This document shows, one piece after another, positions 1 through 64,000 of a stretch of 64,000 bases of DNA (position 1 is its first letter; each line of letters opens with the position of its first letter). Position numbers and translations under genes: made by a program. The DNA comes from Stieleria varia (GTDB taxonomy: Bacteria > Planctomycetota > Planctomycetia > Pirellulales > Pirellulaceae). A model generated the notes under the pieces. That model was not told the origin of the DNA. It saw only the letters and a program-made list of their open reading frames with translations, and searched no databases. The DNA lies in the NCBI RefSeq assembly GCF_038443385.1, contig NZ_CP151726.1:5084001-5148000 (forward strand), written 5' to 3'.

Positions 1-60
1 TGATCAATCTTGCTGGTACCCTGCTGGTCGGTTAATGCCCCCGAATCGAAGGATAGATTC

Positions 61-354
61 ATGGCCAAACGACGCAGAGTCATCGGCGCGAAAGAAAAAG
101 CAAAAGTAGCCCTTGCGGCTGTCAAAGAGCAGAAGACGGCTCGTGAGCTGTCCACTCACTTCAAGGTGCACATCACTCAGGTTGGTGCCTGGAAAAAAAA
201 GCTCATCGAGGCAGCTCCAGAAATCTTTGAGCGTGACTACAAAGGCTCTCGAGAGCAGGAATTCAAGCAGCGAGAATCCGAACTCTACGAGGAGATCGGA
301 CGACTCAAAATGGAGCTTGAGTGGGTCAAAAAAAAAGCTGCAACATTCGACTGA
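61..354 (+). CDS. IS3-family transposase OrfA (HTH)
   Basis: This 97-aa protein (MAKRRRVIGAKEKAKVALAA...) has the basic helix-turn-helix of IS3/IS150-type OrfA, followed by a leucine-rich coiled-coil tail (EEIGRLKMELEWVKKK) that normally dimerises. It would bind the element's terminal inverted repeats. The ATG at 61 fits the family better than an ATG at 10, which adds a non-homologous leader. The frame ends just after a run of nine A residues (328-336), where the OrfB frame takes over. The assignment rests on the domain pattern and on the adjacent DDE OrfB. Confidence 0.9.
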   Translation: MAKRRRVIGAKEKAKVALAAVKEQKTARELSTHFKVHITQVGAWKKKLIEAAPEIFERDYKGSREQEFKQRESELYEEIGRLKMELEWVKKKAATFD

Positions 355-1183
355 AGCACTGAGATCGCTTGTCGAACCAGGTCATGCCTCATTGAGCATC
401 CGTCGCCAGTGCGAGCTGCTTGGACTCCCACGTTCAACCTACTACATGGAGCCAGCTAGCGAGTCACCGACCAACCTGAAGCTGATGAGGCTGATCGATC
501 AACAACACTTGGAACATCCGCACATGGGACGTCAAAGCATGACCCAATGGCTTCAACTGCAAGGACACCAGGTCAACATCAAAAGAGTACGTCGATTGAT
601 GGACCTTATGGATTTAGTCGCTATTTACCCGCGTCCGAGGACCACGCTGCGTAACCCGGAGCATTCGGTATACCCGTATTTGCTGCGTGGCGTGAAGATC
701 GAACGCGTCAATCAAGTCTGGAGCACTGACATCACTTACATTCCCATGGAGCAAGGATTCATGTATCTCACCGCGGTTATCGACTGGCGAAGCCGGCATG
801 TACTTTCGTGGCGTCTGTCCAACACCCTGGAGAGTTCATTCTGCATTGACGCGTTAGAAGATGCCTTGGTGGCATCGGGCAATCAACCAGAGATCTTCAA
901 CACCGATCAGGGCGTTCAATTCACAAGCCATCGCTTCCTGGAGGTGCTTCAAACGCGAGACATTTTGGTGAGCATGGACGGTAAGGGACGCGCGATTGAC
1001 AACGTTTTCATTGAACGCTTTTGGAGGAGTTTGAAATACGAAGACATCTATCTCAAGGCCTACGAATCAATAGCCGATTTATACAAAGGGCTTGAGCGAT
1101 ACATCGAGTTTTACTCGACCCAGCGGCCACACCAATCGCTCGGCGGAAAGACACCGCAAAGCGTTTACGAGCAGGCCGCCTAA
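329..1183 (+). CDS. IS3-family transposase OrfB (DDE integrase), expressed by slippage from OrfA
   Basis: This is the catalytic rve-type DDE domain of IS3. The triad is visible: D in VWSTDITYIP, D in FNTDQGVQF and E in NVFIERFWRSLKYE. The C-terminus YSTQRPHQSLGGKTP is typical. The frame is open from position 113, but homology begins only after the A9 run at 328-336. OrfB lies in the +1 frame relative to OrfA, not the usual -1 frame, so fusion would need loss of one A (for example transcriptional slippage on A9). Internal starts such as CTG 359 or TTG 392 are alternatives. The element appears complete; weak inverted ends (about 20-30 and 1227-1240) are not certain. Confidence 0.88.
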   Translation, partial: KKKLQHSTEALRSLVEPGHASLSIRRQCELLGLPRSTYYMEPASESPTNLKLMRLIDQQHLEHPHMGRQSMTQWLQLQGHQVNIKRVRRLMDLMDLVAIYPRPRTTLRNPEHSVYPYLLRGVKIERVNQVWSTDITYIPMEQGFMYLTAVIDWRSRHVLSWRLSNTLESSFCIDALEDALVASGNQPEIFNTDQGVQFTSHRFLEVLQTRDILVSMDGKGRAIDNVFIERFWRSLKYEDIYLKAYESIADLYKGLERYIEFYSTQRPHQSLGGKTPQSVYEQAA

Positions 1184-1273
1184 GCAAGCCAAGACGTTCT
1201 CAACCACTCCACTCACACCACGGTTTTGCCCGACCAGGGCGACCTACCGGCAGCATCTTAAATCGCGCCGCTG

Positions 1274-1480
1274 GTGGTACAGGAATTGGGGACTAGCTCA
1301 GACAACGCTTTCATGGAATCCTGTTTCGGAACACTCAAGACGGAAATGAGCATGACCGAATACAAGAGTATGGCAGTCGCAAGACACGAGTTGATCGAGT
1401 ACATCGAGTACTACAACACTCAGCGACGCCACTCATCTCTCGGCTACCTAACGCCGACAGAGTTCGAAGCCGCCGCCTGA
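1274..1480 (+). pseudogene. C-terminal remnant of a second IS3-family OrfB
   Basis: Sixty-eight residues are left. They contain the last part of an IS3 DDE domain (SSDNAFMESCFGTLKTEM with the catalytic E, then YYNTQRRHSSLGYLTP). The sequence differs from the OrfB just upstream, so this is a different IS3 element, truncated on its left, probably by insertion of the first one. The DDE aspartates are missing, so it cannot be active. Confidence 0.85.
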
Positions 1481-1608
1481 GCGGCGCAAGCTTCCTGGTG
1501 GCCCCCAAAAACAGCACCACCTCACTCATCTAAGAATTGTTGCAGGTTCGGTTTTTTGTACGCTTGAGGAATTTTGAATCAGCTCAGTATCTGCAGTGCA
1601 GAGATTGG

Positions 1609-2511
1609 TTATCGCTTGCGATGCGATCTAAGAACGAAGGCAACTTCTTCGTGTCCGTTCGATTCAGCTACGTCCAAGGCCGTTTCCTTCATGTGCGATT
1701 CGACAATCCGAGGCTCTGCTCCACACGCAAGTAGAGCTTTGACCGCTTCGACGTGCCCATTTCTAGCCGCGTAGTGCAGAGGCGTGTAATCAATGAAGTA
1801 GCCACCCGGATGCCTGGATTCACGAGAATTGGAATCGACCCCGTGGTTGCAGAGAACATGAATCACATCATGGTGCCCGTAAGCTGCGGCGTAGAAAATG
1901 GGAGTTCGACTGTCAACCCAACACTCATGTGGCGACGCGCCATGCTCAAGGAGACAAGAGACAATTTCGGCATTTCCGTTACTTGCAGCGACATGCATCG
2001 GTGTGTTGAAAAAGTACCACCCCAGCTCTTCATCGAAATGGCGTCCGCTGGATGCGACCGAATGGTCGACGTTTAGAGAAAGAAGCTTTTCGACGATCGT
2101 GACATTGCCGCCAACAGCGGCTGAATGCAATGCAGTCCAATCCTGCTCGCCGCGGATCTGTGGGTCAGCGCCAGCCGATAAGAGTATCGCAACTGCCAGT
2201 AGATGATTGTATCGAGCTGCCAGCATCAGCGCCGTGTGACCGGGCTGAAAAACAATCTCACCTTCGTCGTCGACACGCTTACCCGACCGATTATTGACAT
2301 CGGCTCCAGCCACCAACAGCATTTGCATCACACCAACGTGGCCTTTATTTGCAGCACAGTGAAGTGCGCTGTATTCATCGTGTGTATTGTCACGCGCGTC
2401 AATCTCATCACAGCAGTCAAGCAACCACTGAAAAACGAAATCTTCGTTTCCATCTTTTGCCGCTGCAATCAATGCCAAGAGGCGTTCACTGGTTTCTGGA
2501 TCTTTACTCAT
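1609..2511 (-). CDS. Ankyrin-repeat protein at the 3' end of the BREX operon
   Basis: This 300-aa protein is built almost entirely of ankyrin repeats. About seven 33-residue units with TALHxAAxxGH...LL..GADxN signatures run from residue 40 to the end, for example SALHCAANKGHVGVMQMLL and TPLHYAARNGHVEAVKALL. There is no signal peptide or membrane segment, so it should be a cytoplasmic protein-binding scaffold. It starts 34 bp after the brxL stop on the same strand with no visible terminator, so co-transcription with BREX is likely. Ankyrin proteins are not core BREX components. It could be an accessory subunit, an anti-host-toxicity factor, or an unrelated neighbour. Confidence 0.9.
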   Translation of the reverse strand: MSKDPETSERLLALIAAAKDGNEDFVFQWLLDCCDEIDARDNTHDEYSALHCAANKGHVGVMQMLLVAGADVNNRSGKRVDDEGEIVFQPGHTALMLAARYNHLLAVAILLSAGADPQIRGEQDWTALHSAAVGGNVTIVEKLLSLNVDHSVASSGRHFDEELGWYFFNTPMHVAASNGNAEIVSCLLEHGASPHECWVDSRTPIFYAAAYGHHDVIHVLCNHGVDSNSRESRHPGGYFIDYTPLHYAARNGHVEAVKALLACGAEPRIVESHMKETALDVAESNGHEEVAFVLRSHRKR

Positions 2512-2545
2512 GGCCTCGCTGTAGTACCTTTCGTTTTCCCGGAAG

Positions 2546-4609
2546 CTAATCCAACAAACACTTGAAGAAGGCGTCCTGCGCGTCCTTGTAAAATTCGATG
2601 CTGATCTTCGTCCAAAGCTCGTCGGGCAGATCGTTGAGTTGCCGGCGGGCGGCGACGGGCATCAGGAGTGTGGTGGCTTGCTTCTCGATGGCGACTTCGG
2701 CGATGGCGACCGGGTTGGGAATCATCTCTACAGATCCGCCGAGGTTCAGCGAACCGACGATGATCATGCCGCCTTTTGTGCTTCGTTCGAGCAAAGAACT
2801 GGCCAATGCGATCAGAGTAGGCAAGCCGATACCGACACCGCTGTGGTCGTTGTCCATTGCACGCATCTGGATGGAGAACTCGTGGGCTCTTGGATCGCGA
2901 TCGCCTACGAGTTGCTTGCTCTGGGTGTAGAGATTCTGTTCGCCGATCTTCACGCTTTCGCGAAAAGATGGGGGCGTCGGAGTGTTCAAGATTCGAACGC
3001 CGCTACCGGGACCGGAGGTGACTTCCAATCGATAGAGCCCGGGGCCCGCTTCGCCCGAACCGGGGCTGATTGCCCAGACTTGGCCCGGTGGTAGCGGGTC
3101 GCCGTCTATCGCGGCGTCACTATGCAGTTCGGGTGTCGCGACGAACTGTTCGACCCCGTCGACACCCATCGTGAAGCTGAAGTGCGTGTTGCGGAACTCG
3201 CTCTTGAGACACTTCTTCTGTTGTTCTTTCACGCGTCGGCGCGATTCCAGCGCCAAGCGGACCAGCAACTCCAGGTCTTCGTCTGAGACTTCCATGTCAG
3301 GATCGGGGAACACCAGCTTCAACAAACCGCTAATCGTTTTGTTGACCGCCTCGATGTCCCGGCCGCTCAGAGCGCCGCCAAAGAATACCCGATTCTGCAA
3401 TGTCGAGACGCGGCTTAGCATTCGCAAGTTCGTCCAGCATTCGCTCAGGAAATCGCTGACAAGGCCAAAGTGGTTGGTGAGGTGCTCATTCGGATTCAGT
3501 TTCGGGAAATCCCAACCGGGAGCGAATGCATGAATACGGTCGTGGAAGGCGGTGTCGTCACGCATTTCTGGTGGTAGAGGGCTTAGCAAGTGGCCGATGC
3601 GTTGTTGCTGCTCAACATCGACATCGAAGTTGCCGACCATGACAATGCCACCCTCGGCACGGATACTCTCTTTGCCGCGACTGAACTCTCCCGATGCCAT
3701 GTAGCCCTTCATGATGTTGACGCCGTCCTTTTGGTCGAAGGAGACGCCCGATACTTCATCGAAGCAAACCACGTCGTACTGACAAACCAAACCGCGTTGT
3801 CCGCTGGCGTTGTTGACGAACATCTTTGCGACGGTCGCCTTGCCGCCGGAGATCAAATGGGAGTACGGCGAAATCTGCTGGAAAAGGTGGCTCTTGCCGG
3901 TGCCGCGCGGTCCTAGTTCGACCAAGTTGTAATTACGTTCGACAAACGGCACCATTCGCAGCAGGACGACATACTTCGCCCGATCCGATAGCACGGTCGG
4001 TTCCAAGCCGATTGAACGAACCATGAAGTCGATCCATTGCTGTGTTGAATACTCGGCTCGTCCACGTTTCAGTACATCCAAGATGTCTGACTTCGACATT
4101 TGAATGGGACGCAGCGACGCGATTCTGAACGGTCTCCCGTTTTTCTCCTGGGCGACAACTGCGTCATACTCCAGCGTGATTTCAGCGTAGAAACCGTCCG
4201 TCAACATTCGCTCGTGATCGTCGACCAGTTTGTCGTCGATCAACGCGTCCTTAATTGCCAAGCTAGGAATTTCTGCGTAGTAGCAATCCGACTTCGTGTC
4301 GAGCTTCGCCTTCACCACGTCGATTAGCTTCACTGAGCCTTTGTCGCGAGCTTGCTTAATGAAGACCTCCTCTTGGCCGGTCTTCACCGTTCGGTTCTGC
4401 AATTGCTTTTCGACAATCTGCAGTCCCTCAGCAATTTCCTCTTCGTCCACCGTCGCGCAATAGCGACCGAGCAAGAACTCGACCACATAAGTTGGTACGG
4501 GGTATTGGCGGGCGTACTTCCGGACGAGGTCCTTGCGAACCAAGTACCCGTCAAACACGGACGCGGACATTTGATCCAGTCCGTCCATTTGCATTGTTGT
4601 TGCGTTCAT
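2546..4609 (-). CDS. brxL: BREX AAA+ protein with Lon-like C-terminus, BrxL
   Basis: This 687-aa protein is the last core gene of a type I BREX operon. Walker A is GPRGTGKSH at residues 233-241 and Walker B is VVCFDEVSG (D284, E285). The C-terminal 150 residues are Lon-protease-like. A Ser sits at the place of the Lon nucleophile (NDHSGVG, S590, where Lon has GPSAG). The Lys of the Lon dyad appears replaced by Val (about residue 634 in MIPNPVAIAEVA, where Lon has GGLKEK). Proteolysis is therefore doubtful; the family is known as a DNA-binding AAA+ phage-restriction factor. Its start is 14 bp downstream of the pglZ stop. Confidence 0.95.
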   Translation of the reverse strand: MNATTMQMDGLDQMSASVFDGYLVRKDLVRKYARQYPVPTYVVEFLLGRYCATVDEEEIAEGLQIVEKQLQNRTVKTGQEEVFIKQARDKGSVKLIDVVKAKLDTKSDCYYAEIPSLAIKDALIDDKLVDDHERMLTDGFYAEITLEYDAVVAQEKNGRPFRIASLRPIQMSKSDILDVLKRGRAEYSTQQWIDFMVRSIGLEPTVLSDRAKYVVLLRMVPFVERNYNLVELGPRGTGKSHLFQQISPYSHLISGGKATVAKMFVNNASGQRGLVCQYDVVCFDEVSGVSFDQKDGVNIMKGYMASGEFSRGKESIRAEGGIVMVGNFDVDVEQQQRIGHLLSPLPPEMRDDTAFHDRIHAFAPGWDFPKLNPNEHLTNHFGLVSDFLSECWTNLRMLSRVSTLQNRVFFGGALSGRDIEAVNKTISGLLKLVFPDPDMEVSDEDLELLVRLALESRRRVKEQQKKCLKSEFRNTHFSFTMGVDGVEQFVATPELHSDAAIDGDPLPPGQVWAISPGSGEAGPGLYRLEVTSGPGSGVRILNTPTPPSFRESVKIGEQNLYTQSKQLVGDRDPRAHEFSIQMRAMDNDHSGVGIGLPTLIALASSLLERSTKGGMIIVGSLNLGGSVEMIPNPVAIAEVAIEKQATTLLMPVAARRQLNDLPDELWTKISIEFYKDAQDAFFKCLLD

Positions 4610-4623
4610 ACATTCATCCCTAT

Positions 4624-7113
4624 TTACTCGCCACCGATAGTGGTGTTTTGTTTTGCAATCGTTTGGCCGGCATCATTACACACGGTGACCGCGACGACCG
4701 ATTCCAACAGATCGTCGTCCTCCACAAACAGCGTGACTGTCTCGTTCCCGTCAAGCGGTTTGCCGCCATCTGCGACGGAAGTAGCCGGATCGTTCGGCTT
4801 GTTACGCAAGTCCACGCGTAAACCAGCCGATGCGGGCGACACCGAGATACGACAACGCAGTCCCTTCCAATCCACCTTCGTGATGGAAACGTCCTGATGC
4901 ACAGGCTGATTCTGTAGGGTTACGGACATGTCTGGAATCAAACATTCCTGCAAACTGATCCCGCCGTGCGCGTAGGCATGTCCCGCCGAAAAGCATCGCA
5001 CGCCGGGGCCGGTCGCGAACTCGGCCGACTGGTTCCAATGCCAAGTTGCCTTGGGCACATTTGGCTTCGACTCACCCTTGATCGTTGCGCACCGAGCCCA
5101 CTTCGCTTCGGTCAGATAATGCGGCAGATCTTCTTTCGGAAGGCCTCCCGGCATCAGCAACCAGCCGTGGTCGGTAATCACGCGGACCTCACGCCAACCG
5201 GCATCGAGCAGTTCCGCGATTCGTTCCGCAATCAATTCAACTTGCTCTGCCACGACCGATGCCAGCTTGGCCTGCATGCTGTGACCGCGTTTGTCGATCT
5301 CACCAAACTCGCACCAACCACGCGATTTAGCGGCAGCCGGATCGCCGACCTCACCCGCGCCGATGATCTGGTAGCCGTCTGCCTTCAACAAAGAGTGCAT
5401 ACGAGCGAACGTCAGCGACTTTTCTGGATCGTCGGCCAAAGAGGGGGCAAAGCTATCCGGCAGGCCCACACCGCGAACTTTGGCCGTTACCGGCGACACA
5501 GCGGGCTTGGCCGTTGCGGTCACCGATGGCAACGCAGACCACCGTCGCCGTGACGCGACCATCAAGCTGCGTTCGGACAGAGCCAGCGACAACCGCTGCG
5601 CCAGGTCGTAACGCAAACCGTCAGCAAACAGCAAGCAGCACCCGGCGTCCGCCGAAATAGATTCATAGGAAGAAACCGTTCCATGTGAGCCGTAGGCCGC
5701 ATTCTCAGGTCTGCCGCCGTAAACACCAGTCGCGCTGCGGCCCGCGGCAAGCGCCGTCGGTTCGGGAAGACGCTCCGATACACGATCGGTCAGTCGGGGC
5801 GGGTCACGCCATACTTCCTGCAATCGAGTTGCCGCCTGATCCAACCACGGCAAGTACAGCGCTCGCACCGCGGCGTGTACAGCCACTGCGTCGGCTGCCG
5901 TACGGACAGTCGCCATTGCCGCGAGAGCCGCATCATCGACCAAGTAACCGCCGTCCGCATACAGCTTCGCCAAGTCCTCGGGCGAATCGCCTCCGAGTGC
6001 CGTCTGCGTCCGCTCGGCCAGGTGCCCGAGGTGCTCCAAGGCTAGTGCAAGCGGGGCTTGGTCTAATCGAGCCCAAACCCATGATCTCCGAAAACCATGA
6101 GCCTGTTCCAACTTTGCGATCGCCTCACGAGCATGCGTTGCATCGACGCCATCCAACGCAGCCAGTGCAGTGCGAAGCGACGCTTCCTCCGTTTCATTTT
6201 CGTCCGGCCATGTTTCTTTCTCGTAAGCGATTCGGTTGGTCGGCTTGGCTCGGCGAAGCAGATTCGGAATACCGGCATAGGCCTTGGGTGATTCACAATA
6301 GCGTCCCCACAGCCCCTCCCAAACATTCGTTTCCTGCATGCCGAGTTTTTCGGCGGCCACCAGTTCGCCATCGGTATCCGGATCGAATCCATAATCCTCG
6401 CGGCAGCGATTACAGAAGGCATGCCACGTGCCGCCCTCGCTATCGACGCCGCCCATCTCTTCACGCACTACCGATGGGTCACTCATCCAACGCAACAGGT
6501 CACGCGGATGGTCACCGATCATCAGCTTGTCAAAATCTTCCGCCTCTAGTCGCCGTCCCGTTAAACGGGATACCGGCGTATCGGCCAAAACCGACAAGGA
6601 AGCCATCATCGAAAGCTTGGTGTGGCTGTCGCCAGCGACATCCAGCTCAAGTCCCGGCGCATCCTTGCTGACCAACATCGCCTCGACCGACCAATCGCGA
6701 CCGTTCTTCTGTGTCCACACCGCACCGCGATACAACAACTCGACCAACGGCTGCAGCTGCAGCGGACATTCAGTGCCGGCACGCAACGTTTGCCGGCTGA
6801 CCAAGGGCAGATAGACGATCGGCGTCAATCCCTCAAGAATCTCAACCTCAGGCAACTGCCGAGCAATCGCACATTTCAACCAGATCGCCGGGCCAGTTCG
6901 TTTATAGCGGTCGTATTCACCATGAACCAGCAATTGCGGCAATCTCGCACGCAGAGTTTCGACCAACGGCAACCATTCGCCTTTTGCATCTGTCCACAAG
7001 ATCGCAACCGGTGGAACCTCGCCGGCGGAGTGCTTGGCAGCGTCAACGAGAGACCGACACATTGATTCGAGCATCGTGTCACTCGCGAGCGATTTTGTTG
7101 AGACACCACTCAT
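4624..7113 (-). CDS. pglZ: BREX alkaline-phosphatase-superfamily protein PglZ (BrxZ)
   Basis: This 829-aa protein has the PglZ domain in its C-terminal half. The metal-site motifs are visible: LLFADGLRYD near residue 500, VITDHGWLLMPGG near 647 and GHAYAHGGISLQE near 712. The length is normal for type I BREX. PglZ is essential in BREX systems and resembles phosphodiesterases or phosphatases; its substrate is unsettled. The start codon overlaps the pglX stop by 4 bp (ATGA), indicating translational coupling. Confidence 0.95.
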   Translation of the reverse strand: MSGVSTKSLASDTMLESMCRSLVDAAKHSAGEVPPVAILWTDAKGEWLPLVETLRARLPQLLVHGEYDRYKRTGPAIWLKCAIARQLPEVEILEGLTPIVYLPLVSRQTLRAGTECPLQLQPLVELLYRGAVWTQKNGRDWSVEAMLVSKDAPGLELDVAGDSHTKLSMMASLSVLADTPVSRLTGRRLEAEDFDKLMIGDHPRDLLRWMSDPSVVREEMGGVDSEGGTWHAFCNRCREDYGFDPDTDGELVAAEKLGMQETNVWEGLWGRYCESPKAYAGIPNLLRRAKPTNRIAYEKETWPDENETEEASLRTALAALDGVDATHAREAIAKLEQAHGFRRSWVWARLDQAPLALALEHLGHLAERTQTALGGDSPEDLAKLYADGGYLVDDAALAAMATVRTAADAVAVHAAVRALYLPWLDQAATRLQEVWRDPPRLTDRVSERLPEPTALAAGRSATGVYGGRPENAAYGSHGTVSSYESISADAGCCLLFADGLRYDLAQRLSLALSERSLMVASRRRWSALPSVTATAKPAVSPVTAKVRGVGLPDSFAPSLADDPEKSLTFARMHSLLKADGYQIIGAGEVGDPAAAKSRGWCEFGEIDKRGHSMQAKLASVVAEQVELIAERIAELLDAGWREVRVITDHGWLLMPGGLPKEDLPHYLTEAKWARCATIKGESKPNVPKATWHWNQSAEFATGPGVRCFSAGHAYAHGGISLQECLIPDMSVTLQNQPVHQDVSITKVDWKGLRCRISVSPASAGLRVDLRNKPNDPATSVADGGKPLDGNETVTLFVEDDDLLESVVAVTVCNDAGQTIAKQNTTIGGE

Positions 7114-10100
7114 GACTCCGTCTCCTGCTTTGCTGCACGACGAGCTGCTTGTTTAAACTCGTTGGTGTAGTGGCAATCGCTCCAGCGGACGCCATCGAAT
7201 TTGACGTCTCCGGTGAAGTTAACCGTCTGCTCGTCCCAGCTCCAGAGCCAGGGGTATTCTTCGATGGGGTGCTGCGGCTCCTTGCCGCGGTCCTTGGTCC
7301 ATTTGATCTTTGGCTTCACTCGGAAGACGCCCGCATCTTTCGGGACGCCCGGCAGGTCCATTGCCATAAACGGTCGGATGTTGATACGGACTCCGTCGTT
7401 GATGTCTGGTTCAAAGCCGATCGGTTGCTCGTGGATCGGTTTCCAGCGAACGAAGAGATCGTATGGCGGTTCACCCGCCAAAATCGCTTCGAGACGTTTA
7501 AACAATTCTTCGGCAGCCAGTAAGCGAGCCTCTGCTGCCGGCAACTCACGTTTTACTTCGTCTTTTTGACGCGTGATCCAATCACCCAGATAGCTGTATG
7601 TCAAACTCTCCAGCACCTTGCGGCCGCCGGGACCAGCCAGCTTGTGGTAGTTCACCAATGCGTGGAAACCGTCTTGTTTACGACCATCGTAGATGTGCCA
7701 AACAAACGGACATTGATCGAAGGTTTCGCAGTGTTCTTTGAAGAACTTGTCGCGCAGCCAGTCATCGAGATTCTCATTCGTCACGACATCGCACGCCGAC
7801 AGCAACCGAGCGAGTCTATCGGCGGCTGCGTCTTCGCCGCGAACCGATGGAATGCAGACGATGCCGTCATCGTCGATGAACGAATCGAGTTCGCTGCAAC
7901 GAGCAACCAACGCCCGAGCACGCTCACTCAATCGCATTTCAGAGTCAAGTTCCGCCGGCCAGCGATAGCCTAGCAATCGAGCAACAGCAACTTGCATAGG
8001 TGAGGTTGATTCAGAAGGCCATCCGTGGAAGAGCCACTGCGTTGGATCGTCCGATTCAGGCTCAGGGAGCCCCGATGGAAATCTCGCATCCGCAGCTTGC
8101 GTCCAGCGATCAAGATCGAATGGAACCTGAACCATTGTTGCGTTTGCAACTTGGACTTTTTGATTTATCTTCCTGACATCACGATTGAACTCGTCGGAGG
8201 TACAGTACGTGTAAATTGCCGGCAATAGCTCCGGCCGCTTAGGCACCATAACTGTAGCACTATTGTCGTAGAACGATCCTACATACCTACCCGCGGGCAA
8301 AGTCCCCAACCATGCGATGGCAATGCCATCATTGCCCCAAGCTTTACGCCCGCGAATAGAGGCGAGCGGCGATTCATCAAGTGAGCCATCTGCAAAACGT
8401 CTTTTACAGATGAAATGCATTCCAGAAAAAGGGGTTCCCTTCTTAGGTGAACTGGCATGAAGGTCCCAACGGCTCAGGTAGTCCTGGACTTCCCAGAAAT
8501 TCAACCGATACTGTTTGATGTCGCCAAGCCCCGACCCTTGGTAAGCATCTGCGTATTTTGCTAACGCGGGAAATTTCGACTGTTCGTCCAGCACGATAGC
8601 TGCGTCGGGATTGTCTATTTGGCATGACTGCTGCACGCGCAATGTGGGTGACGATTCGGATGCGATCAACATTGACGCCTTGACATCAGGCTTCTTCGCT
8701 GCCGCTACGTCTACTCCAACAATTTGATGCTTTTCACTCGGCTCCATGTTGCAGATGCAAACAAGCTGCGAGTTAAAATCCCACATCGGGGTTTGAAACG
8801 CTTTAGGTCCTAGACGTGCGATAAAACGCCATTGCTTTGCCTTTAACAACTTTACTCGAAAGTCTGAATAGGTCGTCAAGAACAGCCAATTCTGGGGCGA
8901 TACATGTGCCATCGCACCGCCCTCTTGGAGAAACTCCAGGCTTCTTAGGCCGAAGGTTGTTGCAAGATCAACACCGCCTACGTCATAGAACTCTGAGACA
9001 TGGCTTCTTAAGGGCTTACATTGCTTTCTTCGCCCAAGGTAAGGAACATTGGTCAGAACGAGTGTGTATTCTTGAGCAAGCAGCTTAGACGCGGTCGCTA
9101 GACCCTTTGCCGCCAGCCCCAATTCATGCGATTCCGGTTCTGTATTTGGATCAGCCGCAACTGCCGTCTCCAGTAAGTCGTACAGGTATGCGGTCTGCTC
9201 ATCGCTTAGCAAAAAGGAATCGAGCGAACGCCGTGGATTTATCAAGCTACCCAGCGTGGCAGCCTTGCTGAACATGTCATAAAGCTGGCCCCAGAAAAAA
9301 CCGAGCCCTTCTTGAGCTTCAGCAGGGAGCGTTTGTCCTTCAAAACGATCGACTTCTGCTGTTGTTTCTTTTTTGAGCAACTTCATCCACTGCTCACGCG
9401 TGGCTCCGATCGATTGACCAACGTGTGCGATCGTCATCGACGGCAACCCGCGGTACCGATCCATCCTCCAAGCGGACATCGCGACGTTGAATACGGCAAT
9501 CTGAACACAGCGTTTGTCCAACTCCAGACCGAACAGATTGTCTTCCAGCACTGAATCAATCGCCGACGACAGATCGAGTGATTCTTCCCGCATCCGTAGC
9601 CGAACCAAGAGTTCAAACGCAGCGACCAAGAAATGTCCGCTCCCGCAGCAAGGATCAAGAAGTTTCAACTCCGCCGCAGTCCGGGGCCAGCCTTCAAACG
9701 CACCGCCCATCGGCCGCCAAGCTCCGTCGCTGTCCTCAGACCCGCCGTCGGCTCCTTGCGGATCACGAATGAATCGCAGGTACTCGAACTCGTATCCATC
9801 TGCCTCGGTCAGCGCAACGGCTCGGCGCAACTCATGTTCATCTTTAGCTGTGTTGGCTAGCTCTGGATTCTCCGCCAGCAACTTGCCCGCATGCCAAGCA
9901 CCCAGCGTGTTGTGCAGTAAGAACATCACCATGTAGTCTTCGGTGAAGAACTGAGTCACCGCCGGCAACGTTGCAGCGTTGATTTTCTCAACCGATTTTT
10001 TCGCTCGCTCGTTGGCGTCGTTCTGCCAATACTGATAAACCCAACCCAGACTATCGTCGGCGAGGAACACCTCACGCCCCAATCCATCCTTATCGCTCTC

Positions 10101-10616
10101 GCTGGCTGGTTCTTCGACCAGTTCGATCAAACCGCTCAACACCTCCGGCGGCAACTTGACTTCCAGTACCGGATTGTCGGCTGGAAAGATGGCCGGCAAT
10201 GCAGCCTGAGCGAAACGCCCCGCCAATTCCCACTGGTGCGTACCCTCTTCGTGCGCCAGCTCCTCAACTTCCTCCAACGAGACCAACGCCTTCAGGTCAG
10301 GATGCCACAAACAATCGTTTTCAGCCAGGAAACGAGCGAACAGAATGCGATGCCAATGTTGATAGGCACATTCTTCGACCAGCCGGTCGATCGATTGCGC
10401 CCCCGAAGCGTCGCGGCGATCCCCCAAGAACCGACCATGAGCACGCAAACGGTTCCGCAGTTGAATCTGTTCCTCGGTCTTAACATGATCGCCCCGCTTC
10501 GCCTCATGCACCGTCAACGATTCCAACGCCTGACGAGCACCCCGCTCAGCCACCTTGCGTGCTTCAACCACCGCCTTTTCGAGTTTCCGTCTCAGTTCGC
10601 TAGAAAGTGATGCCAT
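7110..10616 (-). CDS. pglX: BREX adenine-specific DNA methyltransferase PglX (BrxX)
   Basis: This 1168-aa class I N6-adenine methyltransferase would mark host DNA for self recognition by BREX. The SAM-binding motif is LLDPCCGSGHFL (residues 319-330). The catalytic motif IV is TNVPYLGRR (N523-V-P-Y526), a variant of the usual NPPY; the Asn, second Pro and Tyr are kept. The C-terminal part would be the target-recognition region. It overlaps pglZ by 4 bp at its 3' end and the short ORF 10600-10710 at its 5' end. Confidence 0.95.
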   Translation of the reverse strand: MASLSSELRRKLEKAVVEARKVAERGARQALESLTVHEAKRGDHVKTEEQIQLRNRLRAHGRFLGDRRDASGAQSIDRLVEECAYQHWHRILFARFLAENDCLWHPDLKALVSLEEVEELAHEEGTHQWELAGRFAQAALPAIFPADNPVLEVKLPPEVLSGLIELVEEPASESDKDGLGREVFLADDSLGWVYQYWQNDANERAKKSVEKINAATLPAVTQFFTEDYMVMFLLHNTLGAWHAGKLLAENPELANTAKDEHELRRAVALTEADGYEFEYLRFIRDPQGADGGSEDSDGAWRPMGGAFEGWPRTAAELKLLDPCCGSGHFLVAAFELLVRLRMREESLDLSSAIDSVLEDNLFGLELDKRCVQIAVFNVAMSAWRMDRYRGLPSMTIAHVGQSIGATREQWMKLLKKETTAEVDRFEGQTLPAEAQEGLGFFWGQLYDMFSKAATLGSLINPRRSLDSFLLSDEQTAYLYDLLETAVAADPNTEPESHELGLAAKGLATASKLLAQEYTLVLTNVPYLGRRKQCKPLRSHVSEFYDVGGVDLATTFGLRSLEFLQEGGAMAHVSPQNWLFLTTYSDFRVKLLKAKQWRFIARLGPKAFQTPMWDFNSQLVCICNMEPSEKHQIVGVDVAAAKKPDVKASMLIASESSPTLRVQQSCQIDNPDAAIVLDEQSKFPALAKYADAYQGSGLGDIKQYRLNFWEVQDYLSRWDLHASSPKKGTPFSGMHFICKRRFADGSLDESPLASIRGRKAWGNDGIAIAWLGTLPAGRYVGSFYDNSATVMVPKRPELLPAIYTYCTSDEFNRDVRKINQKVQVANATMVQVPFDLDRWTQAADARFPSGLPEPESDDPTQWLFHGWPSESTSPMQVAVARLLGYRWPAELDSEMRLSERARALVARCSELDSFIDDDGIVCIPSVRGEDAAADRLARLLSACDVVTNENLDDWLRDKFFKEHCETFDQCPFVWHIYDGRKQDGFHALVNYHKLAGPGGRKVLESLTYSYLGDWITRQKDEVKRELPAAEARLLAAEELFKRLEAILAGEPPYDLFVRWKPIHEQPIGFEPDINDGVRINIRPFMAMDLPGVPKDAGVFRVKPKIKWTKDRGKEPQHPIEEYPWLWSWDEQTVNFTGDVKFDGVRWSDCHYTNEFKQAARRAAKQETES

Positions 10617-10710
10617 GGATTTCTTCGTCTTGCAGTTGGCCGCTTTTGATTTCGGCAGTGAGTGTCAGGAATCGCAACAGTGCCCACGCACGTTGGTACA
10701 GCTTGTTCAA
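10600..10710 (-). CDS. Candidate 36-aa small ORF between brxC and pglX
   Basis: The only sizeable gap between brxC and pglX contains an open frame that starts at a TTG overlapping the brxC stop (TTGA). It runs through the whole gap and ends 17 nt inside pglX. The product would begin (M)NKLYQRAWALLRFLTLTAE and then continue IKSGQLQDEEIHGITF. It looks amphipathic and helical, with a hydrophobic first half and an acidic second half. Stop-start overlap upstream matches the translational coupling used elsewhere in this operon. I know of no family for it. It may be only the region that loads ribosomes for pglX. No Shine-Dalgarno site is clear. Confidence 0.4.
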   Translation of the reverse strand: MNKLYQRAWALLRFLTLTAEIKSGQLQDEEIHGITF

Positions 10711-13700
10711 CTAATGACGACGGGGCCGTCTTTCAGTTTTTGATTGATGGCTGCTTCCTGCTCTGCCAACCACGACTTCACATCCTCAGGCGTCTTCAAC
10801 GTTCCACTCGACAAGTGCATGCGTTGAAGCTTGGGTTCATGCAACTTGGCTGCTCTCGCGTCGGCACTGGCAAATCGACTCTTCAGTGCATCTGTTTTGT
10901 CTTTCCATGATGAAAGCGGGGTCGCATCCAGCGTTCGCAGCAGTTCGTCGTCACTGCCAACGGAGATCGCCGGAACCCCGTCCAACCCTTCCGCCTGCAT
11001 CAACTCAGACTGTTTTGCTGCATCCGTCTTCTGCCAGGAATCGCTGGCCTTCAAAGTGTTCAACTCGGAGTTGTAAGTGTTTTCGTATTGGTCGTGAGAA
11101 GAAGTGACTGCCGACCGCAATGCTGCTGCAGCCTTCTTCACCAACGGTGTTACGTGGTCGGTCTTCTCTAGCAGCAAACGACTGTCGCGTATTCCATCGG
11201 CCGCAGATTGAATGTCAGCGAACTCATCCATCCCCTCGCCGTGCTTCATCAGCCGGCCAAGCCGTTCCCACTGGGGCATTCTCTTCTCGGACAGCTCAGC
11301 AAGCGATGTCCAATCCTCGGCTTGTTTGCTCAGTTCATCGCGGACCGCCAGCATTTTTGCGAGGCGTTCGTTGCCTGCGTGATTTCGCAGGTCAGTCAGA
11401 TGATCCGTATTGGGACGAACAGGTAGTGGGGCATCGCCGCCGGCGCGGCTGGCCAAGTCAAACATCGCCTTGAGGAACTCGCTTGACTTGTCCTCCAAGT
11501 CATCGCTGGGGCGTGTCGGAACCCCGGCGGTCGGGAACAACCCGCGAAGCGCAATCTTGTCGCTGGCCGATAGCGTGATCGTTTCCTGTCGAAGTTCCGC
11601 TTTCTTAATCTTGGTTTGGTCCAACTTGCCTGGCGGGACACTGTCACCGCCAGCGCGAACCGTGATATCGCCTGAGTTGTGCAGCGCCATGATTGCGCCG
11701 TCAATCGCGTCTTGCGACCAACCGTAGGGTGCATTCCCAAAAATCTTCTGCAACTGACGACCTTCGCAACCAGCTCCTATCTCACGCAGAATCGCCTTGC
11801 ACACCGGGTGGGCCTTGGTTTCGCCCGTCCAACTGACGGCCCCCAGCGGTGCGTCGTCGTTGTTCTTGGCGCGACTAATGACGACGGGCCAATTCTTGTG
11901 GTCGCCGTCACCAAACTTGGGGAACATCCGGTCGAGAGCATCCTTAGCGGCATCTTTGACCTTTTCCTCGATCGTCAGCGACATCACCTCGGCACCGCCA
12001 CCCTTGAATACTTTGGCGGCGTCGACAATCTCTCCGAGGATTTCATCGCGAGTACGCTGGGCATCGGTTTGCCGACTTTCCATTGCGCTCCGCGCTTCGT
12101 CACCTTCTGGCGTGCTTGGAACGCCCTTGATCTTGATGGTTCCTGTCGAAGCCTCATGCCGGACGATCTGCTTCTCCAAGTCCTTCGAGTTTCCACGGGG
12201 CAGGAAGACAAAGACAATCGGACTGTCGGTTCCGGCGGCACGAGCTGAATCGACCACGTTCTTTTCACTGGCCGAGTACTCATCGCGAATCCATACGGGC
12301 ACCGCATCACCGTCCACGACTGGGGCATCGTCACCGAAGTGGATCGCCAATTTGCGTTTTTCTTTTCGTTCACCTTGGATCAGCGAAATGCCCTTGATGG
12401 CGTCATGGCTGGCTGCACGGATGAGCGCGTCGCGCTTGGTGGTCAGCTCGCTTGAGTTTGCATTGAGCTGCTGCTCTCGCTTGCGGAACTCAGCGTCCCA
12501 GTCGGAATACTCCTTGGTTTGAAGGTTGTATTCGCTGTGGTCCTTCAGCAAAATCCCGTCGTTGACCAGCTCCTCAAGCAAGTCTGGAATCTCTTTGCGA
12601 AGCCGCGCCCCGTCGTCTTGCAGATCGCTGACCATCAAGTCGGCCAACATCTCCTCCGACGCGCGAACGCCGATGTCAAAACCTGCTTCACGTGGGATCT
12701 TGCGAATCAAGAAGGTCAGACCGCAAAGCCGGCGTTTCAGTTTTCCCTTTTCGGTGCCGTCGTCGAGTGATCGAATTGTTTCATCGAGTTCACGAAGTAG
12801 CACACCTTGGTGAACTAGGCTCGGCTGAAGCTGGTCGAACATCAGGTCGGCCGGCACCACCGTGCCTAGTCCGCTGGATGCGTAGTCGTGCAGTGCATCG
12901 TGAATGATCCGCAGCTGGGACCGAAGCATTCCGCTCGTGCCTGTTGGATCGACGGCGCGGAACACGTGCTCCCAAAACCGACGACGCACCGGCAGCAATG
13001 GGTAATCCTCAACCATGATTTGGCGGTCGCTGCCTTTGCTTCCTATTCGCGTCCCGGAGAGCTGACGTTCAATCTCACCGGAGTGCACATCAAGGCATTT
13101 ACGAATCGCGTCAACGTGTTCGGGCTTTTTCTGCAACAAGACACGACGCGTCACCGTTTCGACATCGGTATCCGAAAGCTCGATCGGAATGGTGAAGCGA
13201 TCTTGAAGCCATTTGAAGTGTGGTGCCTGTGACGCGAGAGCATTCTGGCCCGCGCCAACGACGATGATCCGCGATTCCAGCTGCTTGCTGAGCGCCTCGG
13301 CAACATCGACCACATCTCGAGTCCGATCCTTCGAGTCGCCGATGTGGATTTGCACTTCATCCAGCACGATGATCGTGCATGGCAACTTCCCATCGACCGA
13401 AAGCACCTCACGTGTCAGCTGCAACAATTCTGACGAGGAAATGTCCGCTGGTTTCTTGAACTGCCCTCGGATCGTTTCCCGTGCCGACTTGCGGTCGCCA
13501 TATCCAGCATCGACCTCGACCAAGGCGTCGTGCAAAACGGGACTGACCGTCAGGTCGTTCAGCTCCCGAAAGAAGTCTTTTCCCTTGGCTTCAACGGCAG
13601 CTTTGACTTGATCGTAGAAACCGTTGTTCTTGAGGTAGAGGCAGAACTTCGCCGGAGCATATTGTTCGGGCAGTCCCTTTGATCGCAGAATCATGCCCAA

Positions 13701-14156
13701 GACGGTCAAACGAACGCTGCTGGTGTCACCTGAGGGCAGCGTCCCCGAAACGGCGTGGAGCCCACCAGCCTTGCGGCCTTCGGTGTCCAGCTCCTTCAAC
13801 GCTGCGACCACGTCCTCGGGTAAATCCTTTACCAGCGAACGGGCGCGAGAACCATCAGGAAACTCGGTGTCGATCCAGAGGTGACACAGCATCTTTAGAA
13901 GGTGAGATTTACCACTTCCAAAGAAGCCGCTGACCCAAGCGGCCGGCTGACTTGTGCCATTAAGGTGCTGAAGATACGACTCCAAGATGCGAACCATTCC
14001 ATCTTCGTACTGGCCTTCGCATACAAAATTTGAAAGCTCTTCGCGAAGCGTGTCGCGTTCCTGGTCGGTACCTTCCGACGTGATCCGTGCCTGACCATTA
14101 TTCATCAGCTCCGAATGGGCTGGATCACGGACGAATAGCTCGCTGTTCTTAATCAT
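10707..14156 (-). CDS. brxC: BREX P-loop ATPase BrxC
   Basis: This 1149-aa protein has Walker A SGFFGSGKSHLLKML near residues 76-90 and Walker B IIVLDEVQIH near residue 270. Long helical, charged stretches fill the C-terminal half. It matches the large BrxC/PglY ATPase (DUF499-type) of type I BREX, thought to be a core of the defence complex with PglX, PglZ and BrxB. It starts MIKNSELFVRDPAHSEL, a good family N-terminus. The gap to brxB is 53 bp. Confidence 0.95.
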   Translation of the reverse strand: MIKNSELFVRDPAHSELMNNGQARITSEGTDQERDTLREELSNFVCEGQYEDGMVRILESYLQHLNGTSQPAAWVSGFFGSGKSHLLKMLCHLWIDTEFPDGSRARSLVKDLPEDVVAALKELDTEGRKAGGLHAVSGTLPSGDTSSVRLTVLGMILRSKGLPEQYAPAKFCLYLKNNGFYDQVKAAVEAKGKDFFRELNDLTVSPVLHDALVEVDAGYGDRKSARETIRGQFKKPADISSSELLQLTREVLSVDGKLPCTIIVLDEVQIHIGDSKDRTRDVVDVAEALSKQLESRIIVVGAGQNALASQAPHFKWLQDRFTIPIELSDTDVETVTRRVLLQKKPEHVDAIRKCLDVHSGEIERQLSGTRIGSKGSDRQIMVEDYPLLPVRRRFWEHVFRAVDPTGTSGMLRSQLRIIHDALHDYASSGLGTVVPADLMFDQLQPSLVHQGVLLRELDETIRSLDDGTEKGKLKRRLCGLTFLIRKIPREAGFDIGVRASEEMLADLMVSDLQDDGARLRKEIPDLLEELVNDGILLKDHSEYNLQTKEYSDWDAEFRKREQQLNANSSELTTKRDALIRAASHDAIKGISLIQGERKEKRKLAIHFGDDAPVVDGDAVPVWIRDEYSASEKNVVDSARAAGTDSPIVFVFLPRGNSKDLEKQIVRHEASTGTIKIKGVPSTPEGDEARSAMESRQTDAQRTRDEILGEIVDAAKVFKGGGAEVMSLTIEEKVKDAAKDALDRMFPKFGDGDHKNWPVVISRAKNNDDAPLGAVSWTGETKAHPVCKAILREIGAGCEGRQLQKIFGNAPYGWSQDAIDGAIMALHNSGDITVRAGGDSVPPGKLDQTKIKKAELRQETITLSASDKIALRGLFPTAGVPTRPSDDLEDKSSEFLKAMFDLASRAGGDAPLPVRPNTDHLTDLRNHAGNERLAKMLAVRDELSKQAEDWTSLAELSEKRMPQWERLGRLMKHGEGMDEFADIQSAADGIRDSRLLLEKTDHVTPLVKKAAAALRSAVTSSHDQYENTYNSELNTLKASDSWQKTDAAKQSELMQAEGLDGVPAISVGSDDELLRTLDATPLSSWKDKTDALKSRFASADARAAKLHEPKLQRMHLSSGTLKTPEDVKSWLAEQEAAINQKLKDGPVVIS

Positions 14157-14209
14157 GAATCGACTCTCGATAGACTTTTTGTTTGATTTGCTGTGCGTGG
14201 AATAGCCGG

Positions 14210-14770
14210 CTATTCGCCTTGGTGAAGCGTGATGGGCGTGGCGAGATAGTTCCAGCCATCACGAGCGCCCAGCAGGCTGTAGTTGTCCTGCTGAAATGTT
14301 CCAGGAAAGAACAACACCATGCGTCCGCGGATGTCGCCGACCGATTTGTCGAGGACCTCGGAGACTCGCAGGAATCCATACAGCGAAGATGTGCCGTAGA
14401 TTGCGACGACAGTGTTTTCGTCAACATCGTCGGCAGTCAACTCGGCCCGCACAGCCGCGACGACATAGTCGAAAAACTCAGTGTCCAGCTTGAGCTGCAA
14501 ATCTTCAGGACATTCAAAATAGGACTCACGGTATTCTTCCGCTGACATCCAAGCGGGAAACAGTGGCGCGAGATCAAGCTGCCGCCAGCCATAGCCGGCA
14601 CCCTTCGTGCGAACTTCAAAGTCACCGATTCGTGCATTGAGCTTTCGTTCATCCTCTTTCGCATAGACGACGAAGATTGCTTTCTGGGCGCCAGCGAGAT
14701 TTTTCTGCCAAGGCGCTTTGATGTTTCGCTCGTAACTGTCGGCCAGGTCTTCAATTCGTCCCATTTGCAA
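14210..14770 (-). CDS. brxB: BREX protein BrxB (DUF1788)
   Basis: This 186-aa protein has features of the DUF1788 family: LADSYERNIKAPWQKNLAGAQ near the N-terminus, the central RVSEVLDKSVGDIRGRMVLFFPG, and the end GWNYLATPI. The position between brxA and brxC is the canonical type I BREX order. It overlaps brxA by 20 bp, implying coupled translation. The biochemical role is unknown; it is needed for defence in studied systems. Confidence 0.93.
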   Translation of the reverse strand: MQMGRIEDLADSYERNIKAPWQKNLAGAQKAIFVVYAKEDERKLNARIGDFEVRTKGAGYGWRQLDLAPLFPAWMSAEEYRESYFECPEDLQLKLDTEFFDYVVAAVRAELTADDVDENTVVAIYGTSSLYGFLRVSEVLDKSVGDIRGRMVLFFPGTFQQDNYSLLGARDGWNYLATPITLHQGE

Positions 14771-15581
14771 TCCTTAGTTCACGTTCGGTTAGCAGAGCAC
14801 CAAAGCCAACGTCAAAAATATCTTGTGCTCCTCGCAGAGAAATGAGCCCCAGTCTCCTCGCGTCAATTGCCCGAGCCAACGCGATATCCTCTGGTGCATC
14901 CAGCAGTCGCATGAACTCACTCGACAACAACTTCTTGCCGCGCAGCCCCATGACGTACCCGAGCAGCAAAGCAAACGTGACCGTGACTGGTGTTGCATCG
15001 ACTTGTGTTCGCACCTTCCGAACCCGTCCAACTAAGTGTCCAGACTGACTCCAGGATGAACTTGTGTTGCGCGCAACCTTGTCGATTGTTGACTCACCCA
15101 TGCGCCCGTTCGTGAAGTCATCGATCGAGCTACAAACCGATTGACGCATCAGTTCCATGCCATCCGGCGTCTCCAAAACGGTTGTCGCGGTTGATCGCAG
15201 CAACGGGTCGCGAGCGTACGCAATCAAAATCGCCAGTAGCGGTTGCCCTGATTCATCCAAGTCCCACAACGATCGAAAGACACGAAACAAGGGAACCGAC
15301 TTATCAAGCGAGTACAGCTCACGGAGTCGACGCAGAGTTCCTTTGCGATTGGAGTCCGTTGATTTACCCAACAGGTTTTCATCGACAACCACGCGGTGGT
15401 AGTCAGCGAATTCAGCATCTGCCGGCAATGCATCGAAGATCTGGCGAACGTCCTCAAGCGTCATTGTCCGGCTGGAATGCGGCCCACTGGGGCCGGCAAT
15501 CAAGCCGAACTCCGCCGCATGCTCCGACACTGAATTGAACGTCATGCTTCCCACTTCATCTCCCGCATTGATTGAGGCCAA
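14751..15581 (-). CDS. brxA: BREX DNA-binding protein BrxA (DUF1819)
   Basis: This is the first gene of the BREX operon, 276 aa, of the DUF1819 family. The family is a helical DNA-binding protein related to the inner-membrane-protein NusB-like fold. Family-like segments include RRLRELYSLDKSVPLFRVFRSLW and ARDPLLRSTATTVL. The ATG at 15581 gives a leader of about 15 residues; an ATG 12 codons later (MTFNSVSE) may be the real start. The gene faces the CBASS operon head to head. Confidence 0.92.
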   Translation of the reverse strand: MASINAGDEVGSMTFNSVSEHAAEFGLIAGPSGPHSSRTMTLEDVRQIFDALPADAEFADYHRVVVDENLLGKSTDSNRKGTLRRLRELYSLDKSVPLFRVFRSLWDLDESGQPLLAILIAYARDPLLRSTATTVLETPDGMELMRQSVCSSIDDFTNGRMGESTIDKVARNTSSSWSQSGHLVGRVRKVRTQVDATPVTVTFALLLGYVMGLRGKKLLSSEFMRLLDAPEDIALARAIDARRLGLISLRGAQDIFDVGFGALLTERELRIANGTN

Positions 15582-15616
15582 CGGGAGGTATTATCCGCAG
15601 CCAATCAGGTGAGTCA
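15582..15616. promoter_or_regulatory. Divergent BREX/CBASS intergenic region
   Basis: The brxA and cap4 start codons face each other across at most about 35-145 bp, depending on which starts are used. Both operons must be driven from here or from inside the other gene's 5' end. I see no confident -35/-10 pair. An AGGTGA stretch at about 15608-15613 could be the ribosome site for cap4. Confidence 0.35.
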
Positions 15617-17269
15617 ATGCGTCGTTCAGAAAGTGCCGGCAAGTTTGCCGGCACTCACGTCCTGTCTTTGACTTCTTCCGGAGATGTGCGTACTGTTACG
15701 GCACCACCCAAGCCGCCAGGGAGCAATTCAGTGAGTGCAAGTTCAGCACGCCAGTTAGGGGACGAAGCCCATCAGCATCTTTTTTGGTATAAGGCTTGTC
15801 GGATGCTTGCTGACGGGAAAATTGCGTCAGTTGGCTATGAAACCGCGGAATTCAAGGCTTTTGACGATGTCGGCATAAAGTACCTGTCACCGCAACCGGA
15901 TGGATGCGGTAGCCATTACGACGAGCGCCACGTCCAAGCGAAATTCTCCGTAGGCAGCGAAAAGCAGATCTCTGGAGAGACGCTCACAGACCCTGGCCTG
16001 ATCAATGCAAGCAAGGTTTCATTGCTGCAGCGACTTCGCTATGCGGTTGACTCATCCAACCAGACAGGGCGGCGATGCCTATTTGAACTTTGGGCTCCGT
16101 GGCAGATCGATCCGGGCGACGTACTGGCGAAAATTCACCGACGTGACCACGGAACGCTGGACCTAGACAAGCTATTTGCGGGCAAAACGGCCAAAAGCAA
16201 ATCGGGCAAGCTACGCAAGGCTTGGGCGGACCATCTGGAGATCAACATGAACGATCGAGCCGAATTCGATCGTATTTTTGGCCGTCTTAGGCTCACGCAA
16301 GACATGCGGTCGTTTACCCACATCCGCGATGAGCTGTCGTCAATCATGCCGCTTGCCGGCTTGAAGCCGGTCAACATGGCGTGCATTTCCGATGTGTACT
16401 GCACCCTGATTCAACGACTGAGCCGTGACGGGTCGCAATGGTTCAGCCCCAGTAGAATCGAATCGATATGCAGAGCTGAGGGCTTGTGGATTGGGAAGCC
16501 GAGCCTTTCAATTCCGGCGACACAGCTGGGGATTCGCAGCTTCTCAAGATTCGCAGAATCGCTCGAAGACACCGTCGACGACCTGCTATGTCTCGAGGAA
16601 TTCTTTGACGATCGACACATTTCTGACGTCAGCCATTGGCAGACAGATGTTCTTCCGCGGCTACAAGAGTTTTTGTCAAAGAATCTGAACCCCGGCCAAT
16701 TGACTCGACTACATCTTCCCGTCGTCAGCTCGATAGCGTTCACGGCAGGCTATCTCGCTGAACCGAAACTTGGTGCAAAGATCGAAATCGTCCAACCGGG
16801 GTCGCTCGGCGAAGTGACTTGGTCAGCATCAAGCGATCAATCAGCTTCAGTCAATTGGACGGTAGACCAACAAGACTTGAACACGTCAGCCGACGCGATT
16901 GTGGTTGCGATCAGTATTTCGCATTACGTCCGACAGGATGTGACTGCGTTTGCAAGCGAGAAAATCAGCGACGCCCGCGCCGTACTCGACATTCGACTAG
17001 ATCAGGTTGGGCAGGCTGCGATTCGCAATGGGCAGCACGCGTTTGATGCAGCGAACCAACTGTCCACCCTAATCAAAGCGAAGCAGGCTGAGCTTGGATG
17101 CGTGAAAGCCCATCTGTTTTGGGCCGCACCGAATTCGTTCGCGTTCTTGCTTGGGCAGGCGTCTCGGACCCTGGGACCTATTTCTCTTTACGAGTTCGAT
17201 TTTGGCGGTGCTGGCGTTGGTCGGTACACGCACTGTTTCACTCTGAACCCGGACTTTCGTCTGAACTAA
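15617..17269 (+). CDS. cap4: CBASS effector: Cap4-like nuclease with SAVED domain
   Basis: This is the first gene of a type II CBASS operon (550 aa from the ATG at 15617). The N-terminal part looks like the DUF4297/REase-like nuclease of Cap4: LGDEAHQHLFWYKACRML, then acidic FDDVG and a QAK motif (HVQAKF). The C-terminal part is SAVED-like, the cyclic-oligonucleotide sensor (VKAHLFWAAPNSFAFLLGQ ... LGPISLYEFDF). Binding of the second messenger would activate DNA degradation and abort infection. The frame is open further upstream to 15572, overlapping brxA; I prefer 15617 (AGGTGA 4 nt upstream). A GTG at 15728 is also possible, because homology starts near there. Confidence 0.88.
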   Translation: MRRSESAGKFAGTHVLSLTSSGDVRTVTAPPKPPGSNSVSASSARQLGDEAHQHLFWYKACRMLADGKIASVGYETAEFKAFDDVGIKYLSPQPDGCGSHYDERHVQAKFSVGSEKQISGETLTDPGLINASKVSLLQRLRYAVDSSNQTGRRCLFELWAPWQIDPGDVLAKIHRRDHGTLDLDKLFAGKTAKSKSGKLRKAWADHLEINMNDRAEFDRIFGRLRLTQDMRSFTHIRDELSSIMPLAGLKPVNMACISDVYCTLIQRLSRDGSQWFSPSRIESICRAEGLWIGKPSLSIPATQLGIRSFSRFAESLEDTVDDLLCLEEFFDDRHISDVSHWQTDVLPRLQEFLSKNLNPGQLTRLHLPVVSSIAFTAGYLAEPKLGAKIEIVQPGSLGEVTWSASSDQSASVNWTVDQQDLNTSADAIVVAISISHYVRQDVTAFASEKISDARAVLDIRLDQVGQAAIRNGQHAFDAANQLSTLIKAKQAELGCVKAHLFWAAPNSFAFLLGQASRTLGPISLYEFDFGGAGVGRYTHCFTLNPDFRLN

Positions 17270-17286
17270 CACTGGAGTTTCCAACC

Positions 17287-18432
17287 ATGGAATTGCCTTC
17301 CTATTTCGCAGACTTTCTTTCCGCCATCCGGCCAACCGAAGCTCAGCGGAAGAAAATGCAAGAGCGACACATTGAGTTACGCGATCGGCTGCGTGCGGAT
17401 GAAGAACTCGGGCCGCTGATCGTATCGACCTTCATTCAGGGCAGCTATCGTCGATTCACCGCCAATCGTCCCACCGATGGCAGTCGCTGCGACGTCGATA
17501 TAATCGCGGTGACCAAAATTCATGAAAACGATTGCACCGCCGAAGAGGCTCTGGAAAAATTCCGACCGTTTTTGGTAAAGCACTACAAGGGAAAATACCA
17601 GCGTCAGGGGCGATCCTGGGGAATCAATGTCGACAGCGACATTTCGCTGGATCTCGTTCCCACTTCCGCGCCATCGGAAGCAGAAGAGCAGGCGATGGCG
17701 AACGCGAAGGTTTTTGAATGGGACTTTCCAGACATCCCTGATCTTGGCAATCCGCTGACGTACAACAGTCTTATCCTTGAAGGAAGCGGCTATCAGTTTA
17801 ATCAGTTCACCAAGGCCGCCAGTGCTCCGGACTGGAAGACTCAGCCGCTGCGAATTCCCGATCGTGACGCAAATTCGTGGGGCGACACGCACCCGCTGGA
17901 GCAGATTCGCTGGACCTGGGAGAAGAGCAAACTGACCAACGGGCACTTCGTGAACGTCGCTAAGGCAATTAAACGGTGGCGTCAGGTGAAACAGCCGACG
18001 CCCAAGTATCCGAAGAGCTACCCGCTTGAACACATGATCGGTGATTGTTGCCCTGACGGAATTCAACACGTTGCCGCCGGGGTGGCCGAAACATTTGAAG
18101 AGATGGAGCGACGATATCGACCCTACGTCAAAATGGGGATCAAACCGCAGATTTGGGACCGAGGAGTCATGGGTCACGACGTTCTTAAACGCGTTTCGTT
18201 TGAAGACTTTTCAGCCTTTCTTGATCTCTCGAAGGACGCCGCTGTTCTTGCGCGAGAAGCTCTCGATGCCGACACGGTCAAAGGAAGCGCGAACCTCTGG
18301 CGTAAACTATTGGGTGATGAGTTTCCTGAGCCGCCGGACAATGGCGGCGGCGGTGGATCGTCGACGGGAGGCGGTGGAGGCTACACGCCTCGCGTCAAAA
18401 ACACGACGATTGATGGAGGGCGTTTCGCGTGA
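17287..18432 (+). CDS. cdnD: CBASS cyclic-oligonucleotide synthase (CD-NTase)
   Basis: This 381-aa nucleotidyltransferase has the polymerase-beta-type motif GSYRRF (G52, S53), then the metal-binding CDVDII (D69, D71) and a third acidic residue in SLDLVP (D122). It senses infection and makes the cyclic signal read by Cap4. The clade D name is inferred from pairing with Cap4. The C-terminus is a Gly-rich linker followed by IDGGRFA, which fits the exposed tail that Cap2 conjugates in type II CBASS. The ATG at 17287 is 17 bp after cap4. The 3' end overlaps cap2 by 4 bp (GTGA). Confidence 0.93.
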   Translation: MELPSYFADFLSAIRPTEAQRKKMQERHIELRDRLRADEELGPLIVSTFIQGSYRRFTANRPTDGSRCDVDIIAVTKIHENDCTAEEALEKFRPFLVKHYKGKYQRQGRSWGINVDSDISLDLVPTSAPSEAEEQAMANAKVFEWDFPDIPDLGNPLTYNSLILEGSGYQFNQFTKAASAPDWKTQPLRIPDRDANSWGDTHPLEQIRWTWEKSKLTNGHFVNVAKAIKRWRQVKQPTPKYPKSYPLEHMIGDCCPDGIQHVAAGVAETFEEMERRYRPYVKMGIKPQIWDRGVMGHDVLKRVSFEDFSAFLDLSKDAAVLAREALDADTVKGSANLWRKLLGDEFPEPPDNGGGGGSSTGGGGGYTPRVKNTTIDGGRFA

Positions 18433-20243
18433 GCGCGACACGCCCAGTACCAACCGATGGACTTAGGTATGGCCGAAGGCTCGTGGAATCGCTCGGTCAG
18501 GCCGAGTTGCTACGCGACTTGGAATGGGATGAGCGGCTGGGATGGCGGATCACCGTAGCAATCACAATTGATTCCGGTAACGAGGAGCTGGTGCCGGCCA
18601 AAACCAATTGGTCTATCTATCTAGACGAACAGCATCCTTATGGGACTATTGATTTCTACCCTGCCGTCGAAGGTGGCTTGGCCGGAACATTTGCTCACCA
18701 GAACTACAATGGCTTGGTCATTGGGGATAGGCTAAGCGGGAACATTTGCATCAAAGCACCGCAGTTCGTGTTCAGGCGTGACGCATATGACGCCGATCCC
18801 ATCGGACACAAAAACCGTTTGGCGTGGTACATCGAAAAAGCAGTCGAGTGGCTGACGGCGGCAAGCCAAGGCAAGCTCCTGGATGAAGGTGACTACTTCG
18901 AGCTGCCTGTTTTCTACTCGCCTAAAATGACGGACCACACGATTGCAACCAATGAGAACGCTGACTCCTTCGCCTTGTGGCAGTCTGCCACTCAAAACTA
19001 TGGATCAGCAGAATTGGTGGCGGTCGGCCCGAATTCCGCGCCCACGTTCGCGGTACGGCGTTTTTTTGATGCCAAGTCAAACGCAATTATGGAATGCGAT
19101 TGGGGAGTCGAAATTTGCCATTCCAAGCGAACTATCCAGCCTGCGATCTGGACACTGGCCGACTTCCTACCAGTGCTTGAGCCGTATCAAGTTCCCACGA
19201 CTTGGAAGGAAATGAGACGGGTTTTTCTAGCGCATGGTGATAACATTGACACAAGACTCCGCGATTGCTTTCGTCTGATCCGTGACGGGTACCAACGATT
19301 CCTGCTTGTTGGAATCCCTGTCAGTAAACGAATCGGCGAAGCACCGTCAATGATTCACTGGCAGCCACTGGCCCTACCCCCTGTTTCCTTTGGCATCAAT
19401 TTTGCCAAGGGATTTCGCCCCAATGATGAAGGTTACTGGCGCCGCGATCGGCGCGAGTTGGTCGGAAACGGCGAGACGATAAATTGGCAAACCGGTAAGA
19501 GCTGGGGCAAAGACGATTTGACCATCAGAGGACGACTCGAAAACAAATTGAGTGACAAAAGAATTGCGATCATTGGAGCCGGCGCGGTTGGGTCGGTTTT
19601 GTCTGAGTTGATGTGTCGTGCAGGGGCGCACAAACTCACAATCGTGGACTATGACGATTTGGAGCAGGGGAATCTTTGCCGTCACCTCCTAGACATCAGC
19701 GACCTCGGACAGAACAAAGCGGTCGCGATGGCAACTCGACTGAACAAAGGCCACCCACATTCGGCCTGTACAGCGATCGATGCGAGATTTCCTAAGCAAA
19801 CGCAGCAACAGAATCTGAAACTCCAAGAGGCAGACCTAGTCATTGATTGCACCGGCGATGATCAGGTAACTCGTGATCTGGCGTCGTTTGCCTGGACAGA
19901 TGAAAAGCAAATTGTGTCACTGTCGCTCGGCTATGCAGCCAAGAGGCTGTACTTCTACGCAAACCCGTCTGGTAAATTCGATCCTAAGGACTTTGCGTCG
20001 AAAGTAACTCCATTTCTTGAGCAGGATGCGAGCGAACACGATGGCCAGTTGTTGCATCAGGGCATCGGGTGCTGGCACTCAGCCTTTCCAGCACGCATTG
20101 ATGATGTTTGGATGTTAACATCGGCCGGAATAAAGTTGCTGGAAGCATGGTGCACTGGTTTGTCAGAGGGCAATTTCGCTGTACTAGAGCAAGTTATCGA
20201 TGAAGGCGGATTCTCCGGTATTATCCGGCGCGGAGCTGCATAG
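18429..20243 (+). CDS. cap2: CBASS E1-E2 fusion ligase Cap2
   Basis: This 604-aa protein has an N-terminal E2-like domain (catalytic Cys likely C107 in SGNICIKAP) and a C-terminal ThiF/E1 adenylation domain. The E1 part shows the nucleotide-binding GAGAVGS, VDYDDLEQGNLCRH, and a second Cys (C548) in GIGCWHSAFP. Cap2 conjugates the CD-NTase C-terminus to target proteins, which primes signal synthesis. It starts with GTG in a GTGA overlap with cdnD. Confidence 0.93.
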   Translation: MSATRPVPTDGLRYGRRLVESLGQAELLRDLEWDERLGWRITVAITIDSGNEELVPAKTNWSIYLDEQHPYGTIDFYPAVEGGLAGTFAHQNYNGLVIGDRLSGNICIKAPQFVFRRDAYDADPIGHKNRLAWYIEKAVEWLTAASQGKLLDEGDYFELPVFYSPKMTDHTIATNENADSFALWQSATQNYGSAELVAVGPNSAPTFAVRRFFDAKSNAIMECDWGVEICHSKRTIQPAIWTLADFLPVLEPYQVPTTWKEMRRVFLAHGDNIDTRLRDCFRLIRDGYQRFLLVGIPVSKRIGEAPSMIHWQPLALPPVSFGINFAKGFRPNDEGYWRRDRRELVGNGETINWQTGKSWGKDDLTIRGRLENKLSDKRIAIIGAGAVGSVLSELMCRAGAHKLTIVDYDDLEQGNLCRHLLDISDLGQNKAVAMATRLNKGHPHSACTAIDARFPKQTQQQNLKLQEADLVIDCTGDDQVTRDLASFAWTDEKQIVSLSLGYAAKRLYFYANPSGKFDPKDFASKVTPFLEQDASEHDGQLLHQGIGCWHSAFPARIDDVWMLTSAGIKLLEAWCTGLSEGNFAVLEQVIDEGGFSGIIRRGAA

Positions 20244-20728
20244 TGCTATTCCCCTATGAGTATTGGTCCGAGTGCGGAAAATTCGGGCTGCAGATTCCCG
20301 AGAAGCAGCAGGGCGAACTCATATCGTTTTGCCGAAACGCAGGAAGCATCGAGACGGGCGGTATTCTGCTAGGCAGATACGTCGAAGCTGATTCATGTGC
20401 GCTGGTTACAATCGTTACAGGGCCTCCACCGGATTCAAGGCAAACCAGTAGTGCATTTGACCGTGGGGTGAACGGCCTGCAGCAATTGCTGGATCGATTG
20501 TGGACTAAGAACGAGGCATACTACCTTGGCGAGTGGCACTACCACCCCGCACAAGTTCCAACCGCAAGTCCGCAAGACAAACTGCAAATGCAAAGCATTG
20601 CCGGTAGTCAAGACTACGCCTGTCCTGAACCTTTGCTAGTTATTGTTTCACATGGAGGCAATACGACCGAATTTCATTTGGCCGTTTCCGTTCACAGGTC
20701 AAAAATGCAGCCTATTGCACTAAAGTGA
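20243..20728 (+). CDS. cap3: CBASS JAB/JAMM isopeptidase Cap3
   Basis: This 161-aa protein has the full JAMM zinc-protease signature: E in IETGGILLG, then EWHYHP (H-x-H) followed by TASPQD (S and D). Cap3 removes CD-NTase conjugates made by Cap2. The GTG start overlaps the cap2 TAG by one base (TAGTG). It is the last gene of the four-gene operon, and an IS element begins 61 bp later. Confidence 0.92.
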   Translation: MLFPYEYWSECGKFGLQIPEKQQGELISFCRNAGSIETGGILLGRYVEADSCALVTIVTGPPPDSRQTSSAFDRGVNGLQQLLDRLWTKNEAYYLGEWHYHPAQVPTASPQDKLQMQSIAGSQDYACPEPLLVIVSHGGNTTEFHLAVSVHRSKMQPIALK

Positions 20729-20789
20729 AACGGCGAATCGGCTTGGTCAGATAGCTCAACTGGCCTTGAACTGTCTGGTTTCGCTCAGC

Positions 20790-20808
20790 CTAGCCCAACT
20801 TCCCCAAC
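20790..20808 (+). repeat. Left terminal inverted repeat of the IS1634-family element
   Basis: CTAGCCCAACTTCCCCAAC pairs with the right repeat at 24566-24585 with one mismatch. Confidence 0.85.
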
Positions 20809-21167
20809 GTTTTCGTTGAGAGATTTTTTTTCGATAATTTTCGGGGTGTTCGGGGCCAGATTTGGTTGCCGCTGTTTTTCAGCTTTCCCAAATTCTCGTG
20901 TTCTGTCCCAACCTGCGTTGTAGTGACGACTTTTGAGCTGGCGTACCCTGCTGCGATGCCTAACATCCTGGCATGTTCATTCGGCAAAAGTTTCGAAACA
21001 AGAACGGCAAGCGACACGCCTAATGGGCGCTCGCCGAGTCCTATCGCACCGAGAGAGGACCAAGGCAAAGAGTTGTCTCCTGGCTTGGCAAGCTCGACGA
21101 GCAAGGACGTGTTAACGTCGACAGTCTTGCGGAATGTCAGAATCAACAACAAGACAACAAAGGCCAA

Positions 21168-22718
21168 GTGCAACTCGAGCTCTTCGACGCCCCAAAACCA
21201 CAATGGGTCACCGTCGATGCTGCAAACGTTCGCGTCGAAAACTGCAAGCAGTTTGGCGCCCCCTGGTTGGCAATCCAATTGATCGAAAAACTCAAACTCG
21301 ATCAATTCTTCGAGCACGTTATGCCGCGTGGGCAAGAAACCGTTCCATGGGCAACGACCGCGATGCTGCTGATCATCGCCAGACTTTGCGATCCTCCCAG
21401 CGAACTCTACATCGCTGAACGATGGTATCCTAAAACGGCACTACCTGACCTACTTGGAGTTCCCATCTCACGCGTTGATGACAACCGGCTCTACCGAGGA
21501 CTTGACCATCTTTTGCCTCACAAAGAACTCTTGGAAAAGCATCTAAAAGATCGACTTGGAGACTTGTTCGAACTGGAGTACGACCTGCTGCTCTACGACG
21601 TTACAAGCACCTACTTTGAAGGTTAAGCCGAGGCAAATCCGAAAGCGTAACGAGGACACTCTCGCGACAAGCGACCGGACTGCAAACAGGTCTGTATCGG
21701 CCTGGTCGTGTCGCGATGTGGAATGCCGTTGGGATACCGTGTTTTCTCGGGGAATACGGAAGATGTGACAACGGTCGAGGAGATCGTCGAGGCGATGGAA
21801 AAACAGTATGGCGTCGCCGATCGCGTGTGGGTCATGGATCGCGGAATGGTCAGCGAAGACAACTTGAAGTTTTTCCGAGCAGGTAATTTTCGCTACATCA
21901 TTGGCACGCCCAAGTCGATGCTCAAGAAGTTTGAAGCCGAGCTGTTGGCAAAGGACTGGCACGAAGTCCGTGGTGGCCTGGAAGTCAAACTTTGTAAGCG
22001 CGACGATCTCGCCGCGGGCGAGTGTTTTGTTGTGTGTCGTTCGGCTGATCGTCGCAAGAAAGACGAAGCGATTCTTCGTCGCAGCGAAGAGAAGATTGAA
22101 GCTCGATTGAAAACGATGACCGAGCGTTGCCTGAAACAGAATCGCGATGTTCAGAAAGTGGAACGAGAGATCGGTAAACTTCTCGGCAAAAACACTCGCG
22201 CGGCAAAACTGTTTGAGGTGGTGGTGAAAGCGGACGAAAGTGGTGCCGCAAAAATCCTCTGGAAGAAGATCACTTTAGAGACGGATTGGGCGAAGCTCAG
22301 CGCAGGTTGTTATCTACTTCGGACGAATGTAACGGATTGGAAAGATGAGGATCTTTGGAGGGCCTATACGCAACTGAGCGAGGCGGAGAATGCATTCAGA
22401 ATTCACAAAACAGATTTGCAACTGCGTTCAATTTGGCATCAGGAGGAAGACCGTTTGGAGGCCCACTTGTTGGTCTGTTTTCTCGCGTACGTTCTGTTGA
22501 AAAGTTTGGGTAGGCTGTGTGCTCGCGCGGGGTTGGGAGACGAGCCCCGTCGGGTGCTTGAGGAGTTATCTGAAATCCGACCGATGGACGTCGTCCTTCC
22601 GACATCGGCGGGGCATGAAATCCGTCGCCGATGGGGTGCAATCCCATTTCGTCGACGCTTTTTGCTGGCAATAGCTTTCGTGAAGTTCGTCGAAGGTGGT
22701 CCCTCTTTGTTGCGTTGA
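21168..22718 (+). pseudogene. IS1634-family transposase broken by two in-frame TAA codons
   Basis: The N-terminal part (to LLLYDVTSTYFEG, stop at 21624-21626) and the C-terminal part (CGMPLGYRVFSGNTED to the end) are in the same frame. The gap between them still codes for family-like sequence, for example ...RDKRPDCKQVCIGLVVS. Only two TAA codons interrupt it, at about 21624 and 21648, apparently where Gln and Lys would stand. There is no frameshift. The rest, with the catalytic-type DRGM (WVMDRGMVSEDN), is intact, so decay is recent. Readthrough is an alternative but unlikely. Confidence 0.85.
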
Positions 22719-22775
22719 GTTTCGTACAATTCCTCCTTTGGAAGGATCGATTCAAATACAGCGCAAGGATGCGAC

Positions 22776-24371
22776 ATGCACACAAGAGGCGCGACCATGG
22801 ACGGACCAGAAGGCAAGCAGATCGAATCTGCCGAGGAAATGATTGGCCGTTTCCTCGGGGAGTTGAATAGCCAGATTCCTCATTGGAAGCAATCTCTGGA
22901 CCAATCGCCAAGTCAACTCGAACAGATCGAAAGAGCGGTTCATCAATCCTTCGCACGCGGCGCTGACATGCTCGTTGCCGGATTGCTGGCGATCACGATG
23001 GTCAGCGACCAGCTTCAACGGGCCGAGCAACAGACTCGCAAGAACTATTCCCGTCCGCTCGCAAAGGGGCGTGAAAGGACGATCGCTGTGAGGCTCCTGG
23101 GAGGAATGTTTTTATGGGTAACGACGCTCTATTGTCCCCCCAAAAAGAAGCGTTTCGGACGAGACGACAAACCCCGAGTGGGGATCGATCTCACACTGGC
23201 ACAGTTTGGATTTGGCAAAGCCGTTTCGCCTGCCCTGCAGAGTCAAGTTGCCCGAAAAGTCGCGCTTTGCCCTTCGATCAGTTTTGCACATCAAGAACTA
23301 TTACGTGACGGCGTCCAGCTCGATGCCAAGACTGTCAAACGTGTGACCTATCAATGCGGCGAGGGGCTTCTAGCGTTGCGTACTCACCGCATTGAGCAAA
23401 TGCGACAAGGCAAGCTGCCCGTGGGAGATGAATTGGCCGGAAAGCGAGTGTCCGTGCAAATCGACGGCGGAAGAATGAAGATTCGTGGCCCAATGAGGAA
23501 GAAGCTCAAGACGAGTGAGAAAGTCGACGACGATGGCCTTTTGATCGAGGACTCCCCGGGCCGCTCACGCAAGGTTCCAAAGCGCACTTATCAGACGGAT
23601 TGGCGAGAGCCGAAACTGGTGACAATCTTCATCCACGATGAGTACGGCAAAATGGAAAAGAAGACGAAAGCAACGATCGATGGCACGCTCCGTGGTCCCG
23701 ATGCAATCGCTGAAGTGATAGCGATGCATTTGCATCGGTTGGGGGCGGCCAAAGCGTTGAGCGTGACTTTTGTTGCTGACGGAGCGCCGTGGATCTGGGA
23801 CCGCGTCAGCTGGATCATCAAAATGGCGGGGCTGCAAAACGTCGAAACGGTCGAGGTCTTGGATTGTTGCCATGCAGTGCATCACATATCGCTTGCGTTG
23901 GCCGCATTGGGCTTATCCAAAGAGGAGCGAAATCCCCTTTACCGTCAGCACCGTACGCTTCTGCGAAATGGCCAATGGCGTCGTGTGGTTGAGGAGCTGT
24001 CTTCACTTCAGCGGGAAGATGATCCGATTGACGCGTTGAATACGGAAACCTCTTACCTTCGCCACCACGGTGAGGCAGGTCGGCTGAGCTACGTCTCGTT
24101 TCGCTCTCGCGGTCTGCCGTGCGGCAGTGGTGCGATCGAAAGCGGGATCCGCCGGGTGATCAATTTACGGCTAAAAAGCAACGCGATGTTTTGGACGGCC
24201 GAGAATGCGGAATCGATGCTCCAAGTTCGTAGCCAAGTGATCCCAGATCAATGGGACAAAGCAATGGTGGAGCTTGCGGAATTCCGGCGGACGGTAGCAT
24301 ACGATGGCTACCAATGGACTCCAGTGGAGACAAGCTGCAAAAGTGAAAACTCTCATAGCACCGCAACTTGA
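22776..24371 (+). CDS. ISKra4-type transposase
   Basis: This 531-aa intact transposase (or 524 aa from an ATG at 22797) resembles ISKra4 transposases. It has an RKxxR-type core (MKIRGPMRKKLK), an RNase-H-like acidic residue in VTFVADGAPWIWD, EVLDCCHAVHHI, and a C-terminal SGAIESGIRRVINLRLKSNAMFW. It sits inside the terminal repeats of the IS1634 element. The assignment is from recall of the family pattern, not from a search. Confidence 0.82.
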   Translation: MHTRGATMDGPEGKQIESAEEMIGRFLGELNSQIPHWKQSLDQSPSQLEQIERAVHQSFARGADMLVAGLLAITMVSDQLQRAEQQTRKNYSRPLAKGRERTIAVRLLGGMFLWVTTLYCPPKKKRFGRDDKPRVGIDLTLAQFGFGKAVSPALQSQVARKVALCPSISFAHQELLRDGVQLDAKTVKRVTYQCGEGLLALRTHRIEQMRQGKLPVGDELAGKRVSVQIDGGRMKIRGPMRKKLKTSEKVDDDGLLIEDSPGRSRKVPKRTYQTDWREPKLVTIFIHDEYGKMEKKTKATIDGTLRGPDAIAEVIAMHLHRLGAAKALSVTFVADGAPWIWDRVSWIIKMAGLQNVETVEVLDCCHAVHHISLALAALGLSKEERNPLYRQHRTLLRNGQWRRVVEELSSLQREDDPIDALNTETSYLRHHGEAGRLSYVSFRSRGLPCGSGAIESGIRRVINLRLKSNAMFWTAENAESMLQVRSQVIPDQWDKAMVELAEFRRTVAYDGYQWTPVETSCKSENSHSTAT

Positions 24372-24565
24372 TCCCGCAATTTACGGGTTTCTAACGACGC
24401 TTTTGTTGGATTGCGCCCCGCCGATGCGTTTCGCGACCCAGTGAGCATCAATCGATCCCGCTCGATCGACTGGGCCTCAAACTGCCCAGCCGTCTCTTTG
24501 GCACGGAAATGTAGTGCCAACTTTTTTATAAGAAAACCCCGGCTTTTACCGCTCCAGGCACATTT

Positions 24566-24585
24566 CGCTGGGGAAGTTGGGCTAG
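24566..24585 (-). repeat. Right terminal inverted repeat of the IS1634-family element
   Basis: The plus strand reads CGCTGGGGAAGTTGGGCTAG, the complement of the left repeat at 20790 with one mismatch. Confidence 0.85.
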
Positions 24586-25448
24586 CATTGCCTCCCGATA
24601 AGAATTGGTATCGCCAGTACCAGAACTACTTACCCGTGCCTAATGGTGCAACTTCAGTCGCTGCTCAATGATCTCGGCGCGAACGTTGAGTTGACGAACG
24701 AGTGTCAACGAACGACCAAGGCTGGAATGTTCACAAAATGCGAGAATCTGGATCTACTTCGCGAATTGTCGGGACTATCAATGAGTGCCCGAAAATGTGG
24801 CCGGGTCAATATGCATTGCACGGATTCGTGCCTCCGGCGTTGACGCTACGAACAATAGTGACGGAATCCTGGGCTGGTGCCACAAAGGGCTACAGCTTGA
24901 AACGCCTGACAAACAAGCCACCTCGGCCGTGCCCCCATACTGTTACATCTTTCACGTGCCAAATCAGTACGAGGTGAAAACATGACGGATCACCCAATAA
25001 ACGAGATGCGGATCACAATCTCCGCGGCTTCTCTTTGTCCAAAATTCAAGCGGTGCAGCTCAATCAATCTCTGCGCAGCTGAACGCCGATTTGGAAGATC
25101 GACCAGAGCATGTCCAATTTGCTATGCAGAGAACCAATTTGCAGGATGGCTGACGAACGCGTCGGCTTCGACAGTTGGAAGGATGACTTGAGCAGCAACC
25201 CAAGAACTCCGACTAGATTAGAATACCTGCAGTGCCGTCGATTGGATCACGTTTGACTTTTGCCCCGAGCGGACGCATCTGGCCGACGGCACTTCCTCCT
25301 TTTCCATGCCCATCCGCGACAGCAATCTGTTTAACATCGCAGTGCTTGTCGAGCTCGCGAAGGTCGGCATCGATGCAGCGGCTGTCTATCCAAGACGTTC
25401 TTCAACAGTCTGAATGGCCACACTTTGCGTTTGCTGTCAATCAATGAG
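24586..25448. other. Gene-poor, probably decayed coding sequence
   Basis: No convincing gene is present. Short open pieces in different frames have protein-like composition (for example VDWITFDFCPERTHLADGT near 25235-25290, and an ATG at 24982 after GAGGTGAAAAC), but no frame stays open. I read it as eroded coding DNA next to the IS. Confidence 0.5.
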
Positions 25449-25617
25449 CTACAGGTCGTCGACCAACTCGGCTGGTGTGACGCCTATTGCATTGGCTAAA
25501 CGGTAGATCGTCAGCAGCGCGGGGTTTCGCTCGCCATTCTCGTATTCAGAAATGACTGGCTGAGCCGCGCGATTTCGCGTGCTCTGCGCATTCTTTGTCT
25601 GGTCTCTCCAATCTAAA
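25449..25617 (-). pseudogene. Remnant of an Xre-family HTH regulator
   Basis: On the minus strand the sequence encodes ISEYENGERNPALLTIYRL followed by ANAIGVTPAELVDDL and a stop. This is the recognition-helix half of an Xre/Cro-type HTH. The first half is in another frame (RMRRAREIARLSQ), so a small indel has broken it. There is no start codon in the surviving frame. Type II toxin-antitoxin or phage regulators have this look. Confidence 0.7.
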
Positions 25618-26024
25618 GTTCATTCGCACTGACGGGGGGCCATTGCTGCCACGCATTGGTGAATTGAGAGCAATGCTGTTAAAAGAAGGAGTCTTAAAAA
25701 CATTGGCTTAGGTTCCTTAACATGGTCGACTGTCCCCAGATCTTTCCTTCAAAACCTGTGGAAGACGTGCGTCAATAGTCATTTTGGAGGGTATGTATCA
25801 TGAGGTCGCAGATTAGCTAAACCACCGTAATAGCTTGGTTTGATTCAGCTTGAGTTGAATAACAGAGAGCTCGGTGACGAAATGTGCAAAACGGTATTTT
25901 GGCGACCGGCCCTCAACATACCGTCGAAAATTTTCCCCTACAGCCGCATGCGATCCTAGGTGGCTTGAGTTGCTCCAAGAATCGCGAAACGGCTAGAATC
26001 GTAAACTTAGCGCACTCAGCTCTC
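25618..26024. other. No gene seen
   Basis: There is no open frame with plausible protein composition and no strong hairpin. Confidence 0.5.
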
Positions 26025-26249
26025 TTAGCGAACCACCAAGTAACGACCGACCTGCTTCACCGGCCAGTTAAGGTTTAGTAAAGCTTGAAGCATCGATCCG
26101 TGACGCACATCAAACAAATAGTGCTTCATCGTTCCCGAGTGTAGTCCTCGCCATCTACTGATAGTTTGAGTGCGGAGCCATACTTCGCATCTCTTTACCT
26201 CTTCTGGGATTGACGGTCGGGAGAGTGTTAGAACATCAGAAAGTGACAT
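26025..26249 (-). CDS. Small hypothetical protein
   Basis: This 74-aa ORF begins MSLSDVLTLSRPSIPEEVKR and is preceded by GAGGAAACAAA, a good Shine-Dalgarno site for this genome. The composition is protein-like, with Trp, Arg and Leu spread through it and no low complexity. There is no recognisable domain, and no neighbour on the strand helps. It could be a chance ORF. Confidence 0.4.
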   Translation of the reverse strand: MSLSDVLTLSRPSIPEEVKRCEVWLRTQTISRWRGLHSGTMKHYLFDVRHGSMLQALLNLNWPVKQVGRYLVVR

Positions 26250-27186
26250 TTTGTTTCCTCATTTTGGTATGAGCTTGAAACGGAAGGAGATCCCAATGAA
26301 CGTTCATTTGGGAAAGAAACGCGCTAGCTCGCGCTGGCGCTTCACATAGGTGCATGCGGTGTGCTCACGCACCTCTTTGCGCATCTCAACCGGCTGTCGT
26401 AGGGCAGCAAGTCTTCAACGCGCTAATGGTCGGATTTCTCAGTTGCAAACGGCGCTTGGGTTGGCGCTTGTGAAAGCATCTGAATCCGCGATTTGAAATT
26501 CGAAACGAAGGAATGAAAGGGCCCGTTGCGATTTGGTTGTTCTCGATCGATATGCTGAAGCGATCTGGTGCCGAAGGTTGATCGCATTGATCGGTTATCC
26601 TTCAGTGAACCGCTCGATGGGTTTAGTTCGCCGCTCGCTTTGACCACTCAATGCGCGGCAATGCACATGCATGTTGCTGCGTCCAGGGTGAATTTGGTTC
26701 AAAGTGCATTTATGGCGATTTGTGAGGTGAACCGTCGCCCCGGAAGGGCCCAACTCTCAACAACCAATCGGACAAAGAGGTCTGGGCTAGGTAACGTTGA
26801 TACCAGCCATTCCTGCGTTACGTGACGCAGCGAGAGCGACGCACTAGGGTTTGGAGGAGAATGACTGATCCGTTCTTAGTTAGCTTGTGTCTCCATTCCT
26901 TCCTCAACCCGGTGTTTGGAAAGTCAGGGAGAAGGGGTGGGGAGGGTTATCCCACCAACGGAAACAAGGCACTCGATAACTCTGACGTCAGTACCCTTGT
27001 GTCACTATTTTCCAGTTTTCTTGAAACTTGGCGGGTCTCAAAGAAGAAACCAAGAGAATTGATCGCAAGAGAAGAGGGTGTCTCGGTTCAAGAAGCAGAT
27101 TCACCAGAGTAAGTCCCGTTATCCGCACAGACTAACTAAACTGGTTGATATAAACGGAGTTTCTGGAAAAATCGTTTCGCTACTGC
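26250..27186. other. Gene-poor stretch
   Basis: Nothing large is supported. A 17-codon ORF at 26296-26349 (MNVHLGKKRASSRWRFT) has a strong site AAGGAGAT upstream and faces away from the gene at 26025. It may be a leader peptide but cannot be shown. ORFs at 26568-27112 have poor composition. Confidence 0.4.
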
Positions 27187-27222
27187 TTGAGGATTAACGT
27201 CGGTTGCTTTAGTTTGCCAGGG

Positions 27223-27414
27223 ATGAACGATTTAATCTGTTTTCAACCGACGCAACAGCACGCGGCGCAGAATAACCACTACCTCCTTTCTAATGAGCAG
27301 CCTCGCAAAGAGGGTGACGGAGGTTTTGTGTTGCTCATCCTTCTGATGGCAGCAGTCGCATTTTTCTTCCTGGTTCCCCATCCATCCATCGATGACGATC
27401 CTGTGATTAGATGA
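27223..27414 (+). CDS. Small single-pass membrane protein
   Basis: Sixty-three residues are encoded from the ATG at 27223 (an ATT-rich leader to 27187 is also open). A single strong hydrophobic helix (GFVLLILLMAAVAFFFLV) lies near the C-terminus, followed by a short acidic tail. Its stop overlaps the next start (ATGA), which supports real translation. Function unknown. Confidence 0.5.
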   Translation: MNDLICFQPTQQHAAQNNHYLLSNEQPRKEGDGGFVLLILLMAAVAFFFLVPHPSIDDDPVIR

Positions 27415-27809
27415 CGTTCGAGGATGGAGCTTGTCTCCTTCTCAATGCAGTCCAGTCTAAATGCACCTTGCCTACGGGCTATTTTGAATGTTCGAGCCAA
27501 GCTATGAAAGAAGACCTTCAAGAAGCAATTTCACAGTTCCTGGGACGACAGGTTCTCTTCCATGAAACTGGTTCGAGCGATGGCAAACTATGGTTTTCCT
27601 TTCTTGACATTGACGAAGTTGAATACGTTGCCTTTGGCAGCAGTTCGCTGGAATCTAAAGTTTGGCAATTTACGCTTGTGTCTCATCCAGAACATGTGAG
27701 CTTTCGCAAAAGTGGTGCTATTGAAAGGGGAGATCTGCTTTCCCAGGGCGAGTTGTTCATCGTACTGAGAAGCGCACCGAAAAACGGTGTTGAAACGGCG
27801 CGAAAATAG
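27411..27809 (+). CDS. Hypothetical protein
   Basis: This 132-aa product is coupled to the preceding small membrane protein by an ATGA overlap. An internal ATG at 27504 (MKEDLQEAISQFLGRQVLF) gives a 101-aa alternative with better composition. It has mixed alpha/beta composition, no Cys pairs and no membrane segment. I do not recognise a family. Confidence 0.55.
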   Translation: MTFEDGACLLLNAVQSKCTLPTGYFECSSQAMKEDLQEAISQFLGRQVLFHETGSSDGKLWFSFLDIDEVEYVAFGSSSLESKVWQFTLVSHPEHVSFRKSGAIERGDLLSQGELFIVLRSAPKNGVETARK

Positions 27810-27898
27810 CTCGGATCTCCTGACGCTTGCAAGGAATCTGGAAGCCGTATATCCTTACGGCAGCTAGGGTTAGTGCCTTTGCTGGCGAGAGCTGACGT

Positions 27899-27947
27899 GG
27901 GGATTGCAAATCCTTTATTCGTGGGTTCGAATCCCACCGTCGCCTCT
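27899..27947 (+). other. tRNA 3'-half-like sequence (Cys-type anticodon arm)
   Basis: The anticodon arm GGGGA-TTGCAAA-TCCTT (anticodon GCA), a 5-nt variable loop, the T-arm GTGGG-TTCGAAT-CCCAC and an acceptor 3' strand CGTCGCC plus T all fit a tRNA. The D-arm and a matching 5' acceptor strand are absent: GGCGAGA at 27884 pairs only 5 of 7 and is too close. It is followed by a T run. This is the form left by integration at a tRNA gene or by a tRNA fragment. The last 37 bp recur with two mismatches at 47526-47562. Confidence 0.6.
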
Positions 27948-28003
27948 TTTTTTTCGGATTTGGGGAACAGCAGCCTCGTGAATCCGAGTTTTTAGTGAGC
28001 CTC

Positions 28004-28498
28004 GTTGGAGTGGAAGGCTTCAGCCGATCTGAGCACTCATCGAAAACCGTTTGAGTGGTAGGCTTCAGCCGATCTGAGCATTCATCGAAAACCGTTGGAG
28101 TGGTAGGCTTCAGCCGATCTGAGCACTCATCGAAAACCGTTGGAGTGGCAGGCTTCAGCCGATCTGAGCATTCATCGAAAACCGTTGGAGTGGAAGGCTT
28201 CAGCCGATCTGAGCACTCATCGAAAACCGTTGGAGTGGCAGGCTTCAGCCGATCTGAGCACTCATCGAAAACCGTTGGAGTGGCAGGCTTCAGCCGATCC
28301 GAGCACTCATCGAAAACCGTTGGAGTGGAAGGCTTCAGCCGATCTGAGCACTCATCGAAAACTGTTGGAGTGGTAGGCTTCAGCCGATCTGAGCACTCAT
28401 CGAAAACCGTTGGAGTGGCAGGCTTCAGCCGATCTGAGCACTCATCGAAAACCGTTGGGGTGGTAGGCTTCAGCCGATCTGATCACTCATCGAAACAG
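28004..28498 (+). repeat. 45-bp tandem repeat array, 11 copies
   Basis: There are eleven head-to-tail 45-bp units beginning GTTGGAGTGGNAGGCTTCAG. Each holds the small palindrome GGCTTCAGCC and ends ATCGAAAACC. Copies differ at only a few positions: N is A, T or C, and an ACTC/ATTC change alternates. The last copy degenerates. Because 45 is a multiple of 3, several frames stay open (a 149-codon frame repeats GFSRSEHSSKTVGV), but the pattern of variation is not codon-like and I do not call a gene. Confidence 0.92.
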
Positions 28499-28503
28499 GT
28501 TTG

Positions 28504-28527
28504 AACGGCTGAAGCCTGGACTCCAAC
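28504..28527 (-). repeat. Inverted partial repeat unit closing the array
   Basis: Just after the last unit, the complement of the unit's first 24 bases appears (minus strand GTTGGAGTCCAGGCTTCAGC). Any upstream copy could pair with it to form a long stem. Confidence 0.7.
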
Positions 28528-28720
28528 AGGAGGTGGACACAGGGCACCTGTCTAACCAATCTCAACACCCCCCCAACTGTCGGCGATGGACATTGAGGTC
28601 TGATCCAAGAATCAAATGGTGCTGTTTCCCCTGCGACTTGTCTGTTCATGGCCGTCGTGCTGCTGGGAATTTTGATCGGCGTCCTGATTGCTTGATGCTG
28701 TCATCCGTGCACAGCGTTGC

Positions 28721-29059
28721 TCATTGTCCGCGATGCTGCTTGAGAACCTTCTTGATAGCATCGTGAGTTTTGATTGGAGCACGAATGACCAAACTAGCGT
28801 TTTGCGGATAAGGTGCCATTGTTGCCGGTCCGCCGCGAGCTTCCCACGTATTGGGAGCAACTGTCGTCTGCAGGTACATCATCAAAATCTCACTGTCGAA
28901 ATGTCCGTCCTTTGTCCAGACGGGCAGGTCACCAATTCGATATTGCTCGACTACGATTTGAACTTTCTCATCGGCCGGTTTATCCGCCAAGAGTGTCGCT
29001 GATGAAAAAGCGATGATCACCGCGACAGCAAGTAGCACGATGGGTTTCAATTTGCTCAT
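28721..29059 (-). CDS. Secreted small protein with planctomycete-type STN-like domain
   Basis: This 112-aa protein has a clear signal peptide (MSKLKPIVLLAVAVIIAFSSATLLA). It then has QYRIGDLPVWTKDGHFDSEI, an SW-like NTWEARGGPATMAPYP, and the end SLVIRAPIKTHDAIKKVLKQ. This layout recurs in planctomycete exported proteins related to secretin/STN-type domains (my recall). The role is unknown. It is the first gene left of the cassette-like block. Confidence 0.7.
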   Translation of the reverse strand: MSKLKPIVLLAVAVIIAFSSATLLADKPADEKVQIVVEQYRIGDLPVWTKDGHFDSEILMMYLQTTVAPNTWEARGGPATMAPYPQNASLVIRAPIKTHDAIKKVLKQHRGQ

Positions 29060-29342
29060 CTCAGACTCCGTAGTGTTAGAAAGGGGGTGAGGCTGGGAAG
29101 CACTGTATCGAGCTTGCTGATCTGCGCAAATGCCAATCCTTCGGCGGCGACGTCCACGATGTGGCCCCAGAGGACAAAAGGGTCAAGAGCCGTTTAGCAT
29201 GTCTTTACGTGAAGGATCCTGACCCTTCTGTACTTCCCTAGATCAGTGCGGAGCCAACGCGATGTGCAGGCATCGGGAGTTGGGCTTCCATGTCAAGTTG
29301 CTGACCACTGACGCTCCTGACCATCGCATCGAGATCCCACTT
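29060..29342. other. Intergenic, with a weak attC-like inverted repeat at 29253-29333
   Basis: No gene is seen. Arms CCAACGCGATGTGCAGGC and (complement) CGATGCGATGGTCAGGAG pair over about a dozen bases around a loop of some 40 bases, in the orientation of the minus-strand genes. It is the weakest member of the hairpin family described further right. Confidence 0.35.
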
Positions 29343-29843
29343 CTACAGGCCAGCGGCAGAAACGCCATTCGCGTGATGACTCTCGGACTTCAAAAAGGCG
29401 TCGTAAACGGCGTAGAATTCTGACTCGGTTAGAGTACGCGGGCGATCGCGGATTGACGTCGGAAGTAGCCGGTATACCGACATTCGGTAGTCGCGTCTCG
29501 AGTCCAAAATCGCAAGGGTCTGTTCAAGGCCGTCGCGATTGCAGCTTCCGCAGCATCCCTCGTATATCTCCGTCGAAAAACTCGAAAGTCCAGGCAAATC
29601 TGCCAGCCTCGATACGTCTAAATTGTCGTAGGCGTTGATTGGAACTGTCACATGCATTACGCGAGCACCTAAGAAAGGGCGTTGAAGTGACCAAGGCGCA
29701 TACTCAATACGCCCTCCATTGGATTCAACCTCGCGTATCAACATGAGCCGAGGATACTCAATCCATAGATAGGCCCCACACGGAACAGCCGCGAAGATGG
29801 TCGCCGTCAAGAGCGAGCGAATGCTGTAGCGAATTCTTGGCAT
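29343..29843 (-). CDS. Membrane-anchored hypothetical protein
   Basis: This 166-aa protein begins MPRIRYSIRSLLTATIFAAV, a planctomycete-style N-terminus leading into a membrane helix. A periplasmic or cytoplasmic domain with a CC..C cluster (YEGCCGSCNRDG) follows. It is preceded by an attC-like hairpin, as expected for a cassette gene. Function unknown. Confidence 0.65.
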   Translation of the reverse strand: MPRIRYSIRSLLTATIFAAVPCGAYLWIEYPRLMLIREVESNGGRIEYAPWSLQRPFLGARVMHVTVPINAYDNLDVSRLADLPGLSSFSTEIYEGCCGSCNRDGLEQTLAILDSRRDYRMSVYRLLPTSIRDRPRTLTESEFYAVYDAFLKSESHHANGVSAAGL

Positions 29844-29859
29844 GAGGTCTGTGGAATCG

Positions 29860-29932
29860 GAGGAGCTGACCGAAGATGGCCGTTGAGGTTTCCATTTGTA
29901 AACACGTCACGCCGTTCTTCGCTGATTGGCAT
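29860..29932 (-). repeat. attC-like hairpin
   Basis: On the minus strand the left arm is CAATCAGCGAAGAACGGCG and the right arm CGGCCATCTTCGGTCAGCTC. They are complementary over the core (CGAAGA, CGGC), with a loop containing TTTACAAATGGAAAC. That loop motif recurs at 31788-31869. The site overlaps the stop of the upstream gene, as attC sites do. Confidence 0.55.
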
Positions 29933-30560
29933 GATTCCGCAATTCACGTCCCATCGACGCGAGTCTGCTGGGAACGCGTATTAGAGCCGCTATGGTACAC
30001 GACAAAGCAATCAAGATCGCTGTCATCTCGTAGATGTCATGCGTGTCTAGAAAAAGCTTGCGACAAGTCACTAAAAGTGCCACGAATAATGTTGCGGCAA
30101 ACAGCGATGTTATTGAAAAGCGATATCGAGTCAGGCCCCCGTCCCGGACCCAAACGTACGTATCACACGTCACGAATATTGCTAATGCCGCATTAAGTAG
30201 TAGAGCGTAGACGTTTACATGGTCCCAAGGGCAATTGTCAAACGGCCACCGTGAATATGCCGCAAAGGGGGCCGGAAAAGATCTTGCCGATGGTTGACCT
30301 TTCTTGCCTACAGGATAGACACCGATACGAAAGAGTCCCGCGAATGGCCAGCCATGTATCCAGTTCCCTCCACCAGAGTTAAAGACGCGTTCTTGCGGCA
30401 CCTTGTAGTCCTGAAACGACGGAAGATTTGGATTGCGAGACTGGAGAGGAAATCGGAGTAAGTGCAAGGGTTGACCGTCTGCATTCACAATTGCAAATGC
30501 AGAGAGAGTGACAATTGCGGCTGCTATTGGGATTAGATTGTTGCGCAACTTAAGTAGCCT
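29907..30560 (-). CDS. Multi-pass membrane hypothetical protein
   Basis: The frame is open from 30752, but the first 60 residues come from palindromic repeats. I place the start near 30560-30540 (for example TTG in LRNNLIPIAAAIVTL). There are at least four membrane helices (NLIPIAAAIVTLSAFAI, VYALLLNAALAIFV, SLFAATLFVALLVTC, MTAILIALSCTIAALI). The C-terminal 60 residues resemble the fragment at 39075-39296 (KLFLDTHDIYEMTAILIAL versus RFILDTNDTVETVAMIIAF), so this is a repeated cassette family. Function unknown. Confidence 0.6.
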   Translation of the reverse strand, partial: RLLKLRNNLIPIAAAIVTLSAFAIVNADGQPLHLLRFPLQSRNPNLPSFQDYKVPQERVFNSGGGNWIHGWPFAGLFRIGVYPVGKKGQPSARSFPAPFAAYSRWPFDNCPWDHVNVYALLLNAALAIFVTCDTYVWVRDGGLTRYRFSITSLFAATLFVALLVTCRKLFLDTHDIYEMTAILIALSCTIAALIRVPSRLASMGRELRNHANQRRTA

Positions 30561-30660
30561 TTGTTTTCCGAACGCTGGCGGTATCCGAGACGCTGGGTTT
30601 GATCCGTGGATTGTACCGCCCGTTTCGCCCGCGTTGCAAATCGAGTCCTGAATCCGCGGG

Positions 30661-30722
30661 AACGAGAAAAGGTGAACGAGAAAAGGTGAACGACACCTTA
30701 TCTCCACCGACACCTTTTCTCG
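30661..30722. repeat. Palindromic mini-repeat, AGAAAAGGTG type
   Basis: Two direct copies of GAACGAGAAAAGGTG are followed by an inverted copy (CACCTTTTCTCG) and a diverged one between them. The same family is at 32219-32275, 39024-39071 and 41253-41285. Here it interrupts an attC-like 5' arm (minus strand TAACCATTCCGTTGCACACG) whose 3' arm is missing. Confidence 0.8.
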
Positions 30723-30810
30723 ACCCCTGGTTCTAATGTGCTTAGCTCTCAAGATCGCGTTGTCGCCCGCTCGTGTGCAACGGAATGGTTACACGGCGAT
30801 TCGGTATGAG

Positions 30811-31179
30811 TCAGCCGAGCGAAAGAACCCTGCAACCCGTGATCTCCTTAAGTCGAGACTCTTGCGAGGTCTTGAGAGGATTTACAAAAATGACAGTGTC
30901 CGCCTGACGATCGGAAGCCATAGCGGCAAGTTCGTCCACTTTGCCAGCACCAATAATCGTGGCGGCACGTAATGGCGCGTTCATTTTTGTGACCCCTCCA
31001 GGTTTCTTAGCGCTTGATACACCGCGACGTTGAACGACACGACCGACCACAGTTGCGCCGAGTCGAGTCAACATCGCTTCAACTTCGTCTATGTGCTGGG
31101 GCGCATCCTTGTCCTTGGCCGACACGAGTCCGGCGATTATGCATCGTGTTCCCGCAACGTCGCTTTCGCTGACTTTCAT
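30811..31179 (-). CDS. Stand-alone N-terminal domain of GTPase HflX
   Basis: About 122 aa match the HflX N-terminal domain: RCIIAGLVSAKDKD, GATVVGRVVQRRGV, then IGAGKVDELAAMASDRQADT and VIFVNPLKTSQESRLKEITG. The protein stops where the coiled linker and G domain should begin (VLSLG stop), so no GTP-binding motif exists. HflX uses this domain to bind ribosomes. I start at the ATG 31179, because upstream in-frame sequence is the attC-like hairpin. It may be a truncated gene or a deliberate single-domain cassette protein. Confidence 0.75.
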   Translation of the reverse strand: MKVSESDVAGTRCIIAGLVSAKDKDAPQHIDEVEAMLTRLGATVVGRVVQRRGVSSAKKPGGVTKMNAPLRAATIIGAGKVDELAAMASDRQADTVIFVNPLKTSQESRLKEITGCRVLSLG

Positions 31180-31212
31180 GACACAAGAAACTCCACTTAG
31201 GCTTTTCCGTAT

Positions 31213-31296
31213 AACGTAGTCGATCAGCCAGCGGCGACGGTTGATCTTCCATTTCAAGACACCCCACTACCGCGACTCGGTTGCATCGGATGGTTC
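31213..31296 (-). repeat. attC-like hairpin
   Basis: On the minus strand the left arm is AACCATCCGATGCAACCGAG and the right arm GTCGCCGCTGGCTGATCG, ending ACGTT. The AAC/GTT ends and the CGAT and GCGGCG-type blocks pair, with GTCTTGAAATGGAAGATC in the loop. It is nearly the same as the site at 42465-42546. Confidence 0.65.
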
Positions 31297-31309
31297 GTCG
31301 ATTGCTTGA

Positions 31310-31771
31310 CTATGAATCCGGGGCTCGGCAGTTGTACCGATTGACCAACCAGAAGACAAACGAAAGAAAACCGTGTGAAACTAAAGTTGCCAAAACAAAT
31401 GCCAACAAAGCATGCCCCCAAGACGGAACAAAGTTCCCCGATGCTCCCCAATAAATGAGCATCACTGGACCTTTGTTGCACCAGAATGCATTCAGATTGC
31501 CAAGCATCACGCCGACCGCAAGCAGCCAGCCATTGCCCCTCAGTGTTGAGAACCGATAGGCCAATACGGTTAAGAAGCCCAGGAGTGCTCCTCCCATGTA
31601 GGGGAATTCTGTTTCCCGAGGACCGGTCCAAATGGCAGCCCACTGTAAAGCGGTACCGAAGAAGAACCCGAATACCAACGATGGCCACCACCGGACTCGC
31701 GGAGTACCGGAGGCAAAATCGACTGCCGAGCGCGATTCGATTGGAGCGTAAGGATTGAGTGGTTCGGACAT
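31310..31771 (-). CDS. Membrane protein, NPYAP-type N-terminus
   Basis: This 153-aa protein begins MSEPLNPYAPIESRS, an N-terminus I associate with planctomycete membrane proteins. Four hydrophobic segments follow (WWPSLVFGFFFGTALQWAAI, GGALLGFLTVLAY, WLLAVGVMLGNLNAF, LLAFVLATLVSHGFLSFVF). An earlier ATG (31828) would start inside the neighbouring hairpin. The gene lies between two attC-like sites. Function unknown. Confidence 0.65.
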   Translation of the reverse strand: MSEPLNPYAPIESRSAVDFASGTPRVRWWPSLVFGFFFGTALQWAAIWTGPRETEFPYMGGALLGFLTVLAYRFSTLRGNGWLLAVGVMLGNLNAFWCNKGPVMLIYWGASGNFVPSWGHALLAFVLATLVSHGFLSFVFWLVNRYNCRAPDS

Positions 31772-31787
31772 ATTCGCTTCAACCGAC

Positions 31788-31869
31788 GAACGGTGGTCGT
31801 CACCGAGGACCGCCAATGTGGTTTCCATTTGTAACCGCGTGACGCGGTCCTTCGGTACACGACATGGTT
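31788..31869 (-). repeat. attC-like hairpin
   Basis: On the minus strand the left arm is AACCATGTCGTGTACCGAAG-GACCGC and the right arm GGCGGTCCTCGGTGACGACC, ending ACCGTTC. The loop holds GGTTACAAATGGAAACCAC, as at 29860. The GGACCGC/GCGGTCC core pairs perfectly. Confidence 0.68.
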
Positions 31870-31949
31870 CTGGCTTCAGGATCGCTCGGACGCTGGAGGT
31901 CGTAGATAAGTATCGCCCACCAGTTTACCGAATTCTGTATGTAGTGTCT

Positions 31950-32177
31950 CTACTCTTGTGTCGAAGATTCGTCGGTGTACGGCCTGAGTACAATTTCTGT
32001 CGCACTCGCCGGAGGGATGCGTCGCGTCAAACTGCTAATTAACGACGCGGGCACCGGATCGGAATAGAAATATACAGTTGGTGCGGAGTAGCATTGAAGC
32101 GATGCAGGGAGCGTAATTGCGAAAAAGAGTGTCACAATCAGAAGTGTCCGAATCGAGAATTGCGTAATAGGCCTCAT
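31950..32177 (-). CDS. Small membrane-anchored hypothetical protein
   Basis: This 75-aa protein from the ATG at 32177 begins MRPITQFSIRTLLIVTLFFA, a planctomycete-type N-terminus with one membrane helix, followed by a short exported tail. An in-frame extension to 32261 only translates the palindromic repeat upstream. It is followed downstream by the attC-like site at 31788-31869. Confidence 0.55.
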   Translation of the reverse strand: MRPITQFSIRTLLIVTLFFAITLPASLQCYSAPTVYFYSDPVPASLISSLTRRIPPASATEIVLRPYTDESSTQE

Positions 32178-32218
32178 GGTGCAATCTAAATGGGTAAGAG
32201 CAGTCGTTGTGTCGCAGT

Positions 32219-32275
32219 GTGAACGAGAAAAGGTGTCCGAACGAGAAAAGGTGTCCGACACCTTTTCTCGCGGAT
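32219..32275. repeat. Palindromic mini-repeat, AGAAAAGGTG type
   Basis: Two direct GAACGAGAAAAGGTGTCC units, the second forming a near-perfect palindrome with GGACACCTTTTCTCG. It separates the start of the gene at 32177 from a truncated group II intron. Confidence 0.85.
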
Positions 32276-32282
32276 CAGCGGC

Positions 32283-32476
32283 AAGGGCCCTTGGCGTCTT
32301 TCCACGACGTCCGGCGTCCAGCGCGCTTTATCCAACGAGTATCTGGCCGCTGAGGGCTTGTTTATTCTTGAAGAGTACTGGCTATCGCTTGCATCCTTGA
32401 GGCGAAACGCCTAGTGCGGACCCGCATGCTAGGTGTTGTGGGAGGGGTCCCGGGCAACCGGGCCCCTATCCCGATT
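32283..32476 (+). ncRNA. 3' end of a group II intron (domains V and VI), truncated
   Basis: Bases 32406-32437 fold like domain V: a 9-bp lower helix (AACGCCTAG with CTAGGTGTT, one G.T), a TG bulge and an upper TGCGG/CCGCA helix. Bases 32438-32476 fold like domain VI (GGGAGGGG with CCCCTATCCC and an unpaired A in TAT). The end CCTATCCCGATT is typical of bacterial class C introns, from recall. No reverse transcriptase or domains I-III remain; a palindromic mini-repeat stands at the 5' break. It ends 1 bp from the stop of the minus-strand gene 32478-32900, where an attC site would be expected. Confidence 0.65.
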
Positions 32477-32477
32477 G

Positions 32478-32900
32478 TCATGGTTCGCCGCTTACGTTAT
32501 CGGGATGTTTGCGCCTGTATCGCCGTGGAGGCGGGTTTCGATTCCAGGCGTATGTCCATTCATCCCACCATACAGTCAAAGACGTAAGGTGAAAATACAT
32601 CTTTGAATTGCGAGCAGTTGAATCAGCATCGATAAGCCCAAGTGCGCGGGCATGTTCCCAAATCGTGTCTCCAAAAATCATCGGCCGCTGCACCTTGGAT
32701 TGCACAAGTCGGTCACGTTCCTCGTCAACCCTGTAGCTCGGCCAGCAGTATCCGGCGCGATAGGCCTCCGAAAACACACGAAAGAAATCCTGCTTGTATG
32801 GCTCCTGTTCAACACTAACTACATCCTCGTAGCCCTTGAGCAAATCGAATATCTGATCGAGGAACGTAGCGTGTTCGGTCATCCATAGTTTTTTGGCCAT
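32478..32900 (-). CDS. Hypothetical protein
   Basis: This 140-aa soluble protein (MAKKLWMTEHATFLDQIFDL...) is rich in aromatics (WPSY, VWWDEWTYAW) and has a basic C-terminus (PPPRRYRRKHPD). Composition is convincing for a real gene. No family is recognised. It lies in the minus-strand cassette block; the site after its stop is occupied by the intron remnant. Confidence 0.65.
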   Translation of the reverse strand: MAKKLWMTEHATFLDQIFDLLKGYEDVVSVEQEPYKQDFFRVFSEAYRAGYCWPSYRVDEERDRLVQSKVQRPMIFGDTIWEHARALGLIDADSTARNSKMYFHLTSLTVWWDEWTYAWNRNPPPRRYRRKHPDNVSGEP

Positions 32901-32962
32901 AGCAGCAATCTATTGCACGCAATGTCTTTTGGAACCTAAGGCTCGTGGGCTCGCGGTCACGT

Positions 32963-33544
32963 TCATGAATCGATTCCGTTCATCATTTTAGTGCCTTGCT
33001 CAGCTGCGGACATTCCAATGCGGAGTTGGTTGACTAACCCGATTCCACTATTCAAATAGGCGTACCCGCAAGCTCGCAAGGCGGTTTGAAGCCCCATTAA
33101 GAAAGCGTAGTCTTGGGATCGCTTGATCGCGTAGTGCTTCACAATCGCTTCGACACCTACTGGCGCATGACGATCCATGTTCTTTGCGAAAAACCCGAAA
33201 CCATGTGCCTTGAAGCGAAAATGAGGAGATGTCGCCCCCTGACTTTCAATTGAGGACGCGAATGAGTACCGACCCTTGTTTCCTGGATATGGAATCAACT
33301 CAAAACCAGATGAATTGATGCTTGGAGCGAGAACAATCGTCTGTGAAGTCAAAGCGAGAAACCACTCCGCAATTGCACATGAGACGTCGTTGGTACCAAG
33401 GTTGGAAAGCATTCGGAGAGAAAACAGGCTAATGAGCAAAATTTCGCCCGTCCGGTCGTCATCGTTGTGAGGTGATGAATCCGCATAAACCGACACTTGT
33501 TCAGGCTGGTGGAAATGAATCTCGGCGGTGTTCGTCATTGGCAT
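32963..33544 (-). CDS. Hypothetical protein
   Basis: This 193-aa soluble protein begins MPMTNTAEIHFHQPEQVSVY. A central block (GEILLISLFSLRMLSNLGTN) and a C-terminal helix (YAFLMGLQTALRACGYAYLN) suggest an alpha-rich domain. There is no signal peptide and no known motif. An attC-like hairpin is upstream (33615-33700), the usual boundary of these genes. Confidence 0.65.
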   Translation of the reverse strand: MPMTNTAEIHFHQPEQVSVYADSSPHNDDDRTGEILLISLFSLRMLSNLGTNDVSCAIAEWFLALTSQTIVLAPSINSSGFELIPYPGNKGRYSFASSIESQGATSPHFRFKAHGFGFFAKNMDRHAPVGVEAIVKHYAIKRSQDYAFLMGLQTALRACGYAYLNSGIGLVNQLRIGMSAAEQGTKMMNGIDS

Positions 33545-33614
33545 GGTTTAGTTTCTGGCGCGAAATTGCATGGCAAGCCTGTCAGGTCAGCGGGCCTGGT
33601 TTCTGGGTATCAGT

Positions 33615-33700
33615 GAACGCTACGCGTAACCGGGAACGCGCGGGAAAGTGTCTAACGGCCAAATCGCTCAGCTCGCGTTCTCCGGTTCACGCGATGGTTA
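33615..33700 (-). repeat. attC-like hairpin
   Basis: On the minus strand the left arm is TAACCATCGCGTGAACCGGA-GAACGCG and the right arm CGCGTTCCCGGTTACGCGTA, ending GCGTTC. The CGCGT, ACCGG and AACGCG blocks pair, with a long loop. It is one of the clearest members. Confidence 0.7.
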
Positions 33701-33874
33701 CCCGCCAATGAAGCACATTATACCAGTTTAATTGCAAGCAGGTCATCACGATGAATCTGGCTCCTGGTACTCCGGAGGCGCTCAAAGGGGTCAGGCCTCT
33801 TTGTTCGCCAATTGCGTTCACCTAAGAAGCCTGATCCCTTTGTTTTCCTATCATGACAAACAGCGAGATTAACT

Positions 33875-34447
33875 ATGCTTGGATTTCCACGGCCACTCGT
33901 CTTTGCTGAACCGCCACCGTACGTCGATGGCACTGGTGCTGAATATGCGCGGACATTGGCCGAGAAAGGACAACGGCATTCTTTCCGACTAATCGTAATC
34001 GGATGGGTCTTCATTATCGCCGCGGGCATTTGCGCACTGCTGGGGACAACCGCACGAACCCAATTTGAGGTTGAGGAGAAGGACGGCGACGTCATCGCGT
34101 TGAAGTCCGGAGCCGGGCACTGGCTCCACGCCAACATTGGAACGGTTTTCGGCGTTTGCGCAATCGTGTTTGCCGGAATTGGCTGGCAATCACTCGATAG
34201 GGCGACGGCGGCCGCACTGCTAGCGTCAGCTGCGACAACCGCACTGTCGTTCTTGCCCGCTGCCGTTGATGAAACCGCAGATATTAAGGTCTATAAGATG
34301 TGCCTTGAGGCGAAGTCAGGATGGCTCGAAGGGCGAATGAACCACGACCGGAGAAATACGATCGCTCAGTCTTTTTTTGGTGAAGGCAATACCCAACCGA
34401 CCTCACGTAACCCAAAACCGATACCCAACGACGCCGACGAACAATGA
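33875..34447 (+). CDS. Three-helix membrane protein, cassette copy A
   Basis: This 190-aa protein starts MLGFPRPLVFAEPPPYVDGT. Hydrophobic helices are at about 37-56 (FRLIVIGWVFIIAAGICALL), 86-103 (NIGTVFGVCAIVFAGIGW) and 110-128, followed by a charged helical tail. It differs from copy B (40007-40579) by a single residue (T versus M in NIGTVFG). The stop codon falls within the 5' arm of an attC-like site. Function unknown; the layout resembles small pore-type membrane proteins, but I have no evidence for that. Confidence 0.75.
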   Translation: MLGFPRPLVFAEPPPYVDGTGAEYARTLAEKGQRHSFRLIVIGWVFIIAAGICALLGTTARTQFEVEEKDGDVIALKSGAGHWLHANIGTVFGVCAIVFAGIGWQSLDRATAAALLASAATTALSFLPAAVDETADIKVYKMCLEAKSGWLEGRMNHDRRNTIAQSFFGEGNTQPTSRNPKPIPNDADEQ

Positions 34448-34523
34448 CATCCACCGAAGGACGCCAGCCAAGCGATTTAGCATTGGTGACTCTTTCACGC
34501 GTCCCCGGTGACGAGCGACGTTC
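34440..34523 (+). repeat. attC-like hairpin, copy A
   Basis: The left arm AACAATGACATCCACCGAAG-GACGC and right arm GCGTCCCCGGTGACGAGCGA-CGTT pair in the CACCG and GGACGC blocks, with AAC/GTT ends. The loop contains GGTGACTCTTTCAC. The stop codon of the gene is within the left arm. Confidence 0.7.
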
Positions 34524-34703
34524 GTCGCCGCGGACGCCGCCATGAGTTGGTTAGCGTAGTGCGATTCAATGAAGGGCGATCAAAGGAGTCAGACGATCAA
34601 GAGGGTCAGGTCTCGTTGTTTGCCAGTTGCGTTCACCTAAGAAGTTTGACCCCTTTGTTTTTTCCTTGCGTTCACCTAAGAAGCCTGACCCCTTTGTTTT
34701 TTT

Positions 34704-35045
34704 CTGCTGGGCAAGTGAGAGCGATCCGCTAGTCTGAATTCTCTCGATGACGGCCAGCAGGATGTCGATTCGCTGTGCTGGGATTTCGATGACGGCTCCG
34801 ACGGTCAGGCGAACTCTCAGAGGCGGTTCGTCATCGATTGACTCGCCGGGGAGAACTTCAACGGGCAGGAAAGTCTGCCTCGGTTGGTCGGCCGTTTGCG
34901 AGAGTTCTCGCCGCCATTTGTAAAAGGATGCGGTCGAGATTCTTTGGTTGTCACAAAACCGAGCGATGCTCAATCCCGAGTGTGACTGGCGAGAGATCAA
35001 TTCTCGCCAAGCCTGCCGCTGGGCAGGATCCGGTTTTCGCGTCAT
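34704..35045 (-). pseudogene. IS66-family TnpA (accessory protein), 3' end lost
   Basis: The N-terminal HTH matches IS66 OrfA: RQAWRELISRQSHSGLSIAR then FCDNQRISTASFYKWRREL. The C-terminal part (IEIPAQRIDILLAVIERIQ) is typical, but the frame then runs into the palindromic repeat at 34703 instead of its own stop. TnpB and TnpC are absent. Confidence 0.82.
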
Positions 35046-35119
35046 GGTGGACTCCGTGTAGGCGGGGCAAAACCCGCCAAGCTAAACCGGCAGTCAAGAT
35101 GAAACCTACGTGCGCTTAC
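34704..35119 (-). mobile_element. IS66 remnant with one terminal end
   Basis: On the minus strand the element begins GTAAGCGCACGTAGGTTTCA at 35119, a typical IS66 terminus, and contains only tnpA. Everything beyond 34704 has been replaced by the palindromic-repeat end of the 918-bp duplication. Confidence 0.75.
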
Positions 35120-35490
35120 CAAAAAGCAGATGAAACCATGCAAGGATGACACGGGATTGATCAATGAAGACGTCATAGAGTTTTCTGAACGTGGATGGTT
35201 CTTGAAGCCAAGGGTGGCACAAGCGGATTCGGGACGGCACAATATGGTCGCTAAATGAGTGGGCCGTGGATAGACAACGGCCTTCAACAAATATTGAATC
35301 TCAGTAAGCCCCCAACGAATGACAGTAGCGATCTGCAGTCCGCTGTTGACAATCATGATCGCGTTCTTGCATCCGTATCTCGATTCAATGTAACTCGAAA
35401 AGGATTTCTAATTGGAGTAGTTTCGGCGATTCATAAGATCGGTCGGAACGCGTCATACCTTCAAAACTGGCCAAGAGGCACCTGATCAAC
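35120..35490. other. No gene seen
   Basis: There are short ORFs of poor composition only. It probably holds the promoter of the gene at 35497. Confidence 0.45.
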
Positions 35491-35496
35491 ATGGTT

Positions 35497-36291
35497 AAGA
35501 TGGAAAAGCTAACTGCAAAAGACAAACATTTACTTGGTGCAGTTATTGACCGAGACTCAATTCACGCCCCGATCTTGAGCACATTTAGCGAAAAGGGGTG
35601 GTCAGATACGACTGACATCGGAATTTATAGGCGTATTGAATATGATCAACCAGAAGAATTGATTCGTGGAGTAGTGATTTCGGTTCGGCAGCGATGGAAT
35701 TCTTACGCGAATCAGCGGGAGCGAAATCGATTTCCAAATGATCTTTGGATGGAAGTCCTTTCCGCGTCCGCAGTACATGACAACCAACTCTTTAATAAGA
35801 TGATCGAAACTCTTCCAACGAGTGGGAAAGGACCATCAAATGCGACATGCGACCTAATAATTTACGAAAGATTGCTAGCGACGATCCGGAAAACACCATT
35901 GCCTGCAGAACACTTCAAACATAACGACTTCAAATCACGAAGGCGGCCGTACACAACTGCAATATTAGATTGTATTGCGTCGTTGTCCGCAGCTGATCCC
36001 GAAGTTTTCTCGGCTGGCCTAGAGAAGTTATTGGCATCTAGCCGAAATGACAGAACGGCTACAGCCGAAAGGCGACTCATGTGCATTCATGCTCATGGCC
36101 TTTGGGAGATTGGCAACAAAGTGAACCCTCAACTAATCTCAACCTGGGATGTGTCCACCAATTTGCCGTGGGATCGAGGCTTTCATGCTTTTGTCCAGGA
36201 GGTTGGGGAAGCAAGTAAATTCATTTCTGATTATACAACAAGTTCTCACTTGCTCAATCTAATCAAGCTGCAAGAGCTTCGTCCAAGTTGA
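35497..36291 (+). CDS. Hypothetical soluble protein
   Basis: This 264-aa protein (MEKLTAKDKHLLGAVIDRDS...) has an in-frame ATG two codons earlier. It is alpha-rich with conserved-looking aromatic and charged segments (PEELIRGVVISVRQRWNSYA, RRLMCIHAHGLWEIGN). Base composition is more AT-rich than the neighbours, suggesting separate transfer. No signal peptide, membrane segment or known motif. Immunity-type proteins have this style, but I cannot assign one. Confidence 0.65.
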   Translation, partial: KMEKLTAKDKHLLGAVIDRDSIHAPILSTFSEKGWSDTTDIGIYRRIEYDQPEELIRGVVISVRQRWNSYANQRERNRFPNDLWMEVLSASAVHDNQLFNKMIETLPTSGKGPSNATCDLIIYERLLATIRKTPLPAEHFKHNDFKSRRRPYTTAILDCIASLSAADPEVFSAGLEKLLASSRNDRTATAERRLMCIHAHGLWEIGNKVNPQLISTWDVSTNLPWDRGFHAFVQEVGEASKFISDYTTSSHLLNLIKLQELRPS

Positions 36292-36680
36292 CTAATGGAA
36301 CGAAATGGGTTGATGAAAAGGAGGAAGCCTCGCGGCGGAATTAAATGTTACCAGCCTTTTTGATGTTGCATTTTTGGCCGAATTGAGACTGGGTTAATTT
36401 TTGGTTCTTCTGAGGGGTGCGCGGCCGAATTGTTGCGAAGATTGGAGAGACCTCTCGACGGCGTTTTCTCAATCGACTCTCTTGGGATGTTCTTGGCCGA
36501 ATTGAGATCGGATGGTTTCATTGACCAGATGTGACTCAACTTTCACGGTCTCTTTCTGCGATCGCTCGGGCCGGATCGACTCGACAGCGCATCAAAAATG
36601 CGACCGCCCTTTTGGAACGGTCGCATTGCGATCTGCTTGTTTCCGATGATACCGGCACGATGCGGTGGCAACAGGTTTAG
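36292..36680. repeat. Transposon-end repeat cluster (TTGGCCGAATTGAGA)
   Basis: TTTTTGGCCGAATTGAGAC (about 36371-36389), GCGGCCGAATTGTTGCG (about 36420) and TCTTGGCCGAATTGAGATCG (about 36491-36510) are direct copies of a 15-17 bp motif. Multiple short repeats at an end are a feature of Tn7/Tn5053-type elements. A fused version of the cluster recurs at 38195-38268. No gene is seen here. Confidence 0.65.
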
Positions 36681-36681
36681 C

Positions 36682-37020
36682 TCACGAAGATTGTGATGAG
36701 GCCTGTTGCGACGGGGCGGATTGGCCGAGGTCGCTTCGGTATTGCTCCAGCCAACCTTCCAGGATTTTCACCGCTGGCAAGAAGTCGTGCCCGTAGTGCA
36801 TCATCAAGTCGATGTTGCTGGTGTTTTCCCCGCAACAGAAGCAATGAGCCATGTTGTTTTTCGGATTCAGCGTCGCCCGTACTTCGCCGCAACGGGGACA
36901 CTGAAAACGAAAGTATCCGTCCGCTTGTTTCCCGATCGGACCGCGACGCCCCAGTCGACTCACGGTTAACTTCATCGGTAATTCGTTGCGGATTGCCCGC
37001 AGGAGTTGTTTTGTAATCAT
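36682..37020 (-). CDS. CHC2-type zinc-finger protein of a transposon
   Basis: This 112-aa protein (MITKQLLRAIRNELPMKLTV...) has a zinc ribbon like that of DnaG primase: CPRCGEVRATLNPKNNMAHC followed by FCCGENTSNIDLMM. It is too short to be a primase. In planctomycetes I associate such proteins with a transposon module also encoding an ExeA-like ATPase, present next to it. It probably helps target binding. Confidence 0.75.
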   Translation of the reverse strand: MITKQLLRAIRNELPMKLTVSRLGRRGPIGKQADGYFRFQCPRCGEVRATLNPKNNMAHCFCCGENTSNIDLMMHYGHDFLPAVKILEGWLEQYRSDLGQSAPSQQASSQSS

Positions 37021-37065
37021 AGGATTGCCCAAGGTGTGAAGTAAAGAAGTGAGTGGGGATGAATT

Positions 37066-37869
37066 TCAAGAATCCATCAGGTCGACCTCCTTTTGCCTGT
37101 GGGGTTGCATCAGCACGCGGTTGACCAAGTCGATGTCGATCGTCGTGCCCGACGAGGCACGCACCGCTTCGAGCATCGAAGCAAGACAGAGGTTGCGGCA
37201 ACGACGCAGCACTCCGTCGGCGGTGCGGATGATCAACTCGATCGCACCGGCGGTGAACGTGTTGTGCCCCAATCCGATGCGATCAAGCTGACGCTCGATG
37301 AACTCACGCATCGCGTCTTCGTGCAGACGTTTGGTAATGACTGAATAAGTCACACGGCTTTTGATGTCCTGGTTGACCGCCAGATCCAAGCTTGCGAGCA
37401 ACTCGACTTGGCCGACCAGGATCAAGTTGTGGTTCTTAGGAAAATCCTCCAGCAGGAGCCGCAAGCGGCGGAGGTTTTCCATGTCCATTAGGTGCGCGTC
37501 ATCGATGACCGTGACGAGCATCTTGCCCGATCGATTCAGAGCGAAAGCTTGCTGGATCAGTTTGCGTTCGCATTTGAACGCGCTGGTTTCGAACTCGATC
37601 TTGAAGGCCTCACAGAGGATCTTCACCGTGTTGGTGTAGGTGTGCAGCGTGCGTGCGATCGACGCGACCAGGTAGTCTTTGTCGGGAAGTCGCTTGAGGG
37701 ACTCTTTGATCACGGACTTGCCCGTTCCGGGGCGACCGACCACCAGGCACAAGCCGCCTTGTTGGCTGTGAACACGTAGCGTGTCGTGGATTTCTTGCTG
37801 GTGGGAGAGCAGTTCAATGTCGCGCAGGGCGAATGGGTCTTGAGTGAGACCGAAGTAGGATCGAATCAT
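37066..37869 (-). CDS. ExeA/TniB-like AAA+ ATPase of a transposon
   Basis: This 267-aa protein (MIRSYFGLTQDPFALRDIEL...) has Walker A GRPGTGKS and Walker B VTVIDDAHLM, with sensor-like LILVGQVELL and an arginine-rich C-terminus (DGVLRRCRNLCLASMLEAV). Such ATPases select targets for DDE transposases in Tn7/Tn5053-type elements. The upstream extension to 37983 translates a repeated leader and is not used. The DDE transposase is missing from the window. The same start (MIRSYF) recurs, truncated, at 38511. Confidence 0.82.
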   Translation of the reverse strand: MIRSYFGLTQDPFALRDIELLSHQQEIHDTLRVHSQQGGLCLVVGRPGTGKSVIKESLKRLPDKDYLVASIARTLHTYTNTVKILCEAFKIEFETSAFKCERKLIQQAFALNRSGKMLVTVIDDAHLMDMENLRRLRLLLEDFPKNHNLILVGQVELLASLDLAVNQDIKSRVTYSVITKRLHEDAMREFIERQLDRIGLGHNTFTAGAIELIIRTADGVLRRCRNLCLASMLEAVRASSGTTIDIDLVNRVLMQPHRQKEVDLMDS

Positions 37870-38095
37870 GGGTGGATGTTGGAAATGGGAGGAGTGAAGT
37901 TGGTAGTTGGCTTTTCGTGCTCGAAGTCGCTTGGGATGGATGCGTGTTGGGTGAAGCAACGTTTCAGCGCTCAGCCCTCTCATCCCCAGCCCTTCTCCCC
38001 CAGAAAAGCTGGGGGAGAAGGGAGCCAGGGTGGACGAGTGGTGCGGATTGTGGTTCGGGGCCCACGGCTATGCGCGGATGATTCATCAGCCGGCA
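37853..38095 (+). repeat. Duplicated leader of the ExeA-like gene, copy 1
   Basis: It is about 85-90 percent identical to 38494-38727. It holds the gene start, a CTTCTCCCCCAG/CTGGGGGAGAAG hairpin (about 37993-38021) and the common GGGCCCACGGCTA tail. Confidence 0.85.
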
Positions 38096-38158
38096 CGCGA
38101 TAGCGTCCAGTTCCCGATGACAGGCGTGAGAACCGGACGCTATCGCGTGGCGGCTGAT
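38085..38158. repeat. Inverted repeat with GCGATAGCGTCC arms
   Basis: Arms ATCAGCCGGCACGCGATAGC-GTCC (38085-38108) and their complement (38135-38158) pair over 24 bp with one mismatch. The loop is 26 bp and includes GTTC and GAAC that also pair. It may be an element end or a planctomycete interspersed repeat. Confidence 0.85.
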
Positions 38159-38194
38159 ATGCGCAGACTGTCTTCGTGCCAATCCACGTAAACT

Positions 38195-38727
38195 GTTACC
38201 GGCCTTTTTGATGTCGCATTCTTGGCCGAATTGAGATCGGATGGTTTCATTGACCAGATGTGACTCATTGTTCACGGTCTACGTAAGATGGATTCTTTGC
38301 TTCCGCCGGGCTTGCCCCGGTTCGGAGCAACAAATGGCAGCTACCCTCAACACAATCGCATTCACTTCCCCACCGCCCGCGAATCGCCTTTGGCGATTCG
38401 CGGGCGGTGGGGAAGTTTTGTTGGCTTGGGCAAGTAGCCGTCAGTTGTTTCCTCCGCCGAGACAAGCTCGACGGAAGGAACTGCTAATCAGAGAAAGTAG
38501 GATCGAATCATGGGTGGAAGTTTGAAGTGGGAGGAGTGAAGTTTGAAGTTGGCTTTTCGTGCGCGAAGTCGCTTGGAATAGGCATGTGTTGGGTGAAGCA
38601 ACGTTTCAGCGTTCAGCCCCCTCATCCCCAGCCCTTCTCCCCCAGAAAAGCTGGGGGAGAAGCCAGAGTGGACGAGTGGTGCGGATTGTGGTACGGGGCC
38701 CACGGCTAGCCCGGATTATTCACGTCT
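38195..38727. mobile_element. Internally deleted derivative of the CHC2/ExeA element
   Basis: It begins with a fused copy of the end cluster (GTTACCGGCCTTTTTGATGT ... TTGGCCGAATTGAGATCGGA). It ends with the ExeA leader, in which the ATG at 38511 reads only MIRSYFL before a stop. Everything between has been replaced by unrelated sequence containing a long hairpin. It is tandem to the larger copy at 36347-38095. Confidence 0.7.
38366..38414. repeat. Perfect 23-bp hairpin with 3-nt loop
   Basis: TTCCCCACCGCCCGCGAATC-GCC is followed by TTT and its exact complement. It is very GC-rich, with no T run after it, so not an ordinary terminator. Confidence 0.95.
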
Positions 38728-39023
38728 GCCCTCGGTGGACGGATCGGCAGCTTTGATTTCATTTATTGCGATCTATTTGTGGGACCGCTACACAAGGCCC
38801 CTTTCCCCCAATCGCACTACGGTCGATGGAGCGTCGCATTCAACGTGCGATGGGGGCAGTTAGCCGCTCGGTGAGAATGCCGCCAGAGTGCGGCTCACCT
38901 TGAAAAGAAAATTTCCGTGCGGCCAACTCGACGGAATCAGGAGGCGGATGCGACGTGTAGTGGCTTCCACGCGTGCGGCAACCTTGATCACCAGCGTCCG
39001 CCATGTCATCGCTCGTCCACGAC
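38728..39023. other. No gene seen
   Basis: There is no supported ORF. A sequence at about 38930-39015 resembles part of an attC-like arm but does not pair clearly. Confidence 0.4.
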
Positions 39024-39071
39024 CCAAACGAGAAAAGGTGCAAACGAGAAAAGGTGTCCGACACCTTTTCG
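39024..39071. repeat. Palindromic mini-repeat, AGAAAAGGTG type
   Basis: AACGAGAAAAGGTGCAAACG is followed by AGAAAAGGTGTCCGACACCT-TTTC. It stands exactly where the membrane protein at 39075 has lost its N-terminal part. Confidence 0.85.
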
Positions 39072-39074
39072 GGA

Positions 39075-39296
39075 ACCATTCTATTCTTGCTTAAGGCCGT
39101 GTTAGTCGTGGCCGTCCTATTGACCTTCCGAAGATTCATCCTGGATACCAACGACACTGTCGAGACCGTGGCGATGATCATTGCATTTTCGGCGATAACC
39201 ATTACTCTGATACGAGTTGTTGTCGGCATCCGGTCTCTGGGGAAAATGTTGCAGAGCAAGGCGATGAACGACGAGCGGCAAAGTCAAGTTGTATAA
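39075..39296 (+). pseudogene. Truncated membrane protein, cassette remnant
   Basis: Two membrane helices (LKAVLVVAVLLTFRRFIL and VAMIIAFSAITITLIRVVVG) resemble the C-terminal end of the protein at 29907-30560, here without its first 150 residues. The open frame extends into the palindromic repeat and an ATG at 39003, which is not original. An attC-like site follows. Confidence 0.65.
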
Positions 39297-39337
39297 AGTG
39301 GTGGATCACTCGTCGCCGCCGCGTGATCGCAGCCGTT
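39258..39337 (+). repeat. attC-like hairpin (diverged)
   Basis: The left arm GGCGATGAACGACGAGCGGC and right arm CGCCGCCGCGTGATCGCAGC-CGTT pair in the GCGAT and CGGC blocks. The AAC at the left end is not preserved. Confidence 0.5.
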
Positions 39338-39355
39338 CTGCCAAGCAAATTGACC

Positions 39356-39802
39356 ATGGATCGACTGAGTAACGTCTACCTTCCACAGAGCATTGTCGAC
39401 ATTATTCCGGAGAATGTCGCACGAGACTATTGTGTCATTGCGATTTCGATTCGCAACGGTCTTTTGACAATCGCCTGCCCGGCGAACGATTTTGACTCCG
39501 ATGCAGAGAAACTCGTGGAATTCATCTTGAACCGAAACGCTCAGTGGATCCGTTTTCCTTGTGCTGAGATTGCTGATGCCATCGACCGACACTACATCGT
39601 TGATGGTGCGATACTCGACTGTCGTTTTTCCGACAGATGCCCTCAGCGTTGGCGGGACCTGGCTGAGACTGATGTAATTTCAGTTCGTCATTGCATCACG
39701 TGCGATGAGGACATTCATCTTTGCTATTCCAGACATTCGCTACCATGGCACAACGCGCGAGATCATCGCATTGCGATCGTTGATGCAACCCTGCCGCGCT
39801 GA
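39356..39802 (+). CDS. MshEN-type N-domain protein with Cys-rich tail
   Basis: This 148-aa protein (MDRLSNVYLPQSIVDIIPEN...) matches the MshEN/GspE N-terminal domain: VARDYCVIAISIRNGLLTIA, FILNRNAQWIRFP, AIDRHY. MshEN domains bind c-di-GMP in type II secretion ATPases. The C-terminal part has CPQRWRDL, VRHCITCDEDIHLC and GH-like DHRIAIVD, a Cys-pair module I associate with short planctomycete proteins. No ATPase domain follows. The TTG/ATG choice is clear: the ATG at 39356 is just after the attC-like site. Confidence 0.7.
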   Translation: MDRLSNVYLPQSIVDIIPENVARDYCVIAISIRNGLLTIACPANDFDSDAEKLVEFILNRNAQWIRFPCAEIADAIDRHYIVDGAILDCRFSDRCPQRWRDLAETDVISVRHCITCDEDIHLCYSRHSLPWHNARDHRIAIVDATLPR

Positions 39803-39917
39803 GACGTTGATCTGGAAATGGCAGAGTGTCATCAAAGGTGTCAGGACTCTTTTTCGAGTCAGGCAAGAGCCGGGGGTCAGCCTGGAAGAGCCGGGATCAA
39901 ATTTTGAAGGCGACCAC
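39803..39917. other. Intergenic with degenerate palindromic-repeat pieces
   Basis: Fragments such as AAAGGTGTCAGGACTC and GGGGTCAGCCTGGAAGAGCC show layered repeat insertions just before copy B of the 918-bp repeat. Confidence 0.5.
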
Positions 39918-40006
39918 AGGGGTCAGGCCTCTTTGTTCGCCAATTGCGTTCACCTAAGAAGCCTGATCCCTTTGTTTTCCTATCATGACAAACAGCGAGA
40001 TTAACT

Positions 40007-40579
40007 ATGCTTGGATTTCCACGGCCACTCGTCTTTGCTGAACCGCCACCGTACGTCGATGGCACTGGTGCTGAATATGCGCGGACATTGGCCGAGAAAG
40101 GACAACGGCATTCTTTCCGACTAATCGTAATCGGATGGGTCTTCATTATCGCCGCGGGCATTTGCGCACTGCTGGGGACAACCGCACGAACCCAATTTGA
40201 GGTTGAGGAGAAGGACGGCGACGTCATCGCGTTGAAGTCCGGAGCCGGGCACTGGCTCCACGCCAACATTGGAATGGTTTTCGGCGTTTGCGCAATCGTG
40301 TTTGCCGGAATTGGCTGGCAATCACTCGATAGGGCGACGGCGGCCGCACTGCTAGCGTCAGCTGCGACAACCGCACTGTCGTTCTTGCCCGCTGCCGTTG
40401 ATGAAACCGCAGATATTAAGGTCTATAAGATGTGCCTTGAGGCGAAGTCAGGATGGCTCGAAGGGCGAATGAACCACGACCGGAGAAATACGATCGCTCA
40501 GTCTTTTTTTGGTGAAGGCAATACCCAACCGACCTCACGTAACCCAAAACCGATACCCAACGACGCCGACGAACAATGA
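40007..40579 (+). CDS. Three-helix membrane protein, cassette copy B
   Basis: It is identical to the 190-aa protein at 33875-34447 except Met for Thr in NIGMVFG. The same attC-like site follows. Confidence 0.75.
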   Translation: MLGFPRPLVFAEPPPYVDGTGAEYARTLAEKGQRHSFRLIVIGWVFIIAAGICALLGTTARTQFEVEEKDGDVIALKSGAGHWLHANIGMVFGVCAIVFAGIGWQSLDRATAAALLASAATTALSFLPAAVDETADIKVYKMCLEAKSGWLEGRMNHDRRNTIAQSFFGEGNTQPTSRNPKPIPNDADEQ

Positions 40580-40655
40580 CATCCACCGAAGGACGCCAGC
40601 CAAGCGATTTAGCATTGGTGACTCTTTCACGCGTCCCCGGTGACGAGCGACGTTC
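40572..40655 (+). repeat. attC-like hairpin, copy B
   Basis: Identical to 34440-34523. Confidence 0.7.
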
Positions 40656-40836
40656 GTCGCCGCGGACGCCGCCATGAGTTGGTTAGCGTAGTGCGATTCA
40701 ATGAAGGGCGATCAAAGGAGTCAGACGATCAAGAGGGTCAGGTCTCGTTGTTTGCCAGTTGCGTTCACCTAAGAAGTTTGACCCCTTTGTTTTTTCCTTG
40801 CGTTCACCTAAGAAGCCTGACCCCTTTGTTTTTTTT

Positions 40837-41202
40837 GACCAGCAGCAAGCTTATAGAAAGGTCGTCCTTCAAGCCATCTCGCAGTTTGAGAAGCTGGCAC
40901 GTCGACTACACCCTGCAGTGTCACAAACTCAACACGAAGAAGCAATTGGTGAACTGAAGCGGAAGTCATTCGATATTGACTCACGAATTGCTGATGCCGA
41001 CACTTTTGCGATTGTTAAGTATTTTGAGACACATCCGAGTCTCGATCCGCGGATTCTGTCTTTGAGATTTACGGACCAAAATACGATCCAAATTACGACT
41101 GGTGTAGTCCGCGGCCCACTTAGCGGCGGCGGTTTTTATTACATAGCCAGACGTGAACACGGCCGATGGATCGTGAGATCGAAAGGCGGCTGGGTATCGT
41201 AG
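40837..41202 (+). pseudogene. Hypothetical protein with lost N-terminus
   Basis: About 120 residues (FDQQQAYRKVVLQAISQFEK... to SKGGWVS) have good composition and an FDIDSRIADADTFAIVKYFE core. The frame is fused directly to the palindromic repeat that ends copy B, so its own start is gone; the ATG at 40759 lies in repeat sequence. An attC-like 5' arm (GCCGTGAACCGGAGCACGCG) follows its stop but has no 3' arm. Confidence 0.6.
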
Positions 41203-41252
41203 AGGAAGAGCAAAGCCGTGAACCGGAGCACGCGATCCTGCGATTTTGACAT

Positions 41253-41285
41253 GGTCGAGAAAAGGTGTCAGACACCTTTTCTCGT
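41253..41285. repeat. Palindromic mini-repeat, AGAAAAGGTG type (perfect)
   Basis: TCGAGAAAAGGTGTC-A-GACACCTTTTCTCGT is a perfect 14-bp palindrome around one base. It interrupts an attC-like site. Confidence 0.9.
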
Positions 41286-41414
41286 TCGCAGGGTGTCAGG
41301 GAATTGGATCTCGGTACGTCGCGAATTGCATCCGAGTTTGCGAAACGTCCGCGTGTTTTCCCCGACCCATCGCCTGTGCGAGAAAAGGGGATGGAGGTCT
41401 TTGTTGCATTCGTA

Positions 41415-41841
41415 AGATGGAACTCCCCTCCAGGTCCGATTCGGGCGTCCTGAGATTGGCTTCCAGCATTCCAGGCCTTCCCTTTTGTTGGGCACGTATA
41501 GCATTGAGCAACGTCTCACACACCTCTGCCAAACACGGGCACTCTTTCAATCGTTTCCTCCAGCGAAATTCCAGCAGCGCTTCTGCCACTTTCAGGCGTT
41601 TCCAAATGGCCATGCCCTCGGATTTGACGCAAATTAAGTAGGCAACAACATGCTCACCATCAAACTCCCACCGCTCACGCTGGGCAGTCTGATGATCCCA
41701 TCGCAACTTCGCGTGCCAGATCGCCAGCCAATCAGGCTTCTCCGATGCGAGAACGCTATCATGCACCCTATCGCTCCCATGATCCCGCCTGCTCTTGGGT
41801 TTTGTCGTTCCGTGCCTTTCAGCTCCGAAATCCAAAGGCAC
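41415..41841 (-). pseudogene. Possible N-terminal fragment of an integron integrase
   Basis: The minus-strand frame encodes SEKPDWLAIWHAKLRWDH, EFDGEHVVAYLICVKSEG and MAIWKRLKVAEALLEFRWRK. This resembles, from memory, the N-terminal extension and SAM-like core-binding region of planctomycete integron integrases (the WKRLK...E.L pattern). The frame then runs into a repeat (GGGATGGAGGTCTTTGTTGC) and no catalytic R-H-R-Y region remains. Its place, divergent from the plus-strand cassettes, fits IntI. Other tyrosine recombinases or an unrelated protein are possible. Confidence 0.4.
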
Positions 41842-41907
41842 AAACTGTCCGTGCTGTCAAAATGCAGTCCCTACTAAGCGGTGCCAACCCCACCCGGAAT
41901 TGCTCTC

Positions 41908-42050
41908 AAAGCGGCAACTGCCTATAATGCGTGGAGTTCTTATTGGTAAATTGCTGCAAAGCTTGGTCAAAATCAGTCAACTGCCAATAAGACCGGGATA
42001 ACGCGAGGGGCAACCGCCCATAAGGCGTCATGTAGCCAACCGCCAAGTCC
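41908..42050 (+). promoter_or_regulatory. Candidate attI-like direct-repeat region
   Basis: Between the IntI-like fragment and the first plus-strand gene there are four spaced copies of a CAACYGCC(N)ATAA motif: GGCAACTGCCTATAATGC (41913), GTCAACTGCCAATAAGAC (41976), GGCAACCGCCCATAAGGC (42009) and GCCAACCGCCAAG (42035). Integrase-binding direct repeats are expected at attI. The role is inferred from position. Confidence 0.4.
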
Positions 42051-42083
42051 TAACCCCCTTTATCACAAGTTCGCTGCGAAACA

Positions 42084-42542
42084 GTGGAACCCGACAACCC
42101 AAACGCTAAACACACCGTTACGATCCACGGAGACGAATGGAAGGTTGTCGACCTCACGGACGAGGTAGCATGGGCTCTGACGCAGGTATGGCGCAGAGAG
42201 AAATGGAAGCCGTCCGCCGCATTGATCGACAAATCAGGCGGGAGCAGCACGCAGTACCAGGGCCAGAGCTTCGATGCAACGAAAACGGATCTGGTAAGTG
42301 AAGGTTGGACTCACGATCATTGTGCCATCTGCTGGTGGACGCTACATGAAAGCGAGAATGAAGACGAGGGCACAGGCTACCGAAGCCAAGGCAATGCATG
42401 GCTTTGTGGAGAGTGTTTCGGTAAGTTCATCCGAGATGACTCACTAGGCCTTACCACAGCAGCGAACCAGCCGATGCAACCGAGCGGCGAAGTCGGGCGT
42501 TTTGAAGTGAATGATCAACCGTCGCCGCCCGCTGATCGGTAA
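42084..42542 (+). CDS. Small Cys-pair protein, cassette gene
   Basis: This 152-aa protein has a GTG start (VEPDNPNAKHTVTIHGDEWK...). Two Cys pairs (HCAICWWTL and WLCGECFGKF) could bind zinc. The last 25 residues (NQPMQPSGEVGRF...) are encoded by the attC-like hairpin itself, so the gene stop is within the recombination site. It is the first gene after the attI-like region. Function unknown. Confidence 0.65.
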   Translation: MEPDNPNAKHTVTIHGDEWKVVDLTDEVAWALTQVWRREKWKPSAALIDKSGGSSTQYQGQSFDATKTDLVSEGWTHDHCAICWWTLHESENEDEGTGYRSQGNAWLCGECFGKFIRDDSLGLTTAANQPMQPSGEVGRFEVNDQPSPPADR

Positions 42543-42546
42543 CGTT
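42465..42546 (+). repeat. attC-like hairpin
   Basis: The left arm AACCAGCCGATGCAACCGAG-CGGCGA and right arm TCGCCGCCCGCTGATCGGTA-ACGTT pair with AAC/GTT, CGAT/ATCG and GCGGCGA/TCGCCGC blocks. The spacers between blocks are unequal, as in attC. The loop contains GTTTTGAAGTGAATGATC. Confidence 0.72.
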
Positions 42547-42569
42547 CGTTGGACTGAGGAGTAACGTTT

Positions 42570-42998
42570 TTGCGATTTCCACAATTTCGCCTGAAAGCCA
42601 TTTTTTTATTCGTTGCACTGATCGCGGTTGCGTTCGCGCTGGAACGGCTCTCTCGCGGAACATCTGCTGCAACGTATGGTGCCTTTCAGGACACCGTAAG
42701 TCCCGGCAACGTTGCGACGATTGAAGACTGGCTAAACAATAACCACTACGAACGAACATCTAAACCGCGTTGGGCAGCCGACTATGTCGACTCGGAGCAA
42801 GATTGGTATCGATCCACTAGTGATGACTTTCCGCTATTCGTGGACGTACGTCGCTACTCAGAAGTTCTCGCGATTGATGTACACTACGAGATAGAACTAG
42901 CTGCCTTCCAAACTGCCAAAGCCGAACGAAAAGTTGCAGAAACCCGCGCATCGATCATACGGGCTGTGATGCAATCCCAATCGCTGTCGGAAAATTAG
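42570..42998 (+). CDS. Membrane-anchored hypothetical protein
   Basis: This 142-aa protein starts with TTG (LRFPQFRLKAIFLFVALIAV), a planctomycete-type anchor, followed by an exported domain rich in Trp and Tyr (NNNHYERTSKPRWAADYVDS). It lies directly after an attC-like site, in the position of a second cassette. Function unknown. Confidence 0.6.
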   Translation: MRFPQFRLKAIFLFVALIAVAFALERLSRGTSAATYGAFQDTVSPGNVATIEDWLNNNHYERTSKPRWAADYVDSEQDWYRSTSDDFPLFVDVRRYSEVLAIDVHYEIELAAFQTAKAERKVAETRASIIRAVMQSQSLSEN

Positions 42999-43207
42999 AA
43001 GACCAGAAAAAGGGATGAAGACCAGAAAAAGGGATGGGGGTCTTTGTTGCATTCAGACCTTTTGCGATTCCCTCAGCGCAAGCTTGCTATTCAAGGCTCA
43101 TGCGGGGATAATCCTGAAAAATTCCGCAACAACCTTGCGGTAAATATCCCCCATCCCTTGTTCTTATCCCGCATCAACCCGTGATAAACAAGTTATCGGG
43201 CAATACC
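42999..43207. repeat. AAAAAGGGATGGGG-type mini-repeat
   Basis: Two direct copies of GACCAGAAAAAGGGATG and one GGGGTCTTTGTTGCATTC are followed by an inverted CCCCCATCCCTTGTTCT at about 43150. A copy is also at 41387-41414, where the IntI-like fragment ends. Confidence 0.7.
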
Positions 43208-44362
43208 ATGCGTTACGTCATTGTCATATCGATTACTCTGGCCATGTGCGGTTGCTCAGAGCAACGTGCGCACAACGCCGAAGCTAAAACCCAGCCCCGA
43301 TCAGCCGCTCAGCCACTTACGCCGATTGAAAATCCAGATCTGGACTCGGAAGACGTCTCCCTCACTGACATTCCGAAGCTCAACCTCTCTCCAGCTTCCG
43401 AGCCTTCTCACAGCGATGAGCAGATCGAGAAACTGATTGCTTCTCTCGCCGCCATCGAAAGTCCAGATTTTGGTCTTTCTCCTACAATGAGCGGCAACGC
43501 CTTTTTGCCAATTGAAGGACAGAGTAACGCGGGTGCCCTCTTGCTCACCGACCACAAAATCAAGTCTTCTGATGCGCTGAAACAGCTCGTCGCAGTCGGC
43601 CCCACCGCGTTGCCAGCGTTACTGGCGCACCTGGATGATGCGACGCCGACCAAACTCAAGATCGACCATGGCGGGGATTTTGGTGGCATGTGGTTCGCCA
43701 ACGAACTCTGGGGCAATCCGGTCAACAAGACAGAACAATCTGCTCTCCAAGCTCGTCCGCAAAATGAGAATGATCCGTTGGGCGGCGATCACGTCGATTC
43801 GTACACGGTCAAGGTTGGCGATATTTGTCTCGTTGCTATCGGCCAGATCACGGGTCGCGGATATCAAACCGTCCGGTATCAACCGACAGCCTGCATTGTT
43901 CTCAACAGCCCCACTCACGACCAACTGTTGTGTGCACAAATTCGCGCAATGTGGCAAAGCGACGACCCGAGACAGCGACTGTTCGATTCACTTCTGTTTG
44001 ATTTCGCGACACGTGGTAAATTTAACGGTGAGTCATTCGATGGTTGGTACGTTGGAAGCAATCTGCAAAAGGAAGCCGCAATGCGGTTGCTATACTACTA
44101 TCCCGACGCATCCGCTCGGCTGATCGCCGACCGGCTTCGCAAATTGGATGTCCGAGAGACTGGGCCACCCAGTTCACAAGCAGCAAGCGAGTCGGAAATG
44201 GAAGTTTGGGTGAAACGCGAGGTTGCCAACGGTATCCGCACTGATGACTTCATCAAGGCCGTCGCATGGTGCAAGCATCCGGCCATCGTCGAGGAAATCA
44301 AAGGTATCGCGGCTCGCACGGACGATCAGGACATAGCTGAAGTCGTCGGTGAAGCCCGCTAA
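43208..44362 (+). CDS. Lipoprotein of unknown function, cassette gene
   Basis: This 384-aa protein starts MRYVIVISITLAMCGCSEQR, with a lipobox (LAMC/GC), so it is a lipid-anchored exported protein. A HEAT-like element is visible (ALKQLVAVGPTALPALLAHL). A second helical region is at the C-terminus (KAVAWCKHPAIVEEIKGIAA). It is large for a cassette gene. Its TAA stop is the first triplet of the next attC-like site, as in canonical cassettes. Confidence 0.7.
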   Translation: MRYVIVISITLAMCGCSEQRAHNAEAKTQPRSAAQPLTPIENPDLDSEDVSLTDIPKLNLSPASEPSHSDEQIEKLIASLAAIESPDFGLSPTMSGNAFLPIEGQSNAGALLLTDHKIKSSDALKQLVAVGPTALPALLAHLDDATPTKLKIDHGGDFGGMWFANELWGNPVNKTEQSALQARPQNENDPLGGDHVDSYTVKVGDICLVAIGQITGRGYQTVRYQPTACIVLNSPTHDQLLCAQIRAMWQSDDPRQRLFDSLLFDFATRGKFNGESFDGWYVGSNLQKEAAMRLLYYYPDASARLIADRLRKLDVRETGPPSSQAASESEMEVWVKREVANGIRTDDFIKAVAWCKHPAIVEEIKGIAARTDDQDIAEVVGEAR

Positions 44363-44443
44363 CAATTGCGTGAACCGGAGCGGCGAATCCGGCGGCATCT
44401 GAAATCAACGCGCAACGTCGCCGCCCGGTGACGCTGGTTGTTA
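44360..44443 (+). repeat. attC-like hairpin, the best match
   Basis: The left arm TAACAATTGCGTGAACCGGA-GCGGCG and right arm CGCCGCCCGGTGACGCTGGT-TGTTA pair at TAACAA/TTGTTA, GCGT/ACGC, ACCGG/CCGGT and GCGGCG/CGCCGC. The left end is very close to classical attC starts (TAACAATT). Confidence 0.75.
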
Positions 44444-44472
44444 TCGCAAAGAGAACAATTTGAGACTCGCCG

Positions 44473-44772
44473 ATGCCCTCCGATCTCGTCCGAGACATCT
44501 TGCGTAGGATACTGAAGCCACGCTGGTACGATCGCGTACTGTTCTTTCCCCAACGTAGGCTGTCCGATGAGCAGCGACGTTTTCTAGCAAACTACGTCGC
44601 AATCCTAGACTCGATGACGCCAAAAGAGCGAGAGCGACCCAATGTCATCGACGATTCTCGAACTAGCCGAATAGTGATTGGAAGTGGCGTCGACCCAACA
44701 ATTGCCGGAGCGATTTTGCGAGGACTGAAACGGTCTTCCTATCGGCGTGGCACGGATTCCGCTGACAACTAG
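44473..44772 (+). CDS. Stand-alone SRP54 (Ffh) M-domain-like protein
   Basis: This 99-aa product contains AILDSMTPKERERPNVIDDS followed by RTSRIVIGSGVDPTIAGAIL. That is the signature of the Ffh M-domain region that binds 4.5S/SRP RNA (SMT.KER..P..I..SR..RIA.GSG). There is no G domain and no room for the methionine-rich signal-binding groove. It lies between two attC-like sites, so it is a single-domain cassette gene. It may interfere with or modulate SRP, or be a captured fragment. Confidence 0.75.
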   Translation: MPSDLVRDILRRILKPRWYDRVLFFPQRRLSDEQRRFLANYVAILDSMTPKERERPNVIDDSRTSRIVIGSGVDPTIAGAILRGLKRSSYRRGTDSADN

Positions 44773-44848
44773 CTTGATTTGTTCTCGTACAATTTCCAGC
44801 CAAACCAAGTCACTCGACGGTTTTCTCCCAAATGCCGGAATGCGATAT

Positions 44849-44931
44849 CCATGACATCCACCGAAGGACGCGACCCGCACATTTTGGCAATGGTGAGTCT
44901 TTCACGCGTCCTCGGTGATGTCCGACGTTCA
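44849..44931 (+). repeat. attC-like hairpin
   Basis: The left arm CCATGACATCCACCGAAGGA-CGCG and right arm CGCGTCCTCGGTGATGTCCG-ACGTT pair (CGCG, GGACG, CACCGA, GACATC). It shares ATGACATCCACCGAAGGACGC with the site of the 918-bp repeat. It is the last clear site at the right. Confidence 0.68.
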
Positions 44932-45138
44932 ACCTAAGAACGGCTTCGTCGGCAAGTTGTTCGCGTATTCCTTAACCTCTGATCTCAGCAATCGGGGACG
45001 CGTCGAATTGCCCACGAAGCGACGCTTTAAAAAGCCGTCGCGAACGAGTTTCGACACGGTCGGCCGGCTCACTCCAATGATGGCCGCTGCCTCCACATAG
45101 GTCACGGTGATCGACTTTCCTGCGTCTCTTGTCGTCAT
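44929..45138 (-). CDS. Excisionase-type helix-turn-helix protein
   Basis: This 69-aa protein (MTTRDAGKSITVTYVEAAAI...) has a MerR/excisionase-like winged HTH: VEAAAIIGVSRPTVSKLVRD then LRSEVKEYAN. It is the last of three tightly overlapping minus-strand genes. It probably regulates or assists excision of a mobile element. Confidence 0.72.
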   Translation of the reverse strand: MTTRDAGKSITVTYVEAAAIIGVSRPTVSKLVRDGFLKRRFVGNSTRPRLLRSEVKEYANNLPTKPFLG

Positions 45139-45347
45139 CAAGCAAGCTCCAATACACGCTGATTGGACCCAACCCACAGTTCATTCCGCAGGTACCCTTC
45201 GACGACACTCCCGACGAGCTTTGCACGGCCATGATTGCCCACTCCAAAGAGGATACGGTTGACGCCGCCGGTGATCCGGTCTGCGGCACGACGGATCAAC
45301 AAGCCCAGACCTGCCAGGGTTTCATTCAGTTTTTGATGCTTGCTCAT
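45138..45347 (-). CDS. Small protein in excisionase operon
   Basis: This 69-aa protein (MSKHQKLNETLAGLGLLIRR...) is basic with Gly-rich turns. Its stop overlaps the HTH start (TGATG), and its own start overlaps the preceding stop (ATGA). The overlaps support it as a real gene. No family recognised. Confidence 0.5.
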   Translation of the reverse strand: MSKHQKLNETLAGLGLLIRRAADRITGGVNRILFGVGNHGRAKLVGSVVEGYLRNELWVGSNQRVLELA

Positions 45348-45550
45348 TGCTCCTCCGCAACAACGATCCGCAACGCGTCCTGCATCGCTGACCGATCTAA
45401 ATGCGCCATCGCTTCGCTATTACCAAGAGTCGACTTCGGCGTTATCAGGAACGATTCCCAATGTTTACTTGTTCTGGCACAGAATCTGACGTTTACCCAC
45501 ATTCTGAAATCTGCTATCGCTTCCATCGTGAAGTTCTTGGAGTGCGTCAT
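45344..45550 (-). CDS. Small protein, first of the overlapping minus-strand set
   Basis: Sixty-eight residues (MTHSKNFTMEAIADFRMWVN...). It ends in an ATGA overlap with the next gene. A start at MEAIADF (45526) is an alternative. Its ATG and that of the plus-strand lipoprotein share one CATG (45548-45551). No family recognised. Confidence 0.45.
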   Translation of the reverse strand: MTHSKNFTMEAIADFRMWVNVRFCARTSKHWESFLITPKSTLGNSEAMAHLDRSAMQDALRIVVAEEQ

Positions 45551-45929
45551 GAGATCAATCGTTCCTATTGCCATTGCCATTGCCATTCTCTTGCCGGGGT
45601 GCGGCACACTGCGCAATGTTTCGTCAATCCCTGAATCTGCGAATCATCAGTACACGCCTGCGCCCAAATTGGTGTACGGTGGTGTCAAAGATGATCTCAT
45701 CCTAGCAAGCGAATCTGCGGTAGCCGTTATGGAATTCCCGATGGCAAAGCTTCTCAACTTAGTTTGTGCAACAGGGTTCGCCATTGATGTCCCGTTCTCG
45801 CTGGTCGGTGACACGTTGACGCTACCATCAACGATCCCAGCCGCAATTGATCGCGCAACTGTAGGCTATTACCTCCCCGACGAGAACAACGACACAGACG
45901 AACCTGAAAGAACTGATTCCGGAAACTGA
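45549..45929 (+). CDS. YceK/YidQ-like lipoprotein
   Basis: This 126-aa protein has a strong lipoprotein signal (MRSIVPIAIAIAILLPGCGT) and, downstream, LVYGGVKDDL and a C-terminal block FAIDVPFSLVGDTLTLPSTI. This is the pattern of YceK/YidQ-family (DUF1375-like) lipoproteins. It faces away from the minus-strand set at 45550 with overlapping start codons. Confidence 0.75.
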   Translation: MRSIVPIAIAIAILLPGCGTLRNVSSIPESANHQYTPAPKLVYGGVKDDLILASESAVAVMEFPMAKLLNLVCATGFAIDVPFSLVGDTLTLPSTIPAAIDRATVGYYLPDENNDTDEPERTDSGN

Positions 45930-46156
45930 CGAAAACACAAAACAGCACCGACGCTGAAATGGAGTTGGCGGTTGTTGTTTTGTGGACTTGATACTTCTTG
46001 GACTGCTCGCAGTCGCTCAGTTTGCTCTCACGGATGTTGCAATCGTCATCGTCAGTCAACTTTGCGTTTCGATGCTTCTCACCCGCCGTGGACTGCCATC
46101 TACACAATCTCAGCGATCCACGAGACGAGCGACCTCTTGGAACTTTCGGTGTCATG
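45930..46156. other. No gene seen
   Basis: Short frames only, with poor composition. Confidence 0.4.
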
Positions 46157-46917
46157 TCAAACCTCCACCACATCAGGAGCCAAGCCAGCGGCGACCAAGC
46201 GATCCCGTAACACTTCCGCGATCCGCTGGTCACTCGCACCGGCCTTGCGACCGTCCATGACAGTCCGCTGACGAATCATTTCCGGATTCGGCTTGGCGGT
46301 CGTCATTGGCTTTGGTAGCTCAACCTGCCATCCCGCATCCGCGTCGAGATTCGGATGACAATTCTTCAATCGCCAGTACAACGTTCCCGGACCGACGCGA
46401 TCACCGAGCTGCCGGTAGTGGGCGATGCAGTCCAAAACGTGTTGAGGCCCAACTCCGCTTTGCTGGCAGGCTCGCAGGACGCGACGCCAGTCGCCCAACA
46501 ACTCACACAAACAGCCGCCACCTCCTGCCAAGATGCTCGGGGTTCCGCAGCATCAGACCGGTCGCAGGACACAGACACCGGTTTGGGGGCAGATGGGGGA
46601 CGCTTCTCTTTACGCTTACTGACGCTTCGTAGGACACACTGTCCGGGGTTCGCGTCAAACTGTCCGGGGTCACTGTCAAACTGTCCGGGGTTGGCGTGCG
46701 ACTGTGCGGGGTTCGCTTGACTCGTTTTCAGGCTGATCTCACCCCAGTTGATCGAGTACCGATTGGTACGTCCCGGACGCTTTTCAATGATCACGAGTTC
46801 CAGGTCGACCAGCAGCGAGAATGCGCGACGAACGGTTCGCTCGCTGCGATTGATCTCTCTCGCAATGGAGGGTGCCGAAGCGTAGGACTGCCCCGATGTC
46901 CGCGCGTGGGCTTCCAT
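46157..46917 (-). pseudogene. Replication-type winged-HTH protein with a frameshift
   Basis: From about 46917 the frame encodes a winged HTH as in plasmid or phage replication proteins (QSYASAPSIAREINRSERTV then RRAFSLLVDLELVIIEKRPG). A linker with repeated SxANPGQFD units follows. At about 46515-46540 coding switches frame, from SWQEVAAVC to ELLGDWRRVLRACQQSG, ending at 46157 after HVLDCIAHYRQLGDRVGPGT and LYWRLKNCHP. One indel near 46525 would restore a single protein of about 250 aa. It could be decay, a sequencing error, or programmed. Confidence 0.65.
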
Positions 46918-47077
46918 CGCTCTCAACAAACTCGTCCCCGTAATAGCTCGCCGCGTCCCAGTCCTCGTCCTCAACCTCTGGAAGCGACCAATTGAACACG
47001 ACAGCGACCACGATCGACCAAGCACCAAAAGCGACACCTCCAACAATCACAACGAGCGTTTCGATCACCCAGTCCAT
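46784..47077 (-). CDS. Small membrane protein (start region secure)
   Basis: This 97-aa product begins MDWVIETLVVIVGGVAFGAW and SIVVAVVFNWSLPEVEDEDW: one membrane helix then an acidic stretch. The C-terminal half overlaps the HTH gene in another frame, so its true end may be translational readout of that gene. Confidence 0.4.
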   Translation of the reverse strand: MDWVIETLVVIVGGVAFGAWSIVVAVVFNWSLPEVEDEDWDAASYYGDEFVESDGSPRADIGAVLRFGTLHCERDQSQRANRSSRILAAGRPGTRDH

Positions 47078-47106
47078 CCGCCGACTTCCTTTGGTCCCTA
47101 CACGAA

Positions 47107-47170
47107 AACAGCCCGCCGAAGATTCGCTTCCAGGTACGGTTGGTTGCGGTCGGGCCCTCGGCGGGCTGTT
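47107..47170. repeat. 13-bp inverted repeat
   Basis: AACAGCCCGCCGA (47107-47119) is exactly complementary to TCGGCGGGCTGTT (47158-47170), with a 38-base loop. The position upstream of the minus-strand gene suggests a regulatory or replication site. It is not a typical terminator. Confidence 0.65.
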
Positions 47171-48156
47171 GAGTCGTTGTGTATTGCTTTGCGAAGACCA
47201 CCAACCGTACTGCGAGAAGGTTAGGCGGAGATCACACACCGTCGAGAATGTTGACCGGCACAAAAAAGGCCGATCACGCTGACGCAGGGAAACGACACAC
47301 GCACGCAATCCCACGCACAGAATGTTTTTGTGATTGGTGCGGAACTGGCCATCATTCCTTCGCTGATCGATGAGCGGTGTCAGCTTCCCCAAATCCAGGT
47401 CAACAGATTGGTCAACAGCTGCAGATCGGAATCGCGTTACAACTCGCAAAACCGAAACTTCCGGCTTCAAAACGTCGTCGTACGCAAGCACGCGACACCG
47501 CCTCGCAAAGTCAAAGGATTTCAAGTCCTTTATTCGTGGGTTCGAACCCCACCGTGGCCTCTGTTGAGGGCAGGGCGGTTATCCTCTACCCGAATCAGGG
47601 ATTGTGCTTGCCGCAGGTCGGCCCCGCAGGTCGGCCCCGCGGTGCCACGATTTCGGAATGTCGACTGGTGGTCACCGTCCGGATCTAATTCAAGTCTCAG
47701 CACATGCAGATCAGCAAAGTGGGTTTGCAATCCCATCCATCGGTTTCTTCTGTCCACCGGGCCTTATTTCGCTTGGTCCATCTTTGACTCTCACTCGTCC
47801 AACACGCTTTGCGTTGGCCGGCAAGAAGGCTCCACCCGCCATCGACGTGGAACGACTGCCTTTCAGTCCAACCTCCCAACGGCTTTGATCGCGGCGATTC
47901 ACCAAACTTTTTATGGGGTTGGCCGAACGGTCCGCTGGCGGGAAACCGGGGCGATTTTCTTGCTCTCGGACGGTGAATGAGCGGTTCAACCGGAATATTC
48001 CGAAGGCACTGGGGCTGACTTGGCTGACAAGTTTTGGGGGATTGCGACATTGGACCTTCACCACCTGACATTGCATTGTACTGACCTACACTTGGGTGGG
48101 CATCGTTACTAGAGGGTTCAGTAGCTACAACACACTTGCATGATTCTTTCTGAGAC
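47171..48156. other. No protein gene seen
   Basis: Apart from the tRNA-like piece at 47514-47562 nothing is supported. Longer frames on both strands have unlikely composition (Pro/Ser/Arg-rich), and several read through the tRNA-like sequence. Confidence 0.5.
47514..47562 (+). other. tRNA 3'-half-like sequence (UCA-type anticodon loop)
   Basis: The arm AAGGA-TTTCAAG-TCCTT, a TATTC variable loop, the T-arm GTGGG-TTCGAAC-CCCAC and the acceptor strand CGTGGCC plus T fit a tRNA. The 5' acceptor and D-arm are not upstream. The loop would place UCA as anticodon, the type seen in selenocysteine or opal-reading tRNAs, but this is not a complete gene. Bases 47526-47562 are 35/37 identical to 27911-27947. 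Confidence 0.55.
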
Positions 48157-50070
48157 ATGATCGACTGGGGCAAACCATCGGAATGCAACGCGGTATTCGT
48201 TGAATCAACGAATGCAGATGAACTACGTGCGCAACGCGTATGGCGTTTCGTCATCGTGCTTTGGTTTACCTGGATCTTCTTTGCCGTGTTTCTCACCTTT
48301 CGTGGCTATACGGATGCCGCGCGAGTTTGTTTGGTCAACTCCGTCTTGCTCTTCGTGATCAATTGGACCTATCGCAAAGACAAAGACTTTCGAACCGTCA
48401 TGAATCTCAACTTAGCGGTGAGTGGATTCGGATTGTTGGGAGTCTCAGTCAGCAACCCGGCGATGTACGGAACGATGCTGTTCTACCCGATCTCAATCCT
48501 TGTCGCGTCTCAACTGCTGGGTGTGCGTGCGGCGATGAGTTGGTTCATTGTCAACGTGCTCGGAATCACAGCGTTCTTTATGTTCGTCTATGGGGTCAAT
48601 CAATCCATCTACACATCAAAGCTTGATGAGTTCGTGCTGTTCATTGGCGTCGCGGCTTGTGTCTATTTTTGCTGCCAGCAAGGCGAAGAGTATTACCGCA
48701 AACGAACCATGAGCTTGATCCAACTGAGTGAGGATCTCAAAGCAAAGAGCGACACGCTGCAAGTGCTAGCGACCACCGATGCACTCACTGGACTGACAAA
48801 TCGTTTTCAGTTTCAGGAGTTGCTGCAAAATGCAGTGGACGATGCGATGGCGACGTCCAGTCAGATGGCGTTGTATTTGATTGACATGGATGGGTTCAAG
48901 GAGATCAACGACACAATGGGGCACCCCGTCGGAGACGACGCGTTGGTCGAGATTGCAAAGCGACTGACCCTAGAATTCGGCGACAGATACGGGGTTGCCC
49001 GATTGGGCGGAGACGAGTTTTGCATCATCACGCCTTGCATCGAAGGACCGAAAGAGGCGGATGCGATTGCGAGACATCTTTGCGCGGTGCTAACCGATCG
49101 CTATGTGTTGGGCGATGTCGAGTTTCCTCTCGGCGCGAGCGTAGGTTACGCGCTATGCCCGAGCGATGCGACAAACACCAAAGACCTGCTGGCGTTTGCG
49201 GATACCGCAATGTTTCACGCCAAAGAAAACCAAATGGGCTTTGCGTGCTATCAACGAGAAATGACTGAAAAGTTGATCGAGTACCGAGCGGTGCAAGAGA
49301 AGCTATCGCTGGCGTTGGAGCACGACGAGTTCTTTTTGGTCTACCAACCACAAGTCAACATTCAGTCCGGCGAAGTGATTGGCGTCGAAGCTCTTTTGCG
49401 TTGGCGAAGTGACGGCGAAATTGTTCCCCCCACTCGATTCATACATTTGTTGGAGAGAAGTCGAGAAATTCTACCTGTAAGCAACTGGATCATTCGTCAG
49501 TCGTGCCGTCAATTGGCAGAGTGGAACGCTCAGGGCTACCTGGTCGAAGTCTCTGTGAACGTCAGCGTCTTGCAGTTCAATGATCCCCATTTCATCACGT
49601 GCATCAAGAATTCAGTCAATGAGTTCGGCATCGATCCGAGGCAACTCGATTTCGAAATCACCGAGGGCTTACTCATTGAGAACGTGGACGAAGCCGTTGC
49701 GAAATTGCATGAGATCAAGGCCCTTGGATCAAGCATCAGCATTGATGACTTTGGAACGGGCTACTCCTCCCTGTCCTATTTGAGATTATTCCCAGTCGAT
49801 CGTTTGAAGATCGATCGTGCGTTCGTCAAAGACATCCCAACGGCAGATGATGGCGTGATTGCGTCAAGCATCATCGTGCTAGCCAAATCCCTAGGGTTGA
49901 AGGTGCTTGCGGAAGGCGCTGAGACCCAAGAGCAGCTGGACTTTCTCGCAAGGCACGACTGCGATGAGTATCAGGGCTATTTCTTTAGCCGTCCCATCGC
50001 ACCGGACGAAGTGTCCGCATTTTTCACCAAGGCATCGCCACAAGCGGTCAACCACCAGCGGAATGATTGA
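48157..50070 (+). CDS. Membrane GGDEF-EAL c-di-GMP enzyme
   Basis: This 637-aa protein has about five or six membrane helices (residues 28-175), then a GGDEF domain (RLGGDEFCI at about 281) and an EAL domain (VIGVEALLRW at about 407). The EAL domain also has IDDFGTGYSSLSYL, LKIDRAFVKDI and LAEGAETQEQL. Both catalytic motifs are intact, so it could make and/or degrade c-di-GMP. It marks the return to well-preserved chromosome. It is a single gene. Confidence 0.93.
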   Translation: MIDWGKPSECNAVFVESTNADELRAQRVWRFVIVLWFTWIFFAVFLTFRGYTDAARVCLVNSVLLFVINWTYRKDKDFRTVMNLNLAVSGFGLLGVSVSNPAMYGTMLFYPISILVASQLLGVRAAMSWFIVNVLGITAFFMFVYGVNQSIYTSKLDEFVLFIGVAACVYFCCQQGEEYYRKRTMSLIQLSEDLKAKSDTLQVLATTDALTGLTNRFQFQELLQNAVDDAMATSSQMALYLIDMDGFKEINDTMGHPVGDDALVEIAKRLTLEFGDRYGVARLGGDEFCIITPCIEGPKEADAIARHLCAVLTDRYVLGDVEFPLGASVGYALCPSDATNTKDLLAFADTAMFHAKENQMGFACYQREMTEKLIEYRAVQEKLSLALEHDEFFLVYQPQVNIQSGEVIGVEALLRWRSDGEIVPPTRFIHLLERSREILPVSNWIIRQSCRQLAEWNAQGYLVEVSVNVSVLQFNDPHFITCIKNSVNEFGIDPRQLDFEITEGLLIENVDEAVAKLHEIKALGSSISIDDFGTGYSSLSYLRLFPVDRLKIDRAFVKDIPTADDGVIASSIIVLAKSLGLKVLAEGAETQEQLDFLARHDCDEYQGYFFSRPIAPDEVSAFFTKASPQAVNHQRND

Positions 50071-50343
50071 CCAAGTTTCTTTCTTCGCTTGATTCGAGCC
50101 TGGACCTCCGGTCGGTTGCGCAGTCTGCAACGAGAGGGGTGGGGTAAACCTGCATGCCCTGCCACCCGTTGTGCACAGCGGACGATGGCAACAGCGCGTT
50201 CTTTGATCGAAAACAAAAGAACGACTGTAGAATCTGAAATAGAATTCTGTTCATCGCCCATTCAGTGGCTACAATCGGCCTCAACAAGGATGGTTTGACG
50301 AAAGTCAGGGAGGTGAGTACTTATCGTTGAGAGGGGCAGCAAA
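50071..50343. other. Intergenic, promoter region of the lipid-synthase locus
   Basis: No gene is seen. It lies between the GGDEF-EAL stop and the ACP-SDR start and should hold the promoter of the two-gene synthase locus. Confidence 0.45.
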
Positions 50344-51606
50344 TTGCTTAAGAACGAAGATATCTTTTCACGCGTGGTCAATTGCATTTCAGCGACCACA
50401 CGCTATCCGATCGTGTTGTTGACGGAGCAAGCGGACTTAGAAAATGACTTGGGAATTGATTCGGTAAAGCGACTAGAGATCGTCGTCGCGTTGGAAGAAG
50501 CGTTTGGGCTTCGATTGAGCGATCGAGAGCGAGATCCGTCCATTCGAAGTATCGGAGACATCGCTCGTTGGATCGAGGAAATTGTCTTTTCACAGGGCAC
50601 GGAGAATCCTGTCGTGGCCGACTCTGTTCGGCAGGACAGAGTTCCATTTCCACGGGGAGAAACGGCGACGCAACCATCGCGTCAATTGAACGACAACACG
50701 ACGAGACGCGAATCGGATTTTCATCGAGATCCTCCTCAATCCATTTCGCCCCCACATTTCACTCCCGGTACTCCGCCGTTGGAGAACGCAAGCGTAGGAA
50801 AAACACTTGCAGGGCGTGTTGCGTTGGTCACTGGTTCTGGACGAGGCATTGGCAGAGTCATTGCGCGTGTTCTGGCATCCAAAGGTGCAACGGTGATTGT
50901 CAATTCGTTCCACTCGCGTGAAGCCGGGGAACAGACCGCCGCAGAGATCAATGCACAAGGAGGCTCGGCAATTCATCTTTGGGGTTCGGTAGCCAATGTT
51001 GGTCATTTGGATCAAATTTTTTCGCAAATCAAATCACGATTTGGTCGACTGGACATATTGGTTTGCAATGCGTCCGATGGGCGCATCGGGGCTTTCATGG
51101 AGTTGACACCCGATGATTGGGATCGCGCTTTTCGCACCAACGTCATCGGTCACCATCAGTGCGCCGTGATGGCATCTGAACTGATGCGGGGTTCAGGCGG
51201 CGGTTCAATCATCACAATGTCAGCTGTCGGCGCGAAAGGATGGGTCGACGGACTGGGCAGCCAAGGCGTGGTGAAAGCCGCAGTAGAGACCATGACACGC
51301 TATTTAGCATGTGAGCTGGCACCGTTTGGAATTCGTTCGAATTGCGTCGTAGGCGGTCCCGTGTATGGAGACTTACTGGACAAGTTCCCCAACGCGCGAA
51401 ACGCCCAGGATCATTGGGAGACGCACGCGCCGGACGGGAACCTATGCAGCCCTTTGGAATTGGCCAACGCAATCGCATTTCTGGTAAGCGACGACGCCAG
51501 CGGAATCAACGGATCCGTGTGGGTGGTTGATCACGGTTTCTCAGCCGTGGCCAATGGACAACCGAAACGTGTAGGTGAAGCCAAACGCGTGATGTCGTCA
51601 CGTTGA
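50344..51606 (+). CDS. Acyl-carrier-protein / short-chain reductase fusion
   Basis: This 420-aa protein has a TTG start with GAGAGGGGCAG upstream. Residues 1-85 are an acyl carrier protein with the phosphopantetheine Ser in LGIDSVKRLEI. Residues 155-410 are an SDR: Rossmann motif TGSGRGIGR, NASDG, and a C-terminal GSVWVVDHG as in FabG/FabL reductases. The catalytic Tyr-x3-Lys is changed: the Lys is in SQGVVKAAVE, but the residue four before it is Gln. The gene is 34 bp upstream of the large synthase, which has no ACP, so it probably supplies the carrier in trans. Confidence 0.88.
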   Translation: MLKNEDIFSRVVNCISATTRYPIVLLTEQADLENDLGIDSVKRLEIVVALEEAFGLRLSDRERDPSIRSIGDIARWIEEIVFSQGTENPVVADSVRQDRVPFPRGETATQPSRQLNDNTTRRESDFHRDPPQSISPPHFTPGTPPLENASVGKTLAGRVALVTGSGRGIGRVIARVLASKGATVIVNSFHSREAGEQTAAEINAQGGSAIHLWGSVANVGHLDQIFSQIKSRFGRLDILVCNASDGRIGAFMELTPDDWDRAFRTNVIGHHQCAVMASELMRGSGGGSIITMSAVGAKGWVDGLGSQGVVKAAVETMTRYLACELAPFGIRSNCVVGGPVYGDLLDKFPNARNAQDHWETHAPDGNLCSPLELANAIAFLVSDDASGINGSVWVVDHGFSAVANGQPKRVGEAKRVMSSR

Positions 51607-51640
51607 GCTGAACTAACGCAATTAGAAATGGGGCTGAATC

Positions 51641-54600
51641 GTGGGTTACTTTGCTACCGAGTACACCATTCATTTTGATGACACGATGGCATATGGTGGC
51701 CATCATTTTCTCACGGCATTCAAATTTCAGTGTGCCGCGAGAGAAACATTCATGTTTGGTGAGCACATTTTCGATGTGCCTGGGGTCAAAGCAGCGCTCA
51801 ACGGAGTCCATTTGCTGACATCCGATGCGTACTCTCGCAATCTACATTCGACGCAGCTTGGTGATCGGGTGGCTATCCTGTTGACGCTCGAAGACTGGGG
51901 GCGTGTCAGTGCACGGTTCTGCTATCGAGTGATCGACGCTCAAGGCAGACCGATCAGCGCCGGTTTCCAGACCCTGATTTGTGCAGACGCGAAAACGGGC
52001 GAACCGATCCCCTTGCCGCCACCGCTGCGTCAGGCGATGGATGCCTTGCGAGAAATCGAAGAAAAGCGCCCCGTCGATGATTCCTTCCGTGATTGTGTTT
52101 TGGCCGGCGGAGGCAAGCTGGATTCGATCTTTGGTGATCGAGAACGCGCCGCGGCAGTGCACTTTCTCTCGCAACGCTATTCCCGCCCGGCAGTACTTTC
52201 GACGCCTGGGACGACCGAAGAAATGGAACGCGATGCAGGGACTGAACAATCATCAGATGGACAAGATGCGGTCACCGAGGAACGGGAAGCCTGGGTGTTC
52301 GCTGGCCAAGGAGCCTTTGATGCGGAGTTGTTCTGCGAACGAATCATCGCGTATTCCAAAGTCGACGCGTCAACCCAGGCCGAACTGAAGCGTTGTTCGC
52401 TCGTCGCACGAGAATTTCTGGGAGGCGATGCCGAAGCACTGGTCAGCGGTAATGCGAGTCGCGTGCGTGCAGCTATCGACCAAACGTCGGATTTGTTGCA
52501 AGTGGCCATTCATCTACAGAATGTGTTGGGAGGTTTGCTGTGGAGAAATCTTGGGCACCGCCCGACCGTATTGCTGGGGCACAGTTTTGGCGAGATAGCG
52601 GCGATGGGCCTGGGAGGCTGCTTTGACTTGCCGACCGGGGTTCAAATCGTGTGTATGCGTGCGGATGCAATCAACAAACACGCGCCTCCACGCGGTGGGC
52701 TGGCGGTGATTTCAGCGAGTCGGCATGAAGTCAGAGCAGAAGCGATGTTGTTGGGTTTGGACCGAATCTCTATCGCCGGACGCAATCATGAGCAACAGAC
52801 GGTCGCCTCGGGTCCAATCGATCAACTCAATCGCTTACAAGAATTTTTCCAGAGTCTCGGTGTCGGGGCGGCTACGATTCCGAGCCCGACTTCGTTTCAT
52901 CATCCTGATCTTCGCCAAGCTGCATTTCATTGGCTCCAACAGCTTCGAGGAGTGACCTTCAACATCCCGACTCATTCGATCTACTCCCCGATCGGACGTC
53001 GCTTTTTGAATCCCAATGATGACGTAGCCTCGACTCTCGTAAGCCAATTGCTAAGACCTTTTGATTTGCAAGGTGGGATCACGGATGTTGTCGCCGCAGG
53101 CATCACTCAGTTTGTAGACTGTGGTTCAACCGGTTCGCTGGCACGATTGATTGACAAAGGCAGCAAGAACGATGTGAAGGTATGTCATGTCCAGACCATC
53201 CCTGAACTACCGCTCTCTGCAGGTGCAGACACCGCGACAACCACTTCAACCTTGGGCCGAGATGTGCCGCCGTCACTGGGCGCGGCGATCGTCGGTCAGG
53301 GTTGCATCTTGCCCGCTGGAGTCAGTTCGCCTGGCCAACTCTATGCAGCTTTGGCCGAACAGCGGCTTGGCATTGTTGACCAACGCGATCATGACCCGCA
53401 TTGGTCCGAAGACTTTTATTCGGAAACGTTGGTTGCGGACCGGTCCACCTCCCACTTGGCGGGACGGGTCAACGAAGAGGACATTTGCGTTCCATTGGGC
53501 GTCGATCCGATCGTTTTTGAGGGATTCACCCGGACGCAGCGACTACTTTGTATCGCGTTAGCTCCTTGTGTCGCCGCGCTCGAAGATGCCGAAAGGGTGA
53601 TCTGTCTTATCGGTGCCACCGCCGACGGATTTGAAGATCAAGACGAGGTATCGTCGCTCCTTTTTGCGGGGATCGATCCCTCCAGTCCCGAAGTCAATCG
53701 GCGACTGGCTGCTGCCAAATCGGGGTTCAGCACTCCCCATGACGCGCTCCAGGAGGTCTTTGACAAGATCGTTCGTCCGGGATTGAAACTGACGTTGGTC
53801 GATGCGGCGTGTGCGTCGTCGCTCTACACAATGGCCTTGGGAATGCGGGCTTTGGAAAGCGACAAGGCGGATGCAGTGATTGCCGGCGGCGTTTTCTGTC
53901 CTGGTCCCGGCAACAGTTGTCTTTTCTCTCAATTTCACGGAACGACATCAACCGGCTGTCGGCCGTTTGATGCAGGGGCCGACGGAGTCGTTTTCTCCGA
54001 AGGCGCCGCGTTGGTGACACTGCGACGGCACGCGGACGCTCAGCGACTGGGGCTGGCGATTCAAGCGACGGTCCGAGGAGTGGGGCTTTCCAGCGACGGA
54101 CGCAGCCCTTCCGCGAATGTCCCGCAATCCAGCGGACAAGTTCTTTCGTTGCAACGCTGCTATGAAAATTACCGTATCGACCCGGCTTCGATACAGGCGA
54201 TCGAGGCTCACGGTACATCGACTGCCGTCGGGGACTCCACCGAGCTGGAAACACTAAGACGATTCTTTGAAACACACGCATCGTCACCGATACCGGTCCA
54301 TAGCCTAAAGGGTTCGCTTGGACATGCAGGCTGGGCAGCCGGAACGGCATCGGTCATCGCAGCATGCGAATACTTGCGTCGCGGCACCTTTCCGGCACAG
54401 GCGTTTCATCGCCAACCATCAGACGCACTCAAGAAATGTCACGCAACGCTGACCGTACCCACGCGACCGGTTTCCCTACAGCAGCCAAATCGACGCATCG
54501 CAATCGATGGTTTCGGTTTCGGTGGCGCGAACGCGCACTTGGTGATAGAAAATTTTGTCCGCGATGACTTGCAGAAACGGGACTCGCACGAAGAACCCGT

Positions 54601-57600
54601 TATCCGCGAAGATTCCGATCAAGATCTGGTGATTGTTGCTCATCATCGCGTCACGCCAACGGTTCAAACAACCAATGGCTTGGTTTTCGACCGTGAGATC
54701 ATCAAGCTCCCTGATGGCTGTCTTGTGCTTCCGGAACTTGCAGATGACATGGACATCAGCCAGTCGTTGGCGGTCATCCTGGGCAAGCAAATCATCGACC
54801 AGTTGCCTGACTTTGATGATGCATTACGACGCGACACGAGTTTGATACTCGCCATGCGAGGTAAGACTGAGCGAGGGATCGAAGCAACCGCCAGGATCAT
54901 GGCACCACGACTACGTCGCGACTTGCAGGGCGATGAGCATTCGGTTGCATTATTGGATCGTGTGAATGATCACTCCAGGCCCTCGGGCCCCTACACTTTG
55001 CAGTGCATGATGCCAAACGTGGCAACGGGTCGAGCGGCACTGTTGCTCAATCTGAATGGCCCCAACTTCGTCGTCGACTCGGGCCGCGAGTCCTTGTCGG
55101 CGGCCTTCGAATCCGCGGCATTGCTGCTGCGCGGCAATAATGACGGAGCAAAGCTAGCGATCGTAGCAGCGATCCAAGCCAGATCTTCACAAGCAATCCA
55201 TTGGGTCGGTGCACAGGAAAGCGAGGAATTCGCATCTGCATTTGGCGTCACGACTCGTCAGTTTGCTCAATCGCAAGGGTGGAGTGTCATTGCAGGTGTC
55301 GATGAAGCGCTTACATACTTGCTACGCCATCCTGACAACGGCGACTCGACGGCCAGCATGCGAGATCAAGTTGAGGCGATTGCCGATTGGTTGAGCCCGC
55401 ACTCGACTCATCCTTCGACGAAACTGAAGTCCAGTCCGGCGACCATTCAGCCGCCAGCGGATCCCGAGTGTCTGCTGCACACCCCTGTTTGGATCGAGAA
55501 ACGATTGTCAGAGAAACGATCCCGAAGTTCACTGACACCGATCGACTCACTCATAGCAATCGCTCCAGCCAACGCGAACCTGGTTTCCCGACTGTGCGTA
55601 TCCTTGCCAAAACTTGCGTCGCGTTTCTTGATCGCCATTGTGGGTGACTCGGCGTCGGAGATCGCATCGACGTGCGACAACCCGAATGTCATCCCAGTCG
55701 ACCAATTGAATGAATCCATGGATTCTGTTGGGTTGCAAAGGATTCAAGAGTTGAATGCGAACGTCGTTGTTGGCGTGGATGCGATTCAAACGTGGGGACT
55801 GTTGGAGACACTGTCGAGTGTTTCCAGTGATAACGGTCTGTGCGAATTGATGTTTCTCATTGCCCGGCAGAACATACAAAGACTTCAGCGGGGCGAGATG
55901 GAGTTGTGGGGCGTGTTCCAGGACGCGTATAATGGTCGAGCGCATCCCCGATCTGGTTCCATCGCAGGATTGCTCAAGTCCATCCATCGAGAAATTCCGT
56001 CGCTCCGTTGCGGGACCATCTGCACGCAAGGGATTGGGCTGACGCAGGCAATGGAAAACTTGATGCTAGAAAGATCTCAACAAGATTTGGAGCTTGAGAT
56101 CGCTTACGACCAACGCGTGCGCCTGGTCAGGCGTCTGTGTCCGGTGCCCCAGACATCCCATCCATCACCGCAAGTGGTGCTGGACTCAGGCTCCGTGGTT
56201 GTCGCCAGCGGGGGCGGTCGAGGAGTGACCTGCGTGATGCTGGAGGAGATTGCTCGTTCCCATCAGTGCACTGTGATCGCCTTGGGACGAAGTCCATTGG
56301 AAGCCGGTCCTGACCGAGACGGTGATGCAGACGTCCAGCAACAGTACTACCAACAGTTCTTGCTAGATCATCCGGGTGCTTCAGCACGAGAGATGAAAAA
56401 GAGTTTTGAACTCGCTCGCGCTCGCTGGGAAGCTCATCGCAACATCACGACGTTAAAAAACGTGGGTGGTCGTGTCGAATACATGGCGGTTGATGTCACG
56501 GATCGCACGCAGGTGGCCGAGGCCGTCACGCAGATCGTAGAAAAGTACGGCAAGATCGACCTATTGATTCATGGTGCCGGTGTTCAGTATTCCAAGCGTC
56601 TGGAAGATCGTACGTTGGACGAGTTCCGAGCCACGTTTGCCGCCAAAGTTTCGGGGCTGAATCATCTGGTGCAGTGTTGCCAAACACAATTAGGAAGAAC
56701 CGTTAGCACGCACGTGTTGACCTCTGCGTACAGCGTTTTTGGCAATGATGGTCAACACGATTATGGAGCGGCGAATGAGACCATGGACCGGCTCTGCTCC
56801 CTCAGTCGGATCGGAAATTTGCACCGCTGGTCGAGCATCGCGTGGTTGGCATGGGACGGCATCGGCATGACCCGTGGCAGCGAATACCGTGCTTTGGCAA
56901 AGCAACGCAGCTTGTCCGGCGTCGGGTCAGAAACTGGCCAACGACTGTTCCGCGATGTGCTTGATGGACGAACGGATTCGGCAATCAATGTACCAGTATC
57001 CGATGCCGAACATATCCAATATCAAATCAAGACGGTACCATTGCGGTCCGCGAGTGGGACTGGACGAAAGATTGAAGTCTCAATCGACCTTTCGTCGATC
57101 GAATGCCTTCCGTTTCATAAAGTCCGCAATACGCCCACGTTGCCTGGAGCCTGGATTCTCGATCGGCTCGTCTTTGCTGGTTTGCAACTGTGTTCTGATT
57201 CAGATCGGATGACACAGGTGACGGTCGAAGACGCGACGTTCAAGCGATTTGTTCGATTGGTCAACGAACAAGATCCGAATGTACGTGTCATTGCGGAGCA
57301 GAGAGATGACGCGATTCACGTCTCGATGCTGGTCGATGTGATTCATCCGTCAGGGCAATTACTGGCCAAAGACGTTGTCTCTGCAACTGCACGTCTCTCA
57401 TTCAGTGCCGAGCAAACATTGTTGAGTTCGGTGGTGCATGGACCAAACTCATCTGACAGTCCAGGCTTGAGCCGATTCGTGAATGATCCTTATTGCCATG
57501 GAGACAGCGGCGAAGTGGATTTGTCGGGGCCCTTTGATTGCCTTCGCGAAATCGAGATTGGAGCTGCAGGGCGACGAGCTACCTTTAACCCTGAAATAAG

Positions 57601-57892
57601 CTTTGATTCTGTCTGTGATATCCCTGCGTTGCTTCTGGACGCGGCTTGGCGAGTGGCTGCGGTGTACGCCGTCTCATGGAAGAACGAACTTTTTGTCCCC
57701 GTGCACATTCGTCGAATGGTCATCCCTCTCTCAGGGAGAAAGGATTCCGGCTCTGCTAGAGGGTGGGAGATGCGATCGACCCTCCCGATGCCAGAGGGGC
57801 AAGACGTTCGCTGGGATCGAACGGAGGTGATCGATGATAAAGGCGTTCTGAGACTGGTCGTCGAAAATGGACTCGCCAAACGGCTGGTTTAG
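51641..57892 (+). CDS. Iterative polyketide/fatty-acid synthase (hotdog-AT-KS-pseudoKS-KR-DH)
   Basis: This 2083-aa multi-domain enzyme contains, in order: a hotdog thioesterase/dehydratase-like region (1-150; FDDTMAYGGHHFLTAF); an acyltransferase (AT) with GHSFGE near 313; a ketosynthase with Cys in DAACASSLY (about 723), EAHGTST (855) and SLGHAGW (894); a second KS-like segment without active Cys (MMPNVATGRAALLLNLNGPN near 1123), comparable to chain-length-factor domains; a ketoreductase (ASGGGRGVT near 1520, Tyr in DYGAANE near 1707); and a dehydratase-like end (TPTLPGAWILDRL near 1830). No ACP or thioesterase is seen after it. The layout recalls PUFA, enediyne or heterocyst-glycolipid synthases. 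The product is unknown. Confidence 0.9.
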   Translation: MGYFATEYTIHFDDTMAYGGHHFLTAFKFQCAARETFMFGEHIFDVPGVKAALNGVHLLTSDAYSRNLHSTQLGDRVAILLTLEDWGRVSARFCYRVIDAQGRPISAGFQTLICADAKTGEPIPLPPPLRQAMDALREIEEKRPVDDSFRDCVLAGGGKLDSIFGDRERAAAVHFLSQRYSRPAVLSTPGTTEEMERDAGTEQSSDGQDAVTEEREAWVFAGQGAFDAELFCERIIAYSKVDASTQAELKRCSLVAREFLGGDAEALVSGNASRVRAAIDQTSDLLQVAIHLQNVLGGLLWRNLGHRPTVLLGHSFGEIAAMGLGGCFDLPTGVQIVCMRADAINKHAPPRGGLAVISASRHEVRAEAMLLGLDRISIAGRNHEQQTVASGPIDQLNRLQEFFQSLGVGAATIPSPTSFHHPDLRQAAFHWLQQLRGVTFNIPTHSIYSPIGRRFLNPNDDVASTLVSQLLRPFDLQGGITDVVAAGITQFVDCGSTGSLARLIDKGSKNDVKVCHVQTIPELPLSAGADTATTTSTLGRDVPPSLGAAIVGQGCILPAGVSSPGQLYAALAEQRLGIVDQRDHDPHWSEDFYSETLVADRSTSHLAGRVNEEDICVPLGVDPIVFEGFTRTQRLLCIALAPCVAALEDAERVICLIGATADGFEDQDEVSSLLFAGIDPSSPEVNRRLAAAKSGFSTPHDALQEVFDKIVRPGLKLTLVDAACASSLYTMALGMRALESDKADAVIAGGVFCPGPGNSCLFSQFHGTTSTGCRPFDAGADGVVFSEGAALVTLRRHADAQRLGLAIQATVRGVGLSSDGRSPSANVPQSSGQVLSLQRCYENYRIDPASIQAIEAHGTSTAVGDSTELETLRRFFETHASSPIPVHSLKGSLGHAGWAAGTASVIAACEYLRRGTFPAQAFHRQPSDALKKCHATLTVPTRPVSLQQPNRRIAIDGFGFGGANAHLVIENFVRDDLQKRDSHEEPVIREDSDQDLVIVAHHRVTPTVQTTNGLVFDREIIKLPDGCLVLPELADDMDISQSLAVILGKQIIDQLPDFDDALRRDTSLILAMRGKTERGIEATARIMAPRLRRDLQGDEHSVALLDRVNDHSRPSGPYTLQCMMPNVATGRAALLLNLNGPNFVVDSGRESLSAAFESAALLLRGNNDGAKLAIVAAIQARSSQAIHWVGAQESEEFASAFGVTTRQFAQSQGWSVIAGVDEALTYLLRHPDNGDSTASMRDQVEAIADWLSPHSTHPSTKLKSSPATIQPPADPECLLHTPVWIEKRLSEKRSRSSLTPIDSLIAIAPANANLVSRLCVSLPKLASRFLIAIVGDSASEIASTCDNPNVIPVDQLNESMDSVGLQRIQELNANVVVGVDAIQTWGLLETLSSVSSDNGLCELMFLIARQNIQRLQRGEMELWGVFQDAYNGRAHPRSGSIAGLLKSIHREIPSLRCGTICTQGIGLTQAMENLMLERSQQDLELEIAYDQRVRLVRRLCPVPQTSHPSPQVVLDSGSVVVASGGGRGVTCVMLEEIARSHQCTVIALGRSPLEAGPDRDGDADVQQQYYQQFLLDHPGASAREMKKSFELARARWEAHRNITTLKNVGGRVEYMAVDVTDRTQVAEAVTQIVEKYGKIDLLIHGAGVQYSKRLEDRTLDEFRATFAAKVSGLNHLVQCCQTQLGRTVSTHVLTSAYSVFGNDGQHDYGAANETMDRLCSLSRIGNLHRWSSIAWLAWDGIGMTRGSEYRALAKQRSLSGVGSETGQRLFRDVLDGRTDSAINVPVSDAEHIQYQIKTVPLRSASGTGRKIEVSIDLSSIECLPFHKVRNTPTLPGAWILDRLVFAGLQLCSDSDRMTQVTVEDATFKRFVRLVNEQDPNVRVIAEQRDDAIHVSMLVDVIHPSGQLLAKDVVSATARLSFSAEQTLLSSVVHGPNSSDSPGLSRFVNDPYCHGDSGEVDLSGPFDCLREIEIGAAGRRATFNPEISFDSVCDIPALLLDAAWRVAAVYAVSWKNELFVPVHIRRMVIPLSGRKDSGSARGWEMRSTLPMPEGQDVRWDRTEVIDDKGVLRLVVENGLAKRLV

Positions 57893-58090
57893 CAGCAGCC
57901 CGTATGAACGGGTTACTGAGTGCTGCACGCCGCAAAACCCGCCCGGCACCGGCAAACTCGACCTGACCGAAATCATCCTCTTGAAACGCGTGGGGGTAGT
58001 CGCTCAATCAAAGGGGCTTGGTTCACGAGGAATCCACATTCGGACGATAGCAACGGAACCAGTTGGGCTATCGGATTCCTCTGGGGAAAC

Positions 58091-59407
58091 ATGAACGGAT
58101 TGAGGATGATTTCCATGAGCGTAAGGTTGAATCTGCGTTGGCGCACCACACTCGTGGCTTCCCTGGCGATGCTGATTTCCGTCAGCAGCAGTCTCTATGG
58201 AGACGGGATTCTACGCGACGGAATTGGAGCGATCTCGACTGGCCGTGGTGGCACCAACCTGGGATTTGCGGACAATGGAAACGTGATCCTGGACAATCCG
58301 GGAGCCTTGGTCAACGTTGATGGTTCAGGTCTCGTGGAACTTGATTTGGACCTTTTCATTACGGATCTCTCCTACAGCGATCCGGACAACGCGACGACCA
58401 GTGCTTCCAACAGTCCCTTCCCAATGGGTCAGCTCTCCGTTATCCGAAAACTGGACGAAGGCAACATTGCGGTCGGGTTCGGCGTGTTCTCGCATGCCGG
58501 TTTTTCCACTCATTACACCCTCAATGGGCCGGGGCCTCTGGCTGGTCCGCAAAACTACAAGTCCGTCGGCGGACTGATGAGGATTCTTCCCAGCCTTTCG
58601 ATTGCGTTAACGCCACGATTGTCCATCGGTACAACCTTGGGAATGGCGGTCAGCCACACGGAACTGGAGGGCCCCTATTTCACGCAGGCGGCAACCCCAT
58701 TTCGTGGCACGCCAACTCTCTTGGACCTGCAAGCGACCGGAACGGGTCTGAGCTGGTCACTCGGGGCACAGTACCTCCTGAGCCAATCGACGACACTCGG
58801 GATGGCCTTTCAAGCGGAAACTCATATCACCGCGGATGGCTCCGCAAATCTCGTGATTCCCGGGCTAGGCAGCTCAGGCTTTGACATGGAACTGGAAACT
58901 CAGTGGCCAAGTACGCTAGGTGTCGGTGTCACGCACCAAGCCAATCCTTGCACGACTGTCGCAGCCGATGTGATTTGGACGCGTTGGTCTGGAGCAAAAA
59001 GTTCATACAACATGCAGTTGAGCGATCCCAGCAATCCTGCATTTGCATTCCTGGGACCATCGTTCCCAGAGGTGTTCCCACTCAACTGGCGCGACAGTGT
59101 CGCTCTCCGGCTGGGAGCCGAACGCTCTCTGGGAATGGGACGTGTTGCGAGAGCTGGCTACGTTTACCATCACAATGTGATTCCAAACGAAACGCTGACC
59201 CCGTTCATTCAGGCCACCGTGGAACACTCGCTATCCTTCGGATACGGTTGGAAAGTGCGTGACTTCGGAATCGACCTCGGGTACCAAGTCATGCTGGGTG
59301 ATGATCAAACTGTGGGATCCAGCAACTTTGTCGGCGGCGATTTTGACGGTTCCACTTCTTCTGCATCGGCACATTGGTTTCTCGCCAGCTTGACTCGTCG
59401 CTTCTAG
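58091..59407 (+). CDS. FadL/OmpP1-type outer-membrane protein
   Basis: This 438-aa protein has a signal peptide (TTLVASLAMLISVSSSLYG), then GAISTGRGGTNLGFADNGNV and DNPGALVNVDGSG, the N-terminal hatch pattern of FadL/TodX (GAxxxGRGGaxxA...NPA). An alternating beta-barrel ends in an aromatic (LASLTRRF). Such barrels take up or release hydrophobic compounds. It lies 198 bp after the synthase on the same strand, so it may handle the synthase's lipid product. The frame is open from 57920, but the ATG at 58091 fits the signal peptide. Confidence 0.85.
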   Translation: MNGLRMISMSVRLNLRWRTTLVASLAMLISVSSSLYGDGILRDGIGAISTGRGGTNLGFADNGNVILDNPGALVNVDGSGLVELDLDLFITDLSYSDPDNATTSASNSPFPMGQLSVIRKLDEGNIAVGFGVFSHAGFSTHYTLNGPGPLAGPQNYKSVGGLMRILPSLSIALTPRLSIGTTLGMAVSHTELEGPYFTQAATPFRGTPTLLDLQATGTGLSWSLGAQYLLSQSTTLGMAFQAETHITADGSANLVIPGLGSSGFDMELETQWPSTLGVGVTHQANPCTTVAADVIWTRWSGAKSSYNMQLSDPSNPAFAFLGPSFPEVFPLNWRDSVALRLGAERSLGMGRVARAGYVYHHNVIPNETLTPFIQATVEHSLSFGYGWKVRDFGIDLGYQVMLGDDQTVGSSNFVGGDFDGSTSSASAHWFLASLTRRF

Positions 59408-60133
59408 CGCCGCTGATTCGATATTTTGAAGGCAGTCGAACGAAAGAATGTTGATGGCTGTTCAAGCGTGCGAAACGTGAGCAGTGCGGTCAATCAACGT
59501 ACAGGTCGATTGACTTTGCACCAGCCTGGATCATTCGCTGCATCTCACACGACTCGTTTTGCTAGTGAACTGACGATTCTGCGAGTTGCGACGCGATCGG
59601 GACGCCTTATCAATCGGTGGCGCAGAGGATTTCGCCAGAAATCTAGTGTGAAAGGAATCCTGGCGAATCCCATTACCAAGCGCGGCAGTAAATGGATCGT
59701 CACTCCTAGACGGCCGGGTGTTGCACGCGTCAAGCATCCCTTTCAGTGCGCAGAATCCGTGGCCTGATGGCCCGGGGCCCATGACATATGTCACGACCCA
59801 GCGTTTGGTAATACCACCATGGTAATAGGGACGCTTTCATTCGTGCTGCGGCTGATGAACTAATCATACCCCGACGCGTAAGCGAGGGATACTCGGTTCG
59901 TGAGCCGTGGCAAGCCCAGATTATTCCTAACCCGACGCGTAAGCGAGGGATACTCGGTAAATCCCTCGCTTACGCGTCGGGTTATGAAAAACAATCTGCA
60001 TTTCCAAGCGATGTCACAACTCAGTGTCAAGAATCTGACGTTGGCATGCTGTTTGCCTCCAGATCTTCTTCAATGGCCGCGACACGTCCGACTCGCGGGG
60101 ATAACCACTTCGCTCTTATTGGAGAATCTTCCT
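59408..60133. other. Gene-free stretch with interspersed repeats
   Basis: No gene is supported. It contains a GGTAATGGGATTCGCCAGGA-type repeat (minus strand, about 59650-59680) and two copies of CCGACGCGTAAGCGAGGGAT. An ATG at 59900 opens a frame through these repeats, but the signal peptide at 60134 marks the true start. Confidence 0.55.
59928..59984. repeat. 24-bp perfect hairpin, CCGACGCGTAAGCGAGGGAT type
   Basis: The left arm 59928-59951 (TAACCCGACGCGTAAGCGAG-GGAT) and right arm 59961-59984 are exact complements with a 9-base loop ACTCGGTAA. A single arm also occurs at 59871-59891. This looks like a mobile intergenic palindrome. Confidence 0.92.
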
Positions 60134-61138
60134 ATGAACAGGAAATCACTGAAAATCGGTTTGGGCACTTCGCCCATTCTCGCAATCGCTTTCGCACTGC
60201 AATGTTTTGCCGTTGATCCAGAGAACGAGGGGGCGAAGTATGAAGACGATGCGTGGTACGACGTATCCGAATGGTTTGATGGAAACGACTACAATCCGAC
60301 CGATGAAGCGATCGGACGCTGGGATGATGAAAAATTCAGCTACGCCGACAATCGCTTCAGCTCAGACCTAAACAGCGATCAGGAAACGATTCCCGCAGAG
60401 AAGTTCTACGGTGAAGACTATGACGACGGTTACGCGATGTGGTGGGACGAGGACAAAGACGGAAACTATGAAAAGATGGCTCGCTACCACGACAGCGACG
60501 GTGACTACTTGAACGACAGTTACGCGACCTACCATGATTCCGACGGCGACGGGATGTACGACACCTATGACTTCAGCGAACTCTCCCATACGAGCGAGAA
60601 TGCGATCCACAGAAGTCAAGTCGCTCAGAGCACTCAGAAGGGGCTAAGCGGTAAAGCCCACCAGGTCGCCGGTACCGTCGCGGAAACCAAAATGGTGGAG
60701 CGTCTCGGTAAAGTGAGTTTCATGGTGAAGCTCCAACAGCCCAAAGACAACATCACCTGGGTCGACTTTGGTCACACCGGTGCAACGCTGCAGTTGTTCA
60801 AAGGCGATAGCTTTCTTGCTTTTGGCCCCGTCGTTAAGAGGGGAGACAAGTATGTCTTGGTCGCTACAACCCTGCAGCAGGACGGGAGGCAACGTGCAAT
60901 CACTCGCACGGGCCGACGCTACACCGGCACTGTTGAATCGACCAAGACCGCGAAGGTGAAGGGCGATGAACACTTGGTCGTGAAGCTAAAAACGGAGGAC
61001 GGCAAAAAGCTGACGGTGGACATGGGAGACCCTGCATCGGAAAAAAACATCCAGCAGGGCTCGGAAGTCACGGTCACGGGGATTCCCGTTAAAGTTGGAG
61101 ATCGAGTGATTCTGATAGCCGACAAATCCCAGCGATAG
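60134..61138 (+). CDS. Secreted Asp-rich, Ca-binding-type protein with OB-like C-terminus
   Basis: This 334-aa protein has a signal peptide (MNRKSLKIGLGTSPILAIAF...). An acidic region (about 25-155) contains DxDxDG motifs (DEDKDGNYEKM, HDSDGDYLNDS, HDSDGDGMYDT), like EF-hand or thrombospondin-3 calcium loops. The C-terminal half has two beta-rich repeats (GTVAETKMVERLGKVSFMVK, GTVESTKTAKVKGDEHLVVK) that look like DUF5666/OB folds. A role in the cell surface or periplasm is likely. A terminator follows. Confidence 0.75.
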   Translation: MNRKSLKIGLGTSPILAIAFALQCFAVDPENEGAKYEDDAWYDVSEWFDGNDYNPTDEAIGRWDDEKFSYADNRFSSDLNSDQETIPAEKFYGEDYDDGYAMWWDEDKDGNYEKMARYHDSDGDYLNDSYATYHDSDGDGMYDTYDFSELSHTSENAIHRSQVAQSTQKGLSGKAHQVAGTVAETKMVERLGKVSFMVKLQQPKDNITWVDFGHTGATLQLFKGDSFLAFGPVVKRGDKYVLVATTLQQDGRQRAITRTGRRYTGTVESTKTAKVKGDEHLVVKLKTEDGKKLTVDMGDPASEKNIQQGSEVTVTGIPVKVGDRVILIADKSQR

Positions 61139-61183
61139 CGCAGAGAGGCTCGGGAACCGGGCTGTTGCTCAATACACAATCTG

Positions 61184-61216
61184 AAAACGTGACAATTCAA
61201 ACTGTCACGTTTTTTT
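61184..61216 (+). terminator. Rho-independent terminator
   Basis: AAAACGTGACA pairs with TGTCACGTTTT (11 bp, 8-base loop), followed by T residues. It ends the transcript of the gene at 60134. Confidence 0.88.
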
Positions 61217-61425
61217 ACAGGCTCGTTGATCTTAAATCTCTGACTGAGCTCCATTCGTACACGTTGGTCGCTGAGCAATCGCCTTGTCAAAACAAAGCAT
61301 ACCGAGCACCCGCAAACACGTCGTTTCTTTCTTTGGCATCAAGTTTGCGTTCCTCATCCTCTCAGAAGCCCGAAATTCTAGAAACGCTGAACGTTGATCC
61401 TTCCAGCAAAATGAGATGTACCGTG

Positions 61426-62901
61426 ATGAAAGTCCCCGCATTCAAGACAATTGCCTTCGCATTGGCCCTATCGCTGAGCCTGAATCAGACAACGCCATCC
61501 GTATTGGCAAATGAGCCCGCCTCGGGCGAAATCGTCAAAGCCATCGAGGCTGATCTCGCTGATGCAGAACGAATCGTCGCGAGCGAAATCGATGTGAAGC
61601 TGGATCGCGGTGTTGTCACACTCGGAGGGACCGTCAACAGCATTCTTGACAGAGACCTCGCATCCGAAATCGCCAAACGAACACGCGGCGTCCAGGCTGT
61701 TGTGAATCAGATTTTGGTGCAGCGATCTGATCGGAGCGACGACTCGATCCACGAGGATGTTCAACGCGTGCTGATCACCAACAGCAGTGTCGACGAACCA
61801 CAAATTGTCGTTGCGGTCAATCAAGGAGAGGTGTCCATGACGGGCGAAGTGGACTCGCTTGCGGAAAAGCGGATCGCGGGCTTTGTTGCGTCAGGGGTTC
61901 GCGGTGTTGTCTCGATCAACAATCAACTGACGGTCGCAATGAGCAGCGATCGAACAGACACTGATTTGCGTGACGAAATCAGTGCATTGATTCATCACTC
62001 CGTTTACCTTGACGACGTCGAAGTAGAAATCGCAGTGGATGAAGGTGTCGTCAAGCTTACTGGCAACGTACATTCTGCATTGCAAAAGGATCATTTAGAG
62101 AGAATCGCAGAGATCTGGGGAGTCGCCGCTGTCGACGTGAGAAACATTCGAGTCGACCCGACGGCCGATGGTCGTGCAATTCGTCAGAAACGGTACGAGA
62201 GTGTCACTGACGAGTCTATCAAAGAAGCATTGCAACGAGCATACAGAGTAGACCCGATCTTGTTCAGCCGTGCAGATGCAATCGAGATCAACGTCAGCAT
62301 TGGCAGGGTTTCGCTGAGTGGATCGGTGGATCGTTTGCGAGTAAAGAATCGAGCAGAGAAACTCGCTGGTGACGTGATCGGTGTCCGAGCAGTGTCGAAC
62401 AATATTGAACTGCAACTTCCAGGGAAACCGCCAACCGACATCGAGATTGTTCACGAGACACAAGACGCCTTGGCAAGAAGTGCTCATTTGGATCGCCGTG
62501 ATATACGCGTTCACTCTCAAGCGGCTCATGTCAGCTTGTACGGAGTCGTTGAGAGTGAACTGGAGAAACGCGTTGCCCAGTGGGTGGCGGACGGTGTCAC
62601 CGGAGTTGTTCACGTGAACAACTCGTTGGCGGTTGAACGTGAATGGGAGCAAAAATCCGACGAGCAGATCAAAACCGCGTTAGAACGAAAACTAAGGTTT
62701 GCGTTCTATGAGGAGAGTGATGATCTCTCTGTCGACGTTCAGGGAGGCGTCGCGATCATCAAAGGAACGGTCGATACGTGGAGGCAGTGGCAGACTGTCA
62801 TGGATCTCGCAATCGAAGCGGGATCACGACACCCGCACAACCTCGTCAATGTTCAGTACCACCCGCCCCACGGAGCGTCGGACATCTATGTTCCTCATTG
62901 A
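61426..62901 (+). CDS. Secreted protein with six BON domains
   Basis: This 491-aa protein starts at the ATG 61426 (MKVPAFKTIAFALALSLSLN), a signal peptide; an ATG at 61411 is also possible. Six successive BON domains of about 70 residues carry the GxVxLxGxV...A..A..V.GV..V.N.L pattern, for example RGVVTLGGTVNSILDRDLAS and EGVVKLTGNVHSALQKDHLE. BON domains bind lipid or membrane surfaces in the periplasm. Its stop overlaps the start of the next gene, a BON-MscS channel, so the two are translationally coupled. Confidence 0.9.
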   Translation: MKVPAFKTIAFALALSLSLNQTTPSVLANEPASGEIVKAIEADLADAERIVASEIDVKLDRGVVTLGGTVNSILDRDLASEIAKRTRGVQAVVNQILVQRSDRSDDSIHEDVQRVLITNSSVDEPQIVVAVNQGEVSMTGEVDSLAEKRIAGFVASGVRGVVSINNQLTVAMSSDRTDTDLRDEISALIHHSVYLDDVEVEIAVDEGVVKLTGNVHSALQKDHLERIAEIWGVAAVDVRNIRVDPTADGRAIRQKRYESVTDESIKEALQRAYRVDPILFSRADAIEINVSIGRVSLSGSVDRLRVKNRAEKLAGDVIGVRAVSNNIELQLPGKPPTDIEIVHETQDALARSAHLDRRDIRVHSQAAHVSLYGVVESELEKRVAQWVADGVTGVVHVNNSLAVEREWEQKSDEQIKTALERKLRFAFYEESDDLSVDVQGGVAIIKGTVDTWRQWQTVMDLAIEAGSRHPHNLVNVQYHPPHGASDIYVPH

Positions 62902-64000
62902 AACCGGCCGTGACCAACCCCGTAATGGGTTTCGCCAGAATTCCTTCAGGTTTGGTTTCCTACTCCTAACTTTGCTCGTTTCTACGACCTGTCTTGCCCA
63001 GGACGTAGCCAATGACGAGACGACGATCGAGGCGGTCGAAGACGAGTCCGCGGTCGAAGCTCCTGAGAAGGTGGATGTTGATCCGTTGACGAGCGACGAA
63101 GACATCTCATCACGATTGAAAAGAATCTTTGTCGCAACAGGTTGGTTCACGGAAATCGACATCCGGACAGACGAGGGAGTCGTGTTTCTCACCGGTGTTG
63201 CTGACACCGAAAAGCATCAGGAATGGGCTGAGCGAGTAACCCAGAGGACATCAGACGTGGTGGCCGTGGTCAATCGTATCAGCGTGCGGACTCGACCCAT
63301 TTGGGACGTCAGTCCTGTTCTCGCCCAAATTCGCCAACTGGCACGCGACTTCCTGCAATTGCTGCCGCTGATTGTCATTGGCGCGATCATTCTGTTGATC
63401 GCGTATGCAATGGCAAAACTTTCCGCATCGGTAGCAGGACGCATTTCCAAGCGACGCGTTCCGAGTCAATTGCTGCAACAAGTGATTTCAAGTGTCGTTG
63501 CCGTGCTGGTCATGATGATCGGGCTGTACATCGCATTAAAAGTCTCCGGTCTGAGTCGGTTGGCGGTGACTGTCCTGGGCGGTACAGGCCTGGTCGGAAT
63601 CGCGTTGGGTTTTGCGTTTCGTGACATTGCGGAAAACTATCTTGCCAGCATCCTGATCAGCTTGAACCGCCCCTTCAGTGTTGGCGATTTGATCGAGTTG
63701 GATCAGTACAAGGGGTTTGTGCGACGTGTGACGACCCGAGGAACCCTACTACTGACCGTCGAAGGCAACCACATTCAAATCCCCAATAGCATGATCTATA
63801 AGTCGCCCATCACGAACCACTCCTCCTCGCCGCGAATTCGAAAGAGTTTCTCTGTCGGAATCGGGTACGACGATTCGGTAACGCAAGCACAGGAAATCAT
63901 CCACGAGACATTGATCAAACACGCGTCCGTACTGCCGGATCCGGAACCATTGGTGCTGGTCGAGTCACTCGGCGCGTCGACCGTGAATCTGCTGGCATTG
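62888..64000 (+). CDS. BON-MscS mechanosensitive channel (partial, runs off the window)
   Basis: The ATG at 62888 overlaps the stop of the BON gene by 14 bp. Residues 20-38 are a signal peptide (FGFLLLTLLVSTTCLAQ). A BON domain (about 70-135; DEGVVFLTGVADTEKHQEWA) is followed by two or three membrane helices (LPLIVIGAIILLIAYAMA, VVAVLVMMIGLYIALK) and the MscS pore-beta region (GIALGFAFRDIAENYLASIL then NRPFSVGDLIEL). The frame is open to the last base. The first 15 residues are encoded by an interspersed GTAATGGGTTTCGCCAGAAT repeat. Likely a small-conductance osmotic-release channel of the inner membrane. Confidence 0.9.
   Translation, partial: MFLIETGRDQPRNGFRQNSFRFGFLLLTLLVSTTCLAQDVANDETTIEAVEDESAVEAPEKVDVDPLTSDEDISSRLKRIFVATGWFTEIDIRTDEGVVFLTGVADTEKHQEWAERVTQRTSDVVAVVNRISVRTRPIWDVSPVLAQIRQLARDFLQLLPLIVIGAIILLIAYAMAKLSASVAGRISKRRVPSQLLQQVISSVVAVLVMMIGLYIALKVSGLSRLAVTVLGGTGLVGIALGFAFRDIAENYLASILISLNRPFSVGDLIELDQYKGFVRRVTTRGTLLLTVEGNHIQIPNSMIYKSPITNHSSSPRIRKSFSVGIGYDDSVTQAQEIIHETLIKHASVLPDPEPLVLVESLGASTVNLLAL

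Follow-up and report, generated by a model that had tools for sequence, protein, structure and literature searches.

The window, by which we mean the whole 64,000-nucleotide stretch of DNA that was analysed, carries ten main attC sites, four on the minus strand and six on the plus strand, together with a decayed eleventh, a leader ending in a putative attI, a remnant of an integron integrase gene (intI) and a duplicated segment bounded by repeats (Table 1). Two covariance models of attC, R1 and R2, were applied to both strands. R1 was trained on nine of the ten main window sites (40568 is an identical copy of 34436) and two sites elsewhere in the genome, and R2 on 145 genomic sites, none from the window; because those sites were found with R1, the independence of R2 from R1 is not complete. 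Both models returned the same ten sites in the 64-kb window, at 55-91 bits for R1 (E <= 2.2e-17) and 26-82 bits for R2 (the weakest, 29859-29940, at E 2.3e-5), bearing out each of the main hairpins that the first-pass annotation had listed as about ten attC-type sites. The sole further R1 match in the window at E <= 1, at 16.7 bits (E 0.0085), fell on the strand opposite to site 44357. The next R2 match lay at 29247-29339 on the minus strand, with an E value of 0.15 window-wide and 0.001 in a 401-base local scan, and R2 found nothing else in the window at E <= 5; across 128 kb of 11 other loci, R2 gave one match, at E 0.13. This additional site had been noticed earlier as a weak hairpin at 29253 and is a decayed attC, 72 nt of which are 89% identical to DNA within the attC match at 8757202-8757292. 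The site layout is uniform, with lengths of 89-93 nt, AAC/GTT ends and arms of unequal length, and the identification of the window hairpins as integron attC sites is strongly supported.

Table 1. Features of the cassette region, in positions of the window
Feature	Position	Strand	Details
Decayed attC	29247..29339	-	R2 13.7 bits; missed by R1
attC	29851..29940	-	R1 64.6 bits, R2 26.2 bits
attC	31208..31299	-	R1 68.1 bits, R2 62.6 bits; relatives hold similar DNA
attC	31784..31873	-	R1 91.2 bits, R2 82.5 bits
Group II intron 3' fragment	32294..32491	+	domains V/VI at 32405-32475; Rfam RF00029 38.7 bits (gathering score 40)
attC, first site of the left block	33611..33703	-	R1 73.7 bits; 94-95% identity to attC at 8762357, 6977856 and 5367484
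Duplicated segment, 928 bp	33776..34703	+	gene 33875-34447 and attC; bounded by GGGTCAGG/CCTGACCCC repeats
attC within duplicated segment	34436..34527	+	R1 76.2 bits; identical to 40568-40659
Inserted zone between blocks	34566..38722	.	Pfam matches and repeats
Transposase-like ORF	34566-35045	-	Pfam HTH_Tnp_1, below cut-off
AAA ATPase	37066-37983	-	Pfam AAA_22, above cut-off
Direct repeats in inserted zone	37853-38085 and 38495-38722
attC	39251..39342	+	R1 55.2 bits, R2 60.2 bits
Second copy of 928-bp segment	39908..40835	+	holds attC 40568
attC	40568..40659	+	R1 76.2 bits, R2 61.9 bits
Integron leader ending in putative attI	41427..42073	+	~82% identity over 657 columns to two integrons of the same genome
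intI pseudogene	41428..41814	-	inside ORF 41296-41841; tblastn 65.6% identity, E 1.8e-44
First cassette after attI	42084..42551	+	ORF 42084-42542 with attC 42461-42551
attC of first cassette	42461..42551	+	R1 75.4 bits, R2 81.4 bits
Second cassette	42545..44447	+	ORFs 42570-42998 and 43181-44362; attC 44357-44447; cut points 42545-44437
attC of second cassette	44357..44447	+	R1 68.1 bits
Third cassette	44438..44934	+	ORF 44473-44772 with attC 44843-44934; predicted cut points
attC of third cassette	44843..44934	+	R1 78.4 bits

Covariation at the sites was measured against shuffled alignments. Cells with both sides changed numbered 40 versus 18.7 in shuffles for 11 sites, and 731 versus 248 for the larger set of 147 sites; the count of pairs with a both-sides change was unremarkable (46 and 28 of 500 shuffles were as high for 11 and 147 sites, respectively), as were further pair types (314 and 465 of 500). 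Single-strand DNA folding, which is weaker evidence than the models, gave z <= -1.4 at seven of the nine distinct window sites, and the proposed bottom-strand fold was no better than shuffled DNA at 29851 (z -0.10), 31208 (z +0.90) and the decayed site (z +0.24). Gene direction was assessed by a tight test in which an ORF had to end between -60 and +30 nt of the site start. Over the clusters examined, ORFs of at least 120 codons ended at 130 of 271 sites, compared with 23 of 271 when the sites were flipped (21 of the 292 sites had no flanking DNA and were dropped). Within the window, the tight test found ORFs of 172, 139, 190, 190 and 393 codons at five of the ten sites and fewer than 50 codons at the other five, and the flipped control yielded three sites with ORFs of 90, 105 and 159 codons. 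Under looser limits, a same-strand ORF of at least 97 codons ended near or inside all ten, and some cassettes contain more than one ORF. The earlier statement that the hairpins always match gene direction thus holds loosely at every site and by the tight test at only half of them.

The reference for the leader is the attI/intI-proximal region of the integrase-bearing type B integrons at 5.376 and 6.858 Mb. By homology to these, the region is predicted to hold an attI adjoining the first cassette, with a G^TT cut at about 42069/42070; the leader ends ..CACAAGTTCG at 42073, and the first cassette follows immediately. The intI remnant, which is divergent from the leader and next to the first cassette, corresponds to residues 9-139 of type B IntI (131 residues, N-terminal part only). 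Its codon-position differences of 33/24/38 show little sign of constraint; the idea that the fragment might be a functional short protein was weighed and dropped. The locus contains no complete intI, and TIGR02249 has no match anywhere in the window. According to PMC12444791, a CALIN comprises at least two attC with no integrase gene nearby, a description that covers the ten attC of the window; unlike a CALIN, however, the window retains attI and a piece of intI, and its cassettes are of mixed orientation. Since these pieces are kept, the origin of the locus as a complete integron can still be read, and the alternatives first proposed, an integron or an integrase-less attC cluster, come down to a decayed integron that is more than an integrase-less cluster.

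Only three of the ten clear sites (42461, 44357 and 44843) lie downstream of attI; the other seven and the decayed one do not, and 39251 and 40568 are on its intI side. The product of ORF 42084-42542 has no Pfam match, the stop codon of ORF 43181-44362 falls within its attC, and ORF 44473-44772 encodes a signal peptide binding domain alone (Pfam SRP_SPB, 41.9 bits). PADLOC on ten ORFs gave no match, nor did a plasmid search. At gathering scores Rfam matched nothing in the window; at E <= 1 it returned 10 matches in 28500-46000, of which only the group II intron fragment, also copied in other attC clusters of the genome, was useful.

The 9.72-Mb genome encodes six integrase genes above the TIGR02249 curated cut-off, compared with none in 14 control genomes, and 292 attC-like matches in 18 clusters (518 kb of genome examined). 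Each of the six adjoins, in the divergent arrangement that is usual for integrons, a one-directional attC array; these arrays number 29, 44, 30, 34, 37 and 50 matches. Four of these platforms are of type A, whose protein has IntI4 as its best solved relative (2a3v, E 8e-63), and two of type B; both types carry a tyrosine-recombinase domain. These integrases share a conserved N-terminal extension of 130 residues, which in one of the six is interrupted by a frame break. Pieces of type B occur at ten further clusters, the window included, and the type B copies share nearly the same right-hand end point (..CGGATCG). Among 19 pairs of near-identical cassettes listed in different arrays at >=97%, we examined 11, and in eight of these the identity breaks off at both ends no more than 4 nt from the predicted G^TT cut. 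Two of the eight pair a type A array with a type B one, and four involve the array at 170-175 kb, which has intI pieces only. No window cassette was among the copies, and the window cassette genes had no copy in another array across the 518 kb of clusters compared, which we count against the explanation preferred below. We also weigh against it the seven clear sites that are not downstream of attI, the two sites with poor folds, the weakness of the 29253 site, the tight ORF-end agreement at only half of the window sites and the frame break in one integrase.

Comparison with relatives was made at the level of sites, integrases and cassette genes. Matches to the same attC model were present in all 14 genomes of the genus and in 41 of the 60 genomes searched, the own genome included. 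The 13 other genomes of the genus carry one or two intI matches (11 genomes) or none (two), versus six here; in another genus of the family, one genome has four intI matches, including a partial one and one interrupted by a stop. In an empty-site comparison, the flanks of the window locus were partly or not matched in those 13 genomes. Across 39 relatives, DNA of the blocks matched in attC sites, the intron fragment and short repeats and seldom in genes, with at most seven candidates scored per genome, so that genes may be missed; within that scope, no fixed gene-hairpin synteny, the observation named in advance as contrary to a cassette array, was found in distant genomes. The exceptions, both in G044, a genome of another family, are a match of 66-73% around 43.65-44.10 kb and one of 32 nt near 32.55 kb. 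For the protein encoded by ORF 43181-44362, relatives were found in three of 59 other genomes, namely G044 (53%, E 1.2e-103), G026 (43%) and one genome of the genus, whose match is weak (E 2.2e-4). G044 had no R1 match at E <= 1e-6, and therefore its relative of this ORF is not in a cassette visible to R1.

Mixed cassette orientation is seen in just one of the 18 clusters, that of the window. The left edge of the 928-bp duplicate, as read from the sequence, is the junction of the opposing blocks, with about 70 bp between it and the first left attC, and the cassette upstream of that attC appears to be cut short at 33776. The two copies differ by 4 mismatches in 928 (99.6% identity). Because the junction falls at the edge of a repeat-flanked duplicate, rearrangement by repeats is favoured, if unproven, over integrase action as the cause of the opposing blocks. 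We put somewhat better than even chances on the blocks having become opposed when short dispersed repeats and transposon insertions gave rise to an inversion or a translocation, a route also suggested by the concentration here of a palindromic repeat: six of its nine genome matches (three of five places) are in the window cassette region, and two more (one place) belong to the 5.34-5.38 Mb attC cluster. Against this, the un-rearranged order was found in no relative searched, and no clean inverted repeat pair flanks the left block, the sole reported inverted pair of at least 40 bp being two attC sites. The halves may have been inverted, as initially proposed. The right-hand half does not form a single array (three sites lie past attI, two on the intI side, and 34436 in the duplicate), and no relative was found with the block arrangement. 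It seems unlikely to us that IntI inserted the left-pointing block, along with the cassettes that lie upstream of attI, at non-classical genomic sites (attG), where either orientation is possible. Cassette integration at attG across many E. coli genomic loci is discussed in PMC12444791, and small scattered clusters do occur in this genome; however, the upstream edge of the block is the border of the repeat-bounded duplicate rather than a G^TT join, cassettes run in one orientation throughout each of the remaining 17 clusters (one of which has just one site), and a platform or a piece of one is present in 16 of the 18, which is unexpected under free attG insertion.

We conclude that this is very probably a chromosomal integron, now decayed, of a planctomycete in the Pirellulaceae. 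The platform would once have consisted of attI and, divergent to it, an intI of the long type B kind; with the catalytic portion of that gene gone, only the N-terminal remnant and attI are left. By analogy with known integrons, cassettes would have been captured by IntI-type recombination, in which the bottom strand of attC folds, is cut within its GTT core and is joined to attI or to a second attC. With each cassette would come one or two small genes, oriented as its attC is. Later, one cassette may have been duplicated, and a second block, which now points left, brought in or turned round, through short dispersed repeats and the insertion of transposons. A scattered cassette cluster that never had an integrase of its own is improbable overall: it agrees with the missing TIGR02249 match and is possible for the left block, but is contradicted for the three right-hand cassettes by the adjoining leader and divergent intI remnant. 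That the hairpins are instead transcription terminators, REP-like repeats or MITE ends is barely credible, given their uniform layout, the same hairpins adjoining six integron integrase genes and the cassette identity ending at G^TT, even though they are palindromic, lie between genes and in two cases fold no more strongly than shuffled DNA.

Sedentary chromosomal integrons, as in Vibrio, Xanthomonas and Treponema, combine an attI, a divergent intI and cassettes lying in the direction of their attC, which swap at G^TT and whose attC have paired boxes and extra bases on one arm. The decayed integron described here and its counterparts in the genome share these features, exchange at G^TT being seen in the other arrays of the genome. 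Unlike such systems, the window keeps only the N-terminal remnant of intI and has cassettes running both ways, and the genome has six integrase-bearing platforms, where one per genome is, to our knowledge, usual. Integrons of planctomycetes are already known: an attC model for the phylum is given in PMC8352920, and a contig named Rhodopirellula baltica carries an intI relative that shares 68% identity with type A and next to which the attC model used here finds two matches. What sets this genome apart from its planctomycete relatives is the number of platforms; a chromosome with six integrons was not described in the literature searched, which left out most subscription papers and so does not prove absence.

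In summary, an odd two-way cluster of hairpins can be tied to a decayed integron, suggesting a route to such clusters in which the catalytic part of intI is lost, attI and the cassettes persist, and repeats rearrange the remainder. Given the six integrase genes elsewhere in the genome, the window attC and the predicted attI may still be substrates in trans. A broader reading, which we offer tentatively and with more doubt than confidence, is that the platform (attI and intI) is a multicopy element of two distantly related types copied round the chromosome, and that all arrays belong to a single exchange network, their cassettes being shuffled by the integrases even where an array is broken, as in the window. 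The genome is a natural setting in which to ask whether multiple integrases, belonging to two types, act on one common cassette pool, and whether integron platforms can multiply within a chromosome.

The sites named by the first-pass annotation in the window (5084001-5148000 of the single-contig genome of 9,719,866 bases) were trimmed and read in gene direction before alignment. The aligned sites form units of 89-93 nt in which the arms pair and the left arm carries additional bases; in most of them AAC lies close to the left end and GTT close to the right end. This layout is that of attC sites, and the extra left-arm bases resemble those that stay extrahelical in class 1 attC. A covariance model of attC (R1), built from 11 sites, nine in the window and two elsewhere in the genome, was scanned across 212 kb and had 156 matches at E <= 1, including all ten window sites and the opposite-strand shadow of 44357. 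Through a second model (R2), built from 145 sites of which none lies in the window, we recovered at E <= 5 the ten sites and a decayed one at 29247-29339, with no others in the window, in a test that is partly circular because the R2 members had come from the R1 search. The window scores of 26-82 bits, together with a single match (E 0.13) in 11 other loci totalling 128 kb, indicate that R2 is specific. In both alignments, one of which (A3) leans towards the model's structure because it was built on it, the number of paired cells, the number of cells with a change on each side and the covariation score all exceeded 500 of 500 shuffles; counts of doubly changed pairs and of additional pair types were unremarkable against the shuffles in both. 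The observation of about ten attC-type hairpins in the first-pass annotation is sound.

The same annotation had interpreted the locus as an integron or an integrase-less cluster whose halves were inverted. The integron reading proved correct in kind, whereas the integrase-less description was incomplete, as a leader with attI and a piece of intI is present. The leader shares 82% identity with that of type B, the second of two integrase kinds in this genome, and its 3' end (..TATCACAAGTTCG), directly followed by the first cassette, is close to the attI end ..AATTACAAGTTC of the integrase-bearing type B integrons. The intI fragment shows 65.6% identity to type B IntI and, with 33, 24 and 38 differences from intact type B at the three codon positions, looks like a pseudogene by its sequence despite an open reading frame.

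Features of the window and of the surrounding genome
Feature	Location	Strand	Remark
Leftward attC block	window 33611, 31784, 31208, 29851	-	plus decayed 29247
attC on intI side of platform	window 39251, 40568		directed towards platform
attC downstream of attI	window 42461, 44357, 44843		three cassettes
Type B-like leader	window 41427-42073
intI fragment	window 41814-41428	-	IntI type B residues 9-139
Open frame of intI fragment	window 41296-41841
928-bp segment	window, from 33776
Repeat of 928-bp segment	window 39908-40835		4 mismatches
Transposon debris	window 34.6-38.7 kb
45-bp-period tandem repeats	window 28003-28599		immediately left of cluster
Group II intron 3' fragment	window 32294-32491
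GTP-bdg_N-only gene	window 30811-31257	-	single domain
MshEN-only gene	window 39323-39802	+	single domain
SRP_SPB-only gene	window 44473-44772	+	single domain
intI	42.4-43.8 kb		fetched stretch L013
intI	5.376 Mb		L014
intI	6.859 Mb		L015
intI	6.975 Mb		L020
intI	8.366 Mb		L016
intI	8.777 Mb		L018
~2.95-kb element	L018:14589-17545
Its other copies	5.359, 6.846, 6.989, 8.768 Mb
Its recombinase, partial copy	5.739 Mb
73-bp tandem repeats	L051:11700-12340, L054:9300-9900		fetched stretches
411-433-bp cassettes, examples	own genome (G000) 35494-35916, 170560-171400, 6850458-6850876

The 928-bp segment, which comprises one gene and its attC, starts about 70 bp upstream of the first attC of the left block; it bears GGGTCAGG-type repeats at both ends, and these ends do not coincide with attC cuts. 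An 85-base piece of the GGGTCAGG-type repeat had 31 genome matches, most of just 22-28 nt. The palindrome GAGAAAAGGTGTCNGACACCTTTTC gave 9 matches (<=2 mismatches) at five places genome-wide; the window's cassette region contains three of these places and the 5.34-5.38 Mb cluster one. Because of the junction at 33776, the non-attC segment ends, the repeats, the palindrome and the transposon debris, we tentatively favour a repeat-driven rearrangement over integrase insertion as the origin of the opposing blocks.

Genome-wide, R1 gave at least 150 matches (the best 150 of 2920 candidates). In 518 kb, comprising the window and 28 stretches picked around R1 matches and integrases, 292 matches at E <= 1e-6 formed 18 clusters, with AAC within the first 12 nt in 249 of the 292 and GTT within the last 14 nt in 247. 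Scores fell below 36 bits in 33 matches; many of the 33 have a stronger site about 217 nt away, and those may be secondary hairpins. Mixed orientation (4 minus, 6 plus) was confined to the window cluster; the other 17 were one-directional, one being a single site.

Six integrase genes of two types exceeded the cut-off of TIGR02249, the integron integrase family, all on the one chromosome and each adjoined by an attC cluster (6 of the 18). Type A IntI (462 aa) has four copies, three with 99% protein identity to the 42.8 kb copy; the two type B copies are 98% identical, and the types share 35% identity. The reading frame of the 8.777 Mb type A copy is broken near residue 50-60, within an N-terminal extension, so that six genes above the cut-off are not six proven active enzymes. 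Both types carry about 130-150 extra residues ahead of the part matching integrase domains, a boundary also seen for type A in the match to solved IntI4, and the extension is kept in five aligned relatives. In Pirellulaceae integron integrases (L132:1430-2761 and relatives, alignment A5) this conserved extension is about 130 residues long, and no Pfam match for it was found in the two proteins checked. The closest named records with relatives of type A IntI belong to Neorhodopirellula, Aporhodopirellula, Roseimaritima and Rhodopirellula, all Pirellulaceae.

Platform copies are 95-99% identical within a type and share a start point, the attI cut; on the far side, type B copies stop at almost one and the same position in the seven examined. 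Type B pieces, some short, occur at ten further clusters, the window's among them, and only the clusters at 156-157 kb and 9.43 Mb lack a counted piece (a few matches of ~40 nt set aside). One internal deletion join, or its repeat-copy equivalent, is common to 369.9 kb, 1.975 Mb, 2.554 Mb and 7.674 Mb; that position is also where the window intI fragment stops.

Cutting at predicted G^TT points, with 45 of the 292 sites excluded for want of a readable GTT and no joining of neighbours across distances above 4 kb, yielded 197 cassettes, six from the window. One family of 411-433 bp, spread over several arrays, accounted for 31, and several further cassettes had 100% copies in other arrays; the weak attC-like matches ~217 nt from strong sites lie in the same arrays as this family. 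Among 11 examined of 19 listed between-cluster pairs with >= 97% identity, identity was lost <= 4 nt from the cut on both sides in eight, on one side in two and on neither in one; the latter three may be larger duplications. Two of the eight pairs link a type A to a type B array, and four involve the 170-175 kb array, where only intI pieces remain. No copy of the window cassette genes was found among the fetched arrays.

Other elements were also observed. The ~2.95-kb element, which we take to be IS91-like, encodes a 347-aa tyrosine recombinase and a zinc-finger transposase; whole-genome search gave five copies of the recombinase, 5/5 within attC arrays. The group II intron fragment recurs in many attC clusters of this genome and also in relatives; it may be left over from introns that targeted attC. 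Three small window genes (GTP-bdg_N, MshEN and SRP_SPB) each consist of a single domain that usually belongs to a larger protein. The 73-bp tandem repeats lie inside integron arrays, have ends resembling GGCGTTAAACGAG and are related to the sequence following type A intI.

Among 60 genomes, intI (E <= 1e-60) occurred in 22 including our own, and in 12 of 14 of the genus; the four other one-contig genus genomes hold 1, 1, 1 and 2 versus six here, a partial gene being counted in the genome with 2, and G036, from another genus, holds four, of which one contains a stop and another is partial. With the best 72 or fewer candidates per genome, R1 matched 41 of 60 genomes and all 14 of the genus, and 17 of 23 from the order's other families were without a match. 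With the best seven or fewer candidates per genome, relatives contain DNA resembling the window attC sites at up to 96% identity, and the window genes are seldom matched; for one of these genes a protein search gave the same picture. Earlier papers already report integrons in Planctomycetes (PMC2426708, PMC3108266) and an attC model for them (PMC8352920), and PMC12444791 defines CALIN, clusters of attC without an integrase gene nearby, and describes them as mobilisable in trans.

Collectively, the window holds a decayed integron whose type is known and whose two-way layout is unusual; it is the surrounding genome that may merit specialist attention.
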